A stretch of 64,000 bases of DNA from Arenicola marina. Taxonomy: Eukaryota > Annelida > Polychaeta > Arenicolidae. Under the pieces are notes generated by a model. It was not told the DNA's origin. It saw only the letters and a program-made list of their open reading frames with translations, and searched no databases. This document shows, one piece after another, positions 1-64,000 of this stretch; position 1 is the stretch's first letter; every line of letters begins with the position of its first letter. Where the stretch lies: the NCBI GenBank assembly GCA_964019135.1, contig OZ025249.1, forward strand, positions 4,464,001 through 4,528,000. The letters run 5' to 3'. Position numbers and translations under genes: made by a program.

Positions 1-3000
1 CATATCATGGCCATTACCCCACCCCAACCTCCTCCCACTCCACCCCCACCACACCCATTACCCTGTCAGACGATATGCCCTTGCCTCAGAACCACATATC
101 ATGGCCATTACCCCACCCCAACCCCACCCATTACCCTGTCAGGGGATATACCCTTGCCTCAGAACCACATATCATGGCCATCACCCCACCCCAACCTCCT
201 CCCACCCCACCCCCACCACACCCATTACCCTGTCAGGGGATATACCCTTGCCTCAGAACCACATATCATGGCCATTACCCCACCCCACCCCAACCTCCTC
301 CCACCCCACCCCAACCCCACCCATTACCCTGTCAGACGATATACCCTTGCCTCAGAACCACATATCATGGCCATTACCCCACCCCAACCTCCTCCCACCC
401 CACCCCAACCCCACCCATTACCCTGTCAGGGGATATACCCTTGCCTCAGAACCACATATCATGGCCATCACCCCACCCCAACCCCACCCATTACCCTGTC
501 AGGGGATATACCCTTGCCTCAGAACCACATATCATGGCCATCACCCCACTCCAACCCCACCCATTACCCTGTCAGGGGATATACCCTTGCCTCAGAACCA
601 CATATCATGGCCATCACCCCACTCCAACCTCCTCCCACCCCACCCCCACCACACCCATTACCCTGTCAGACGATATACCCTTGCCTCAGAACCACATATC
701 ATGGCCATTACCCCACTCCAACCTCCTCCCACCCCACCCCCACCACACCCATCACCCTGTCAGGGGATATAACCTTGCCTCAGAACCACATATCATGGCC
801 ATTACCCCACTCCAACCTCCTCCCACCCCACCCCCACCACACCCATCACCCTGTCAGGGGATATAACCTTGCCTCAGAACCACATATCATGGCCATCACC
901 CCACCCTAACCCCACCCATTACCCTGTCAGGGGATATACCCTTGCCTCAGAACCACATATCATGGCCATTACCCCACTCCAACCTCCTCCCACCCCACCC
1001 CCACCACACCCATCACCCTGTCAGGGGATATAACCTTGCCTCAGAACCACATATCATGGCCATTACCCCACCCCACCCCCACCCATTACCCTGTCAGGGG
1101 ATATAATCTTGCCTCGGAACCATATATCATGGCCATTACCCCACCCCAACCTCCTCCCACTCCACCCCCACCACACCCATTACCCTGTCAGACGATATGC
1201 CCTTGCCTCAGAACCACATATCATGGCCATTACCCCACCCCAACCCCACCCATTACCCTGTCAGGGGATATACCCTTGCCTCAGAACCACATATCATGGC
1301 CATCACCCCACCCCAACCTCCTCCCACCCCACCCCCACCACACCCATTACCCTGTCAGGGGATATACCCTTGCCTCAGAACCACATATCATGGCCATTAC
1401 CCCACCCCACCCCAACCTCCTCCCACCCCACCCCAACCCCACCCATTACCCTGTCAGACGATATACCCTTGCCTCAGAACCACATATCATGGCCATTACC
1501 CCACCCCAACCTCCTCCCACCCCACCCCAACCCCACCCATTACCCTGTCAGGGGATATACCCTTGCCTCAGAACCACATATCATGGCCATCACCCCACCC
1601 CAACCCCACCCATTACCCTGTCAGGGGATATACCCTTGCCTCAGAACCACATATCGTGGCCATCACCCCACTCCAACCTCCTCCCACCCCACCCCCACCA
1701 CACCCATTACCCTGTCAGACGATATACCCTTGCCTCAGAACCACATATCATGGCCATCACCCCACTCCAACCTCCTCCCACCCCACCCCCACCACACCCA
1801 TTACCCTGTCAGACGATATACCCTTGCCTCAGAACCACATATCATGGCCATCACCCCACCCCAACCTCCTCCCACCCCACCCCAACCCCACCCATCACCC
1901 TGTCAGGGGATATACCCTTGCCTCAGAACCACATATCATGGCCATTACCCCACCCCACCCCAACCTCCTCCCACCCCACCCTAACCCCACCCATTACCCT
2001 GTCAGGGGATATACCCTTGCCTCAGAACCACATATCATGGCCATTACCCCACCCCACCCCCACCCATTACCCTGTCAGGGGATATACCCTTGCCTCAGAA
2101 CCACATATCATGGCCATTACCCCACCCCACCCCCACCCATTACCGTGTCAGGGGATATACCCTTGCCTCAGAACCACATATCATGGCCATTACCCCACCC
2201 CACCCCCACCCATTACCCTGTCAGGGGATATGCCCTTGCCTCAGAACCACATATCATGGCCATTACCCCACCTCACCCCCACCCATTACCCTGTCAGGGG
2301 ATATGCCCTTGCCTCAGAACCACATATCATGGCCATTACCCCACCCCACCCCCACCCATTACCCTGTCAGGGGATATACCCTTGCCTCAGAACCACATAT
2401 CATGGCCATTACCCCACCCCACCCCCACCCATTACCGTGTCAGGGGATATACCCTTGCCTCAGAACCACATATCATGGCCATTACCCCACCCCACCCCAA
2501 CCCATTACCCTGTCAGGGGATATGCCCTTGCCTCAGAACCACATATCATGGCCATTACCCCACCCCACCCCCACCCATTACCCTGTCAGGGGATATACCC
2601 TTGCCTCAGAACCACATATCATGGCCATCACCCCACCCCAACCTCCTCCCACCCCACCCCAACCCCACCCATTACCCTGTCAGACGATATACCCTTGCCT
2701 CAGAACCACATATCATGGCCATTACCCCACCCCAACCTCCTCCCACCCCACCCCAACCCCACCCATTACCCTGTCAGACGATATACTATTGCCTCAGAAC
2801 CACATATCATGGCCATTACCCCACCCCACCCCAACCTCCTCCCACCCCACCCCAACCCCACCCATTACCCTGTCAGACGATATAACCTTGCCTCAGAACC
2901 ACATATCATGGCCATTACCCCACCCCACCCCAACCTCCTCCCACCCCACCCCCACCACACCCATCACCCTGTCAGGGGATATACCCTTGCCTCAGAACCA

Positions 3001-3800
3001 CATATCATGGCCATTACCCCACTCCAACCTCCTCCCACCCCACCCCCACCACACCCATCACCCTGTCAGGGGATATAACCTTGCCTCAGAACCACATATC
3101 ATGGCCATTACCCCACCCCAACCTCCTCCCACCCCACCCCAACTCCACCCATTACCCTGTCAGGGGATATACCCTTGCCTCAGAACCACATATCATGGCC
3201 ATTACCCCACCCCACCCCAACCTCCTCCCACCCCACCCCCACCACACCCATCACCCTGTCAGGGGATATACCCTTGCCTCAGAACCACATATCATGGCCA
3301 TTACCCCACTCCAACCTCCTCCCACCCCACCCCCACCACACCCATCACCCTGTCAGGGGATATAACCTTGCCTCAGAACCACATATCATGGCCATTACCC
3401 CACCCCAACCTCCTCCCACCCCACCCCAACTCCACCCATTACCCTGTCAGGGGATATACCCTTGCCTCAGAACCACATATCATGGCCATCACTCCACCCC
3501 AACCCCACCCATTACCCTGTCAGGGGGTATACCCTTGCCTCAGAACCACATATCATGGCCATCACCCCACCCCAACCCCACCCATTACCCTGTCAGGGGG
3601 TATACCCTTGCCTCAGAACCACATATCATGGCCATCACCCCACCCTAACCCCACCCATTACCCTGTCAGGGGATATACCCTTGCCTCTGAACCACATATC
3701 ATGGCCATTACCCCACCCCAACCTCCTCCCACCCCATCCCCACCACACCCATCACCATGTCAGGGGATATACTCTTGCCTCGGAACCATATATCATGGCC
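1..3800. repeat. GC-rich minisatellite array, units about 73-99 bp
   Basis: Head-to-tail units share the core CATATCATGGCCAT, a variable C-rich run, then CCCTGTCAGG, GATATACCC and TTGCCTCAGAACCA. Short units are 73 bp; longer ones gain a C-rich insert of about 21-26 bp. The array is open at the left edge of the window. Its last unit, at about 3,720-3,800, diverges (TTGCCTCGGAACCATATATC) and runs into unique sequence. Long open frames on the plus strand (up to 680 codons of Pro/His-rich repeat) arise because stop codons are rare in this composition. I do not regard them as genes. On the minus strand each unit reads as an exon-like segment followed by a donor-like GTAATG or GTGATG and a G-rich stretch. 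Confidence 0.95.
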
Positions 3801-3817
3801 AATATATTTCCGAAGTC
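3756..3817 (-). CDS. Candidate internal exon of an unrecognised minus-strand gene
   Basis: On the minus strand a good acceptor (AATTGTTTACAG, after a T-run) precedes GACTTCGGAAATATATTGGC. The segment continues to CTGACATG followed by the donor-like GTGATGG. It is 62 bp long. Two frames are open; they begin DFGNILAMIYGSEARV and LRKYIGHDIWFRGKS. I recognise neither. The support is indirect: the left part of this segment is what the adjacent 1-3,800 array repeats, as in three proven exon-boundary arrays elsewhere in the window. The next exon would lie left of the window. I could not find upstream exons between 3,818 and 10,000, so this may be spurious. Confidence 0.3.
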
Positions 3818-5869
3818 CTGTAAACAATTGGGGTAAAAAAAATTCCGGTGGCTTACAAGACAATTCGCCACATGCGGGAAGTCATATCAGTCGACCAAAG
3901 CATCCATTCCTTGCAAACAATAGCCGCCAAATCAAACCATGTCTGAATCTCAGCGCCATCGGCCTTAATTTGCACCTCAAGTCACGTCTCTTTCCCCAAG
4001 CAGACTTGTTCTTTCTAAACGTACTTTCGAAGCCTGATGGTCTTTAGAAACAAGTACCTCCCACGCCCTCTGATTCTCTTCACCTCCTGGTGGCTCTCGC
4101 CCCTTGCGCATCTCTCCCTTCTGTATGCACAGACTCCCTGAACAGCCCCTTGACCTGCCGGAAGGTAGCCGCCAACCAGTGACGGCGGAAGGACGACCGG
4201 CTCGTGTCCTGCAATCCCGCTCGTTTCGCTTTCTTCTCTTTATTTCCGCGCGATCTTCTCTGCCCCGTCCCTACTAGCTGACTTACCATGCAATAAGCCT
4301 TTTCTGTTGTATTTATTTGTTTTGTTCTTCTTTTTCTATGATTTGTATCCAGTCAAGGTGATATGTGAATGATATGAAACATTTTGTATGAGCTCTGCAG
4401 CTAATAAGCCTTGCTTCTGCTGCTGTTAATTTGTTGAATGTTACTCCCTTTTGATGTTGTATAAGCTTGTCAAACAACTGTAACTGATTTAATAGAACAA
4501 TAAACCGATTCAATTCAAAACCCTCCCCGCCCCCCCCCCCCCCCGACCCCCTCCATATTCCCTCATCACCGCATCTCCTGACCCTCAACCTCATACTGTA
4601 ATTGTCGCTGTATATATATATATATATATATACCGAGTAATTATAAAGCACTTTGTTCTGAGAGATGTAACGAGATGTAACGAGAGATGTTGCTCCAATC
4701 CCGTTGGACTGAAGCTGCTGAACGGTGGCGTATGTGTGTGTGGGGGGGGGGGGGGGTGAGGAGGTCACACCAAGAAAAGGGGGTCCACACAAAACATGGG
4801 GATCCAACACAAAGAAGGGAGGGCGGACAAGAAGACTGAATGAGAATACAATTTGCATTATAATTTATAAGCTAAAATAAACAGGGAAGGTTCTGACGCC
4901 ATGGACCCCCCCCGCCGGAGCCCCAGTGTGTAAAGTAATATAGTTGATATTGTACGAAATCATCAAATTGAAAACATCAGTCATACATATAATGGACCTA
5001 AGTTTTTTTTTATTTTAAACAATGTTGTCTTACAATAAGGGCTCATCGTGTCCCTGGTCTAATTGCGCAAAAGTAATTGAGTATATACATTGATTTATTG
5101 ATCATTTTCTCGGATGTTTCAATTCAACTACTTGTATTACGCTGTATAAGACATGGGGTGTGGACATCGTAGGAATAGGAAAGGGCTTCTTCACGCCGGG
5201 GAGAAAGTGAGTTCAGTGGCAGACACGAGGGAAAGAAGCACATGACCTGTGGCCTTACTGGCGCGTGTCACTCCCTTGATGTAAGCCATGAGCCCCCCCC
5301 CCCCCCCCCGCCCCTCCGTCTGTCAGACAATAATACGGCGGTCTGACTCGATGGGATGGGCATGTGTCAACACTCTCCGGGGTCACGCGCTCAGATCAGC
5401 CAAAGGGGTGCGGTCACAGAAAAAACAAAGGGACCAAGGTCAGGGATATTCTCACAGTCATATGTCGATGGGTACTGGAGGAAAGTTGCCCAAATTAATT
5501 TCAGTATTGTGGTCTAACTTCGTCATGCAGAAGTTTACCTGGTGTTAAAATGTTTTACATAAAAACAATCGCTAAATTAATCGAGTTTGCAGGTACTGCT
5601 GCAGCACCTGGTTGCAGCGAACTGTTTCAAACTTGTAAATAAGATTGATATGCATTACGATGCCACTGTCTAGTAACTGCCGCTGGCATTGCTTCCAAAG
5701 TTAGCATCAAATGGTCGATATCAAAAGACTGGGCGCTTGGCTATGTGAAATATTTGTTAAACTTTTAAAAACTAGTTCTTGTTTCGTATTGTAGCATTTA
5801 TTAGAGGGCATTCCTGCCTAACGTCCTAACACACAACACCGCCTATTGATAGATGTATGTTATAAAAAT
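3818..5869. other. Non-coding stretch with low-complexity tracts
   Basis: No recognisable gene. A basic 69-codon frame on the minus strand (4,080-4,289, Arg/Lys-rich) has no family I know. The plus strand at about 4,380-4,525 ends AACAATAAACCGATTCAATT followed by a C-run. That is reminiscent of the 3' tail of an old non-LTR retrotransposon, but it is too short to classify. Runs of C or G occur near 4,528, 4,742 and 5,290. Confidence 0.4.
4609..4634. repeat. (TA)n microsatellite
   Basis: A perfect dinucleotide TA tract of about 11 units, starting after TGTATATA, within non-coding sequence. Confidence 0.9.
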
Positions 5870-5874
5870 CAACC

Positions 5875-6370
5875 GCCGTCCGAGACGCCGTGTGCGCGAG
5901 ACGCCGTCTGAGACGTCTGCGCGAGACGCCGTTTGAGACGTCTGCGCGAGACGCCGTTTGAGACGTCTGCGCGAGATGCCGTTTGAGACGTCTGCGTTAG
6001 ACGCCTTTTGAGACGTCTGCGCTAAACGCCCTTTGAGACGTCTGCGCTAGACGCCCTTTGAGACGTCTGCGCGAGACGCCCTTTGAGACGTTTGCGCTAG
6101 ACGCCCTTTGAGACGTCTGCGCGAGACGCTCTTTGAGACGTCTGCGCTAGACACCGTTTGAGACGTCTGCGCGAGACGCCCTTTGAGACGTCTGCGCGAG
6201 CCGCCCTTTGAGACGTCTGTGAGGGACGCCGTCTGGGACGGACGCCGTCTGAGACGTCTGCAGGGGAGACCGTTTGAGTCTGCAGGGGATGCCGTCTGCG
6301 CGGGACGCCGTTTAGATGTGCAGGGGACGCCGTTTGAGTCCGCAGGGGACGCTGTTTGAGTCTGCAGGGG
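5875..6370. repeat. 25-bp tandem array rich in GAGACG
   Basis: About 20 units of a 25-bp repeat of the type GAGACGTCTGCGCGAGACGC plus CCTTT. The left and middle parts are regular. The right end (6,230-6,370) degenerates into shorter GCAGGGGACGC-type units. The half-palindrome AGACGTCT occurs in most units. The minus-strand open frame over it is low-complexity and shows no protein family. Confidence 0.9.
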
Positions 6371-8935
6371 ACGCTGGGCCGGAGGTCATCTGACGCCAGG
6401 ACGACCACCCGTAAATGCATTATGTTGATGCTGGAGTCAACAGACCAGGCGCCGTGGGGTCTAGTCTCCGCCGACGCTGGCGGCTGGGGCATCATAGGAA
6501 GGGCCGGGCAAGCAGGCCTCCCCGCTGGCATTCACCCTAACCCATGTGCTTGCGCGCCACCTAATATTCTTGGATTAAAGACAGATCAATATCAAACGAA
6601 AACCAGGCTAGCTGCTTGGTGACTCGTTCAAACAAAATATAATGTTGGAATGCGCATCCTATTTTCGCTGTCTAACACTTCTCCAGTACTCATCACAATT
6701 GATCTTCGTTTCTTTTGGGATGGACAACAAAGAGGATTTTATTCGAAGGTAATTATTTCAATTGTAACAAATAAATACTAAGTACTTATCATTTTTTTTA
6801 AATTTTAAATGTATCCAGTGTTGGCCTTTGAAGGTAGGGAAAACCAAATATAGAATCGCGTTTTGTATATTTTTTTTTCAGAGATTCTAAATTGTAAGGA
6901 GAATTACGCAAGATGAGTCTGCAGATTAAAAGCCAGAGAGAGTAGCTAAGACTTCTCACATGAAAGACGTTTCCCATGCTGTAGGTAGTACACTGCCCAT
7001 ACACTCAGGTCGGTAACTAAACAACATTTCACAAACACTACATATAGGAAGAATGTGGACCATTTAAAATGCGAAAGGTTTTTTGTTGACAAAAATGAGT
7101 AAACGATTGCTGCATTTTCGGCTTCAATAACTTCTGTTTCAAAACTAGACTTTGAGCTGTTGGTGTGACTGGTGTAGACATCAGACAGACATCAGGAGTG
7201 GTCAGCGATACGGGTAATTGACAACGAGGAGCACAACGGACCCGCCCCATGGAATAGGGTAGAGGGAGGGGAGGGGCGTGCAGGACAATGTACAGCAGTC
7301 GGGCAATCGGAACGATGACAGGCACAAGTTCTGGGTGTACAGCACATGTTTGGGAAGGTCTTCAGCTAGTAACCGCAACCTTAAGAACGGTCAATCCAAA
7401 GATAGATTAGCGTGACGGGTACGTTAAAGAGAGGGTCGCGGAATTGGGTATTGTCGCCGGGTATCAGTTCGGTCTGACTGCTAGATTTTATATATGTGTG
7501 GGGTGGGAGTTCTAATAGGTTTTCTACCTCCAATTTAAATATATGACAATTGGGTTATTCAATTTTTATTCCTTTAAACAATTCCGTGTGTAGTGTTAGC
7601 TATAGAGACATTGCGACCAGTCCTTCAGGACAGCGGGTCGAGTAAACATGGTCTTAGACATTGACCAATTGAATGAGATCTCCCAACACGCATAGAAGCA
7701 ATTGCTGTGGCATTGCAGAATACAAACTCCGGTCACCAGTAAGTAAAGGTAACTTTTCATCCCGAAAATCCCTCTTGAGAAAAAATGTTCCGATGTCAGT
7801 GAAGGTCATCAAATTCGACTTTAATGTTGTCATGCTATTTTGCCAAAATCCCTGCTCAAAAAGAGCGGGAGTCACGCGCGTCCCGATGCCTACATTACGC
7901 AAAAATTCTGTACTGCTCGGTTTAAGGGAAAGGTTTTCCCTTGTCTTGTAACAAGTCTTGAAAGTCTTGTCAATCGACTGCATAGAGGTGGAAAAATTGA
8001 AGGATTGAAGGGGTTATAACAAATTTTGTGAACAAGAGCCCCAAAGTAAATAATCTGTGCGCGTAGTTTATAGCAATATAAGCCACGCAATACGCTGCCG
8101 AGTAAACGACTCTCAAACGATAACGAGCCCTCTCCAAAAGTTGTGGTGAAAATGTCATACGCACTGCGATGACAACGGTTCGAGGTCAACTGCAGAAGGT
8201 CATCTAGTTTAGCGGGGACTCGCGCGGAAGGTGTGCCTTGCAGTGCCCGGCGAGTCTGACTTCACGCAGGACGCAGCGTGTTTTCACAAGACAAACACGT
8301 GACGTCATCGTTTATTTGTTCGGTATTCACAGCGTGTACACAAAGCGAACGCGCGGAATGTGCTCACTGCACAACACCACGGACATCTGGGACAATGTTA
8401 TAAAAAGTAAGAAAATCGTATGCCTTAGGCAACACGGGCAGTATGCATGCAACTACATTTCAACGATACATAATCTAATTTAAACAAAAACTTAACAGCT
8501 TAAAATAAAATGTTTTTATGTGTTAAACAAAGCCAGCATTGAGCGACATATCAGACGATTCATGATAGGCGAGAGGACTTCTAAGTCCAGGGTTTAACGC
8601 CCCACAATCCCCCCACTCTCCCCTTTGAACACTCGTTAAATGGGGACTCCGCGGTCTCGGTACTAGCCACATTACCTAAGCGAACGTCTCTTATGTAGAG
8701 AGAAATCTACTTCGGACTAAATCAGCTCAAGAAAACTCACTCGAAAGCAAACAGTTAGTAACTGAACCCAGGTCGAGCGATATCAAAAGCGAAGTAATCA
8801 CAATGGAATGATCTGTTCAAGCTCTTCGTCATATCTCATGCATATTCATATCCCTATGAAGGCTTGACGGGCCACACTCAGACTATTGAAACTATCATGC
8901 GACAATCAGCTACAACTCGAATAACCAACTACAAC
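6371..8935. other. Non-coding stretch, nothing recognised
   Basis: AT-rich sequence with only short frames (under 110 codons) on both strands. None has splice-site context or residues I can assign to a family. It may be intergenic or belong to the unrecognised gene suggested at 3,756-3,817. Confidence 0.5.
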
Positions 8936-8939
8936 ATAT

Positions 8940-9550
8940 TAACCCTATTTAGTCAGTAGGTGACACTGGAAAGGTAACTACACCACATTAACCCTATGTA
9001 CGGGTATCATGTTAGTCAGTTGGTTGCTTGGTTCATTCAGGACGCTTTAACCACTTTTGGTCATATCGCGTCAATGCGAGAAGGAAGGGAGAGTGGAGCC
9101 ATGTCCCCGGGAGTAACCCCCTACTCTTTACGAAGAAAGACATAGGATCTTTATCCTGCGACTACACAGACATGGCGACAGCAAGGCTCGAACCACCGAT
9201 CCACGTGCCGTTAGGCTCTCAGGTGGCCAGATCACTCAATGCGAGCGCTCTAGCCCACTGAGCTGTCGCGCCGACCCCTGTTAGTCAGTAGGTGACACTG
9301 GAAAGTTAACTATACCATATTAACCCTCATTACGGGTATCACGTTTGTCAGTAGGTGACATCGGGAAGTTAGCTATACCATATTAACCCTCATTACGGGT
9401 ATCATGTTTGTCAGTAGGTGACATCGAGAAGTTAGCTATACCATATTAACCCTCGTTACAGGTATCACGTTTGTCAGTAGGTGACATCGAGAAGTTAGCT
9501 ATACCATATTGACCCTCGTTACGGGTATCACGTTTGTCAGTAGGTGACAT
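8940..9550. repeat. 63-bp tandem repeat interrupted by a SINE
   Basis: Units of the type GTCAGTAGGTGACATC ... CCATATTAACCCTC ... ACGGGTATCA recur at exactly 63-bp spacing (9,343, 9,406, 9,469, 9,532). Older copies at about 8,950-9,020 lie on the other side of an inserted SINE, so the array predates the insertion. Confidence 0.9.
9021..9278 (-). mobile_element. tRNA-derived SINE with 11-bp target-site duplication
   Basis: Read on the minus strand the element starts GGGGTCGGCGCGACAGCTCA, with an A-box-like AGCTCAGTGG and a B-box GGTTCGAGCC (9,185-9,194). These are the internal RNA polymerase III promoter elements of a tRNA-like head. A non-tRNA body of about 170 bp follows. The insert is flanked by the direct repeat TGTTAGTCAGT at 9,010-9,020 and 9,279-9,289, the expected product of target-primed insertion. 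The site lies inside the 63-bp tandem array. The family is not identified. No poly-A tail is obvious, so the 3' end may use another tail type. Confidence 0.8.
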
Positions 9551-10090
9551 CGGGAAGTGTTTCCTTTTAGAGCGAACATTAACTATACATCTGCGAGCAC
9601 AAAACTCAATCGCAAAATTAAAATTTGACTTGAAGCCCTCGTGGTGGAATGTCCCTGTACCACACACTGCCCCACAACATATATAGACATCTCGGTATAT
9701 ATAAAAGCGGTATATATATAAGTACCGGACGCAGACGTACCAATACCATATACACACAGTTTATAGGTCACAGCTATGGAAGAAATTAACACCAACCCTA
9801 CATGTATTCCAGTCCAGCTTCTCATATAAAATTCACGTTTACAATCTACTAGCCTTTAATTATGTTAGAACAGGCTCATTCCTGATTGGATGCGAAGTAT
9901 TTGACACAGATACCCAGAAGCGGAATGACGTAAAAAATAAATTTGATGAAAAAAGACCATCATTATATCAAGCATACCTCCTAATATCACATAATACCGT
10001 TCGGTACGTGGTAAAATATCACTTATAGCGCAACAACACGGGTGAGAACCCTTACGCTACATAGCTGGGCACCCCGGTAATACGTGCTTG

Positions 10091-10096
10091 TTTAAT
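10091..10096 (-). terminator. Possible ERMP1 polyadenylation signal (ATTAAA)
   Basis: The minus strand reads ATTAAA about 255 nt downstream of the ERMP1 stop codon. This is the commonest variant of AATAAA, but the region is AT-rich and other hexamers are possible. Confidence 0.3.
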
Positions 10097-10233
10097 TAAT
10101 GTGTTTACCGTATTTATATAATTAAACATATCAATTGAGAGTAATATAGAAAGTGCCGATATATGCAGAGGAAGTGTTCACCTGTCGCCACCCTTTAGCC
10201 AGTGACGCTCTCTTGGCGCCTAAGCTGGAGTGT

Positions 10234-10400
10234 CAGCCAATGGGAATATGTTTAGAACGTCCACATTCCATAGGTTGCCACCCAGCCAATGGGAATATGT
10301 TTAGAACGTCCACATTCCATAGGTTGCCACCCAGCCAATGGGAATATGTTTAGAACGTCCACATTTCATAGGTTGCGACCCAGCCAATGGGAACGGTCCA
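10234..10400. repeat. 49-bp tandem repeat copying the ERMP1 C-terminal codons and stop
   Basis: The plus-strand unit begins CAGCCAATGGGA and contains TAGAACGTCCACAT. Copies start at 10,234, 10,283, 10,332 and 10,381 (the last is partial), exactly 49 bp apart. On the minus strand the first copy encodes the last residues of ERMP1 ([12 protein letters not shown]) and the TAA stop. The copies beyond it encode IGWVATYGMWTF followed by TAA, and lie in the 3' UTR. Confidence 0.92.
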
Positions 10401-10526
10401 TTCTGGGAAGGTTTCGATGTACTTTCGGAGCTCGGGGGTGTGCCGCTCCACCCCGTCCACCGTCAGGTAGTGGGCCCCGATGGCGATATCCAGAAGGCCG
10501 TCCTCCCCGGCTCCGTCAGAATCCAT
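10350..10526 (-). CDS. ERMP1: ERMP1 exon 14 (terminal coding exon)
   Basis: The acceptor TTTCTGTATCTAG precedes ATGGATTCTGACGGAG. The exon encodes a segment with DIAIGAHYL and [10 protein letters not shown], then ends MWTF-stop; this matches the ERMP1 C-terminus (IAAHYL ... FPDWTFPSAW in human). It joins exon 13 in phase 0 after a 7.3-kb intron. Its last 39 nt, including TAA, are the first copy of a 49-bp tandem repeat. Confidence 0.9.
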   Translation of the reverse strand: MDSDGAGEDGLLDIAIGAHYLTVDGVERHTPELRKYIETFPEWTVPIGWVATYEMWTF

Positions 10527-13500
10527 CTAGATACAGAAAACACAGAGTCCAACAACAAGCCTCAAATATCCTTACAACTACCGCTTAGCAAGTCTATAAC
10601 AAATTATAGATAGATAGATAGTTTATTTCGTTTTGTTCATTTATAACAAATTAATCAGAAGTAAACCATCAGAATAATTGTAACAATTTTGACGCACAAA
10701 ACTTGTTTGAAAATCGTTAAATAAAAACCATCGTATTCCCAGTGGGTAATGAACACAGGACCCCCCCCCCCCCCATCCCCTCCAGCCCGCCTTCCTCACA
10801 CACACATCCGTTCCAGGTCGCGGTGTCACCTTCAATGCTTCATAACCCCATCCGGTCGGCTTTTAATATCCCGACAAAACAATGTGGCCAAAGGCAATCA
10901 CATCTGGTTGGTAGGGTAGGGCGTGAAGCTGGGTGGGGCAGGGTGTGAAGCTGGGTGGGGTAGGGAGTGAAGGTGGGTCGGGTAGGGAATGATTGGGGGA
11001 TAGGGGAGTGGGATAATTGTGAGTGCATTTTTCCTATACGCCACCTCGCTTTAAACAGTCATTATGCAATTGCAACACAGGCCACGAAGTTGACTTTAGT
11101 GGGAGTTGTACCACTGGAGACCTCAGTCCGACCAAAGCGAAAAGAACAAATATATCCTGCCTTTACGCACAGTTACCCCCAGTGGGCCAATCAGAGAGTA
11201 GCAGGGAGCCAGGGGGTGTATGCAGATCCACGCTTGGCAAACGGAGATGCCGTGAGCGCCATCTTGGGGCGATGTTTGTTCCCGGGTCTGTAGATACCGA
11301 ACGCTTACTACAGTATCGGGGCGTGGGGGTAGGGGTAGGCGGGAGGGGGGGGGCGAGGTGCACTGGTCGACCCCTAGTCCCCCCCCCGCTTCCCGAAGCT
11401 CCGGCAGCTGAGTTGTGATCATGGATGTGGTGGTGTGTCTGTGTGTTTAGGAGGAGGGGTGAGTGGGTGTGGGGCGGACAATATGCAATAGGGGGCCAGC
11501 AGATATGACAGAAAGGTTAAACGTAATATAGGCAATGGGGATATTGCTATGGAAGGCGCCCAAAACGTGTAGACGCCGGCATATCGAACGCTCGTATTGG
11601 GGAGCACGAAGCCAGCGATGTGACGCTTTGGGGCCAAACGTGTCGGAGATTATGGTTTATAGTGTGAAGGTCAAAGGTCAAGTTGGAACCAGCAACATAC
11701 CTAGCTACAATCTAATGAACAAGAGTGACACGGAATTAAAAGAAATGCTATATTTCACACAGACTTCTACTCTGTTGATCAAACAAAGACCACGGCATAG
11801 TATCATTCGATGAAGTAATGCCAATGGCATAATACGGGCATTAACGGACAAAAATACGAAAGGGCTCGTGGGCATAATATAGGCATCTACGGAATAAATA
11901 CGAAAACAGCTCATGGGCGTACTACAGGTATTTGCGGAATAAAGACGGAAAGGGATCAGGCATAATACAGGTATCTACGGAATACATACGAGAAATACCC
12001 CCCCCCCCTACCCATCTCCCACCCGCTCCTCGGTATAATACAGGGTTTTGAGGAATAAATAAGGAAAGAGTTCTGTGTCATATTAGACGTAATTACTGAA
12101 TAAATAGGGAAAGGACTCATTGGCACAATGCAGTTATTTACCGCCTAATTAGGAAATAATGTCATTAGTAAAATAGAGGTTCTGACGAAATTATTACATG
12201 ATAAGCTGATTGGATAAATGCATGTATTTCTACCATACAGTTAATGGATAATAATGACAGATAATGCAGGTATTGACGCAATAATGTCTTTGGTTTTATG
12301 CAGGCATGTACCATGGTACGGAATAATTTCATTGGTATAATGCAGGTACCGTTATTCCTGGGGCATAAGTCGCACCCGCCGAGTTTGAGAAATAATTAGA
12401 CTTGAGTCATGTATCAGTCGCACCGGGGTATAATTAAGCTTACATGTACATGCATTGACGAAATAACTATGGGATCATTTCATTGTTATTACATAGGTAG
12501 TTATGACATATCCACAAAACAATTTCAATAGCAGTAGTATATAGGCATTTACAAGGCAACCACGGATAATTTCATTCGGACAATAAAGATATTTACAAAA
12601 TAGCTATAAGTAAGTCCCATCGGTATTATAAATGAATTCATGAAGTAACTACGGAACGGTCTGCTTAGATCGGAGATACATGTATTGATGAAAAAGCAAT
12701 CATTGGTATAACGAAGTTATTGTCGAAATAACATAATAGTATAGAATATTCTAATGGTTTCATGCAGGTACGCATCACATAATTAGGGAATAATTTCATT
12801 GGTCTAACGCAGGTACATGCATCGGCGAAATAACTACGGCATGATTCCATCGCTATAATACAAACAATATTACAATCAGGTACCACAGAAGGAAATAACT
12901 ACGGAATCATTTCATCGCTATAATACAAACAATATTACAATGCATGTACCACTGAACGAAATAACTACGGAATCATTCCATTGCTATAATACAAACAATA
13001 TTACAATACAGGTACCACTGAACTAAATAACTACGGAATCATTCCATCGCTATAATACAAACAATATTACAATACAGGTACCACTGAACTAAATAACTAC
13101 GGAATCATTCCATCGCTATAATACAAACAATATTACAATACAGGTACCACTGAACTAAATAACTACGGAATCATTCCATCGCTATAATACAAACAATATT
13201 ACAATACATGTACCACTGAACTACAGCATAAGCTCACGGTATCAAACCAGTATTTACCCACATAAATGGGAAGACACAGACTGTAACGGGGAACACCTAA
13301 ACTAATATCATAAATTTAATTATCGCGTAACTTAGTTGTCCATAAAACACAAAACATTTGGAAAAAACCCTACAAAATCAACGTTTCCTAGTTTTGGAGC
13401 TGGTGGTTTATGATGAGTGAGGAGATACAGTTACTGGTACTTCTGACAGCCCAATGGGCGGTAATCAGGGTGAGTGAAGGGACATATCACTTTGCCATGG

Positions 13501-16500
13501 TCACATAAGGCGCTCTGTTTCTAACTCCTGGCCTCAGAATCGCATTGCTCGTGGTCTAATTCCGTCATAGAGCTGTTAAACACACCGTCCGACCAATATG
13601 CAATTAGGCCGATTTGAAAATCGGGCAAAACATTGTTTGAGGTAAGTGTGTGTGTATGGCGAGTGTTATGGGTGCAGGAGGGATGGGTAGGATGGGGGGG
13701 GGGGGTACCTTCTGCACCTTTGGCAAGGAGACAAAGACCCAGGGCTGTATAGCTGCAGCACTCTCTCTAATGAGGGGAGGTGGGGTGGGACCCAACGACT
13801 TCCGGACCTTGGACCGCCATATAGTGATATCCGTTCTACGGCGTTCCGCCCCCTACCCCCACCCATCCTCCCCACTCCGGCGTAGTCAGTGTAGGGGTCA
13901 GGGTGGGGGTCAGGGTGGGGTGTGGCGCCATGGGCCTGGGTAGGTGGTAGCGGTCGGAAGGAAAAACAGTCGCTATAGGCGCAACGCTACCCCCACAAAT
14001 ATCCCTTCACAATGAATATCTGTCCTTGTCATACAAGCACTGAATAAATATTGAAGCACCCCGCCCCCCGCCCCCCGCCACCCCTTGTGTCTACCCTCCT
14101 TCCATTATTCACCGACAATCCCACGCCGCATGTTTGTATGTTGCGTGTGCTTTCTATATCAACTTCTGTGTAGGCTCAGTTCTATGCGCTCACACTTGTG
14201 GAAGCTGAGATCAAACTTCGAAACGGAAGAACGCTTATTTTGCGTACGTGGACCAACGTAAGCATTTAGAAACGTTATGGGCCTTATAAACAACAGTTAG
14301 TGATACAAATAGATACATCCTTGTACAGAAACCACACCTTGAGATGATGACATATTGTCCGCAGCCGCATGGCAGACAGCAATTACATTTCTCCCACCAG
14401 ACCTTAAGATGTGAATCTCCACACTCCACACTCGGGAGACGACTCGTTCCCCGCCACAAAGGACCACGTGGTGCGAGAGGCACAGGAACCAGACAGCACA
14501 GTCGGCAAACACGTCGTCATTTCTCCGCCATTCACTGTCAAATGCGCAGCCATGAAAAACCTTCTATCGATGCCAGAACAGGGTGTGGGAGGGGGGGGGT
14601 GGGTGGGGAGGGGAGGAGGCAGTGAGAAAACGGGTGAGGAGAGCATGCCCCCCCCCCCTACCCCCTCACACAGTCCTACCATCTGGCTCCCAACTGGCGC
14701 CCTCACACCTGTGGGCTCACCCCGCGTATACAGACATCCCGAGGGCCAAGTAAAAAAAAATGGCCGCTGACGTGTGCGATTTCCGTTAAATTTCAAAAAT
14801 AATCTCTGAATACATGCCAGCTCAGCGCGGCCATGCTGTGTCCACAGACCTACCTGGTGGGCTCACAAATCAATGAATAAATCAATGCGGGTAAAAAATG
14901 TATAACAGCACATCTTTTATTGACAGAGACACTCCAAAGGTCTAGTGGATCATGTCAAAATATGCGGAAACATACTACTTTGGACTCCCCGGGTGACAGA
15001 CCATAATCTCATAAGACGGTTCTGCAACTAGACATAACTGTTACAGAACACGCGCAGACGAAAATAAGCCGGCCTCCACTAAAAACCAGATACCGTACTG
15101 CCGGAGTCTCACCGAGCTTGGACCATCATCACTAGGGCAGGAATACGAACTTGCCAGGTCAATAGACAAAGCGACATCTAAAACAAATTACTCTGAATCG
15201 TTGATGAATTGCCTCCATAAAGGTTACTTTACGAATGAGAGCCTACCTGGAGCGTGCTTTATGCTACGAAATTGAGAAAACACTAAACGTCGAAGATTGA
15301 AAATAAAGGAGTTAAAGTTGGACCTACAGCGATGTGTCACAGTGAGGCCGGTGATGTGGCTGAGGAGGTGGGGTGTCGAGGTAAACTTACACCATAAAAC
15401 GACGCAAGCTACAAAGTTAATTATTCAAGAGAAAACGGCCGTGCGTGTGACTAGGCAGAAAGCAGACGGCAAACGCCTCATTTTCCCGCCCTCACGATCA
15501 CGTGGTATGGGGAATCTCTCTGAAAGAAGTCCATCTCCAGTAGCCACGTCACACTGTACACTATCCTCGCCACAAACCCGTCTCTGACACACCCTGTACA
15601 GCCACCTAAGGTGTTGGGGCAGGGGGTGGCATGTGTGCATGCAGACACTGGGGAGTGCGGGGAGGAGGGGTGGGGGCCGTTGTTTGCAGTCCCCTGCCCC
15701 GCCGCCAAGGCCAGGGAGGGGCGGAGACCGGGGTGCGCCAGGAACACCCCGACGAAGGACGCCATAGGCCACGGCATTTCGTTTTGTCGTGCACATGAAA
15801 AGCAAACAGGAGCGACACGTGTTCAGAGCACACGTTCAGACCCGTAGCTTCCAAAAACACCGCCGCGGTTTTCTTATAGATCTCCGTATTACCATGGCGG
15901 CGAGATGGGAAACTCGCAGCCCAACTCTAGCGGCGGTCTATGCAATAGACGAAACACGGGACGCAGAGGAAAGGGAGAGGAAAAATTTACAAGTGAAAGG
16001 CTCTGGAGGGGATAGTTGATGGAGACGCGTCGGCCGAGTAGACGGGGAAGGAAGGGAAGGCCTGTCAGGGTCAGACCGTGTCTCAATTCCGGGCTAAAAT
16101 GAAAGTCAAACAGGGTTTGTCGGCGCCGGATTAGGCCCGGCTCGTGTTTCAGCACGCTCTGATTGAAGGCAAGCCACCCGGACCAGCGAGATGGACCCGC
16201 CTCTGAAATGGTCTTCAAGCGACACTGGCGGTGAAACTGCAAACCAAATCGATGGGAGAATATCAATGGTCTATTTCCCCCGCTTCGCCCCGCTCCCTCG
16301 TCCCAACTTTCCCTCAGAACCGCTCTCCCCGCTCCCCACTTTCCCTCAGCACCGCTCTCCCTCTCTTACCCAACCACCTCCCCATGCCTCCTTTAGGGGG
16401 CGATTATTTCTCCAGCCAATAGAAGGCGTCCTATGCAGCTTGAGGGACAGCGTTTGAAAGCCTAAGCCGTTAAAAACTATGCTAGTCATATTTCCAACAC

Positions 16501-19500
16501 AGCCTATACTCTCGCCATCTTGCAAAGTGCCTATGGCGCGTCCCACATCCTTCAAAATTCCATATGAAGCATCAGTTTCACGAATCAATGGTACGTGGAG
16601 CAAACGAAAGGATCAGGTTGCAAGTCGTTAGCCGCCGCGTTATAACAATAACACACAGAACACGTCACAATAATTAACAGTGTCTGTCTGCAATACATGC
16701 TTTCAGAACAAATCGGTCCGCCATTTTTACTTATCCGCAAAAATGACCAACAAAAGGAACCAGATTCAAGCGTAGTGTTTTCTTTTCAAGTAACTATACA
16801 TTCCCATGAATAGCACAAAGGAACACGTCCCATAACGGCTTTGTCAGCGTGGACATCAATGAGACTCCGTGTTATTCCCCCGTCTACATAATTCCCCTCC
16901 GCGCCTTGTCCAACAAGCAAACTGTTTTTGATCGTAGAGCCTCTCTTTTACCTGCCCACTCCGGTCCATTATCCGGCTATACACCCCCACTCTCCGGCCG
17001 TCCCATGACTTCCGCCCTCCACCAACCACGTGGTCAGTCAATATACCCTGACATAAGCGTCTCATCGGCTGTGCACTGTATTGAGCTCAGCCCGTGTCAA
17101 CAGTTGACCGGAGCCGTGGCTGGGGGACACCAAGCATCGACGGGCGGGCCACAATGGCAGCAGGCACCATTCACAGCGCTGTTTGGTCAGGGATCGGGTC
17201 GGTTTGTAGTTCCCGCAACGCCCGCCACACCTGTCAAAATGGGGCCGGTCCAGTGCAGTCGCCATGGCAACAGTATGAAAGGCCTGACCAGCTAAATCTA
17301 GTAGTTGTATGCACCATTGCATTAGTGTACATTAAACAAATTACGAATTTATAGTTCGTCAATCAGAATCAGAATTTTAGGATATATTAATATACGGGTG
17401 ACGAAATCCCCCACGTTGCCTTTGGAATGACATTCTTTAAGATGCTATAATTTTTGAATTGAATCTTTTTACCGGGAGTGTAAAACAAGCCCCGACCATG
17501 TGCCAGTGACTGGGGTCTAACGAGACGTGGGGACAGCGGGAAGGCTATAGGATGCTAATAAGATGCTTTTAACATGGTATTGGGGAGGAGACCCATCCGT
17601 CACCATTGAACTGGGCTTGTCGTACTATGTACATACAGCGGCTGACACCCACAGACCCCCCCCTCACCCCCCACCCTCATACCCCTGGCCCCACGTAGAG
17701 CCGACCCCACCCCCGTCACAACCCACCCACCATGCGACCCACGGCTCAGGGGCCCGCATCGCACCGCCCTGCGCCACTAGAGACCGCCACCGTCTGACAG
17801 GGCCGGCCCCAGACTCACCTCCATATCGACCCAGAACTCGAAGGGCTTTTCGGGTTTTGTGCCGTACGAGTAGAAGACGAAGTAGTGCGGCCGCTGGACG
17901 TAAGAGGGCATGCTGGCGGGCGTGGGCTCCCCGTCAGCCAGGGACCAGTTAGCCAGGCGGCTGCCCTCCCTCGGCGACATGTATACGTTGACGTGACAGG
18001 GACCTGCGGGCAACGACATAGGTCTCCGCTATACGACAGCGCCAACTTACCCGACAACAGCTGGGCCGGTATGCATGCACCATACTTAGCCAATCCAAAT
18101 CTAGCTGACGCATTTTAAAACGGTTTTCCCGGCAATGATCAGACGGATACTACTCATCATAGAAATGTTAATAGGGGGATAATAACTAGCGATTCTCAAT
18201 ACTACGACTTTTTCAAGCGTGAAAGCCGGTTTCCGTTTGCAATTTGCGCCATTTTTATTACTAACTACACCAAATTGGGTAAATGTAACAACAATTTTTG
18301 GGTGCAAAATTTGAAAAAAATACCAGTATTTATAAAGCAGTATCTATTAATTAGAACCAGTTATTGTTAGCCGTTTATTATGAAAATTCTTATATTCAAA
18401 CCTGTCACAGCAAACGTCAGTCGCTGTCGCTTCTCGGCGACATCAGATCTCTCTACGAGTTGTAGTTCCGCCTTGGGAGTGACCTGGGGCTTCGGACCGG
18501 GTATGTAGTAAAACTCCCTGTGGGATAAAACAAGCAGTCACAAACAACAAGCCCGGTGAGCCTTCATGGGAGTGGCGGGGGGGGTGGGGGGCGTCCTTCA
18601 CCCAGCACATTATGACCGCAGCACTCCACAGGAAACCCCACCGTGTACTCATTAACTTATTATTAAATAAACACAGAAACAATAATACATGAAACTTTAA
18701 TGGCACTATTTAGACCTGAACTCTTATTAGCGGAAAATTTAAACGAATGCATGGGCAAAACAATATCGAAAACCTTAATACATGGGCGCAAAGCAAAGCA
18801 AAGCTGCCCTGGCCACGGATGAAGCATCTTATCGTCTGATGTCCATTCAGTTCTAGAGTCGTCGCGCCGTTCACGCTCGTAGATCATAACGCCCCGTCGC
18901 CAAATAAAATACAAGGAACGGGCAGGCCGCAGTGATTGGCTACAAGGCTGACTTACGTCATCATGGCGAGCAGTGGGAAGTAGAAGGGCAGGCCGCAGTA
19001 GGCCGCAGTGATTGGCTACAAGGCTGACTTACGTCATCATGGCGAGCAGTGGGAAGTAGAAGGGCAGGCCGCAGTAGGCCGCAGTGATTGGCTACAAGGC
19101 TGACTTACGTCATCATGGCGAGCAGTGGGAAGTAGAAGGGCAGGCCGCAGTAGGCCGCAGTGATTGGCTACAAGGCTGACTTACGTCATCATGGCGAGCA
19201 GTGGGAAGTAGAAGGGCAGGCCGCAGTAGGCCGCAGTGATTGGCTACAAGGCTGACTTACGTCATCATGGCGAGCAGTGGGAAGTAGAAGGGCAGGCCGC
19301 AGTAGGCCGCAGTGATTGGCTACAAGGCTGACTTACGTCATCATGGCGAGCAGTGGGAAGTAGAAGGGCAGGCCGCAGTAGGCCGCAGTGATTGGCTACA
19401 AGGCTGACTTACGTCATCATGGCGAGCAGTGGGAAGTAGAAGGGCAGGCCGCAGTAGGCGGCAGTGATTGGCTACAAGGCTGACTTACGTCATCATGGCG

Positions 19501-22500
19501 AGCAGTGGAAAGTAGAAGGGCAGGCCGCAGTAGGCGGCAGTGATTGGCTACAAGGCTGACTTACGTCATCATGGCGAGTAGTGGGAAGTAGAAGGGCAGG
19601 CCGCAGTAGGCCGCAGTGATTGGCTACAAGGCTGACTTACGTCATCATGGCGAGCAGTGGGAAGTAGAAGGGCAGGCCGCAGTAGGCCGCAGTGATTGGC
19701 TACAAGGCTGACATACGTCATCATGGCGAGCAGTGGGAAGTAGAAGGGCAGGCCGCAGTAGGCCGCAGTGATTGGCTACAAGGCTGACTTACGTCATCAT
19801 GGCGAGCAGTGGGAAGTAGAAGGGCAGGCCGCAGTAGGCCGCAGTGATTGGCTACAAGGCTGACTTACGTCATCATGGCGAGCAGTGGGAAGTAGAAGGG
19901 CAGGCCGCAGTAGGCCGCAGTGATTGGATACAAGGCTGACTTACGTCATCATGGCGAGCAGTGGGAAGTAGAAGGGCAGGCCGCAGTAGGCCGCAGTGAT
20001 TGGATACAAGGCTGACTTACGTCATCATGGCGAGCAGTGGGAAGTAGAAGGGCAGGCCGCAGTAGGCCGCAGTGATTGGCTACAAGGCTGACTTACGTCA
20101 TCATGGCGAGCAGTGGGAAGTAGGAGGGCAGACCGCAGTAGGCCGCAGTGATTGGCTACAAGGCTGACTTACGTCATCATGGCGAGCAGTGGGAAGTAGA
20201 AGGGCAGACCGCAGTAGGCCGCAGTGATTGGCTACAAGGCTGACTTACGTCATCATGGCGAGCAGTGGGAAGTAGAAGGGCAGACCGCAGTAGGCCGCGG
20301 TGATTGGCTACAAGGCTGACTTACGTCATCATGGCGAGCAGTGGGAAGTAGAAGAGCAGACCGCAGTAGGCCGCAGTGATTGGCTACAAGGCTGACTTAC
20401 GTCATCATGGCGAGCAGTGGGAAGTAGAAGGGCAGGCCGCAGTAGGCCGCAGTGATTGGCTACAAGGCTGACTTACGTCATCATGGCGAGCAGTGGGAAG
20501 TAGAAGGGCAGACCGCAGTAGGCCGCAGTGATTGGCTACAAGGCTGACTTACGTCATCATGGCGAGCAGTGGGAAGTAGAAGGGCAGGCCGCAGTAGGCC
20601 GCAGTGATTGGCTACAAGGCTGACTTACGTCATCATGGCGAGCAGTGGGAAGTAGAAGGGCAGGCCGCAGTAGGCCGCAGTGATTGGATACAAGGCTGAC
20701 TTACGTCATCATGGCGAGCAGTGGGAAGTAGAAGGGCAGGCCGCAGTAGGCGGCAGTGATTGGATACAAGGCAGACTTACGTCATCATGGCGAGCAGTGG
20801 GAAGTAGAAGGGCAGGCCGCAGTAGGCCGCAGTGATTGGCTACAAGGCTGACTTACGTCATCATGGCGAGCAGTGGGAAGTAGAAGGGCAGACCGCAGTA
20901 GGCCGCAGTGATTGGCTACAAGGCTGACTTACGTCATCATGGCGAGCAGTGGGAAGTAGAAGGGCAGACCGCAGTAGGCCGCAGTGATTGGCTACAAGGC
21001 TGACTTACGTCATCATGGCGAGCAGTGGGAAGTAGAAGGGCAGACCGCAGTAGGCCGCGGTGATTGGCTACAAGGCTGACTTACGTCATCATGGCGAGCA
21101 GTGGGAAGTAGAAGAGCAGACCGCAGTAGGCCGCAGTGATTGGCTACAAGGCTGACTTACGTCATCATGGCGAGCAGTGGGAAGTAGAAGGGCAGGCCGC
21201 AGTAGGCCGCAGTGATTGGCTACAAGGCTGACTTACGTCATCATGGCGAGCAGTGGGAAGTAGAAGGGCAGACCGCAGTAGGCCGCAGTGATTGGCTACA
21301 AGGCTGACTTACGTCATCATGGCGAGCAGTGGGAAGTAGAAGGGCAGGCCGCAGTAGGCCGCAGTGATTGGCTACAAGGCTGACTTACGTCATCATGGCG
21401 AGCAGTGGGAAGTAGAAGGGCAGGCCGCAGTAGGCCGCAGTGATTGGCTACAAGGCTGACTTACGTCATCATGGCGAGCAGTGGGAAGTAGAAGGGCAGA
21501 CCGCAGTAGGCCGCAGTGATTGGCTACAAGGCTGACTTACGTCATCATGGCGAGCAGTAGGAAGTAGAAGGGCAGGCCGCAGTAGGCCGCAGTGATTGGC
21601 TACAAGGCTGACTTACGTCATCATAGCGAGCAGTGGGAAGTAGAAGGGCAGGCCGCAGTAGGCCGCGGTGATTGGCTACAAGGCTGACTTACGTCATCAT
21701 GGCGAGCAGTGGGAAGTAGAAGGGCAGGCCGCAGTAGGCCGCAGTGATTGGCTACAAGGCTGACTTACGTCATCATGGCGAGCAGTGGGAAGTAGAAGGG
21801 CAGACCGCAGTAGGCCGCGGTGATTGGCTACAAGGCTGACTTACGTCATCATGGCGAGCAGTGGGAAGTAGAAGGGCAGGCCGCAGTAGGCCGCGGTGAT
21901 TGGCTACAAGGCTGACTTACGTCATCATGGCGAGCAGTGGGAAGTAGAAGGGCAGACCGCAGTAGGCCGCAGTGATTGGCTACAAGGCTGACTTACGTCA
22001 TCATGGCGAGTAGTGGGAAGTAGAAGGGCAGGCCGCAGTAGGCCGCAGTGATTGGCTACAAGGCTGACTTACGTCATCATGGCGAGCAGTAGGAAGTAGA
22101 AGGGCAGGCCGCAGTAGGCCGCAGTGATTGGCTACAAGGCTGACTTACGTCATCATGGCGAGCAGTGGGAAGTAGAAGGGCAGGCCGCAGTAGGCCGCGG
22201 TGATTGGCTACAAGGCTGACTTACGTCATCATGGCGAGCAGTGGGAAGTAGAAGGGCAGGCCGCAGTAGGCCGCAGTGATTGGCTACAAGGCTGACTTAC
22301 GTCATCATGGCGAGCAGTGGGAAGTAGAAGGGCAGGCCGCAGTAGGCCGCAGTGATAGGCTACAAGGCTGACTTACGTCATCATGGCGAGTAGTGGGAAG
22401 TAGAAGGGCAGGCCGCAGTAGGCCGCAGTGATTGGCTACAAGGCTGACTTACGTCATCATGGCGAGCAGTGGGAAGTAGAAGGGCAGGCCGCAGTAGGCC

Positions 22501-25500
22501 GCGGTGATTGGCTACAAGGCTGACTTACGTCATCATGGCGAGCAGTGGGAAGTAGAAGGGCAGGCCGCAGTAGGCCGCGGTGATTGGCTACAAGGCTGAC
22601 TTACGTCATCATGGCGAGCAGTGGGAAGTAGAAGGGCAGGCCGCAGTAGGCCGCAGTGATTGGCTACAAGGCTGACTTACGTCATCATGGCGAGCAGTGG
22701 GAAGTAGAAGGGCAGGCCGCAGTAGGCCGCGGTGATTGGCTACAAGGCTGACTTACGTCATCATGGCGAGCAGTGGGAAGTAGAAGGGCAGGCCGCAGTA
22801 GGCCGCAGTGATTGGCTACAAGGCTGACTTACGTCATCATGGCGAGTAGTGGGAAGTAGAAGGGCAGGCCGCAGTAGGCCGGAGTGATTGGCTACAAGGC
22901 TGACTTACGTCATCATGGCGAGCAGTGGGAAGTAGAAGGGCAGACCGCAGTAGGCAGCAGTGATTGGCTACAAGGCTGACTTACGTCATCATGGCGAGTA
23001 GTGGGATGTAGAAGGGCAGGCCGCAGTAGGCCGCAGTGATTGGCTACAAGGCTGACTTACGTCATCATGGCGAGCAGTGGGAAGTAGAAGGGCAGGCCGC
23101 AGTAGGCCGCAGTGATTGGCTACAAGGCTGACTTACGTCATCATGGCGAGCAGTGGGAAGTAGAAGGGCAGGCCGCAGTAGGCCGCGGTGATTAGCTACA
23201 AGGCTGACTTACGTCATCATGGCGAGCAGTGGGAAGTAGAAGGGCAGGCCGCAGTAGGCCGCAGGGATTGGCTACAAGGCTGACTTACGTCATCATGGCG
23301 AGCAGTGGGAAGTAGAAGGTCAGGCCGCAGTAGGCCGCAGTGATTGGCTACAAGGCTGACTTACGTCATCATGGCGAGCAGTGGGAAGTAGAAGGGCAGG
23401 CCGCAGTAGGCCGCAGTGATTGGCTACAAGGCTGACTTACGTCATCATGGCGAGCAGTGGGAAGTAGAAGGGCAGGCCGCAGTAGGCCGCAGTGATTGGC
23501 TACAAGGTTGACTTACGTCATCATGGCGAGCAGTGGGAAGTAGAAGGGCAGGCCGCAGTAGGCCACGGTGATTGGCTACAAGGCTGACTTACGTCATCGT
23601 GGCGAGCAGTGGGAAGTAGAAGGGCAGGCCGCAGTAGGCCGCAGTGATTGGCTACAAGGCTGACTTACGTCATCATGGCGAGCAGTGGGAAGTAGAAGGG
23701 CAGGCCGCAGTAGGCCGCAGTGATTGGCTACAAGGCTGACTTACGTCATCATGGCGAGCAGTGGGAAGTAGAAGGGCAGGCCGCAGTAGGCCGCAGGGAT
23801 TGGCTACAAGGCTGACTTACGTCATCATGGCGAGCAGTGGGAAGTAGAAGGGCAGGCCGCAGTAGGCCGCAGTGATTGGCTACAAGGCTGACTTACGTCA
23901 TCATGGCGAGCAGTGGGAAGTAGAAGGGCAGGCCGCAGTAGGCCACGGTGATTGGCTACAAGGCTGACTTACCTCATCATGGCGAGCAGTGGGAAGTAGA
24001 AGGGCAGGCCGCAGTAGGCCGGAGTGATTGGCTACAAGGCTGACTTACGTCATCATGGCGAGCAGTGGGAAGTAGAAGGGCAGGCCGCAGTAGGCCGCAG
24101 TGATTGGCTACAAGGCTGACTTACGTCATCATGGCGAGCAGTGGGAAGTAGAAGGGCAGGCCGCAGTAGGCCACAGTGATTGGCTACAAGGCTGACTTAC
24201 GTCATCATGGCGAGCAGTGGGAAGTAGAAGGGCAGGCCGCAGTAGGCCGCAGTGATTGGCTACAAGGCTGACTTACGTCATCATGGCGAGCAGTGGGAAG
24301 TAGAAGGGCAGGCCGCAGTAGGCCGCAGGGATTGGCTACAAGGCTGACTTACCGCATCATGGCGAGCAGTGGGAAGTAGAAGGGCAGGCCGCAGTAGACC
24401 GCAGTGATTGGCTACAAGGCTGACTTACGTCATCATGGCGAGCAGTGGGAAGTAGAAGGGCAGGCCGCAGTAGGCCGCAGGGATTGGCTACAAGGCTGAC
24501 TTACGTCATCATGGCGAGCAGTGGGAAGTAGAAGGGCAGGCCGCAGTAGGCCGCAGTGATTGGCTACAAGGCTGACTTACGCCATCATGGCGAGCAGTGG
24601 GAAGTAGAAGGGCAGGCCGCAGTAGACCGCAGGGATTGGCTACAAGGCTGACTTACGTCATCATGGCGAGCAGTGGGAAGTAGAAGGGCAGGCTGCAGTA
24701 GGCCGCAGTGATTGGCTACAAGGCTGACTTACGTCATCATGGCGAGCAGTGGGAAGTAGAAGGGCAGGCCGCAGTAGGCCGCAGTGATTGGCTACAAGGC
24801 TGACTTACGTCATCATGGCGAGCAGTGGGAAGTAGAAGGGCAGGCCGCAGTAGACCGCAGTGATTGGCTACAAGGCTGACTTACGTCATCATGGCGAGCA
24901 GTGGGAAGTAGAAGGGCAGGCCGCAGTAGGCCGCAGGGATTGGCTACAAGGCTGACTTACGTCATCATGGCGAGCAGTGGGAAGTAGAAGGGCAGGCCGC
25001 AGTAGGCCGCAGTGATTGGCTACAAGGCTGACTTACGTCATCATGGCGAGCAGTGGGAAGTAGAAGGGCAGGCCGCAGTAGGCCGCAGTGATTGGCTACA
25101 AGGCTGACTTACGTCATCATGGCGAGCAGTGGGAAGTAGAAGGGCAGGCCGCAGTAGGCCGCAGTGATTGGCTACAAGGCTGACTTACGTCATCATGGCG
25201 AGCAGTGGGAAGTAGAAGGGCAGGCCGCAGTAGGCCGCAGTGATTGGCTACAAGGCTGACTTACGTCATCATGGCGAGCAGTGGGAAGTAGAAGGGCAGG
25301 CCGCAGTAGGCCGCAGGGATTGGCTACAAGGCTGACTTACGTCATCATGGCGAGCAGTGGGAAGTAGAAGGGCAGGCCGCAGTAGGCCGCAGTGATTGGC
25401 TACAAGGCTGACTTACGTCATCATGGCGAGCAGTGGGAAGTAGAAGGGCAGGCCGCAGTAGGCCGCAGTGATTGGCTACAAGGCTGACTTACGCCATCAT

Positions 25501-28500
25501 GGCGAGCAGTGGGAAGTAGAAGGGCAGGCCGCAGTAGGCCACGGTGATTGGCTACAAGGCTGACTTACCTCATCATGGCGAGCAGTGGGAAGTAGAAGGG
25601 CAGACCGCAGTAGGCCGCAGTGATTGGCTACAAGGCTGACTTACGTCATCATGGCGAGCAGTGGGAAGTAGAAGGGCAGGCCGCAGTAGGCCGCGGTGAT
25701 TGGCTACAAGGCTGACTTACGTCATCATGGCGAGCAGTGGGAAGTAGAAGGGCAGGCCGCAGTAGGCCGCAGTGATTGGCTACAAGGCTGACTTACGTCA
25801 TCATGGCGAGCAGTGGGAAGTAGAAGGGCAGGCCGCAGTAGGCCGCGGTGATTGGCTACAAGGCTGACTTACGTCATCATGGCGAGCAGCGGAAAGTAGA
25901 AGGGCAGGCCGCAGTAGGCCGCAGTGATTGGCTACAAGGCTGACTTACGTCATCGTGGCGAGCAGTGGGAAGTGGAAGGGCAGGCCGCAGTAGGCCGCAG
26001 TGATTGGCTACAAGGCTGACTTACGTCATCATGGCGAGCAGTGGGAAGTAGAAGGGCAGGCCGCAGTAGGCCGCGGTGATTGGCTACAAGGCTGACTTAC
26101 GTCATCATGGCGAGCAGCGGAAAGTAGAAGGGCAGGCCGCAGTAGGCCGCAGTGATTGGCTACAAGGCTGACTTACGTCATCATGGCGAGCAGTGGGAAG
26201 TAGAAGGGCAGACCGCAGTAGGCCGCAGTGATTGGCTACAAGGCTGACTTACGTCATCATGGCGAGCAGTGGGAAGTAGAAGGGCAGGCCGCAGTAGGCC
26301 GCAGTGATTGGCTACAAGGCTGACTTACGTCATCATGGCGAGCAGTGGGAAGTAGAAGGGCAGGCCGCAGTAGGCCGCAGTGATGGGTCACAAGGCTGAC
26401 TTACGTCATCATGGCGAGCAGTGGGAAGTAGAAGGGCAGGCCGCAGTAGGCCGCAGTGATTGGCTACAAGGCTGACTTACGTCATCATGGCGAGCAGTGG
26501 GAAGTAGAAGGGCAGGCCGCAGTAGGCAGCAGTGATTGGCTACAAGGCTGACTTACGTCATCATGGCGAGCAGTGGGAAGTAGCAGGGCAGGCCGCAGTA
26601 GGCCGCAGTGATTGGTTACAAGGCTGACTTACGTCATCATGGCGAGCAGTGGGAAGTAGAAGGGCAGGCCGCAGTAGGCCGCAGTGATTGGCTACAAGGC
26701 TGACTTACGTCATCATGGCGAGCAGTGGGAAGTAGAAGGGCAGGCCGCAGTAGGCCGCGGTGATTGGCTACAAGGCTGACTTACGTCATCATGGCGAGCA
26801 GTGGGAAGTAGAAGGGCAGGCCGCAGTAGGCCGCAGGGATTGGCTACAAGGCTGACTTACGTCATCATGGCGAGCAGTGGGAAGTAGAAGGGCAGACCGC
26901 AGTAGGCCGCGGTGATTGGCTACAAGGCTGACTTACGTCATCATGGCGAGCAGTGGGAAGTAGAAGGGCAGGCCGCAGTAGGCCGCAGTGATTGGCTACA
27001 AGGCTGACTTACGTCATCGTGGCGAGCAGTGGGAAGTAGAAGGGCAGGCCGCAGTAGGCCGCGGTGATTGGCTACAAGGCTGACTTACGTCATCATGGCG
27101 AGCAGTGGGAAGTAGAAGGGCAGGCCGCAGTAGGCCGCAGTGATTGGCTACAAGGCTGACTTACGTCATCATGGCGAGCAGTGGGAAGTAGAAGGGCAGG
27201 CCGCAGTAGGCCGCAGTGATTGGCTACAAGGCTGACTTACGTCATCATGGCGAGCAGTGGGAAGTAGAAGGGCAGGCCGCAGTAGGCCGCGGTGATTGGC
27301 TACAAGGCTGACTTACGTCATCATGGCGAGCAGTGGGAAGTAGAAGGGCAGGCCGCAGTAGGCCGCAGTGATTGGCTACAAGGCTGACTTACGTCATCAT
27401 GGCGAGCAGTGGGAAGTAGAAGGGCAGACCGCAGTAGGCAGCAGTGATTGGCTACAAGGCTGACTTACGTCATCATGGCGAGCAGTGGGAAGTAGCAGGG
27501 CAGGCCGCAGTAGGCCGCAGTGATTGGTTACAAGGCTGACTTACGTCATCATGGCGAGCAGTGGGAAATAGAAGGGCAGGCCGCAGTAGGCCGCAGTGAT
27601 TGGCTACAAGGCTGACTTACGTCATCATGGCGAGCAGTGGGAAGTAGAAGGGCAGGCCGCAGTAGGCCGCGGTGATTGGCTACAAGGCTGACTTACGTCA
27701 TCATGGCGAGCAGTGGGAAGTAGAAGGGCAGGCCGCAGTAGGCCGCAGGGATTGGCTACAAGGCTGACTTACGTCATCATGGCGAGCAGTGGGAAGTAGA
27801 AGGGCAGGCCGCAGTAGGCCGCAGTGATTGGCTACAAGGCTGACTTACGTCATCGTGGCGAGCAGTGGGAAGTAGAAGGGCAGGCCGCAGTAGGCCGCGG
27901 TGATTGGCTACAAGGCTAATTTACGTCATCATGGCGAGCAGTGGGAAGTAGAAGGGCAGGCCGCAGTAGGCCGCAGTGATTGGCTACAAGGCTGACTTAC
28001 GTCATCATGGCGAGCAGTGGGAAGTAGAAGGGCAGGCCGCAGTAGGCCGCAGTGATTGGCTACAAGGCTGACTTACGTCATCATGGCGAGCAGTGGGAAG
28101 TAGAAGGGCAGGCCGCAGTAGGCCGCAGTGATTGGCTACAAGGCGGACTTACGTTATCATGGCGAGCAGTGGGAAGTAGAAGGGCAGGCCGCAGTAGGCC
28201 GCAGTGATTGGCTACAAGGCTGACTTACGTCATCATGGCGAGCAGTGGGAAGTAGAAGGGCAGGCCGCAGTAGGCCGCAGTGATTGGCTACAAGGCTGAC
28301 TTACGTCATCATGGCGAGCAGTGGGAAGTAGAAGGGCAAGCCGCAGTAGGCCGCCTCCTCGGTGCAGGCCAGGGAGGGGGCGTCTTTCAGAGCCGGCACC
28401 TCAGACTCCAGCAGTCGTATGGAGTTCCTGTCGAAGGGCAGGTGGAGGAGGCCCGAGTCTTGCTGGTAGATGGCGCCATTGGTGTCATGGAATGTCCGCT

Positions 28501-31500
28501 CCATATGCTAATGTGTCAATAGTGAGGGTTAAAAGACGCGAGTGACAGTGACACATCCACTACATGATAACTATAACTGCATACTATTTACCCACTGTTG
28601 ACAAATTAACTAAACTTTGATACAATATTCTATGTATATTAACCTGGAGCTGAATGTAGATTATAGCAGCATAGTGATCCGCGACTTACTTTTGAGTTCG
28701 AACGCTATGCAACCATTGAGTTCAAACACGATCTTAATATTATGCAAGGGACGGGGCAGTTTCAACTTCGAATGCTTACGATGATGTTTTAGAATTTATT
28801 AAATAAATACACAAATAGATACATAAATGAGAAGTTTTTTTGTCGACTGGGAGCGGGCGGAATGCTAGCGTACATGGATGATGTGCCTCTGCTTGGTGGG
28901 CTTGGCCAGGTCGCTGCCGTAGGGGAAGCCGATGGGGGTGAGGACGGCCAGCACGAGGCAGACCACGTGCAGCAGGAACAGCACTGACAGCAGGCGCTTG
29001 AGGCTCCGACACACGTGCACCAGACCCGCCTGCCACGGTGTGGGTAACAAACAACATGTGACGTCACAGTCATGGACGGAGCGACAGGGGAACGAAGAGC
29101 ATGTGACGTCACCGACAGGGGTAACAAAGAGCATATGACGTCACTGAGAAGGGTAACAAAGAGCACGTGACGTCACAGGCATAGTCGGAACGAGAGGGTG
29201 ATTGCGGAACCAATAACTGTGGAATAACATTAACCAGACAGCACACAGTAGCAAGGCTTATATCAACATAGCTAGGTTTCCCGTAATCTCTTACTTCACC
29301 TTCTTATTTAAGTTGCCATACACAAAATAAAGTGTTGTAGCTAGGCGTTCAAACTATATAAGACACTTAACGCCTACCTACTAAGATATATTTGTGCATA
29401 TATATACCAAATAACACCAAACAAAGAAGTAAAAAATATCTACACGTGTGCTCGAGCGTTCCATGGCGACTCACGTGGTACGAGGTCGTCACGACGACGG
29501 CGGCGGCGACGAGGCCGCCCAGGAAGACGTCTGGGATGGCGGCGGGGCCGGCGCGCCCCATCACCGGCACGAACATGACCAGCGCGTTGTGGACGGTGTA
29601 CGTCATCAACGTCATGCCCGGCAGCGTGGCCAGCACGTGCATGATGAGGAAGGCGACGGGCCGCTCTGAAACAAAGGACCAAACGCTGTCCAATATCCGA
29701 GCAGAGGGACAGCCCCAGATATGTCCCGTACGGAAGTACCGAACGACAGACGCCGCCTCGAATATCATTCTTGGGATTCCAGCATTGTTGTTCAGATGTT
29801 TCATGTGTCATTACTGAGGAACAACTGTCGCCGAAACACGGATTCATTAATTTATGGTCAACCTTCCGCAACAGGCACAAAATACAGGTCTTGTTGGCCA
29901 TGACATGGGGCATGCTGAGCGAAGCTGTGTGACGCTGAATATGTAGTAAAACCCAAATTGTCAAAAGTTAGGAGGGGGGGGGGGTGGTCAACGGGTGCAT
30001 CATAATGTGCTCGGTGCCGCGCTCACTCCAAGTACAATTATTCAGACTAAGATTTGAAGTCCCTGTATATCTCACAGTTGGAATAATTACAGCTGCTGCG
30101 CCCGGTCTTACCTCTGCCGGTGATGGAGGCCAGCTGCTGCGTCCGGTCTTACCTCTGCCGGTGATGGAGGCCAGCTGCTGTGTCCGGTCTTACCTCTGCC
30201 GGTAATGGAGGCCAGCTGCTGCGTCCGGTCTTACCTCTGCCGGTAATGGAGGCCAGCTGCTGCGTCCGGTCTTACCTCTGCCGGTGATGGGAGGCCAGCT
30301 GTTGCGTCCGGTCTTACCTCTGCCGGTAATGGAGGCCAGCTGCTGCGTCCGGTCTTACCTCTGCCGGTGATGGAGGCCAGCTGCTGCGTCCGGTCTTACC
30401 TCTGCCGGTGATGGAGGCCAGCTGCTGCGTCCGGTCTTACCTCTGCCGGTGATGGAGGCCAGCTGCTGTGTCCGGTCTTACCTCTGCCGGTGATGGAGGC
30501 CAGCTGCTGCGTCCGGTCTTACCTCTGCCGGTGATGGAGGCCAGCTGCTGCGTCCGGTCTTACCTCTGCCGGTGATGGAGGCCAGCTGCTGCGTCCGGTC
30601 TTACCTCTGCCGGTAATGGAGGCCAGCTGCTGCGTCCGGTCTTACCTCTGCCGGTAATGGAGGCCAGCTGCTGCGTCCGGTCTTAGCTCTGCCGGTAATG
30701 GAGGCCAGCTGCTGTGTCCGGTCTTACCTCTGCCGGTGATGGAGGCCAGCTGCTGTGTCCGGTCTTACCTCTGCCGGTGATGGAGGCCAGCTGCTGCGTC
30801 CGGTCTTACCTCTGCCGGTGATGGAGGCCAGCTGCTGCGTCCGGTCTTACCTCTGTCGGTAATGGAGGCCAGCTGCTGCGTCCGGTCTTACCTCTGCCGG
30901 TAATGGAGGCCAGCTGCTGTGTCCGGTCTTACCCCTGCCGGTGATGGAGGCCAGCTGCTGCGTCCGGTCTTACCTCTGCCGGTGATGGAGGCCAGCTGCT
31001 GTGTCCGGTCTTACTTCTGCCGGTGATGGAGGCCAGCTGCTGTGTCCGGTCTTACCCCTGCTGGTGATGGAGGCCAGCTGCTGCGTCCGGTCTTACCTCT
31101 GCCGGTAATGGAGGCCAGCTGCTGCGTCCGGTCTTACCTCTGCCGGTAATGGAGGCCAGCTGCTGCGTCCGGTCTTACCTCTGCCGGTGATGGAGGCCAG
31201 CTGCTGTGTCCGGTCTTACCTCTGCCGGTGATGGAGGCCAGCTGCTGTGTCCGGTCTTACCTCTGCCGGTAATGGAGGCCAGCTGCTGCGTCCGGTCTTA
31301 CCTCTGCCGGTGATGGAGGCCAGCTGCTGTGTCCGGTCTTACCTCTGCCGGTGATGGAGGCCAGCTGCTGTGTCCGGTCTTACCTCTGCCGGTGATGGAG
31401 GCCAGCTGCTGCGTCCGGTCTTACCTATGCCGGTGATGGAGGCCAGCTGCTGCGTCCGGTCTTACCTCTGTCGGTAATGGAGGCCAGCTGCTGCGTCCGG

Positions 31501-34500
31501 TCTTACCTCTGCCGGTAATGGAGGCCAGCTGCTGCGTCCGGTCTTACCTCTGCCGGTGATGGAGGCCAGCTGCTGTGTCCGGTCTTACCTCTGCCGGTGA
31601 TGGAGGCCAGCTGCTGTGTCCGGTCTTACCTCTGCCGGTGATGGAGGCCAGCTGCTGCGTCCGGTCTTACCTCTGCCGGTCATGGAGGCCAGCTGCTGTG
31701 TCCGGTCTTACCTCTGCCGGTCATGGAGGCCAGCTGCTGCGTCCGGTCTTACCTCTGCCGGTGATGGAGGCCAGCTGTTGCGTCCGGTCTTACCCCTGCC
31801 GGTGATGGAGGCCAGCTGCTGCGTCCGGTCTTACCTCTGCCGGTGATGGAGGCCAGCTGCTGTGTCCGGTCTTACCTCTGCCGGTGATGGAGGCCAGCTG
31901 CTGTGTCCAGTCTTACCTCTGCCGGTGATGGAGGCCAGCTGCTGCGTCCGGTCTTACCTCTGCCGGTGATGGAGGCCAGCTGCTGCGTCCGGTCTTACCT
32001 CTGCCGGTGATGGAGGCCAGCTGCTGTGTCCGGTCTTACCTCTGCCGGTGATGGAGGCCAGCTGCTGTGTTCGGTCTTACCTCTGCCGGTGATGGAGGCC
32101 AGCTGCTTCGTCCGGTCTTACCTCTGCCGGTAATGGAGGCCAGCTGCTGTGTCCGGTCTTACCTCTGCCGGTAATGGAGGCCAGCTGCTGTGTTCGGTCT
32201 TACCTCTGCCGGTGATGGAGGCCAGCTGCTGTGTCCGGTCTTACCTCTGCCGGTGATGGAGGCCAGCTGCTGCGTCCGGTCTTACCTCTGCCGGTGATGG
32301 AGGCCAGCTGCTGCGTCCGGTCTTACCTCTGCCGGTGATGGAGGCCAGCTGTTGTGTCCAGTCTTACCTCTGCCGGTGATGGAGGCTAGCTGCTGTGTCC
32401 GGTCTTACCTCTGCCGGTGATGGAGGCCAGCTGCTGCGTCCGGTCTTACCTCTGCCGGTAATGGAGGCCAGCTGCTGTGTCCGGTCTTACCTCTACGGTA
32501 ATGGAGGCCAGCTGCTGCGTCCGGTCTTACCTCTGCCGGTGATGGAGGCCAGCTGCTGTGTCCGGTCTTACCTCTGCCGGTGATGGAGGCCAGCTGCTGT
32601 GTCCGGTCTTACCTCTGCCGGTGATGGAGGCCAGCTGCTGCGTCCGGTCTTACCTCTGCCGGTGATGGAGGCCAGCTGCTGTGTCCGGTATTACCTCTGC
32701 CGGTGATGGAGGCCAGCTGCTGTGTCCGGTCTTACCTCTGCCGGTGATGGAGGCCAGCTGCTGCGTCCGGTCTTACCTCTGCCGGTAATGGAGGCCAGCT
32801 GCTGCGTCCGGTCTTACCTCTGCCGGTGATGGAGGCCAGCTGCTGCGTCCGGTCTTACCTCTGCCGGTGATGGAGGCCAGCTGCTGTGTCCGGTCTTACC
32901 TCTGCCGGTGATGGAGGCCAGCTGCTGCGTCCGGTAGTACCTCTGCCGGTGATGGAGGCCAGCTGCTGTGTCCGGTCTTACCTCTGCCGGTGATGGAGGC
33001 CAGCTGCTGTGTCCGGTCTTACCTCTGCCGGTGATGGAGGCCAGCTGCTGTGTCCGGTCTTACCTCTGCCGGTGATGGAGGCCAGCTGCTGCGCCCGGTC
33101 TTACCTCTGCCGGTGACGGAGGCCAGCTGCTGTGTCCGGTCTTACCTCTGCCGGTGATGGAGGCCAGCTGCTGTGTTCGGTCTTACCTCTGCCGGTGATG
33201 GAGGCCAGCTGCTGCGTCCGGTCTTACCTCTGCCGGTGATGGAGGCCAGCTGGTGTGTCCGGTCTTACCTCTGCCGGTGATGGAGGCCAGCTGCTGCGTC
33301 CGGTCTTTCCTCTGCCGGTGATGGAGGCCAGCTGCTGCGTCCGGTCTTACCTCTGCCGGTGATGGAGGCCAGCTGCTGCGTCCAGTCTTTCCTCTGCCGG
33401 TGATGGAGGCCAGCTGCTGCGTCCGGTCTTACCTCTGCCGGTGATGGAGGCCAGCTGCTGCGTCCGGTCTTACCTCTGCCGGTGATGGAGGCCAGCTGCT
33501 GCGTCCGGCCTTACCTCTGCCGGTGATGGAGGCCAGCTGCTGCGTCCGGTCCCTCACAATGAGCGGCACAAGGACGAAGAGGAGGACGAGGACCGCTGAG
33601 CTCAGTCTCTGGATGGTCATCATGGCCAGGATGATGGCGAACACGCTGAGGTTGGCGTCAAAGTACAGACTTTCGATATCCCAGGGCAGCAACTGGAACC
33701 ACAGAGTGACCAATAACAGGTTACGTGAGTTCAAGCTCGGCGTATATAAAGAGTTCAGCATCACACGTAGCCGCTGTAAGTCTTGGGACGGCGAAGCGTT
33801 GCAGCGAGACTCCTCTAAGATCATTATTGTAGTCAAATGACGTACCCGCCATGAGTGACCTCAACATTGTTCAAATCGTGCATGACTTGCTTTAGAATTG
33901 TTTAATCAATCAAAACAACTAAATCGTAACATCATCATTAGTATCATATGGTAATAAGATTATGTTAAGCGTTGAATGTAATTTTTTTAGCGGTATCGAT
34001 GACATAGAAAATCAAACATTGTCAATGGGCTGCATAGATGCAACAGGACTATCAGACAAGTCCTACCTTGGAGAACATCCTTCTCCTGGCAAAGTGGTGA
34101 ATGGACAGGAAGATGGCGAGGGCGGGGAGAGCGTATAGACCAATGAGAAGCCATGTGTGTGTAAACCACATCATTGGCCGCCCCAGGTAGTCGATGGCCA
34201 GACCCATAACATCCACAGTGATGATTGTGAGGAGCCAGGAGAGGAACAGTAGACCCATCGTGCTCAGCAGGTATCCTCCATACTTGACACCGCTTAGATC
34301 TAAAATACAACAAATCTCATTGAAATAAAATAGCAATTATAAACATTACCCACAACAATTTCATTCAGATACTTCTGCATCTGGAACATTGCTTTCCTCC
34401 AAATAATCAAACAATGAATCTCACTTGATGTAAATGGTTTCATACATTACAAATATATGTCGAAGGAAGTGTCCCTCTAGACCACCTAAACGGACTACAG

Positions 34501-37500
34501 AATCCCAGAGGCAATGAGACGACGGCATGAAACGACGCGAGGCGCAGGCGCAGTTTAACCCTCGAGCACTGGAGCACACTAGCACGTGATCACAGTGGTT
34601 ACCCATGCCTTCAAGTGTCCACAGAAATAATACCCGCATCTGCCTTGGAGAGTTTCTTGGCGATGCCCAGAATGACGACGGCGACCGAGATGAAGTTGAC
34701 GATGGTCCCGATCCTGAAGGGGTAGACTATCATGAAGTAGCCGAGGATGTCGAAGAACACGAGCTTGCCGTGTCGGTACTGGCCAGGGTCGCGCAGCAGG
34801 GGAGAGTTGGCCATAGCTTCCACCAGGGCCAGCAAGTTTTCCCCTAAATCAAAATATAATGTAAGATGTAGGTGTATATGTGTAGTTAAGTTGGCTGCTA
34901 CTCTGGCCTTTACAATTAACATATATAAATGAGTTACATTTTAGTTTCATTCAATTCAAGCACAAGAATTTCTTCATTGTGGTAAAGAATAATGAGATTT
35001 TAGGAATAAAGAAAAAATGTAAAGACTAAAACAACTGACATTACCTCCTCTCTGAATACACCCTGGTGGAATCATCTCAGGTGTGTCGTACTTTGTGTGA
35101 TACACATACCCATTGCTTATATATGCAATGTCGATACCTGCAAATGCGCCAAATGTTAGTTTATGCCATCGGGTAACGCACTAAATTTACAGGTGTTTTT
35201 GCAACAAAATTGGCGAAAAGGATTTCGTGAGTTCCAAAGCAGATACATTCAAACGCTACCGGACACTGAATTACGGTTACTGAGTTTTCAAAGTACGAGC
35301 ATTGGATTTCCTCTATGATAATTGACATCCAGTGAATCAAAAGTTACATTGCAAATGTGTAGCTGGTAAACCAATGCAGGAGAACATGTTTAAAGATTAA
35401 CCTGGAATTCCTCCATAATCACGAAAGATCCTGAAGTCGGTATCAGAGGGAATCAGACCACTTTCAAACAACTCTTGCCCAACAACGGATGCAAATGGAT
35501 GAGGAACTACATCAGCATATGTTCTCACAATCCAAGGATTTTCTGGACCTGAAAAGAGAATGTACACAACAAATCTGTAGGTACAATTAACTATGCTATG
35601 AGCAACCAAATCTTTTAAAGCAGCCCATACAGATGGGGAAAGAGATGTGTAGAATATATCAGTTTGACCACATCGTAAATTATGCAAATTAGTCTTTTGT
35701 TAATTTTGTCCTAAGTCCACAAATGCAAAAAGGGTTATGGGATATATACGGCTTTCAAAAGGTTCAGTACTTGTTAGGATAATGTCATCTTTGTTCATCA
35801 GAGAAACTGAGATCAGTTTGTGTCTATCGAACATAATACCTAGAATGATAAATCTTACCAGCTTGGAATAAGATTTCTCTGCCTCCAGCCCCAGCAGCTT
35901 CCAAGTTGATAAATGCCCTAATATCTTTGGCCCAGGGATGACTTGTAATGAATCCATGACTTGCCTACCAATTAACAGAAAAGGTAATGCAGAATGATCT
36001 TCAAATATCATGTATGACATACCGTAAACTGCCTTTTTGAAGCCGCGGCTATTATTAGGAAGTTGCGGCTTTAAATACGGCAATTTGCCGATTTCAAGTG
36101 AGCATGGCGAGGGGGCGAGGAGCATTTCAGAGGCGGGGGGGGGGGGGAGACGGAGGTGAAATACGGAAATTGACGGTTTTGTCAAAATTATTTATTGCAT
36201 CATAACGTCATCAGTGTGACATGATACGGCTGCCGTCCTCACACGAACTGTAATAGGTTACTCGGGCTAGACGTGGTACTGGGGATGCGCGACAGTGATT
36301 TATAAATACGTTATATATATGCAGTACATGCCAGGACAGCCAGCCACTGGTGTGACACTTGATAAGAGGTGGGATGGATGGATGGATAATACAGGTTGGG
36401 ATTACACACCAAACGACAGTATTTGACTTGGCTAACAAACAGAACTTATATTTTTACTATTCACAAAAACTTCACAATTATAGAAAAGATTATTTATTTA
36501 TCATTATGCATCTCATATGGCATACACATATTTTATTGATATTGTCAGATACAGACAAACTGGTTATTTTTAAAAGACTTTTGACAATAGTATTTTTGAA
36601 TACTTTCTAATGAATAATTAAATATATAACTATTATTTCGTTTATTTGTAATGCTACAATACATACTTGTAATATATTTTCCTCAGCACCATTGAAAATG
36701 AATATAACATTGTGCTTTAATGCCGTATTTCCTGATGATACTACTCTTAAGACCTCAAGCATCAGACAGCAACTGACAGCATCATCACTGGCACCTTAAA
36801 GTAAAATAAAATCACTTTAAATATATTAAAAAAAACATGCAATATTTAAAAAAATCTTTTCATCAAAGTAATTTATTTTATATTTCATATTATAATTTAT
36901 AACTGATGGCATTACTGATATTTTTCAGATAATCATTATTGATATTATTGAACTATTTTAGTATACAGTGGTATTTTTAGACTATATAGAAAATATTTTT
37001 ATGTTTTAACTCATTGCCTACCATTGACGCATTGATGCGCTCCCGAATCCCACCTGCGCAGCCCACAAGACGCATATAAGCGCTGCCAGTGAGTGCATGC
37101 GAAACCCCGCTGCAGCACACATGCGTGGCTCCGCAACAGTGCTGAATACTTACAGATGCATATATACGTTTGCAAACTTCATCATGATTGGATAAAAGTT
37201 GAAGCTTGCCAACTTAGTCATCCAATGGAATTCCATGACACATATGTTTACTCTAACTTATGCAGATTTCAGTATGCAAATTAGATGCAAATGAACCAGA
37301 ACAGATCGGGGTTTTCCCAAGGGGCCCATATAGTTGTGTGGTTTTGTGGTTATGCCTGTCTGGATCATGGGCTTGGATCCAGGGCTGAGAGGGCTTGGGG
37401 CGGGAAATATAGCATCACTTGCTGACTTAGCTGGCAAAATGGCTGCAGTAAATCCTTCAGAGAGTGACTCTGGTGAATCTTTTGATGGTTTTGATCAGGA

Positions 37501-38807
37501 CTTGGATCTTGCTTGGATTAAACCACAGGCGCTCAGATCAGTTGATACGAAGCCCGCCTGCATCATGTATTTACGTGTGTCAGGCTGGCTTCCTATCAAC
37601 TGATCTGAGCGCCTGTGGATTAAACTGATGCAGGTTGGATACAAATTTATCGATGTGTATTTTACTAGGAGACATTTCAAAAGTGGGTTCCTCTGTTTAA
37701 ATAATCTTAGTAGCTGCAGTAAGCGGATTGCAGCTCAACCTGTGCATGCAGCCATGCGGCAGAGCTGGGCTGCAGCCCTGCTCTGGTATTTAAGCCCACA
37801 GCTGTATGTGGTATGTGGGCTGGAGAGCTGTGCTGGCAGCCAGCCTGGAAATTGGTTGGGGTAGGCAAAGAGTTAAACTAGCTTTTAGGCCAGCGCAATA
37901 CATAATCCAATCTTATTATTAAATTGTAGTATAGCAGTAAACAAATAATATATTATATAATCTGACTGGATGATAATTAATATAAATAAGCTTATACTAT
38001 AAAATATATTATTACTATTTATAGTTTTTAGAACCATATCATAAGCACTGATAAGGAGGACTATAATTGGATAATAGCTCAAGAAGCTGATGTTCGCTGC
38101 ATCAATGGGAGAAGAAAGAATGCCAGAGCAGAGCCATATCCCCAGGGCCCCTACTGTTTGCAAAGGACATAGGATCTATATTTTGGGGGGGGGGGGAAGA
38201 ATTGGCATTTCATTAAGCCAAAAATGGGCAAATACCGTCAGAGATACTTACCAGTAGCATTAATGACAGAATCGAAATGGCAATTGATCATGACACTGTC
38301 ATCTGCACCATCCTTTGGACTGAGCTTGACAAGAACGTTCTTGACATTGTCATAGGCACTAGTAAATGAACCACGACCCATGAAGTGCAGCTTGAAAGAT
38401 CCACTTATAGACTGAACATCGATGTCAACGTTGTGAGCAAGTTTAGCATTATCCTTTACTTTTGAAAGCACTTTTAAGAGATATTCGACAGTATATTCTT
38501 CATTCTCACGGCTACCAACGGGACGATCGCCAAATTTCACGATCTCGTTTAAATGTTTCCTTGCGCGCTCTTCCACAAAGTCCCCAGGCACAGCATCGGC
38601 CACAGTTTTGGGGACTGGATAAGTCACATCTCTTACAGTGGCAAGATATATAATGGAGAGGGACAGCGAGATAAGAACAACCCAAACCAGGTCTCCATAT
38701 CGCAGATATCCCTTTCCTTCCCATTTTGATTCATGTTCTTCACCACTTTTATCTGTGGGACGAGTTGTTGTTTGGTTGACACTTCTTTGGCGCACCGAAC
38801 CCGCCAT
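10350..38807 (-). CDS. ERMP1: Endoplasmic reticulum metallopeptidase 1 (M28 family), 14 exons
   Basis: A predicted zinc-dependent aminopeptidase-like protein of the ER membrane. Exons, 5' to 3': 38,807-38,252; 36,794-36,667; 35,964-35,859; 35,548-35,402; 35,137-35,045; 34,843-34,634; 34,299-34,067; 33,692-33,515; 29,665-29,475; 29,029-28,874; 28,507-28,305; 18,517-18,402; 18,003-17,819; 10,526-10,350. All junctions are GT-AG with matching phases, giving 892 residues (human about 904). One N-terminal membrane segment precedes the peptidase domain. Metal and catalytic-site motifs are intact: [29 protein letters not shown] and YHTKYDT. Multiple hydrophobic segments fill exons 6-10, then a C-terminal lumenal-type domain ends in MWTF. 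Donors of exons 10 (GTACGC) and 12 (GTTTGA) are weak. Introns 8 and 11 are inflated by arrays that copy their own donor. The gene lies head-to-head with ZRANB2. Confidence 0.93.
10903..10995. repeat. Short G-rich tandem repeat, about 23-24 bp
   Basis: Three to four units of GGGTAGGGCGTGAAGCTGGG type, the later ones degenerate, within ERMP1 intron 13. Confidence 0.7.
11820..12330. repeat. Degenerate AT-rich repeat (GGAATAAATACG type)
   Basis: A loose recurrence of GGCATAATACAGGTAT and CGGAATAAATACGAAAG motifs at roughly 50-60 bp spacing. It looks like an ageing tandem array, related in motif to the cleaner 66-bp array that follows. Confidence 0.5.
12825..13222. repeat. 66-bp tandem repeat
   Basis: Five to six units of AAATAACTACGGAATCATTC ... 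CGCTATAATACAAACAATAT ... CAGGTACCACTGAACT with few differences, inside ERMP1 intron 13. Similar but diverged units extend to the left, so this is probably the recently homogenised end of a longer old array. Confidence 0.9.
18919..28345. repeat. 76-bp minisatellite (about 124 units) copying the ERMP1 exon 11 donor junction
   Basis: Units repeat at exactly 76 bp with a few percent substitution and almost no indels. On the minus strand each unit reads GCGGCCTACTGCGGCC, then CTTCTACTTCCCACTGCTCG, then CATGATGAC followed by GTAAGTCAGCC and about 20 nt more. The first part is the last 48 or so nt of ERMP1 exon 11 ([15 protein letters not shown]); the rest is the start of intron 11. The array fills all but about 400 bp of the 9.8-kb intron. 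Variant units recur in blocks, for example GAAGAGCAG at 20,351 and 21,111 (10 units apart). This shows block duplication within the array. Confidence 0.97.
28305..28507 (-). CDS. ERMP1: ERMP1 exon 11, whose 3' end seeds the 76-bp array
   Basis: The acceptor TTGACACATTAG precedes CATATGGAGCGGACATTCC, encoding [11 protein letters not shown] (human HMTRTFHD). The exon ends in phase 2 at ATGATGAC before GTAAGT. Reading past this donor gives TAA immediately, so only the first of about 124 donor copies yields full-length protein. The exonic copy has TTG where nearly all array units have CTG, a synonymous Leu difference. Confidence 0.92.
29040..29180. repeat. Repeats with TGACGTCA palindromes beside the ERMP1 exon 10 acceptor
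   Basis: Four loose copies of a unit of about 30-45 bp containing GTAACAAAGAGCA and GTGACGTCAC lie within 150 bp of the exon 10 acceptor, in intron 9. TGACGTCA is the full cAMP-response-element palindrome. One copy also carries CACGTG. Whether any factor binds is not visible from sequence. Confidence 0.7.
30095..33553. repeat. 41-bp minisatellite (about 84 units) copying the ERMP1 exon 8 donor junction
   Basis: The minus-strand unit is GACCGGACGCAGCAGCTGGC, then CTCCATCACCGGCAGAG, then GTAA. It represents the last 37 nt of ERMP1 exon 8 plus the first 4 nt of the intron. Every unit recreates AGAG before GTAAG, a near-consensus 5' splice site. The first unit overlaps the real exon end (33,515). 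The array ends at about 30,095, and 430 bp of ordinary intron lead to exon 9. Units differ mainly at a few positions (GTGATGG/GTAATGG, TGCGT/TGTGT on the plus strand). Confidence 0.97.
33515..33692 (-). CDS. ERMP1: ERMP1 exon 8, whose 3' end seeds the 41-bp array
   Basis: The acceptor TGTGGTTCCAG precedes TTGCTGCCCTGGGATATCG ([15 protein letters not shown]). A long hydrophobic stretch follows, then [13 protein letters not shown]. The donor GTAAGG is used in phase 1 to join exon 9 ([11 protein letters not shown]). An alternative acceptor further upstream would add about 23 residues; I preferred this one because it aligns without insertion to the family. Reading on through the array reaches TAA at the third donor copy. 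Confidence 0.88.
37006..37876. mobile_element. piggyBac-type MITE in ERMP1 intron 1
   Basis: An 871-bp segment bounded by TTAA at both ends (37,006-37,009 and 37,873-37,876), with terminal inverted repeats CTCATTGCCTACC and CTCTTTGCCTACC (12 of 13 identical). TTAA duplication and termini of this kind are typical of piggyBac transposons. An internal frame (37,334-37,603) contains the acidic stretch [18 protein letters not shown]. This resembles the N-terminus of piggyBac transposases, but the frame has no catalytic region. It is therefore probably a deletion derivative that cannot move by itself. Confidence 0.75.
37523..37618. repeat. Perfect 25-bp inverted repeat (hairpin) inside the MITE
   Basis: CCACAGGCGCTCAGATCAGT plus TGATA at 37,523-37,547 is exactly complementary to 37,594-37,618, with further partial pairing on both sides and a loop of about 46 nt. 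Either strand transcribed would fold into a long stem. Confidence 0.9.
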
Positions 38808-39190
38808 GATTGATTTAGTTGCGCATAAAATATTGGTTCCGCACTAAATGAAAAAGATTGCATTAACATGTAACATTAGTAACAAATATCATATGAAAAG
38901 TTTATCCGTGTAAACAATTTAAGCCCACAATTAAAGATAAATATTTCGATTTAAATTGATGACCATATCTTATCGATATTTTGTGACAAAAATCTTCTAA
39001 ATTTTGAGCAACCGTTGTTACTACAATACAGATTTCAGTGAGCGTATGGCACGCCGATTGAGCAACACGTATAAACATATATTTCGATCTCCCAGCAGAG
39101 GGCGTTACGCTTGCGCCATAGTCCGTGATGTGAGGAACGAGCTCCCTCTGCTGGCAGAGTGATATTTCTGTTGTGATCACATGTCCGAGC
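38808..39190. other. ERMP1 upstream region
   Basis: Sequence immediately 5' of the ERMP1 start codon, expected to hold the 5' UTR and promoter. No TATA box or CpG-rich core stands out, and I cannot place the transcription start. Confidence 0.35.
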
Positions 39191-40142
39191 CTACAGGGCT
39201 ATACAGTTCTCGCGATCGGGCCGCGAGACTTCAGTTTTGGGGACAAACAAACACACGTGCTCCATGTTGAAGTATAGGCAGCTATAAGTCAATTTCTTTC
39301 CAGGTTTATTCTAAAGACTATGAGTACCATTTTACTAAACATGGCTATGGGAGATATACGTTAAAATATTTGGAGGCGATGAAGCGCAGAACTATACAAG
39401 CAAAAATCCGTCTTCAAAACGCTCGAAAGCTAAAAATAACGTTCTAAATTTAGCCCTGCACCCGGGCTTTCGCAAGTTCACCAAACAGCGAGTGACGTCA
39501 CAGAGTTTCGCGTGCCTCCGCGGTATGGCGAGAGCAAGTGATCGACTTAACCATTCCGCTGTCAAAATGTGCAGTGCATGGAGTAACAACACACGGGTGC
39601 GTCATTAAACCACATGGTAAAGATAAAATAAGACCAGTTGGATGTTTTCGTATCACTTTTGGATCACGAAAAGACCAAGTTTCTTCATTTTTGTAAGTTT
39701 TCTGTTTGAAGCGTTGCGCCAACGTTGTCACCGGAGAGAATCCGTGTGACGTCATAATGCCTCGTTTTCGCAGGAAATGCAAAAAAACGTTCGTTTCTCA
39801 GTCGTATTGTCCAGTCGTAACAAATATTCGTCATTGTGATGGCGCAAACGAATAAAAAATATGTCATCTATCCGTTTTGTAAAGCTATATTTCTTAAATA
39901 TTTTTAATCATAGCCCTAGGCCTTCCGCAATGGACCCACCCCTCGGCGCCTGGCTTTTGCGCAGGTAGTCTGGTTCCCAGTCTCTCTCTTTGCGTAACAT
40001 GCACGTCACCCCTACGTCACAGATAGTCAGGATACCAGTGTGCGCAGAGATTCTAAACTCGTTCCGAACACGTGCTTCGTTTGTTTGTCCCCAAAATGAG
40101 TAAACCGGAAGTCTAAGCGAACGAGACTTTATAGCCCTATAG
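39191..40142. mobile_element. Possible DNA-transposon relic with about 70-bp inverted termini
   Basis: CTACAGGGCTATACAGT at the left and the reverse complement of the right end, CTATAGGGCTATAAAGT, begin imperfect inverted repeats. Both arms share TTTTGGGGACAAACAAAC and then CACGTG. The outermost CAGGG is hAT-like, but no 8-bp target duplication is evident. A second inner pair around TGACGTCA (39,493 and 39,748) suggests a fold-back element. No transposase frame is present. Confidence 0.5.
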
Positions 40143-40144
40143 AC

Positions 40145-40690
40145 ACCATCTCGGAAGTCTAAACCGACCACCCTTCCCGAAATCTAGAGACCGGACACCT
40201 TCGGGCAAAGCTAGACATTAAAGGCAGTACCGGTAGTCTAGACACTTAAATTGACGCATTCTCACTTGCCTTGACACTAAACACTTCCCCACCGTCGTAA
40301 TCTAGATGCTAAATATATCTAGACACATTCTCCCACAAGTCCTGTCAAGTGTACAGAGCGAAATTCTGTAGATACCGGACACCGTTATTCTAGCTAGTCT
40401 AGAGAGCGGACACCTTCCCGCCAGTCATTCCCGCTAGTCTGTAGACGTGACGCTGGTCTAAAACCTCCGGACGCCTTCTCATTAGTAGGCCGGGCTCATT
40501 TCTGGTATTCTGGACATCGTTCAACGTCTTCCCGTGTCTAAGCACCGGGCTCATTCCCCTTTGTCTAACCAACGGACGCGTTTGTCTAAACATCCCGCGC
40601 ATTTCTGTTTGTCTAAGTACAGGGCGCATTTCCGTCTGTCTAAACACAGGGCGCATTCCCTTTGTCTAAGCACTTGGGGCGCATTCCCGT
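40145..40690. repeat. Degenerate GTCTAGACA / GTCTAAACA repeat
   Basis: A short motif (TAGTCTAGACAC, CGGACACCTTC, later GCGCATTTCCGTCTGTCTAA) recurs at roughly 27-40 bp spacing and decays from left to right in register. The minus-strand reading of the right part gives a repeating RPVLRQTEM-like frame, which I treat as an artefact. Confidence 0.55.
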
Positions 40691-40870
40691 TAGTTTAGAC
40701 ATCGTCCGACGACGTTCCGCAAGTTTGGTTGGCAATCTAATGGAAAGCGCAAATGCTGCGAAAAAAATCTTACTACTTAAACCAAAACAAAAGCTGCAAA
40801 TCTATCGTCGTTCGCTGACGGGAGGATGCCAACAGGTTAATGGCAATCGTCTGTCTGCCTAAGGCGCGAT

Positions 40871-42026
40871 GGATTTGCAGCTTTTGTTGCGCTTATGACT
40901 GAATACGCCTATCTGTGACTCCCAAAGCTGACCGCAGCCGTCGCATTGATAACCCGTCGTTTGGTCTTGGTGTGATCTCTCAGCCCGGCCCTCTGTGGAC
41001 CCCTCCTAGGATCTACCCCTGTATACGGGGATCAAGGGTCACGAACTGACGCGGAAAGTTTTTGGTTCCCGCCATGGCTCGGGCCCTCTCGCTTCCCAGG
41101 ACGTTCGGAGCGGAACGTCAAACGCGATGCGCCAAAGGGATAATCCCGCTGGCGCAGGTTGTTTTTGGTCTTTTTATGTCGCACCGGACCGGTACCGAGA
41201 TACTACATTGGTCCTCACTGGTCTCATATTTTGACGTCTGTCAGAACCCAAAACGTCATAGTGACGAAAACGCCATACCGTGATAGAATGAAATATGCAG
41301 TTTTAAATTTGACTTCAACCATCCCGGTTATCGCTCACACAACCCTTCTTGACGCCGGTTTCTTAAGGAGGCGGGGAGGGGCCAATCGGAGAAGCGATTG
41401 ATTCGTGAATTAAAGCGACGGAGGGGGGGGGGGGGCCGAGGGCGATACCCCATATTACATCGCCATTTATGAAAGCACTTAAATATATCTGAAACTGAAG
41501 AGTTATAATATATACTGCCTCATATATTCATTGCCCCGGCCAATAGACACCGGCGATCGAGGCACACGGTGTCAAACTGTGCATTTGCACTTAGATGGCA
41601 CAGGCCGTGTGGTCTGACGATTTCGTCACTATATATATGACGTTTGGGGATTTGGGGATTTGCAGCTTTTGTTGCGCTTATGACTGAATACGCCTATCTG
41701 TGACTCCCAAAGCTGACCGCAGCCGTCGCATCGATAACCCGTCGTTTGGTCTTGGTGTGATCTCCAAGATATAAAAGCTTATTCCTGAAGCTTTTATAAC
41801 TTTCGTCGGACAGTAATATCAGGGCGATACCCCATATTACATCGCCATTTATGAAAGCACTTAAATATATCTGAAACTGAAGAGTTATAATATATACTGC
41901 CTCATATATTCATTGCCCCGGCCAATAGACACCGGCGATCGAGGCACACGGTGTCAAACTGTGCATTTGCACTTAGATGGCGCAGGCCGTGTGGTCTGAC
42001 GATTTCGTCACTATATATATGACGTT
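40871..42026. repeat. Two interspersed duplicated blocks (B-A-B'-A') upstream of ZRANB2
   Basis: Block B (GATTTGCAGCTTTTGTTGCG onward, about 108 bp) occurs at 40,871-40,978 and 41,655-41,762. Block A (AGGGCGATACCCCATATTAC onward, about 206 bp) occurs at 41,440-41,645 and 41,821-42,026. Copies differ at one or a few bases, so the duplication is recent. A third piece of about 34 bp (ATTCCTGAAGCTTTTATAAC onward) is at 41,781 and again at 43,095, inside ZRANB2 intron 1. This suggests that all are parts of one dispersed mobile element. Confidence 0.8.
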
Positions 42027-42661
42027 TTGGGTCCTAACGAACGCCATTTCTCAAACCAGTCTAAAGTCTATAGAAGGTATTACGCCTTCCCCAAAGTCTA
42101 AGCTTCGCTCGTTGGGAGGAGGGGGGTGGGGGTGTATATAAATTTGTAGTGACAGGGTTTCCTGGGAGTCCAGTGCTACATGAGAGAGCCGAAATGTGTA
42201 AGAAAGATACATAAATATACAAAATAACAAATGTTAATAAATATATTACAAAAAAAACAGATACACCACGTGTATCAGCGACCGTAGAGGGGATTCGCAG
42301 CGAAAAAAAGGGAAGAAAAAAAATTAGGTGGGCCTGCGACATAAAGTCGATGAGATACCCTGAAGATACAAAATGAGGGGGCGGGGGGGGGGGAGCTATC
42401 CCATCGACCCATCAATGTATTCAGTCCCCCCCCCTCCCCCACCCGCAACCTCTGGCCTACTTTGATCGATTTGCTAAGTTATTTGATCCATTTACTTGGC
42501 ATCTTTGCATCCTGCAGTACGTATAGGAGGTTATGGCACAGGAAAACTTTTTTTTTTCATATATTTCATTAAAACAACTAAAATAAGATCGGTAGTCCAT
42601 ACATTGCTGACCTGAAACACACTTCGGTTTGTATTTTACAGTGACCACAGTATCATCCAAA

Positions 42662-45600
42662 ATGTCTGCAGTGAAGTTCAAGCCTGGTGAAGGCGACTGG
42701 ATCTGTGTTGATCAAAAGTATGTCTTTGTCTTGCATACAAAGATTTGACATATGCTGGGGTTTAGACTTTGCACCAGGCCTATTTATATTAACTATAATG
42801 TCGCGGACAACATGGTGTTATCTTGGGTAATCTAAAGAAGTGTATCCACCTCCCGACTCTCGCCCCGTCGCCCGCCTGTCCGAGGTAGCCGCCCTGGTAC
42901 TTGGCGCAAGTGCGCCAACCCTGGTACATGCCTCTGGTACATGCCTCTCTTACCACGCCCGTAAACGGGTGAGAGCCATGCAGCTCACCAGGCCTAAAAT
43001 TAGAAATCGCGGACCGGTGGCTCAAGTTGAAGGTCCTAACACTATTACCAGAATAAATATGCTGTGTCTAGTACCTGTCAAGTTGCTTCATTAGATTCCT
43101 GAAGCTTTTATAACTTTCGTCGGACAGTCATTTCTTTGGTCGGTAGTGTATTTTCTTGTAATCCGGGCAATTTTTGTCACCTCGCTTCGTTTTGAATACG
43201 CTGCCTGGCAGCTAGTGCTCACGCTAAGTTTGTTTACTTCCGGCGAGCAGCGGCTCATTTAAAATGAAGCGAGAGGGGACACATTGCTCCGTTTACGGGT
43301 GTGGTAAGAAAGACATGTACCAGGGCTATGTTCAAGGCTGCCGCAGTGTGGGGCCATCCCTAGCCTTATACAGCACCGCCTGCTACCGCCAACAGGATCT
43401 TCTTTAGATGTCTGTGGTTGTCAATGCTGACCTGCCTTGTCAATTCTGACCCAATGCAAAATATTGACTACATTTTTTTTCCAGTCCTGTACCTATAGAT
43501 TAGTGGCTGTTACGGCTTAACTGATATTTGTAATAGTGGTTCCGTTTAATGTATATCTCATCATTCCATGTAGTTTATGAAAACTAACTTAGCTAGATGG
43601 GGGTAAAGATAATGGTGGATGGACGTTTCGGCCTAGGATGTATCTGCCAGGTATTTTTTAGAGGGCAGATGTTTCCAAATGGGAAGATCCCTTTGGTCTA
43701 ATATGTTTGGTATTCGCCTCCTTGCCGGGACAAATCCTGTCAGTTTGGATAGTAAATTTTTCAGGTGTCTAATCTGGCCTAAAGTCTAAAGTTATAAATG
43801 CTTTAGACTGACGTTTTGGCTTATATTTTCCGCGCTTGTGCTGCGATCGCTCTAAAAATTACTGACACAACAAAGCAACACCAGGCAATTATAATGATAC
43901 CAAACTTACTTTTGTACTGCGATGTTATCCTTTTTTATAACAAAGAATATCTCTCCATGCTGTTAAAACTATACATGTATTGCATTAATTCACTTGTACA
44001 TTTATGGATCTTATTATCCATTGATTTTAATTATTCAATATTGTCTCTTTGTCTTTACAGATGTGGAAATATTAACTTTTCAAGACGTTCTAGCTGCAAC
44101 AAATGTGGAAAAGGTAGTGAAGGAGTATACCTGCAGTAAACTGCCTTTTTGGAGCTGCATACATGTTAGAAGCCACACCCCTACTTTGGCCTTAAAACCT
44201 GGTTGGCATGCACCCAGAACCATTTCCGGAAACTACATATTTTAAGCCACACCTGGCCTAGCTCACCCCCACCCCTTTTCTCTTTCCTGCTACCCAGTGT
44301 CCTTTCCTGTATCCCTGGTTATCACAATCCCATCCAGCGAACCAAATCGTTTACTCTAACATCAATTGTTTATACAAGTAGTGACTGTGACAAACCATAT
44401 TCGCCTCTCCTTCTCCCATCTTATCAAGTGTCACACCAGTTGCTGGCTCTCTTGGCACTAACTGAATACTTATGAATCACTGTCCTGCCTACCCAGTATC
44501 AAGTTTCTGTTTGGCTTGATGAACCTATTGTAGTGTGAGGTGAGGGTCGCAGCTGTATTAAGTTACACCAACCAACCTGGCATTGGTCATTTTTGCATTT
44601 TATCTCTTTCCTCTAAGACAAAGCAGAAGCATCAGGAGATGCCTTCAAAAAAGGAGGTACCGAGATTGGCAAGGCCATGGCTGAACGCAGTAAAGGCCTC
44701 TTTAGTGCTGATGACTGGCAGTGTAAGACGTACGTATACCAGGATATATCTCCACATCCGCATGTCTCCTCTTGTCAAGTATTGCAGCATTTAAAATTGT
44801 GAGAAGATGTTTATTCTGAGATAATATATGCTCTGAGGCCGACGTCTGTTCTCTATCAGGTTGTGATTGTGAAGACAATGTAATGGAACATATTTCTGGG
44901 TTTTTTTTTGGTAGTTGCGGCAATGTCAACTGGGCGAGACGGATGACTTGTAATATGTGCAACTCGCCAAAGGTCGGCAAAGTGGAACAACGAACTGGTC
45001 AGTTGTATTTGGCATTAATTGTGTCAGGTTTTGATCAACTTCATTTGTATCAGGTTTGCTAGCATTGTCGGCACTGTTTAACATAATCTCTCACTTCTCT
45101 AACTCGACCCTGCATGTCAAATCACACCAGGTAGATTAAAATTTTCATTGAACAATTGTAAACATTGCTGCACACACTAAGCATGGTAAAATAAACTCTT
45201 TAAAGTTACTCCTACAGCAATATTATCCGTCTTTGAAACTTGAAAAATGGTTTCAATGGATATGATGTATATAGATGCTTAGTGTATTAGTGTATACACA
45301 TATATGATAGCAGCTTTAATTAATGTCTTAAATTGCCCTCAATAATTTGTTTCCTTGTATGGTTTCCATTGCCAGGCTATGGGGGTGGATATATGGAACG
45401 TGACGAGGTCGTTGAGTACAAAGAACGCCAAGAATCTGACGACGAATTTGATGAGGTAATTATTCTTTGAGTTGATTTTATGAGTAGTCAGTACATGTAT
45501 TTACTTGGCCTTTGCCAAATAGTTCAACGAGGTAGCCTCCGTAGCCTATTTGGTTTGCACACTGGGAGTCGGACCCAGGTTTCATCCTCGATGATGGTCA

Positions 45601-47758
45601 GCACCTGAATCTGTTTTCTATTTAATTCATGCCACTAACTCTAGAGATACCTGGGCCTGGTTTAGCCCATGTGTGAACATACAAGCACCCATTGTTTCAT
45701 CAAATTCCGATTTTGTATACCAGATATATAATTGATTTACGGGCCTAGATTTGCCTAGAAATATCACTGAACATTATCTCCGCTAAGTTCGTCACTCAGC
45801 CTTACGTGCATCATCTACTGGACTCTCAACTACTGTGGTGTACACTTCACCCTCTACAATGACGTACACTTCACCCTCTACAATGACGTACACTTCACCC
45901 TCTACAATGACGTACATTTACCCCCTTTACTCGTACAATTATACCCTACTGTGGCGCACCTTTAGACCTAGTACTAGACGTCAAATTCCACCTACTGTGG
46001 CGTACCTTTACACCCACTACCAGACGTCACTTACACCCATTGGGGCATACATTTCCAGTAGACGTCAAATTATACTTGTGTATGTTTTCCCAGTTTGGTC
46101 GGAGGAAGAAGCCCAGGCGTAACTCCCTACAGGGGTCCTCCGTCCTCCACCTGCCGACGTCGGCTCCTGAGCAAGACGAGGAGGAGGAGGAGGAGGATGA
46201 TGACGATGAAGAGGGTGACCTTTCCAAGTACATGCTGGACTCTGATGAGGTACAGTGCCCTCATGGGGCGCATTCGTTGCGGGGACCGTAACGTGATGTT
46301 TAATAAGCACCTCTCGCCGACGCAATTTGTAATGCGAACGTTACTTGCGTGAAATACAATACGAGTGTTGGTGGTGTACATCTTAAAGAGACTTAATGGT
46401 GTTCTCCATAGGACGACGAGGAGACGACTGCCAAGGAGGAAAAAAGTGATAAGGGGCCGAAATCTGAAGCTCGAAGGTCAAGGTCATCCTCCGGGTCCAG
46501 TTCGTCAAGCTCGCGAAGCAGCTCATCCAGTTACAGCTCCAAATCCAGGTCCAGATCGCGTTCAAGGTCGAGATCAGACTCAAAGTCACAGAAGAGAGAT
46601 CGCGGAAGCCACCATTCGAGGTCTAGGTCAAGGTAACAAGGAAGGGATAAAGGGTCAAAGGTCGATATCGCTTCCGAGTGTTTTTTTACAAGCCGGTTTT
46701 TTTTTTGCCGGCAATAATATTTTGTGTTACACATAGAGTGCTCTTTGCAGGTAAGTACATTAAAGCTTGCTTGTTTTGTTGTATTTTGTTATTCCTGCAA
46801 TTACATTAGTACAAGTAAAGGAATGTTGACGAACTTTTCCGGACGTTTTCTCAGCGAGGATGTATGCTTAAATGTGATAAACAAATTGGTTACAAGTAAT
46901 GTGAAAGGACTAGACGGTCTTCTTCTTACCGGATAATATCGATTAGGCTCCTGCAATATCCCTCACCTTGATTGGGGATTGAATGTTTTGTTTTAATACC
47001 TAAATGATGGTATTTGGAGTAGGGTATGTTGTTTTAACCCTGTGAATATTGCACCGGTTCGAGGCCCTGTTTGCACTGCGGTATGTGCGGTATCTATCCA
47101 AACCAGGTCAAGCTCCTATGACTCCAGACCGCGACAAGGACGCGGTTGGCGAGGCGCCCAGGAACCCGGGTCAGGCTCCAAATCTCGCTCGAGATCCCGA
47201 TCACCTATTGCCGGTCGCCGCCAGGATAGGAGGAGGTCGAGGTTTGAACCCAAACAGACAGCTGGCGCATGCGCACACTGTGCTGTGTCCTAGAGAAAAT
47301 GGTCCGCAGTCAGGAATGCTGACAGGCTAATGTGCTAATATGTTTGTTCTCTGGTAGTTGTTCGGAGGAATGATAAATAATATGAGGGATGGCAGGCCGA
47401 ACAGTGTATCTGTCTACAAAAGGAGGATTTTAACTAGTTGTCTATATAGAATTTTGATGGAAGAAATGTTCTTAATGTTTTTGCTTACGTAGATAATGCG
47501 AAAAGATGAGAACATTTAAGGTTCCAATTATTTTTCCGTATTATCGGCAAAGTGGGCTACGGCTGAGGCGTTATATTCGCCTGTACCTTCATCGACACTT
47601 ATGGCGTTTGTACTTCGTGCTACACGCTTGCATTAACACCTTCTGTATTGGACGCTGGAGATAGTCCTTAACTGGGTGTGATCTGTGCCAAAGTTGCTTT
47701 GATATCAGTGATTGAGGAGGGTTCTTCCCTTTTTTGTCTTTACAGGTCTTCATCCTGA
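42662..47758 (+). CDS. ZRANB2: Zinc finger Ran-binding domain protein 2, SR-like splicing factor
   Basis: A nuclear RNA-binding protein that affects splice-site choice; the family's two RanBP2-type zinc fingers bind single-stranded AGGUAA. Coding exons: 42,662-42,717; 44,061-44,113; 44,618-44,729; 44,915-44,997; 45,376-45,455; 46,094-46,249; 46,412-46,632; 47,107-47,241; 47,746-47,758. All are GT-AG and in phase, giving 302 residues. Finger 1 is DWIC ... CGNINFSRRSSCNKC and finger 2 is DWQCKTCGNVNWARRMTCNMC; all zinc-ligand cysteines are present. An acidic segment (EEEEEEDDDDEEGDLSKYML) and a C-terminal Ser/Arg domain follow, as in the family. The start-codon exon has its own acceptor (TTGTATTTTACAG at 42,641), so a 5' UTR exon lies upstream. 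The 3' end is ambiguous: TAA at 46,634 if exon 7 is not spliced, or TAG at 47,291 if exon 8 is not spliced. Confidence 0.92.
43264..43407 (+). other. Short frame with a THAP-like start in ZRANB2 intron 1
   Basis: A 47-codon frame begins MKREGTHCSVYGCGKK. The Cys-x(3)-Tyr-Gly-Cys spacing recalls the N-terminus of THAP zinc-binding domains, as found in P-element-type transposases. No downstream THAP residues follow before the stop. Likely a decayed transposon fragment or coincidence. Confidence 0.2.
45835..45912. repeat. 24-bp tandem repeat upstream of ZRANB2 exon 6
   Basis: Three near-identical copies of CACCCTCTACAATGACGTAC plus ACTT, in intron 5. Looser GACGTCA-containing copies continue toward the exon 6 acceptor at 46,093. 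Confidence 0.85.
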
Positions 47759-50700
47759 GCCAAAGATATTCGCCTAAGCATTAAAATACCGCCCTGAAAA
47801 TCTGAAATGCTTGGAAGTAGTTTACAGCTTCCGTTAGATGCATTATGTAGTTTATGTTGTGCAGTCCTTGGACCACTGAGAGTGGTGACAACGTCCTGAA
47901 TACGTCATCTTAATCAGCAAGGACAGCTTAAATTCCGACTCTTTCTTATGGTATATTTGTTTCTGGCGCGAGATGTTTTTGTCTAATCCCGTGCGCCGAG
48001 GGAAGCATTAGACCCCGGGTAAGTACGTCTGGCTACTGGGTAACGATTTGGAGCCATTCCGCCAGAAAATGCGACCAAATTGACTAGTGGGAAACGAGAA
48101 ACCCGGCTGTATAGCAACGATACGGCTTGAAAACATTGCGCAAATCGTCACGTCGAAGGTCACCTTGGTAAACGATGTACGCCCCCCCCCCTCCCGAACC
48201 GCATGATAAACCCATTATAATACTTGATTATATTCACCAAAGCTCAGTTTGTGACGTCCGGGAATGTTGAGGCAAGTTCGTTCACTCACGTATTCTGGGT
48301 AAGATTGCGAAATTGGAAGCTTTACAATTCGTCATTAATTAAGGGTGGTAAAGATCCAAGAGGATAATCTCTAAAGAATTTCTGCGCATTTATGGTCTGG
48401 ACTATTCCATTAGGCCTTCAAGTCTTTCCATGTTTGAAACTTAAAATCGTCTAATTTGTGTACTTTGGTTATGTTTCACAATTTGAAATTCATGACATTG
48501 TTCAGAAGCAGTTTGCAAGGATATCGATTTGAGTTCACATAATATTGTGCGTCGAAGCCTTCAGTGCTAAATAATGTCCCTATCTAGACTTAGTCAGAAT
48601 TAAAGTATATACCGGTACTCGTGGTATTCTGGTACAACCTTAATCTTCCTGAACACTTCTATTGTAGATGTTAGCATAGTCTTTCATACTTGTGTTGTCT
48701 TTTGTCTGCACATTTCTACTTCCCAACGTACCACTTATTTATTGCATTTACTTAAAGTTGCAGTCATTAAGTTTAGAAAGCCCAAGGAAGCCCCCCGTTC
48801 ATATAGTGACCGTCTTGGCTTGAAGTGCCATGAAAATCGCTTTTGTGGGATGATCCGTTCGGCTTCCACTCCTTTACACCGTGAAGTATGGCTATCCTTT
48901 CGGAGATCTATCCGTCCTTAAAAAGTTCTATGAATTAGGAGTTTGTTTGCTCAAATGTAATCAATCACTCTAGGCACCAAGTGTTGTGGCTTGCGCTTTG
49001 AAAGGACATCTATTAGGGTTCACTGTCAGCTCTTGCGTTGAACTTCCCATCGGCTGTGAGCGACCAACGAGGATTTATTTCTCACTCGCGATTTCGTATT
49101 ACCCGGTACTGGGCTTCGGATGACGTTCGGTAACTCCCCCAACGAGCCTGTTCTACAGCAGATAAAGACTAACTGCGTGTAGCTGTCTAGTAGTACCCGC
49201 TTTCATTAGTTAAGGAAAAGTCCCCATCTCCTAAGGTGTGAGTATCCCCAATACAGAACCATGTCCGACGGAAAGTGAACTATTTGAACAATTAAGCGTA
49301 CTCGGAAAGCGCGTAAACTGATAGTTTGGTTGTATATTACATTGTCTCATTGTTTGTTAGTATGTCTGTATTTAATGAAAGATACCCGTTTTGATGAATT
49401 GTTAAAGCATGCAAATTTGAGAAGATCCCAAGATTATGTTGGAAACGGCGAAGACCCAAAAAATAAATAAATTTACGATTTAAATCGGCGAGTTTTTCCT
49501 GATTTTGTTCTCGTTTTCTGTACAATATCAGTAAATTCTGAGTGAATGTTGGGTGGTTAAGATTGATACTGATGAAAACAGACTGGATAATGGTGACCAT
49601 GTCTCATTACAAAGTCTATGCGACACGTTTATTCGTGACAAGGCAACAATAATCACTCTGTATATCAACTTGAATAAAAACTAAAAGGTAAATAAAATTA
49701 CATACTGAGATGACCTCTCCTGAAAGAGTAACAAATGCCTTTACAAAATCTTGAATACGATTCTTCACAGTTTAGTAGACTGCTGCAAGCGTGACTTTCT
49801 TTGTTCGGTCAATTCTACAAAATTTAAACTGAATCAATGAATTGCTACGTAATGTACAATATGTTCATACCATTGGCACCAAGGGATTGAAATTCAGAGT
49901 TTATACCATATACCAAGAAAACACTCCGAGAAGTGACGATGATCCAGACCTGTCCTATTTGATCTTGCTAACTTTGACTCGCAACTTCGTATACGATTCA
50001 CAATCCGCAGATCTAACTGCAACTTGATTAAAGTTCCTAAAAACGGAACTCCCAAGAGACATGAACCGGAAATAAAACACTGTATTGTAACCTAATGATT
50101 ATGTTTTAAGTGTGATCCTCTAACTTGAAATGTGCCAAATGGAATAAATAGAGCTTTGATCACTTTCTACATCCTGGTCACCTACAGTGGAGTAAATGCC
50201 ATGTTATCACAGAAAAGAGATTATCCATATTTGTTCAAGAGTTATATATGCCTTAAGCGTTAAAACATTGTCTATATATCGCACAACGCAGCCCAAAGAT
50301 TATATACTAGGATGGAGTTCATTCCTGGAAGACTTTAAATCAAGAATTCACTATCCTGGAAGTGCTCTATTTGGAATGAGATAATTTAAGCGGCTGGAAT
50401 GGTACATTTAGCAGGACGACTGCCGGTCAAATAAAACACTGGGCGCATTTCTTTGGTACCCCGGGTGTATCCCTACGGTGGACCGAATACGCACATTACG
50501 CATCGGTTCACCGCCCGACACTTCTTTCGCCCGAGTATGGATGCGCGCGCATGCATTCGGTATGCCGATGTGCCCCGTTCTAAACAGCACGGGGCATTCG
50601 GGAGAAGATGGCGGCTGATTGAAAGGTGATGAAGAGTAGGTTGGTTCCAGTGCCTTAATGTGCACCAGATGTGAACGGTGTGTGCATTTCATTGGAATAG

Positions 50701-51038
50701 GCATATCCCTATCGGCATACTCGAAAGTTCCCTGTCACGTGTTGCGGGTCCCGTGCGGGATACCGAACCTGGCCCAAAGAAATGCGCCCACTAATAGCCT
50801 CCTGTAGAGGACTCTCGAGGGCCGTATGCGTTATGCCGCTGGCTCAGTTGGCAAGCAGGCTGAGCTGCAGATCAATGTAACATACAACACATGACCGTTC
50901 AGGTCCCGCAATGGCGACTTGCTCCGTAATATATATGTAAACTGTTCTGTTACAAGAGCTACAGTCACATAAAGGCGATTTATTTCTCGCGGCAATAATT
51001 ACCCCTGCGACACACAACACTGGTTGCGTCCCGTGCAT
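47759..51038. other. ZRANB2 3' UTR and intergenic sequence
   Basis: No further exon recognised. ATTAAA occurs 23 nt after the proposed ZRANB2 stop (47,781), and AATAAA hexamers occur near 49,673 and 49,693; any could be the 3' end. The remainder is AT-rich with only short frames. Confidence 0.45.
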
Positions 51039-51176
51039 GTACACCTGGGTAGACTCGGCAGACACTTTTACAGTGTTCGTATAAAGACTACGAACGATAG
51101 GTCGTACATCTGGGTAGACTCCCGGCAGACACTTGTACAGTGTTAGTATAAAGACGATGAACGATAGGTCGTACAT
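51039..51176. repeat. Tandem duplication, two units of about 65 bp
   Basis: GTACACCTGGGTAGACTC at 51,039 and GTACATCTGGGTAGACTC at 51,103 each lead into CAGACACTT, TATAAAGAC and GAACGATAGGTC. A recent duplication in intergenic DNA. Confidence 0.85.
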
Positions 51177-51484
51177 CCAGTCCTCATACTACAGTCCTCA
51201 CCATAAACAAATGGTGCACAACACGACTGACAGTTGACTGTACATTGGCATGCCTAGTTTACATCTAGTTTACAGCTGTGTCGACCGTTGTGTATCTTGT
51301 GCAGACACCTACAGAACACCTAACGTGTCCCCAAGCCACAGCGGGTTCATTCATGGCACCAAACCCCGCCGACTCAATGCATGTACGACGACCCTTTGTT
51401 ATAGCACTGATCAGCTGATTCCAAGTTATTTATAGGCGTTTACCAGGATGCGACTTATTTTGGTCAAGAGTTAGGCATAAAATT

Positions 51485-51715
51485 GCAGATACAACCATAG
51501 CCACATAAAACCTTAAGCCAGATACAACCATGGCCACATAAAACCTTAAACCAGATACAACCACGGCCACATAAAACCTTAAACCAGATACAACGTTGCA
51601 GTCATCAATGCAGCTTTCACACATATCCTTAGATTCACAATAGCATACACGATGTTCTATTCATAACTAGCATACACCATGTTCTCTTCATAACTAGCAT
51701 ACAGATCCAAAATCT
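51485..51715. repeat. Two adjacent small minisatellites (33 bp and about 27 bp)
   Basis: Four units of AGATACAACCATGGCCACAT plus AAAACCTTAAACC run to about 51,600. About three units of TAGCATACACCATGTTCT plus ATTCATAAC follow from 51,640. Both are intergenic, downstream of the TBC1D2B-like stop. Confidence 0.85.
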
Positions 51716-52004
51716 GAGGCCTAGGTATTTACTCAAGAACTAAAATTAAGACGGAAAAAGCAAAAGGCTTAACTTTCTAGACCTGAATAAAAGCGAAGAG
51801 GTAGATTTTTTTTCAAATACGAAAGATACATAATAGTATGGACTTATATTATCGCAAGGAAAATTGCTCATTCAGATCGTTCTCCAAAAAAGTGCCATCT
51901 TTTTGTTACATCTATAGAAGTATCAAAGACACGAAACCTCAGCTCCTCGCAGTGTTTGATTTATGATAAGTGGCAAGAAGAAAAGACCAGTTGTCTGTCC
52001 CGTT

Positions 52005-52145
52005 ATCACTAAGGGCGTCTGTCACCCCAATCTAGTCCTCGTTATCACTGAGAGCGTCTGTCACCTCCCGTCTATTCCCCGTTATTACTAAGAGTGTCTG
52101 TCAACTCCCGTCTAGTCCTCGTAATCACTGAGAGCGTCTTTCATC
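52005..52145. repeat. 40-bp tandem repeat copying the TBC1D2B-like C-terminal codons and stop
   Basis: Minus-strand units are GACGCTCTCAGTGATTACGA, then GGACTAGACGGGAGTTGACA. About 3.5 units of 39-40 bp follow each other. The first encodes the final residues DALSDYED and the TAG stop. Later copies, with the stop region preserved, lie in the 3' UTR. Confidence 0.88.
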
Positions 52146-55100
52146 TCCCTTCGCGCACGCGCTCTGGTGGACGGCATTCTCTCGCTGAAGTGAGGGTCGT
52201 GGAAGCTCTGACGCAGAGCTTGAAGCTCTTCCATTTCGGCCTGCCAACCAAGAACAGTAAACTTACATCATGGATGACACGTGAGGGGAATAAAGGCATT
52301 CAATATAGTATAGTTTGTAAGCTGCTTTCACTTCATATGAATTACCAACTCGGGATACAACCCAAATATGCAATATTCTTATTATCGCCCGTACAGGTCA
52401 CATGAACTTCAGTCGTCTGCCCTAAAGCGAAAACGCTAAAACCCGGGAAATATCGGTGAGAACTGTCTATAATGGTATGATTATGGTCATTTATGAAACA
52501 AGTTACTTAAATAAACAAGAAAGGCACAAAACCTAACCTGGACGCGCTGTCTGTGAAGCTGCCTTTTCGCCACAATAGTTTTCATAGGGAATGGGTTGAT
52601 TCCATTGAAAGCAATCTGAAACACACCCAGAGAAATACATAACATATTCTAACAACTATTGTCAACGCAATTACAATGCTATTAACCATTTCTGGCGTAT
52701 CAAAAGTTTCACACACAAAACCACCCTTAGAATAAGTAAGAATAATTTCTTCCCAATTGTTCATTAAAATGAATATAAAATAGTAAGAACCAACTACTAC
52801 CAAGGTACAATCCCAGAGCTATCGGTGATATCTTTACTGATATATTATCTACAGGTAAGTCATAAAGCAAAAGCGACTTTATCGGAGGAAGAAATTCGAA
52901 CCACCGGTCCATGCACGTTTTCATTTAATACATGGCTGGAAAAAGTGTACTCTTTCACCTCTATCACAAGTTGGAAAACAGAGTTAAAGGTAATATATTA
53001 AATTGTCCTCACAGGTATAGATTGTTGTCTCTAGATGTGTATTTCATTATTGCGGCTAAAGTTGTAATTGATATTATCTTTGATAAATTTTTCATATGAA
53101 CGCACAATTTCTAAATCGAGCGAATAAGTATTTAGCTTTCGCTCTTGTCGCGAGTAACTGTGATTCCAATACACTTCAGGAAATATAATACGTGTTCTTG
53201 CGACAATGAACGGATTATATGATTATTAGCATAATGGGATGAGACCCATATTTGAAGTATTTCTCCCGTCAGCGTGCGCAAAGTCGTAGACTTACAGAGT
53301 GGCGAGATGAATGATAATGAAATGTAAACATTTCTTTAGAACAGAACGACACTAGATGACGTCACACCACGCGTTGTTGTATTAAATCCAGGTCGCTTCG
53401 CCACTTGAGACAAAACGCGAGGTTTTCTTGACTTCCTTACCTCTGCGAGTGTGTTGATGTCGGTCAGGTTCTCGCCCAGACAGCGCAGTGCGCGATGAAG
53501 GTCAAGGCTGTTATTTATCTGCAGCAGCTCTTCCTCCTTCCACTTGAAGGCGGCCACGGCAAACCGGAACAACACCTACATCAACAAAGGGTGCACCACT
53601 CCCTGATTATAACACATACGGGTAGATATGGGACACCACTCGATCTGATTTGATAGGAGTTCAACGGCACTTCTGCCTGTAAAACTATATCGTGTCCTGG
53701 ATACCACTCCATAACATGTCCATTTAGATCTATTCATGTGAGAAACGATAACAGCGACTTTATACACAACCTGCGTCAATTGTGAAGAAAAGGTTCAAAC
53801 AAGGCCTAACACTTCTGGGATCTTATTCAGGGTATGTGCGCACAAACACACTATTGCAAATGAAAAACAGCATGCGATCCACTGATGTTCCATCGCTAAG
53901 ATTCCGTTAATTAATTCATTTGATTTATTAATATAATAGTGAGAAATGTAGCGATGTTACATGTAATGTCAGGTCTGACCTTTGATCCTTCGAAGAGGAA
54001 GACGTCCCAGATCCGAAGGTAAGTCTCCACCGGGATGTTGTCCACAAAGATGGTCATGAACCAGTTGAAGGTGAACAGCGAGATGTCCATCATTTGACTG
54101 ATTAGGTGACTGTGTAGCTTGGGAACTTTCTCTGATGTCAAGTCCTTCATTACCCGCTGGTGGCGAACACAAAGTGATATTAACATTTACTTAATCTCCC
54201 TTCTTTGTTTTAGCGTCTTTCAACTATTCTTGTAGAAGGCTATAGTTATTCCAATTAACTTATTATTATTAACTATATTATTTCACATGGGAGTTAAGAA
54301 GCCCCTGGCTGTACTGACCTGGTCCACGTGGGCGTCAATAAGCCCCTGGCTGCACTGACCTGGTCCATGTGGGCGTCAACAAGCCCCTGGCTGTACTGAC
54401 CTCGTCCGCGTGGACGTCAATAAGCCCCTGGCTGTCCTGACCAGGTCTGACCAGGTCCACGTGGGCAACAATAAGCCCTTGGCTGTACTGACCAAGTCCA
54501 CGTGGGCAACAATAAGCTCCTGGCTGTACTGACCTCGTCCACGTGGACGTCAATAAGCCCCTGGCTGTCCTGACCAGGTCTGACCAGGTCCACGTGGGCA
54601 ACAATAAGCCCTTGGCTGTACTGACCAAGTCCACGTTGGCGTCAATAAGCCCCTGGCTATCCTGACCAGGTTTGACCAGGTCCACGTGGGCAACAATAAG
54701 CCCTTGGCTGTACTGACCTCGTCCACGTGGGCGACAATAAGCCCCTGGCTGTACTGACCTCGTCCACGTGGGCGACAATAAGCCCCTGGCTGCACTGACC
54801 AGGTCCACGTGGGCAACAATAAGCCCTTGGCTGTACTGACCAAGTCCACGTTGGCGTCAATAAGCCCCTGGCTATCCTGACCAGGTCTGACCAGGTCCAC
54901 GTGGGCAACAATAAGCCCTTGGCTGTACTGACCAAGTCCACGTGGGCGTCAATAAGCCCCTGGCTGCACTGACCTGGTCCACGCGGGCGTCAATAAGCCC
55001 ATGGCTGTCCTGACCAGGTCCACGTATGCGTCAATAAGCCCCTGGCTGCACTGACCTGGTCTACGTGGGTGTCAATAAGCCCCAGGCTGCACTGACCTGG

Positions 55101-58100
55101 TCCACGTGGGCGTCAATAAGCCCCAGGCTGTACTGACCTGGTCCACGTGGGCGTCAATAAGCCCCTGGCTGCACTGACCTGGTCTACGTGGGTGTCAATA
55201 AGCCCCTGGCTGCACTGACCTGGTCTACGTGGGTGTCAATAAGGCCCCCAGGCTGTACTGACCTGGTCCACGTGGGCGTCAATAAGCCCCTGGCTGCACT
55301 GACCTGGTCCACGTGGGCGACAATAAGCCCTTGGCTGCACTGACCTGGTCCACGTGGGCGTCAATAAGCCCCTGGCTGCACTGACCTGGTCTACGTGGGT
55401 GTCAATAAGCCCCTGGCTGCACTGACCTGGTCTACGTGGGTGTCAATAAGGCCCCCAGGCTGTACTGACCTGGTCCACGTGGGCGTCAATAAGGCCCCCA
55501 GGCTGTACTGACCTGGTCCACGTGGGCGTCACTAAGCCCCTGGCTGTACTGACCTGGTCTACGTGGGCGTCAATAAGCCCCTGGCTGCACTGACCTGGTC
55601 CACGTGGGCGTCAACAAGCCCCTGGCTGCACTGACCTGGTCCACGTGGGCGTCAACAAGCCCCTGGCTGCACTTACCTGGTCCACGTGGGCGATAATAAG
55701 GCCCCCTGGCTGCACTGACCTGGTCCACGTGGGCGTCAACAAGCCCCAGGCTGCACTGACCTGGTCCACGTGGGCGTCAATAAGCCCCTGGCTGTACTGA
55801 CCTGGTCCACGTGGGCGTCACTAAGCCCCTGGCTGCACTGACCTGGTCCACGTGGGCGTCAATAAGCCCATGGCTGCACTGACCTGGTCCACGTCGGCGT
55901 CAATAAGCCCCTGGCTGCACTGACCTGGTCCACGTGGGCGTCAATAAGCCCCTGGCTGCACTAACCTGGTTCACGTGGGCGTCAATAAGCCCCTGGCTGC
56001 ACTGACCTGGTCCACGTGGGCGACAATAAGCCCTTGGCTGCACTGACCTGGTCTACGTGGGTGTCAATAAGGCCCCCAGGCTGTACTGACCTGGTCCACG
56101 TGGGCGTCAATAAGCCCCTGGCTGCACTGACCTGGTCCACGTGGGCGTCAATAAGCTCCTGGCTGCACTGATCTGGTCCACGTCGGCGTCAATAAGCCCT
56201 TGGCTGTACTGACCTGGTCTACGTGGGCGTCAACAAGCCCTTGGCTGCACTGACCTGGTCCACGTGGGCGTCAATAAGCCCCTGGCTGCACTGACCTGGT
56301 CCACGTGGGCGTCAATAAGCCCCTGGCTGCACTAACCTGGTTCACGTGGGCGTCAATAAGCCCCTGGCTGCACTGACCTGGTCCACGTGGGCGACAATAA
56401 GCCCTTGGCTGCACTGACCTGGTCTACGTGGGTGTCAATAAGGCCCCCAGGCTGTACTGACCTGGTCCACGTGGGCGTCAATAAGCCCCTGGCTGCACTG
56501 ACCTGGTCCACGTGGGCGTCAATAAGCTCCTGGCTGCACTGATCTGGTCCACGTCGGCGTCAATAAGCCCTTGGCTGTACTGACCTGGTCCACGTCGGCG
56601 TCAATAAGCCCCTGGCTGTACTGACCTGGTCCACGTCGGCGTCAATAAGCCCTTGGCTGTACTGACCTGGTCCACGTGAGCGTCAATAAGCCCCTGGCTG
56701 CACTGACCTGGTCCACGTCGGCGTCAATAAGCCCCTGGCTGTACTGACCTGGTCCACGTCGGCGTCAATAAGCCCTTGGCTGTACTGACCTGGTCCACGT
56801 GGGCGTCAATAAGCCCCTGGCTGTACTGACCAGGTCCATGTGGGCGTCAACAAGCCCCTGGCTGCACTGACCTCGTCCGCGTGGACGTCAATAAGCCCCT
56901 GGCTGTCCTGACCAGGTCTGACCAGGTCCACGTGGGCGTCAATAAGCCCCTGGCTGCACTGACCTGGTTCACGTGGGCGTCAATAAGCTCCTGGCTGCAC
57001 TGATCTGGTCCACGTGGGCGTCAATAAGCCCCTGGCTGCACTGACCTGGTCCACGTCGGCGTCAATAAGCCCCTGGCTGCACTGACCTGGTCCACGTGGG
57101 CGTCAACAAGCCCCTGGCTGCACTGACCTGGTCCACGTGGGCGTCAATAAGCCCTTGGCTGAACTGAACAGGTCCACGTGGGCGTCAATAAGCTCCTGGC
57201 TGCACTGATCTGGTCCACGTGGGCGTCAATAAGCCCCTGGCTGCACTGACCTGGTCCACGTCGGCGTCAATAAGCCCCTGGCTGCACTGACCTGGTCCAC
57301 GTGGGCGTCAACAAGCCCCTGGCTGCACTGACCTGGTCCACGTGGGCGTCAATAAGCCCTTGGCTGAACTGAACAGGTCCACGTGGGCGTCAATAAGCCC
57401 CTACCTGCACTGAACAGGTCCACGTGGGCGTCAATCATCCCCTGGCTGCACTGATCTGGTCCACGTGGGCAACAATAAGCCCTTGGCTGTACTGACCTGG
57501 TCCACGTGGGCGTCAATAAGCCCCTGGCTGTACTGACCAGGTCCACGTGGGCGTCAACAAGCCCCTGGCTGCACTGACCTGGTCCACGTGGGCGTCAACA
57601 AGCCCCTGGCTGCACTGACCTGGTCCACGTGGGCGTCAACAAGCCCCTGGCTGCACTGACCTGGTCCACGTGGGCGTCAACAAGCCCCTGGCTGCACTGA
57701 CCTGGTCCACGTGGGCGTCAACAAGCCCCTGGCTGTAGTACTGGTTGGGCATGATGTACTCGACGATGGCCACGAGACACCAGAAAGCCTCCTCCTCCTC
57801 CAGGAAGAGCAGCGCGATGGCCGCCAGCCGGTTCAGTCCCTAGAACACAGTGTCATCTTGGCATCACACAGGCGGGCCTACACATGGCCAGACTATCCTC
57901 GACCCGTTCCCTAGACGCCACATGTCAGTCTATATGGCCCGTCCACACGTAATGAATCAAAACAAACAATGCCAACACCGCTTTGCAATTCAAATGAGAC
58001 AATACCCAAAACCCGAAGCTGGTTTTTCACTCATATTAGACTTTAAACCATGTGACAATTTCATCCAGCTATTTATATAAATCTACTTTGAACAGTGACG

Positions 58101-61100
58101 TTTACCACCTCACCTAGCTCCAGATCAAGCTGGCAATACACATTCCTTCACACAAACTTACGTATCCTGGGTGACAGTCATTGGCTTAAGTTAACGTGTA
58201 ATCATTGGACGTAATCCGAGTGGCATGGTTCCATCCCCGGTGTTTGTAGGGACAACGATTGACCGGCACTCCCATCCACTGAACAACGCCAACCCGTTTC
58301 CCGTTGTCATACAATGTAGACTGGTCACTAGATGTTGCATAAAGGATCGAATAAACCACTTGGACCAGTTGAGTCGGAGTTGATTAGTTGATGAACAATT
58401 CATGGGGAGTTTAATGTCCTCACCTGGCAGTAACCGATGTCTGGATTGTGAGCGGCGAAGGCAGACAGAATATTGCGCAGTTTAGGAATGCTTTCTGAGT
58501 CCATCTTTTCGTAGTTCTTGTGATTGGGCAATGTCCGCAACAGATCCAGTTCAATCTACAAATGCATAAGATATATATGCCAAAAAAATCCTATTTTGTG
58601 ATTTTTTTGGTCAGCAAAGCATTTTGAGATACTGGATGCTGTTTCTTATCTGGAGTAAAGTTCAGTAGCAAGGGAAACTGAATGATGAACAGATGAAACA
58701 GAAACAGACGAAAGCAGGAGCACAACAAAGGTAGACCTTTTCCAACCATAAGAGGCCTACACTGTCACAGCTCACCACATATAGCATTATTCCTAACATC
58801 CCACATGTAACAAATAACCATGATAATTCCACTGGACGTTTCTTGGCCTGACCTGTTTGGCCGACACATCTAAGGGAGAGCCCTGGGTGGCCATCCTGAG
58901 GACCTTCGTGTAATAACCCGCCTCATGCACAGCCCGCTCGTCACGCGACTGCAGGTCCACACAGCTGAAAGGACGACGAAACAATGTCACCACAGGTCAC
59001 ACGCCGACTGGTTATAGAAGCTGGGCAACACGTCCATATCAACCCCGGTCGTTATTGATATATTATAACGTTATACAACACACAGAATATAATAACCTTA
59101 ACGCTCTTATCCAGCAAAGTTTGCACCTGGACAACCTATTAAAACTCATTAGTTATATATAAATATGGCTGCATCCCCAAACATTTTCAAGATACGGAAT
59201 GATCATTTGATTTGCGGAGTTACTGTTACAACGTAAACAAGCATTTTGTGGATCATAGTCACATACTCTTCATTATGTTGTATGCAATATGTCCTAAAGA
59301 TACATAATGAATGAGGGATAAATGAGAGTGAACGAATGAATTTCTTAATGAATGAGAGTGAAAGAATGAATTTCTTAATGAATGAGAGTGAACGTATGAA
59401 TTTCTTAATGAATGACAGAATACAGAATAACGTTCATGAGTGAGGGTGAAAGATCCTGTAGAAACAGAATAATGTTAATGAGTGAGAGTGAAAGATCCTG
59501 GAGATACAGAATAACGTTAATGAGTGAGAGTGAAAGATCCTGTAGAAACAGAATAATGTTAATGAATGAGAGTGAAAGATCCTGTAGAAACAGAATAATG
59601 TTAATGAATGAGAGTGAAAGATCCTGGAGATACAGAATAACGTTAAAGAGTGAGAGTGAAAGATCCTGTAGAAACAGAATAATGTTAATGAATGAGAGTG
59701 AAAGATCCTGGAGATACAGAATAATGTTAATGAAAGAGAGTGAAAGATCCTGTAGATACAAAATAATGTTAATGAATGAGAGTGAAAGATCCTGTAGAAA
59801 CAGAATAATGTTAATGAATGAGAGTGAAAGATCCTGGAGATACAGAATAACGTTAAAGAGTGAGAGTGAAAGATCCTGTAGAAACAGAATTATGTTAATG
59901 AATGAGAGTAAAAGATCCTGGAGATACAGAATAATGTTAATGAAAGAGAGTGAAAGATCCTGTAGAAACAGAATAATGTTAATGAATGAGAGTGAAAGAT
60001 CCTGTAGAAACAGAATAATGTTAATGAATGAGAGTGAAAGATCCTGGAGATACAGAATAACGTTAAAGAGTGAGAGTGAAAGATCCTGTAGAAACAGAAT
60101 ATAATGTTAATGAATGAGAGTGAAAGATCCTGGAGATACAGAATAATGATAATGAAAGAGAGTGAAAGATCCTGTAGATACAGAATAATGTTAATGAAAG
60201 AGAGTGAAAGATCCTGTAGATACAGAATAATGTTAATGAATGAGAGTGAAAGATCCTGTAGATACAGAATAATGTTAATGAATGAGAGTGAAAGATCCTG
60301 GAGATACAGAATAATGTTAATGAAAGAGAGTGAAAGATCCTGTAGATACAGAATAATGTTAATGAATGAGAGTGAAAGATCCTGTAGATATAGAATAATG
60401 TTAATGAAAGAAAGTGAAAGCTGCGTACAACATCCAGATGCGCTTCCTGTGTTTAGACGGGATTCCCATCCGGATGAGCGCCTTGAGTTCTGGAGTCCGG
60501 GACAGCGGCCGGTCCCCAAGACTGGCCAGGTAGTTCTCCCACTTCAGGTAGGTCGACACCTCCTTCTCCGCCGACTGACGGGAAACATGTCGAGAACCAA
60601 GTTAACCACGCCGCAAGTAGCGATAATTTACAGTCACAGAGAGAAATATATCATGTGTTTCACACGGTGCCACAGGATACCTGAGGCTCGTCGCTTCCCA
60701 TCGTTATGTTAACAGTCGGGAGTGGTTTGATAACAAAAGTTGTGGCGCTTATGTTTACTACTACCTGGATATCGTTTCGAGAGACATAAATTAATGAATG
60801 GGGAAATGTTAACATAACATTTCCCATTGGCAGCGACATATTAAATTGTGTTGTCCACAGAGGTGATCAGCTCATGCTTGGCATGTCAAAGATGGGATAA
60901 CTTACATTTGTATTGGCGAGAAGTTGGTCTGATCGTCTTGTCAGGGACTCCACCCTGGCCTCCACATCAACTCTGGCATCCTGAGACACCACCAGGAACC
61001 CGTACTGGTCGTACTGCGTGCTGCAACAACGGCTCTCATGTATGCCTGGTGCATTGGTTTAAGTGCGAGATGGGTTTATTGTCTGCCTTCGATTAAAGCC

Positions 61101-63192
61101 TCGGACAGAATAGGTATTTTGTAGCGAGTTAAATATATAAAACAATGTCTTATTACTGTCTTATTTTTTTTGTAAAGTAGCCAGTCGCGAGTACGAGGTT
61201 GGGTTATCTCGGACCTGGTGTCATACAGGACCACGGCCAAGAACAGTTAGATTGACATTACTGCAAACAGCCACAGATATGAAACCGTATTCCGTGTTAC
61301 AACAACAGACAGAACGTTTATATTGACCTCACATGCGTACAGACAGAAGAACAAATATATTGTGATAAAGATGGAAGAAAATACAAATATTGAAGAACAT
61401 TTCTAACTGACACTAGATATACCGGTAATTCTACATGTCTATAGGCTTCGGCGTAAGTACACAACTAATATAGGTCAAACCTCACAAACGTTTTACATTA
61501 CATGTTACCTTCATCCAAAAAGGAAGTATATAGTGATATTTGTCCTACACCCGGGTTTATACGTAAACGTATACTATAAACATATACACATGTTATTTAA
61601 AGAGGTTCAAATATGGGAATATTTGAAAATAAGGGAATCTGGTCCAAAACGAAATGAGTAAGACCAATAATATTCAGCTCATGTTCACCACAATGTAACA
61701 ATGAAACAATGAGTATCTTTTACTTTCCAATATAACTTTCAGGACGTGCAGTGGCACACAAGTACGGACGACCTGGGCTCCGTTCCTTGTTCTATCACCT
61801 TGGATGTTGCGTTCTGAAGCACGTGGGGCTCTCCACCCCCTAAGTTGAGGACAGATGTATCATGCCACACACGTCATAATTATGTACAGTATCAGCACAA
61901 AGGTCTCCCAGCAACGGGGAAGGAACTCCACCAGTCATCTGTCTAACCATGGCCTACGATATGGCAGGTCTCCATAGCAATAGCCACCCGTGACGGCATC
62001 CGGCAACCATTGCCTTCCATCACAGCTGTCTCGGTATCACTCTCATCGCAGACACGAACATTACAGTGAACAGAACTACAGGCTATAGCTATATACAACA
62101 TTTGCCGGGCTACATCAACAGAACAGATGCGAAGTTATTGGGGAGTTAACTTACCTTAACCTTTGCAGCACAAGATCGCAAAATTGTAAAGTTTTTACGG
62201 GCATAAAACCAAGTCTGGAGGTCAATTTATCAAAGTTGTCTTTAACTGCAGTTTCAGAGAGAGTCCGACGCAAGATATTTATCCTTTCCATACTGCGCGA
62301 CAAATACAGTTTCGTCGGATCGCGATGTTGACACTATGTGTTGCATCATGTAGCTAGTCCCTCCGTGTCAGGCTTATCCATGTCGCCCTCCACGACAAAA
62401 ATTAACCCTTATAGGGCATGGCTAAAATATCGATATACTTTCGTTGAACCACCCAAGAGACACCGTGTACCATGCGCGTCACAATACCCCCATAGCTCTG
62501 CAGGTGCAGTACGTACAACAACAAGTATTTATTATAGGGTAATTGGTGAATTTAGTGCGAATGAAAATTGTTTTTCCCAGGCATAAACGGGTTAACGATA
62601 TGATTGTGGCGTCAGAACGTGGAGGGGTCGCGTCATGAACTACGTCAGACGCGCCACCTGCGGCTCGCTGCACTACAGCGTGGCTAAACATGAGATTTGT
62701 GAACATCAATTGTCGCCATTCAATAAAGCCAATCAATACGGCAAAGGAATTCCGAACGACTGGTACCACCGCACACATCGCACAGCCACTGATACCATCG
62801 ATGTTCACAGCTGTTCCCCAGCAACAATAATGAACATCGCATCACACAGCGCGAGTTGCGTCTACGGCCGGCTTGGCTAGCAAATCAATTAACTTACAAA
62901 TCATAGAAAGCCAGCAGGACAACGCGCAGCCACCAACAATACAGACACGTGGTACCCAACAACAACCCCAACTGATGGTCTCAATGGGCAGAATAAAGTA
63001 ACGTTGCGTAAACAGCATTTCCGATACGACTACATGCATCGTTAATGATAACGTGAGGCACTGACCTTCGTAAGCTCTTTTCATCCGTTACACCAGCGGC
63101 GAAGGGCGTCACCTCTGTCTCCATGGCGTCTTGCAGCATCTGCTTGACGACTTCAGGCCCCAGGCCACCTTGCTCTTCATCCTGGGAGCCAC
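52112..63192 (-). CDS. TBC1D2B: TBC1D2/TBC1D2B-type Rab GTPase-activating protein, 3' part (10 exons)
   Basis: A predicted Rab-GAP acting in endosomal traffic. Exons A-J, 5' to 3': 63,192-63,066; 61,020-60,906; 60,574-60,429; 58,964-58,853; 58,555-58,424; 57,839-57,702; 54,156-53,980; 53,575-53,441; 52,615-52,538; 52,240-52,112. Phases agree throughout and give 428 residues plus a partial first codon. The TBC domain is complete: the arginine-finger motif IELDLLRTLP, the glutamine-finger GYCQGLNRLAA, EEEEAFWCLVAIVEYIMP, then FTFNWFMTIFVD and IWDVFLFEG. QYDQYGF before the domain and NPFPMK after it are typical of TBC1D2B. The expected PH domain and coiled coil would be encoded to the right of the window. 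The family has one invertebrate co-ortholog of the two vertebrate genes, so the symbol is approximate. The exon C donor (GTACGC) is weak. Confidence 0.9.
54295..57737. repeat. 41-bp minisatellite (about 84 units) copying the TBC1D2B exon F donor junction
   Basis: The minus-strand unit is CAGCCAGGGGCTTATTGACG, then CCCACGTGGACCAG, then GTCAGTG. It represents the last 34 nt of exon F (QGLVDAHVDQ) plus 7 nt of intron. Each unit recreates CAG before GTCAGT. The array occupies all but about 140 bp of the intron. Larger repeating blocks are visible: a 371-bp block starting with CTAACCTGGTTCACG recurs at 55,961 and 56,332, and a 5-unit block recurs near 56,986 and 57,191. The left end is enriched in longer units containing a doubled TGACCAGGTC. 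Confidence 0.97.
57702..57839 (-). CDS. TBC1D2B: TBC1D2B-like exon F, whose 3' end seeds the 41-bp array
   Basis: The acceptor TGTGTTCTAG precedes GGACTGAACCGGCTGGCGG. It encodes the second half of GYCQGLN and continues to AHVDQ, where GTCAGT begins in phase 0. The next exon resumes RVMKDLTSEKVPKL, as in human TBC1D2 proteins (VDQRV). Missing this donor leads into out-of-frame array sequence with a stop within about three units. Confidence 0.92.
59290..60420. repeat. 42-bp minisatellite (about 24 units) in the TBC1D2B-like intron after exon C
   Basis: The unit is GAGAGTGAAAGATCCTGTAG, then AAACAGAATAATGTTAATGAAT (variants GATACAG, CGTTAAAGAG). The left end (59,290-59,420) has a related unit of about 33-36 bp (GAATTTCTTAATGAATGAGA). 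Because 42 is divisible by three, frames stay open on both strands (230 and 209 codons). They are Ser/Arg or Leu-rich artefacts. On the minus strand the array begins 10 nt after the exon C donor. Each unit reads TTCATTAACATTATTCTG, then TATCTACAG before GATC, i.e. a branch-point-like and acceptor-like motif. Confidence 0.95.
61021..63065. other. TBC1D2B-like intron between exons A and B
   Basis: About 2 kb without a recognised exon, repeat array or element; AT-rich on the left and of mixed composition on the right. Confidence 0.5.
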
Positions 63193-64000
63193 CTACAGCG
63201 AGATTGTACAACACACGGTACCAGCATGTGGCATCGTCCAGTACCCATCGGTAGTACCCACATGGCACAACGCTGACGTCACTAAACACCCAACAGATTC
63301 TCCTCCGTTTCCATTGTTACGACATTCGGCGGGTTTCTTACCATGCAGGCAGTAAGCAAGCATCCACCCACATGCAGACAATTTTCCTAATCAAATGCAC
63401 GATTGGTTCTGTACATAGCTTGATTAGTGCAAAGAAAGCGCTAACCATTAAAGATCTGACACATTGTAAACCCCACAGCTCACTGAGGCTCACGGTGGCG
63501 GAGGCAATGCTACCTGCAGTACCCGTGCCTTCAACGCTCGGTTCGTCAGGCCAAACACCAAATAACATATCGCGTATATTCCGGGAGGAAACTTAGTGTT
63601 AAATGAACCAGCCGTCCTACCGACCAGCGAAGAAAGCAATAGGAGAGAGAGGCTACCGGTGAGGCTGGACTTCCCCCTTACACCATCGCGACCATGAAGA
63701 TCTCACCCGAGGAGCGGATCACACAAGGTCAGGGCTGAGCTAAGTCAGCCGTGCAGCCCTGCATCCCAGCGTCACTCACTCGCCGCCCTTACTGACGCCA
63801 TCTATGGCAAAGGAGACCAGTCCAAAAGAAAACCAATCCCAAAGCAACCAGACCATATCATGGACGCGACTTAGTGCAGAAAGCTGACCTCAGATCGCGG
63901 CCACCTGGGTTCACGAGACTGACCGAGTTTAGGGTGACGGTGAGGTGAGGGTAAGGTGAGGGTAAGTGGACCACCTGTCTCTTCGCGTGTCCTCTCAGTT
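63193..64000. other. Sequence upstream of exon A to the window edge
   Basis: Exon A starts in phase 1, so another coding exon must lie upstream, but I found no convincing one here. A minus-strand frame at 63,338-63,568 has no match I know and no donor of the right phase. GGTGAGGGTAA is repeated near 63,940-63,965. Confidence 0.4.

What the first reader, a model, noticed from the sequence alone, without database searches (positions are those of the whole stretch)
1..64000. Rule-like association of tandem arrays with functional exon edges
Listed together: donors of ERMP1 exons 8 and 11 and TBC exon F; the intron start after TBC exon C; the acceptor side of ERMP1 exon 10; the stop-codon ends of ERMP1 and TBC1D2B; probably 3,756. 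Five different genic landmarks carry arrays of unrelated sequence, while mid-intron arrays are fewer and more decayed. I recall reports of amphioxus minisatellites spanning exon-intron boundaries, but I could not verify them. A possible mechanism is replication- or transcription-coupled slippage at R-loops or at U1-bound sites. A possible function is buffering of U1 or suppression of premature polyadenylation.
Basis: inference. Interest (0 to 1): 0.9.

Follow-up and report, generated by a model that had tools for sequence, protein, structure and literature searches.

The report
Tandem repeats grown from exon ends
In this marine-worm genome, stretches of DNA that straddle the 3' end of an exon (a 5' splice site or a stop codon) have been copied head to tail, in one case more than a hundred times; the effect is known from lancelets as 'mirages' and is common enough here to test how such repeats start and how splicing copes with them.

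Summary
The core observation holds; the 'rule' and the amphioxus setting do not. Of 25 tandem-array loci in the window, 5 contain an exon's 3' edge within the repeat unit (donors of ERMP1 exons 8 and 11, donor of a TBC1D2-family exon, stop codons of both genes). Two more only abut an edge; 18 are elsewhere; no exon was found at 3,756. COX1 places the organism in Annelida (92% to Pilargis), not lancelets. In three donor arrays 279 of 290 complete units keep GT; donor columns diverge nearly as much as the rest. In 334 kb of this genome (84 known or predicted exons, 140 arrays) 11 arrays contain an exon 3' edge against 2.2 expected under a GC-weighted null (P 1.4e-5); outside the window 6 against 1.5 (P 0.004), but P 0.056 with blind exon calls. 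Acceptor-spanning: 1 against 2.2. Best reading: active tandem duplication, tolerated where the first copy of the signal is used (donor, stop), plus an unexplained excess at exon 3' edges. Structurally these are 'mirages'; new are the phylum (as far as the held papers show), the size (124 copies, 9.4 kb), stop-codon cases and the 3'/5' asymmetry. U1 buffering and R-loops get no support.

The parts
30090..33551 (-). Donor-spanning array (mirage) at ERMP1 exon 8: 41-bp unit, about 84 copies; first copy = last 37 nt of exon 8 + GTAA
   Evidence: first copy supported as coding by alignment to Owenia, Lingula and other ERMP1 proteins; all 82 reported genome matches lie at this locus
33515..33692 (-). 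ERMP1 exon 8
18924..28354 (-). Donor-spanning array at ERMP1 exon 11: 76-bp unit, about 124 copies; first copy = last 50 nt of exon 11 + 26 nt of intron
   Evidence: all 124 reported genome matches lie at this locus
28305..28507 (-). ERMP1 exon 11
54284..57735 (-). Donor-spanning array at TBC exon f: 41-bp unit, about 83 copies; first copy = last 34 nt of exon + 7 nt of intron
57702..57839 (-). TBC1D2-family exon f (Rab-GAP TBC domain)
10234..10393 (-). Stop-codon-spanning array of ERMP1: 49-bp unit, 3.3 copies; first copy holds the last 44 nt of the coding sequence including TAA (10352-10350)
10350..10526 (-). ERMP1 last exon (exon 14)
51999..52149 (-). Stop-codon-spanning array of the TBC gene: 40-bp unit, 3.8 copies; first copy holds the last 38 nt of the coding sequence including TAG
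52112..52240 (-). TBC gene last exon
59420..60420 (-). Array abutting the donor of TBC exon c (exon end 60429): 42-bp unit, about 24 copies, starting at intron base +9; does not clearly include the donor
29037..29176 (-). Array before ERMP1 exon 10 (exon start 29029): 32-bp unit; TRF reports 29082-29176, and a decayed last copy read by eye supplies the pyrimidine tract but not the AG

Best explanation
These are 'mirage'-type minisatellites. A short tandem duplication arises across the 3' edge of an exon, then grows by slippage or unequal exchange, in the largest cases to about 80 to 124 copies. The exon-proximal (first) copy stays the working exon end because splicing uses the first donor and translation the first stop, so later copies lie in the intron or 3' UTR and are nearly neutral. 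The same event across an acceptor or inside an exon usually changes the product and is removed, which gives the 3'/5' asymmetry. Shown: the structure; reported matches of the two units tested lie only at their own locus; the first copy in ERMP1 is coding by homology; excess of arrays containing exon 3' edges; none for acceptors; no frame constraint. Inferred: first-signal tolerance. Open: why exon 3' edges exceed GC-matched non-exon sequence about 5-fold; I infer a mutational bias there, cause unknown.
For: Unit = exon end + start of intron in each donor case, first copy in the exon. The parts of exons 8 and 11 that lie in the first unit align without gaps to ERMP1 of Owenia, Lingula and Lineus. 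All reported genome matches of the E11 query (124) and the E8 query (82) lie at their own locus, though the tool scores only the best candidates. Enrichment: 11 of 140 arrays hold an exon 3' edge against 2.21 expected with GC weighting (P 1.4e-5); outside the window 6 of 116 against 1.52 (P 0.004); acceptors 1 against 2.24; 3' against 5' Fisher P 0.005. Further cases outside the window: UPF2 exon f, a TMTC exon, a predicted exon upstream of and in line with the TBC gene, the stop codon of a probable MTG1/YlqF-type GTPase. Of 12 listed edge arrays 3 have a unit length divisible by 3, about what no constraint gives. GT intact in 81 of 84, 124 of 124 and 74 of 82 complete units, donor columns diverging 0.016, 0.008, 0.050 against 0.028, 0.013, 0.055 for the rest (no test run).
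Against: Tolerance alone does not predict an excess over introns, so the model needs an extra, unexplained bias. One acceptor-spanning array that includes the AG exists (UPF2, L036:5720-6750, 82 bp x 12.6), and PMC3087553 describes one in amphioxus, so the first-signal rule is not absolute. At looser distance there is no asymmetry: of 46 codon-score segments in the C1 sample, 5 3' ends and 5 5' ends lie within 60 bp of an array face (random 3.3% per end); acceptors within 10 bp of an array in C1: 3 against 1.05, P 0.09. With blind exon calls the replicate is 5 of 43 donors, P 0.056 (2 of the 43 lie in the window). The C1 sample alone gave 3 of 85 arrays against 0.89 (P 0.06). No RNA data were available, so use of the first donor is not shown.
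Confidence: 0.55

Rival explanations
1. Chance plus tolerance: about a third of this genome is tandem array, genes are dense with exon edges, and some arrays fall on an edge and survive; there is no true preference.
For: 117,411 of 334,000 sampled bases lie in arrays. Inside the window the short arrays show no excess (2 of 16 against 1.04). The random C1 sample alone (P 0.06) and the blind replicate (P 0.056) are not significant. In 75 array units of the C1 sample donor motifs are at most weakly raised: mean upper-tail p 0.443, 13% at p<=0.05, none of the 13 arrays of at least 1 kb (against array-free sequence).
Against: Pooled 11 against 2.21, P 1.4e-5; outside the window 6 against 1.52, P 0.004, with GC weighting; 5' edges give 1 against 2.24 under the same null; 3 of 4 window arrays of at least 1 kb span a donor, P 3.5e-4; 10 of 92 segment ends near an array against 3.3% random.
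Confidence: 0.22
2. Functional decoys: the repeated 5' splice sites bind U1 and buffer it, or suppress premature polyadenylation, and are kept by selection.
For: 279 of 290 complete copies of the real donor keep GT in three introns, and donor columns diverge a little less than the rest in all three.
Against: The difference is small (0.016 against 0.028, 0.008 against 0.013, 0.050 against 0.055; no test run), and in E8 it owes much to two variable columns outside the donor. Stop-codon arrays are not explained. Most exons have no array.
Confidence: 0.06
3. Transcription- or R-loop-coupled slippage at exon-intron junctions creates the duplications.
For: The 3'/5' asymmetry (11 against 1 of 84 exons, Fisher P 0.005) follows the direction of transcription, which tolerance alone would also give. 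GC skew is positive in 8 of 12 edge arrays.
Against: R-loops want G-rich non-template strands; GC skew on the transcript strand runs from -0.54 to +0.52, is about zero or negative in the three largest arrays (-0.28, -0.05, +0.07), and one array is 18% GC.
Confidence: 0.1
4. Assembly artefact: collapsed or mis-joined repeats.
For: Only one assembly was read; array lengths in a single assembly can be wrong.
Against: Units differ by scattered substitutions rather than being identical; TRF reports 0% indels for the E8 and E11 arrays and 3% for TBC f; short two- to four-copy cases (TMTC, the ERMP1 and TBC stop codons) do not depend on array length.
Confidence: 0.03

Closest known systems
Amphioxus 'mirages' (minisatellites across exon-intron boundaries; Adh3, globins BflGb6/BflGb9, PGBD5, troponin C)
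   Same: Tandem repeats whose unit spans an exon-intron boundary, at donors or acceptors, with AG/GT signals inside many copies (passages of PMC3087553, and PMC3902484).
   Different: Here in an annelid; up to 124 copies and 9.4 kb, while the passages I read report 6 and 3 repeat units (two haplotypes of BflGb6) and a tandem triplication (PGBD5); stop-codon ends as well as splice sites; counted against a null; arrays containing the edge prefer exon 3' edges.
Intron gain by tandem genomic duplication (PMC4974935, PMC2891723: search listing only; the AGGT/Rogers model as cited in PMC3087553, passages)
   Same: A tandem duplication copies splice signals.
   Different: There the copied signals make a new intron; here existing introns or UTRs lengthen and no new intron was shown, though the UPF2 acceptor array would be a candidate to look at.
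Ordinary minisatellites
   Same: Unit length, homogenised copies, and a mild preference for higher-GC sequence (weights).
   Different: The founding position is not random with respect to exon 3' edges in the pooled sample.

Membership tests
mirage (tandem repeat spanning an exon-intron boundary) | Repeat unit contains both exon and intron sequence of the same boundary | tested here: met
   E8 37+4 nt, E11 50+26 nt, TBC f 34+7 nt
mirage (tandem repeat spanning an exon-intron boundary) | Can occur at donor or acceptor | tested here: met
   Donors in the window; one acceptor case in UPF2, L036:5720-6750
mirage (tandem repeat spanning an exon-intron boundary) | Normal mRNA despite copied splice signals | not testable with these tools
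   No transcript data; only the open ERMP1 reading frame across all 14 exons
mirage (tandem repeat spanning an exon-intron boundary) | Length instability between haplotypes or somatically | not testable with these tools
   One assembly only
   ERMP1 nearest Owenia and a jgi protein, Branchiostoma belcheri 40%; COX1 92% to Pilargis wolfi, the best-scoring hits annelid
dispersed satellite or transposed repeat | Same unit at other loci | tested here: not met
   All reported matches of two queries, 124 (E11) and 82 (E8), lie at their own locus; only best candidates are scored by the tool; TBC f query not answered, other units not tested
R-loop-driven repeat | Consistent G-rich non-template strand | tested here: not met
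   GC skew positive in 8, negative in 4 of 12 arrays, -0.54 to +0.52

The most novel reading that the evidence does not exclude
Exon 3' edges (5' splice sites and stop codons alike) are true seeding sites of minisatellites in phyla as far apart as annelids and lancelets: a boundary-specific mutational process keeps copying the coding-to-noncoding edge, and this is a main route by which introns and 3' UTRs grow in such genomes. Introns with 80 to 124 near-perfect copies of the genuine donor would then be natural experiments showing that 5' splice-site choice is governed by position rather than by sequence.
Probability: 0.3. Interest if true: 0.8.

Novelty: new variant of a known kind. Interest (0 to 1): 0.6.

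Why it matters
Introns that hold up to 124 near-identical copies of the working 5' splice site, in genes that presumably must still be spliced, make an open question directly testable: how the right donor is chosen when sequence gives no clue. If the excess at exon 3' edges holds genome-wide, it also points to a mutational process tied to gene boundaries and to a route of intron growth shared by distant animal groups. It also warns gene-prediction pipelines, because decoy donors and exon ends fill these introns.

Tried and rejected
Tried and rejected or superseded: (a) the amphioxus setting, dropped. (b) First window null tests had a wrongly placed ZRANB2 exon; one search replaces them. Scripts failed; one search replaces 114. 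(c) Annotation-free test of donor motifs in array units of the random C1 sample: for 75 arrays mean upper-tail p 0.443 and 13% at p<=0.05; for 13 arrays of at least 1 kb mean 0.315, none at p<=0.05 (against array-free sequence); at most a weak signal. (d) 'Arrays never include the acceptor AG': true for the three acceptor-side arrays I looked at in L008, L010 and ERMP1 exon 10, but broken by the UPF2 acceptor array in L036. (e) 3,756: no exon predicted. (f) Papers outside lancelets: none found in searches of the held library; the earthworm metallothionein paper (passages) has intron minisatellites, but the passages I saw do not describe units across a splice site. The 2002 paper on Adh minisatellites is known to me only by recall and through the passages; the DOI that I tried (from recall) is not held. 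(g) Exon edges: 29 window exons set by hand from homology, the rest from the predictor (trained on the window exons; some of its calls are surely not real exons) and from UPF2 homology. I dropped one blind prediction (L010:953-988, an array copy of an exon end) and moved four blind edges: L008 acceptor, UPF2 exon g donor, L019 donor (still spanning), MTG1-like donor to stop (still spanning). The dropped L010 piece and the L008 edge were the only two blind acceptor hits, so these two changes favour my asymmetry; unchanged, the blind count is 10 of 72 against 2 of 72, Fisher P 0.03. UPF2_n9 was placed by hand only and its donor is uncertain. L036 was chosen because it continues UPF2, not at random. 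Without L019 and UPF2_n9 the result is 9 against 2.21 (P 5e-4) overall and 4 against 1.52 outside the window (P 0.07, Poisson). UPF2 exon h is not counted, although its array copies the exon end. (h) ZRANB2, TBC1D2B, MTG1 and UPF2 names rest on my recall; Pfam or NCBIfam support: TBC domain and Ran-BP zinc finger, YlqF below cut-off (no Pfam hit), MIF4G (one hit just over, one just under its cut-off) and TMTC. The L019 and upstream-TBC exons had no Pfam hit and L008 only one below cut-off. (i) Confidence in the best explanation was lowered from 0.60 to 0.55, and chance raised to 0.22, when the check brought (no asymmetry at loose distance) into the account.
Full report
What the window is. G000 is an 867-Mb assembly of 762 contigs and the window is C2:4464001-4528000. 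The spliced ERMP1 model (14 exons, 892 aa, open throughout) matches Owenia 45%, Lingula 44%, Lineus 42% and Branchiostoma belcheri 40% (best 120 of 1582 hits listed), and a tree puts it nearest Owenia and a jgi protein, away from Branchiostoma (the fork next to it is weak). The COX1 gene on contig C762, read with code 5, is 92% identical to Pilargis wolfi, and the next best-scoring hits are annelids, mostly Phyllodocida, with molluscs lower in the list. So this is an annelid, probably a phyllodocid near Pilargidae. Genes in the window: ERMP1 (minus, 38807 to 10350), a ZRANB2-like gene (plus, about 44061 to 46632 and beyond) and a TBC1D2-family gene (minus, stop at about 52112). TBC and Ran-BP zinc-finger domains were confirmed by Pfam; the gene names beyond that are recalled.

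What is there. Tandem Repeats Finder gives 69 rows, which I merged into 25 array loci. Five contain an exon 3' edge inside the unit. ERMP1 exon 8 ends ...GGCAGAG|GTAA and the 41-bp unit is the last 37 nt of the exon plus GTAA, about 84 copies. ERMP1 exon 11: 50 nt of exon plus 26 nt of intron, about 124 copies, 9.4 kb. TBC exon f: 34 plus 7 nt, about 83 copies. The stop codons of ERMP1 (49 bp, 3.3 copies) and of the TBC gene (40 bp, 3.8 copies) are also inside units. The array after TBC exon c starts at intron base +9, and the one before ERMP1 exon 10, with a decayed last copy, ends about 6 bp short of the exon and leaves out the AG. The remaining 18 touch no known edge. The array at 36-3801 belongs to a longer one (-7071 to 3731) with no predicted exon nearby.

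Is the first copy really exon? For ERMP1, yes by homology. In an alignment with nine ERMP1 proteins the end of exon 8 ([12 protein letters not shown], inside the first unit) and of exon 11 ([15 protein letters not shown]) align with Owenia, Lingula and Lineus without gaps. An upstream GTGAGG used instead would drop 14 residues and break the phase with exon 9 (my reading). For TBC exon f the same was seen only against the recalled human protein.

Are the copies special? In the three big donor arrays GT is intact in 81 of 84, 124 of 124 and 74 of 82 complete units. Mean divergence of the nine donor columns is 0.016, 0.008 and 0.050, against 0.028, 0.013 and 0.055 for the rest of the unit; slightly lower each time, no test run. 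I read this as homogenised sequence rather than selection on the donor. All reported matches of the E11 query (124) and the E8 query (82) lie at their own locus (the tool scores only the best candidates; the TBC f query did not complete). Unit length has no frame constraint (3 of 12 edge arrays divisible by 3) and GC skew no common sign (8 positive, 4 negative).

Is it more than chance? I collapsed every array to one founding unit and asked how often a unit of that length would span an exon edge if placed at random outside exons. In the genic part of the window: 5 of 20 observed, 1.42 expected, P 0.011. At least 1 kb: 3 of 4 at donors, 0.18 expected, P 3.5e-4. Shorter arrays: 2 of 16, 1.04 expected, P 0.28. 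Acceptors: 0, 0.68 expected.

Independent sequence. I fetched 21 stretches of 10 kb of contig C1 (one at its start and 20 at even steps), 50 kb beside the window, and one further 10-kb stretch chosen because it continues UPF2. Arrays fill 117,411 of 334,000 bases. First look: of 46 codon-score segments in the C1 sample, 10 of 92 ends lie within 60 bp of an array face against 3.3% random, equally at 3' and 5' ends, 5 and 5. A codon-and-splice-site predictor, trained on the window exons, recovered 17 of 29 known exons, 15 with the exact 3' end. With its 43 further calls (2 in the window) and the 29 known exons, 10 of 72 3' edges and 2 of 72 5' edges lie inside an array end; background 4.8% per edge; P 0.0024 for all 3' edges, 0.056 for the 43 blind ones (5 of 43); 3' against 5' Fisher P 0.03. 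After corrections by homology and reading frame (listed in Tried and rejected), with a GC-weighted null, 84 exons and 140 arrays: 3' edges 11 against 2.21 (P 1.4e-5); outside the window 6 of 116 arrays against 1.52 (P 0.004); 5' edges 1 against 2.24; 3' against 5' Fisher P 0.005. Without two doubtful edges: P 5e-4 and 0.07. The C1 sample alone is 3 of 85 against 0.89, P 0.06, and acceptors within 10 bp there are 3 against 1.05, P 0.09. Donor motifs in C1 array units are at most weakly raised. So the enrichment is real in pooled data, modest in reach, and far from a rule; the asymmetry concerns arrays that contain the edge, not arrays that lie near it.

New cases found on the way. UPF2 exon f: the array of 27-bp units takes in the last 2 bases of the exon. 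UPF2 exon h: units carry remnants of the exon end, and the far copy still holds about 45 nt of it. TMTC exon: 37-bp unit, 2 copies. A predicted exon upstream of and in line with the TBC gene: 51-bp unit, 11 copies. The stop codon of a probable MTG1/YlqF-type GTPase: 22-bp unit, 33 copies. All three coding ends that I placed in this genome (ERMP1, TBC, the GTPase) carry such an array; the ends of ZRANB2 and of the other genes were not placed. Against the pattern: a UPF2 exon has an acceptor-spanning 82-bp unit in 12.6 copies, AG included.

Mechanism. Shown: first copy in the exon, later copies downstream, excess of arrays containing exon 3' edges, none for acceptors. Inferred: in-place origin; duplications across a donor or stop are nearly neutral because the first signal is used; across an acceptor they usually are not. 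This explains the asymmetry but not the excess over GC-matched sequence, for which I infer an unexplained mutational bias. U1 buffering and R-loops are not supported.

Known or new. Tandem repeats across exon-intron boundaries were named 'mirages' in lancelet Adh3 and reported in globins (PMC3087553, passages) and PGBD5 (PMC3902484, passage), both edges included; those passages say they do not disturb normal splicing. I found no report outside lancelets in the held library, which lacks most subscription journals. New here: an annelid, longer arrays than those passages report, stop-codon cases, a counted excess and the 3'/5' asymmetry. I therefore file it as a new variant of a known kind.

Noticed in passing
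334 kb sampled from contigs C1 and C2 (window, L001-L021, L031-L036): About 35% of the sampled sequence lies in tandem arrays, several of 5 to 10 kb: an array-rich animal genome.
   Followed up: partly
L036:5720-6750 (minus strand gene UPF2): Acceptor-spanning array, 82-bp unit x 12.6 with the AG included; the first copy also holds a short GT...AG-like stretch (GTGTTA...CTGCAG), so it could be looked at as a case of intron creation.
   Followed up: partly
L008:3426-8598: A 5.2-kb array of 34-bp units forms the pyrimidine tract up to 3 bp before a predicted exon and leaves out the AG.
   Followed up: partly
window 36-3801, continuing about 7.1 kb to the left: A 10.8-kb array with mixed periods (73, 94, 167, 193, 287 bp), which suggests higher-order structure; no exon predicted near it.
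   Followed up: partly
L034:7276-7958: Open frame of tandem coding-like repeats (KPGIPMDI[L/F]ARPASS) on the plus strand.
   Followed up: no
L035:5689-6693 (minus) and L035:8327-8785 (plus): GPCR-like sequences (Pfam 7tm_1 in two of the three pieces) in opposite orientation close together, with closely similar N-terminal parts.
   Followed up: no
window 59321-60420: Array units after TBC exon c carry a pyrimidine tract and CTACAG|G, i.e. repeated acceptor-like sequences near a donor.
   Followed up: no
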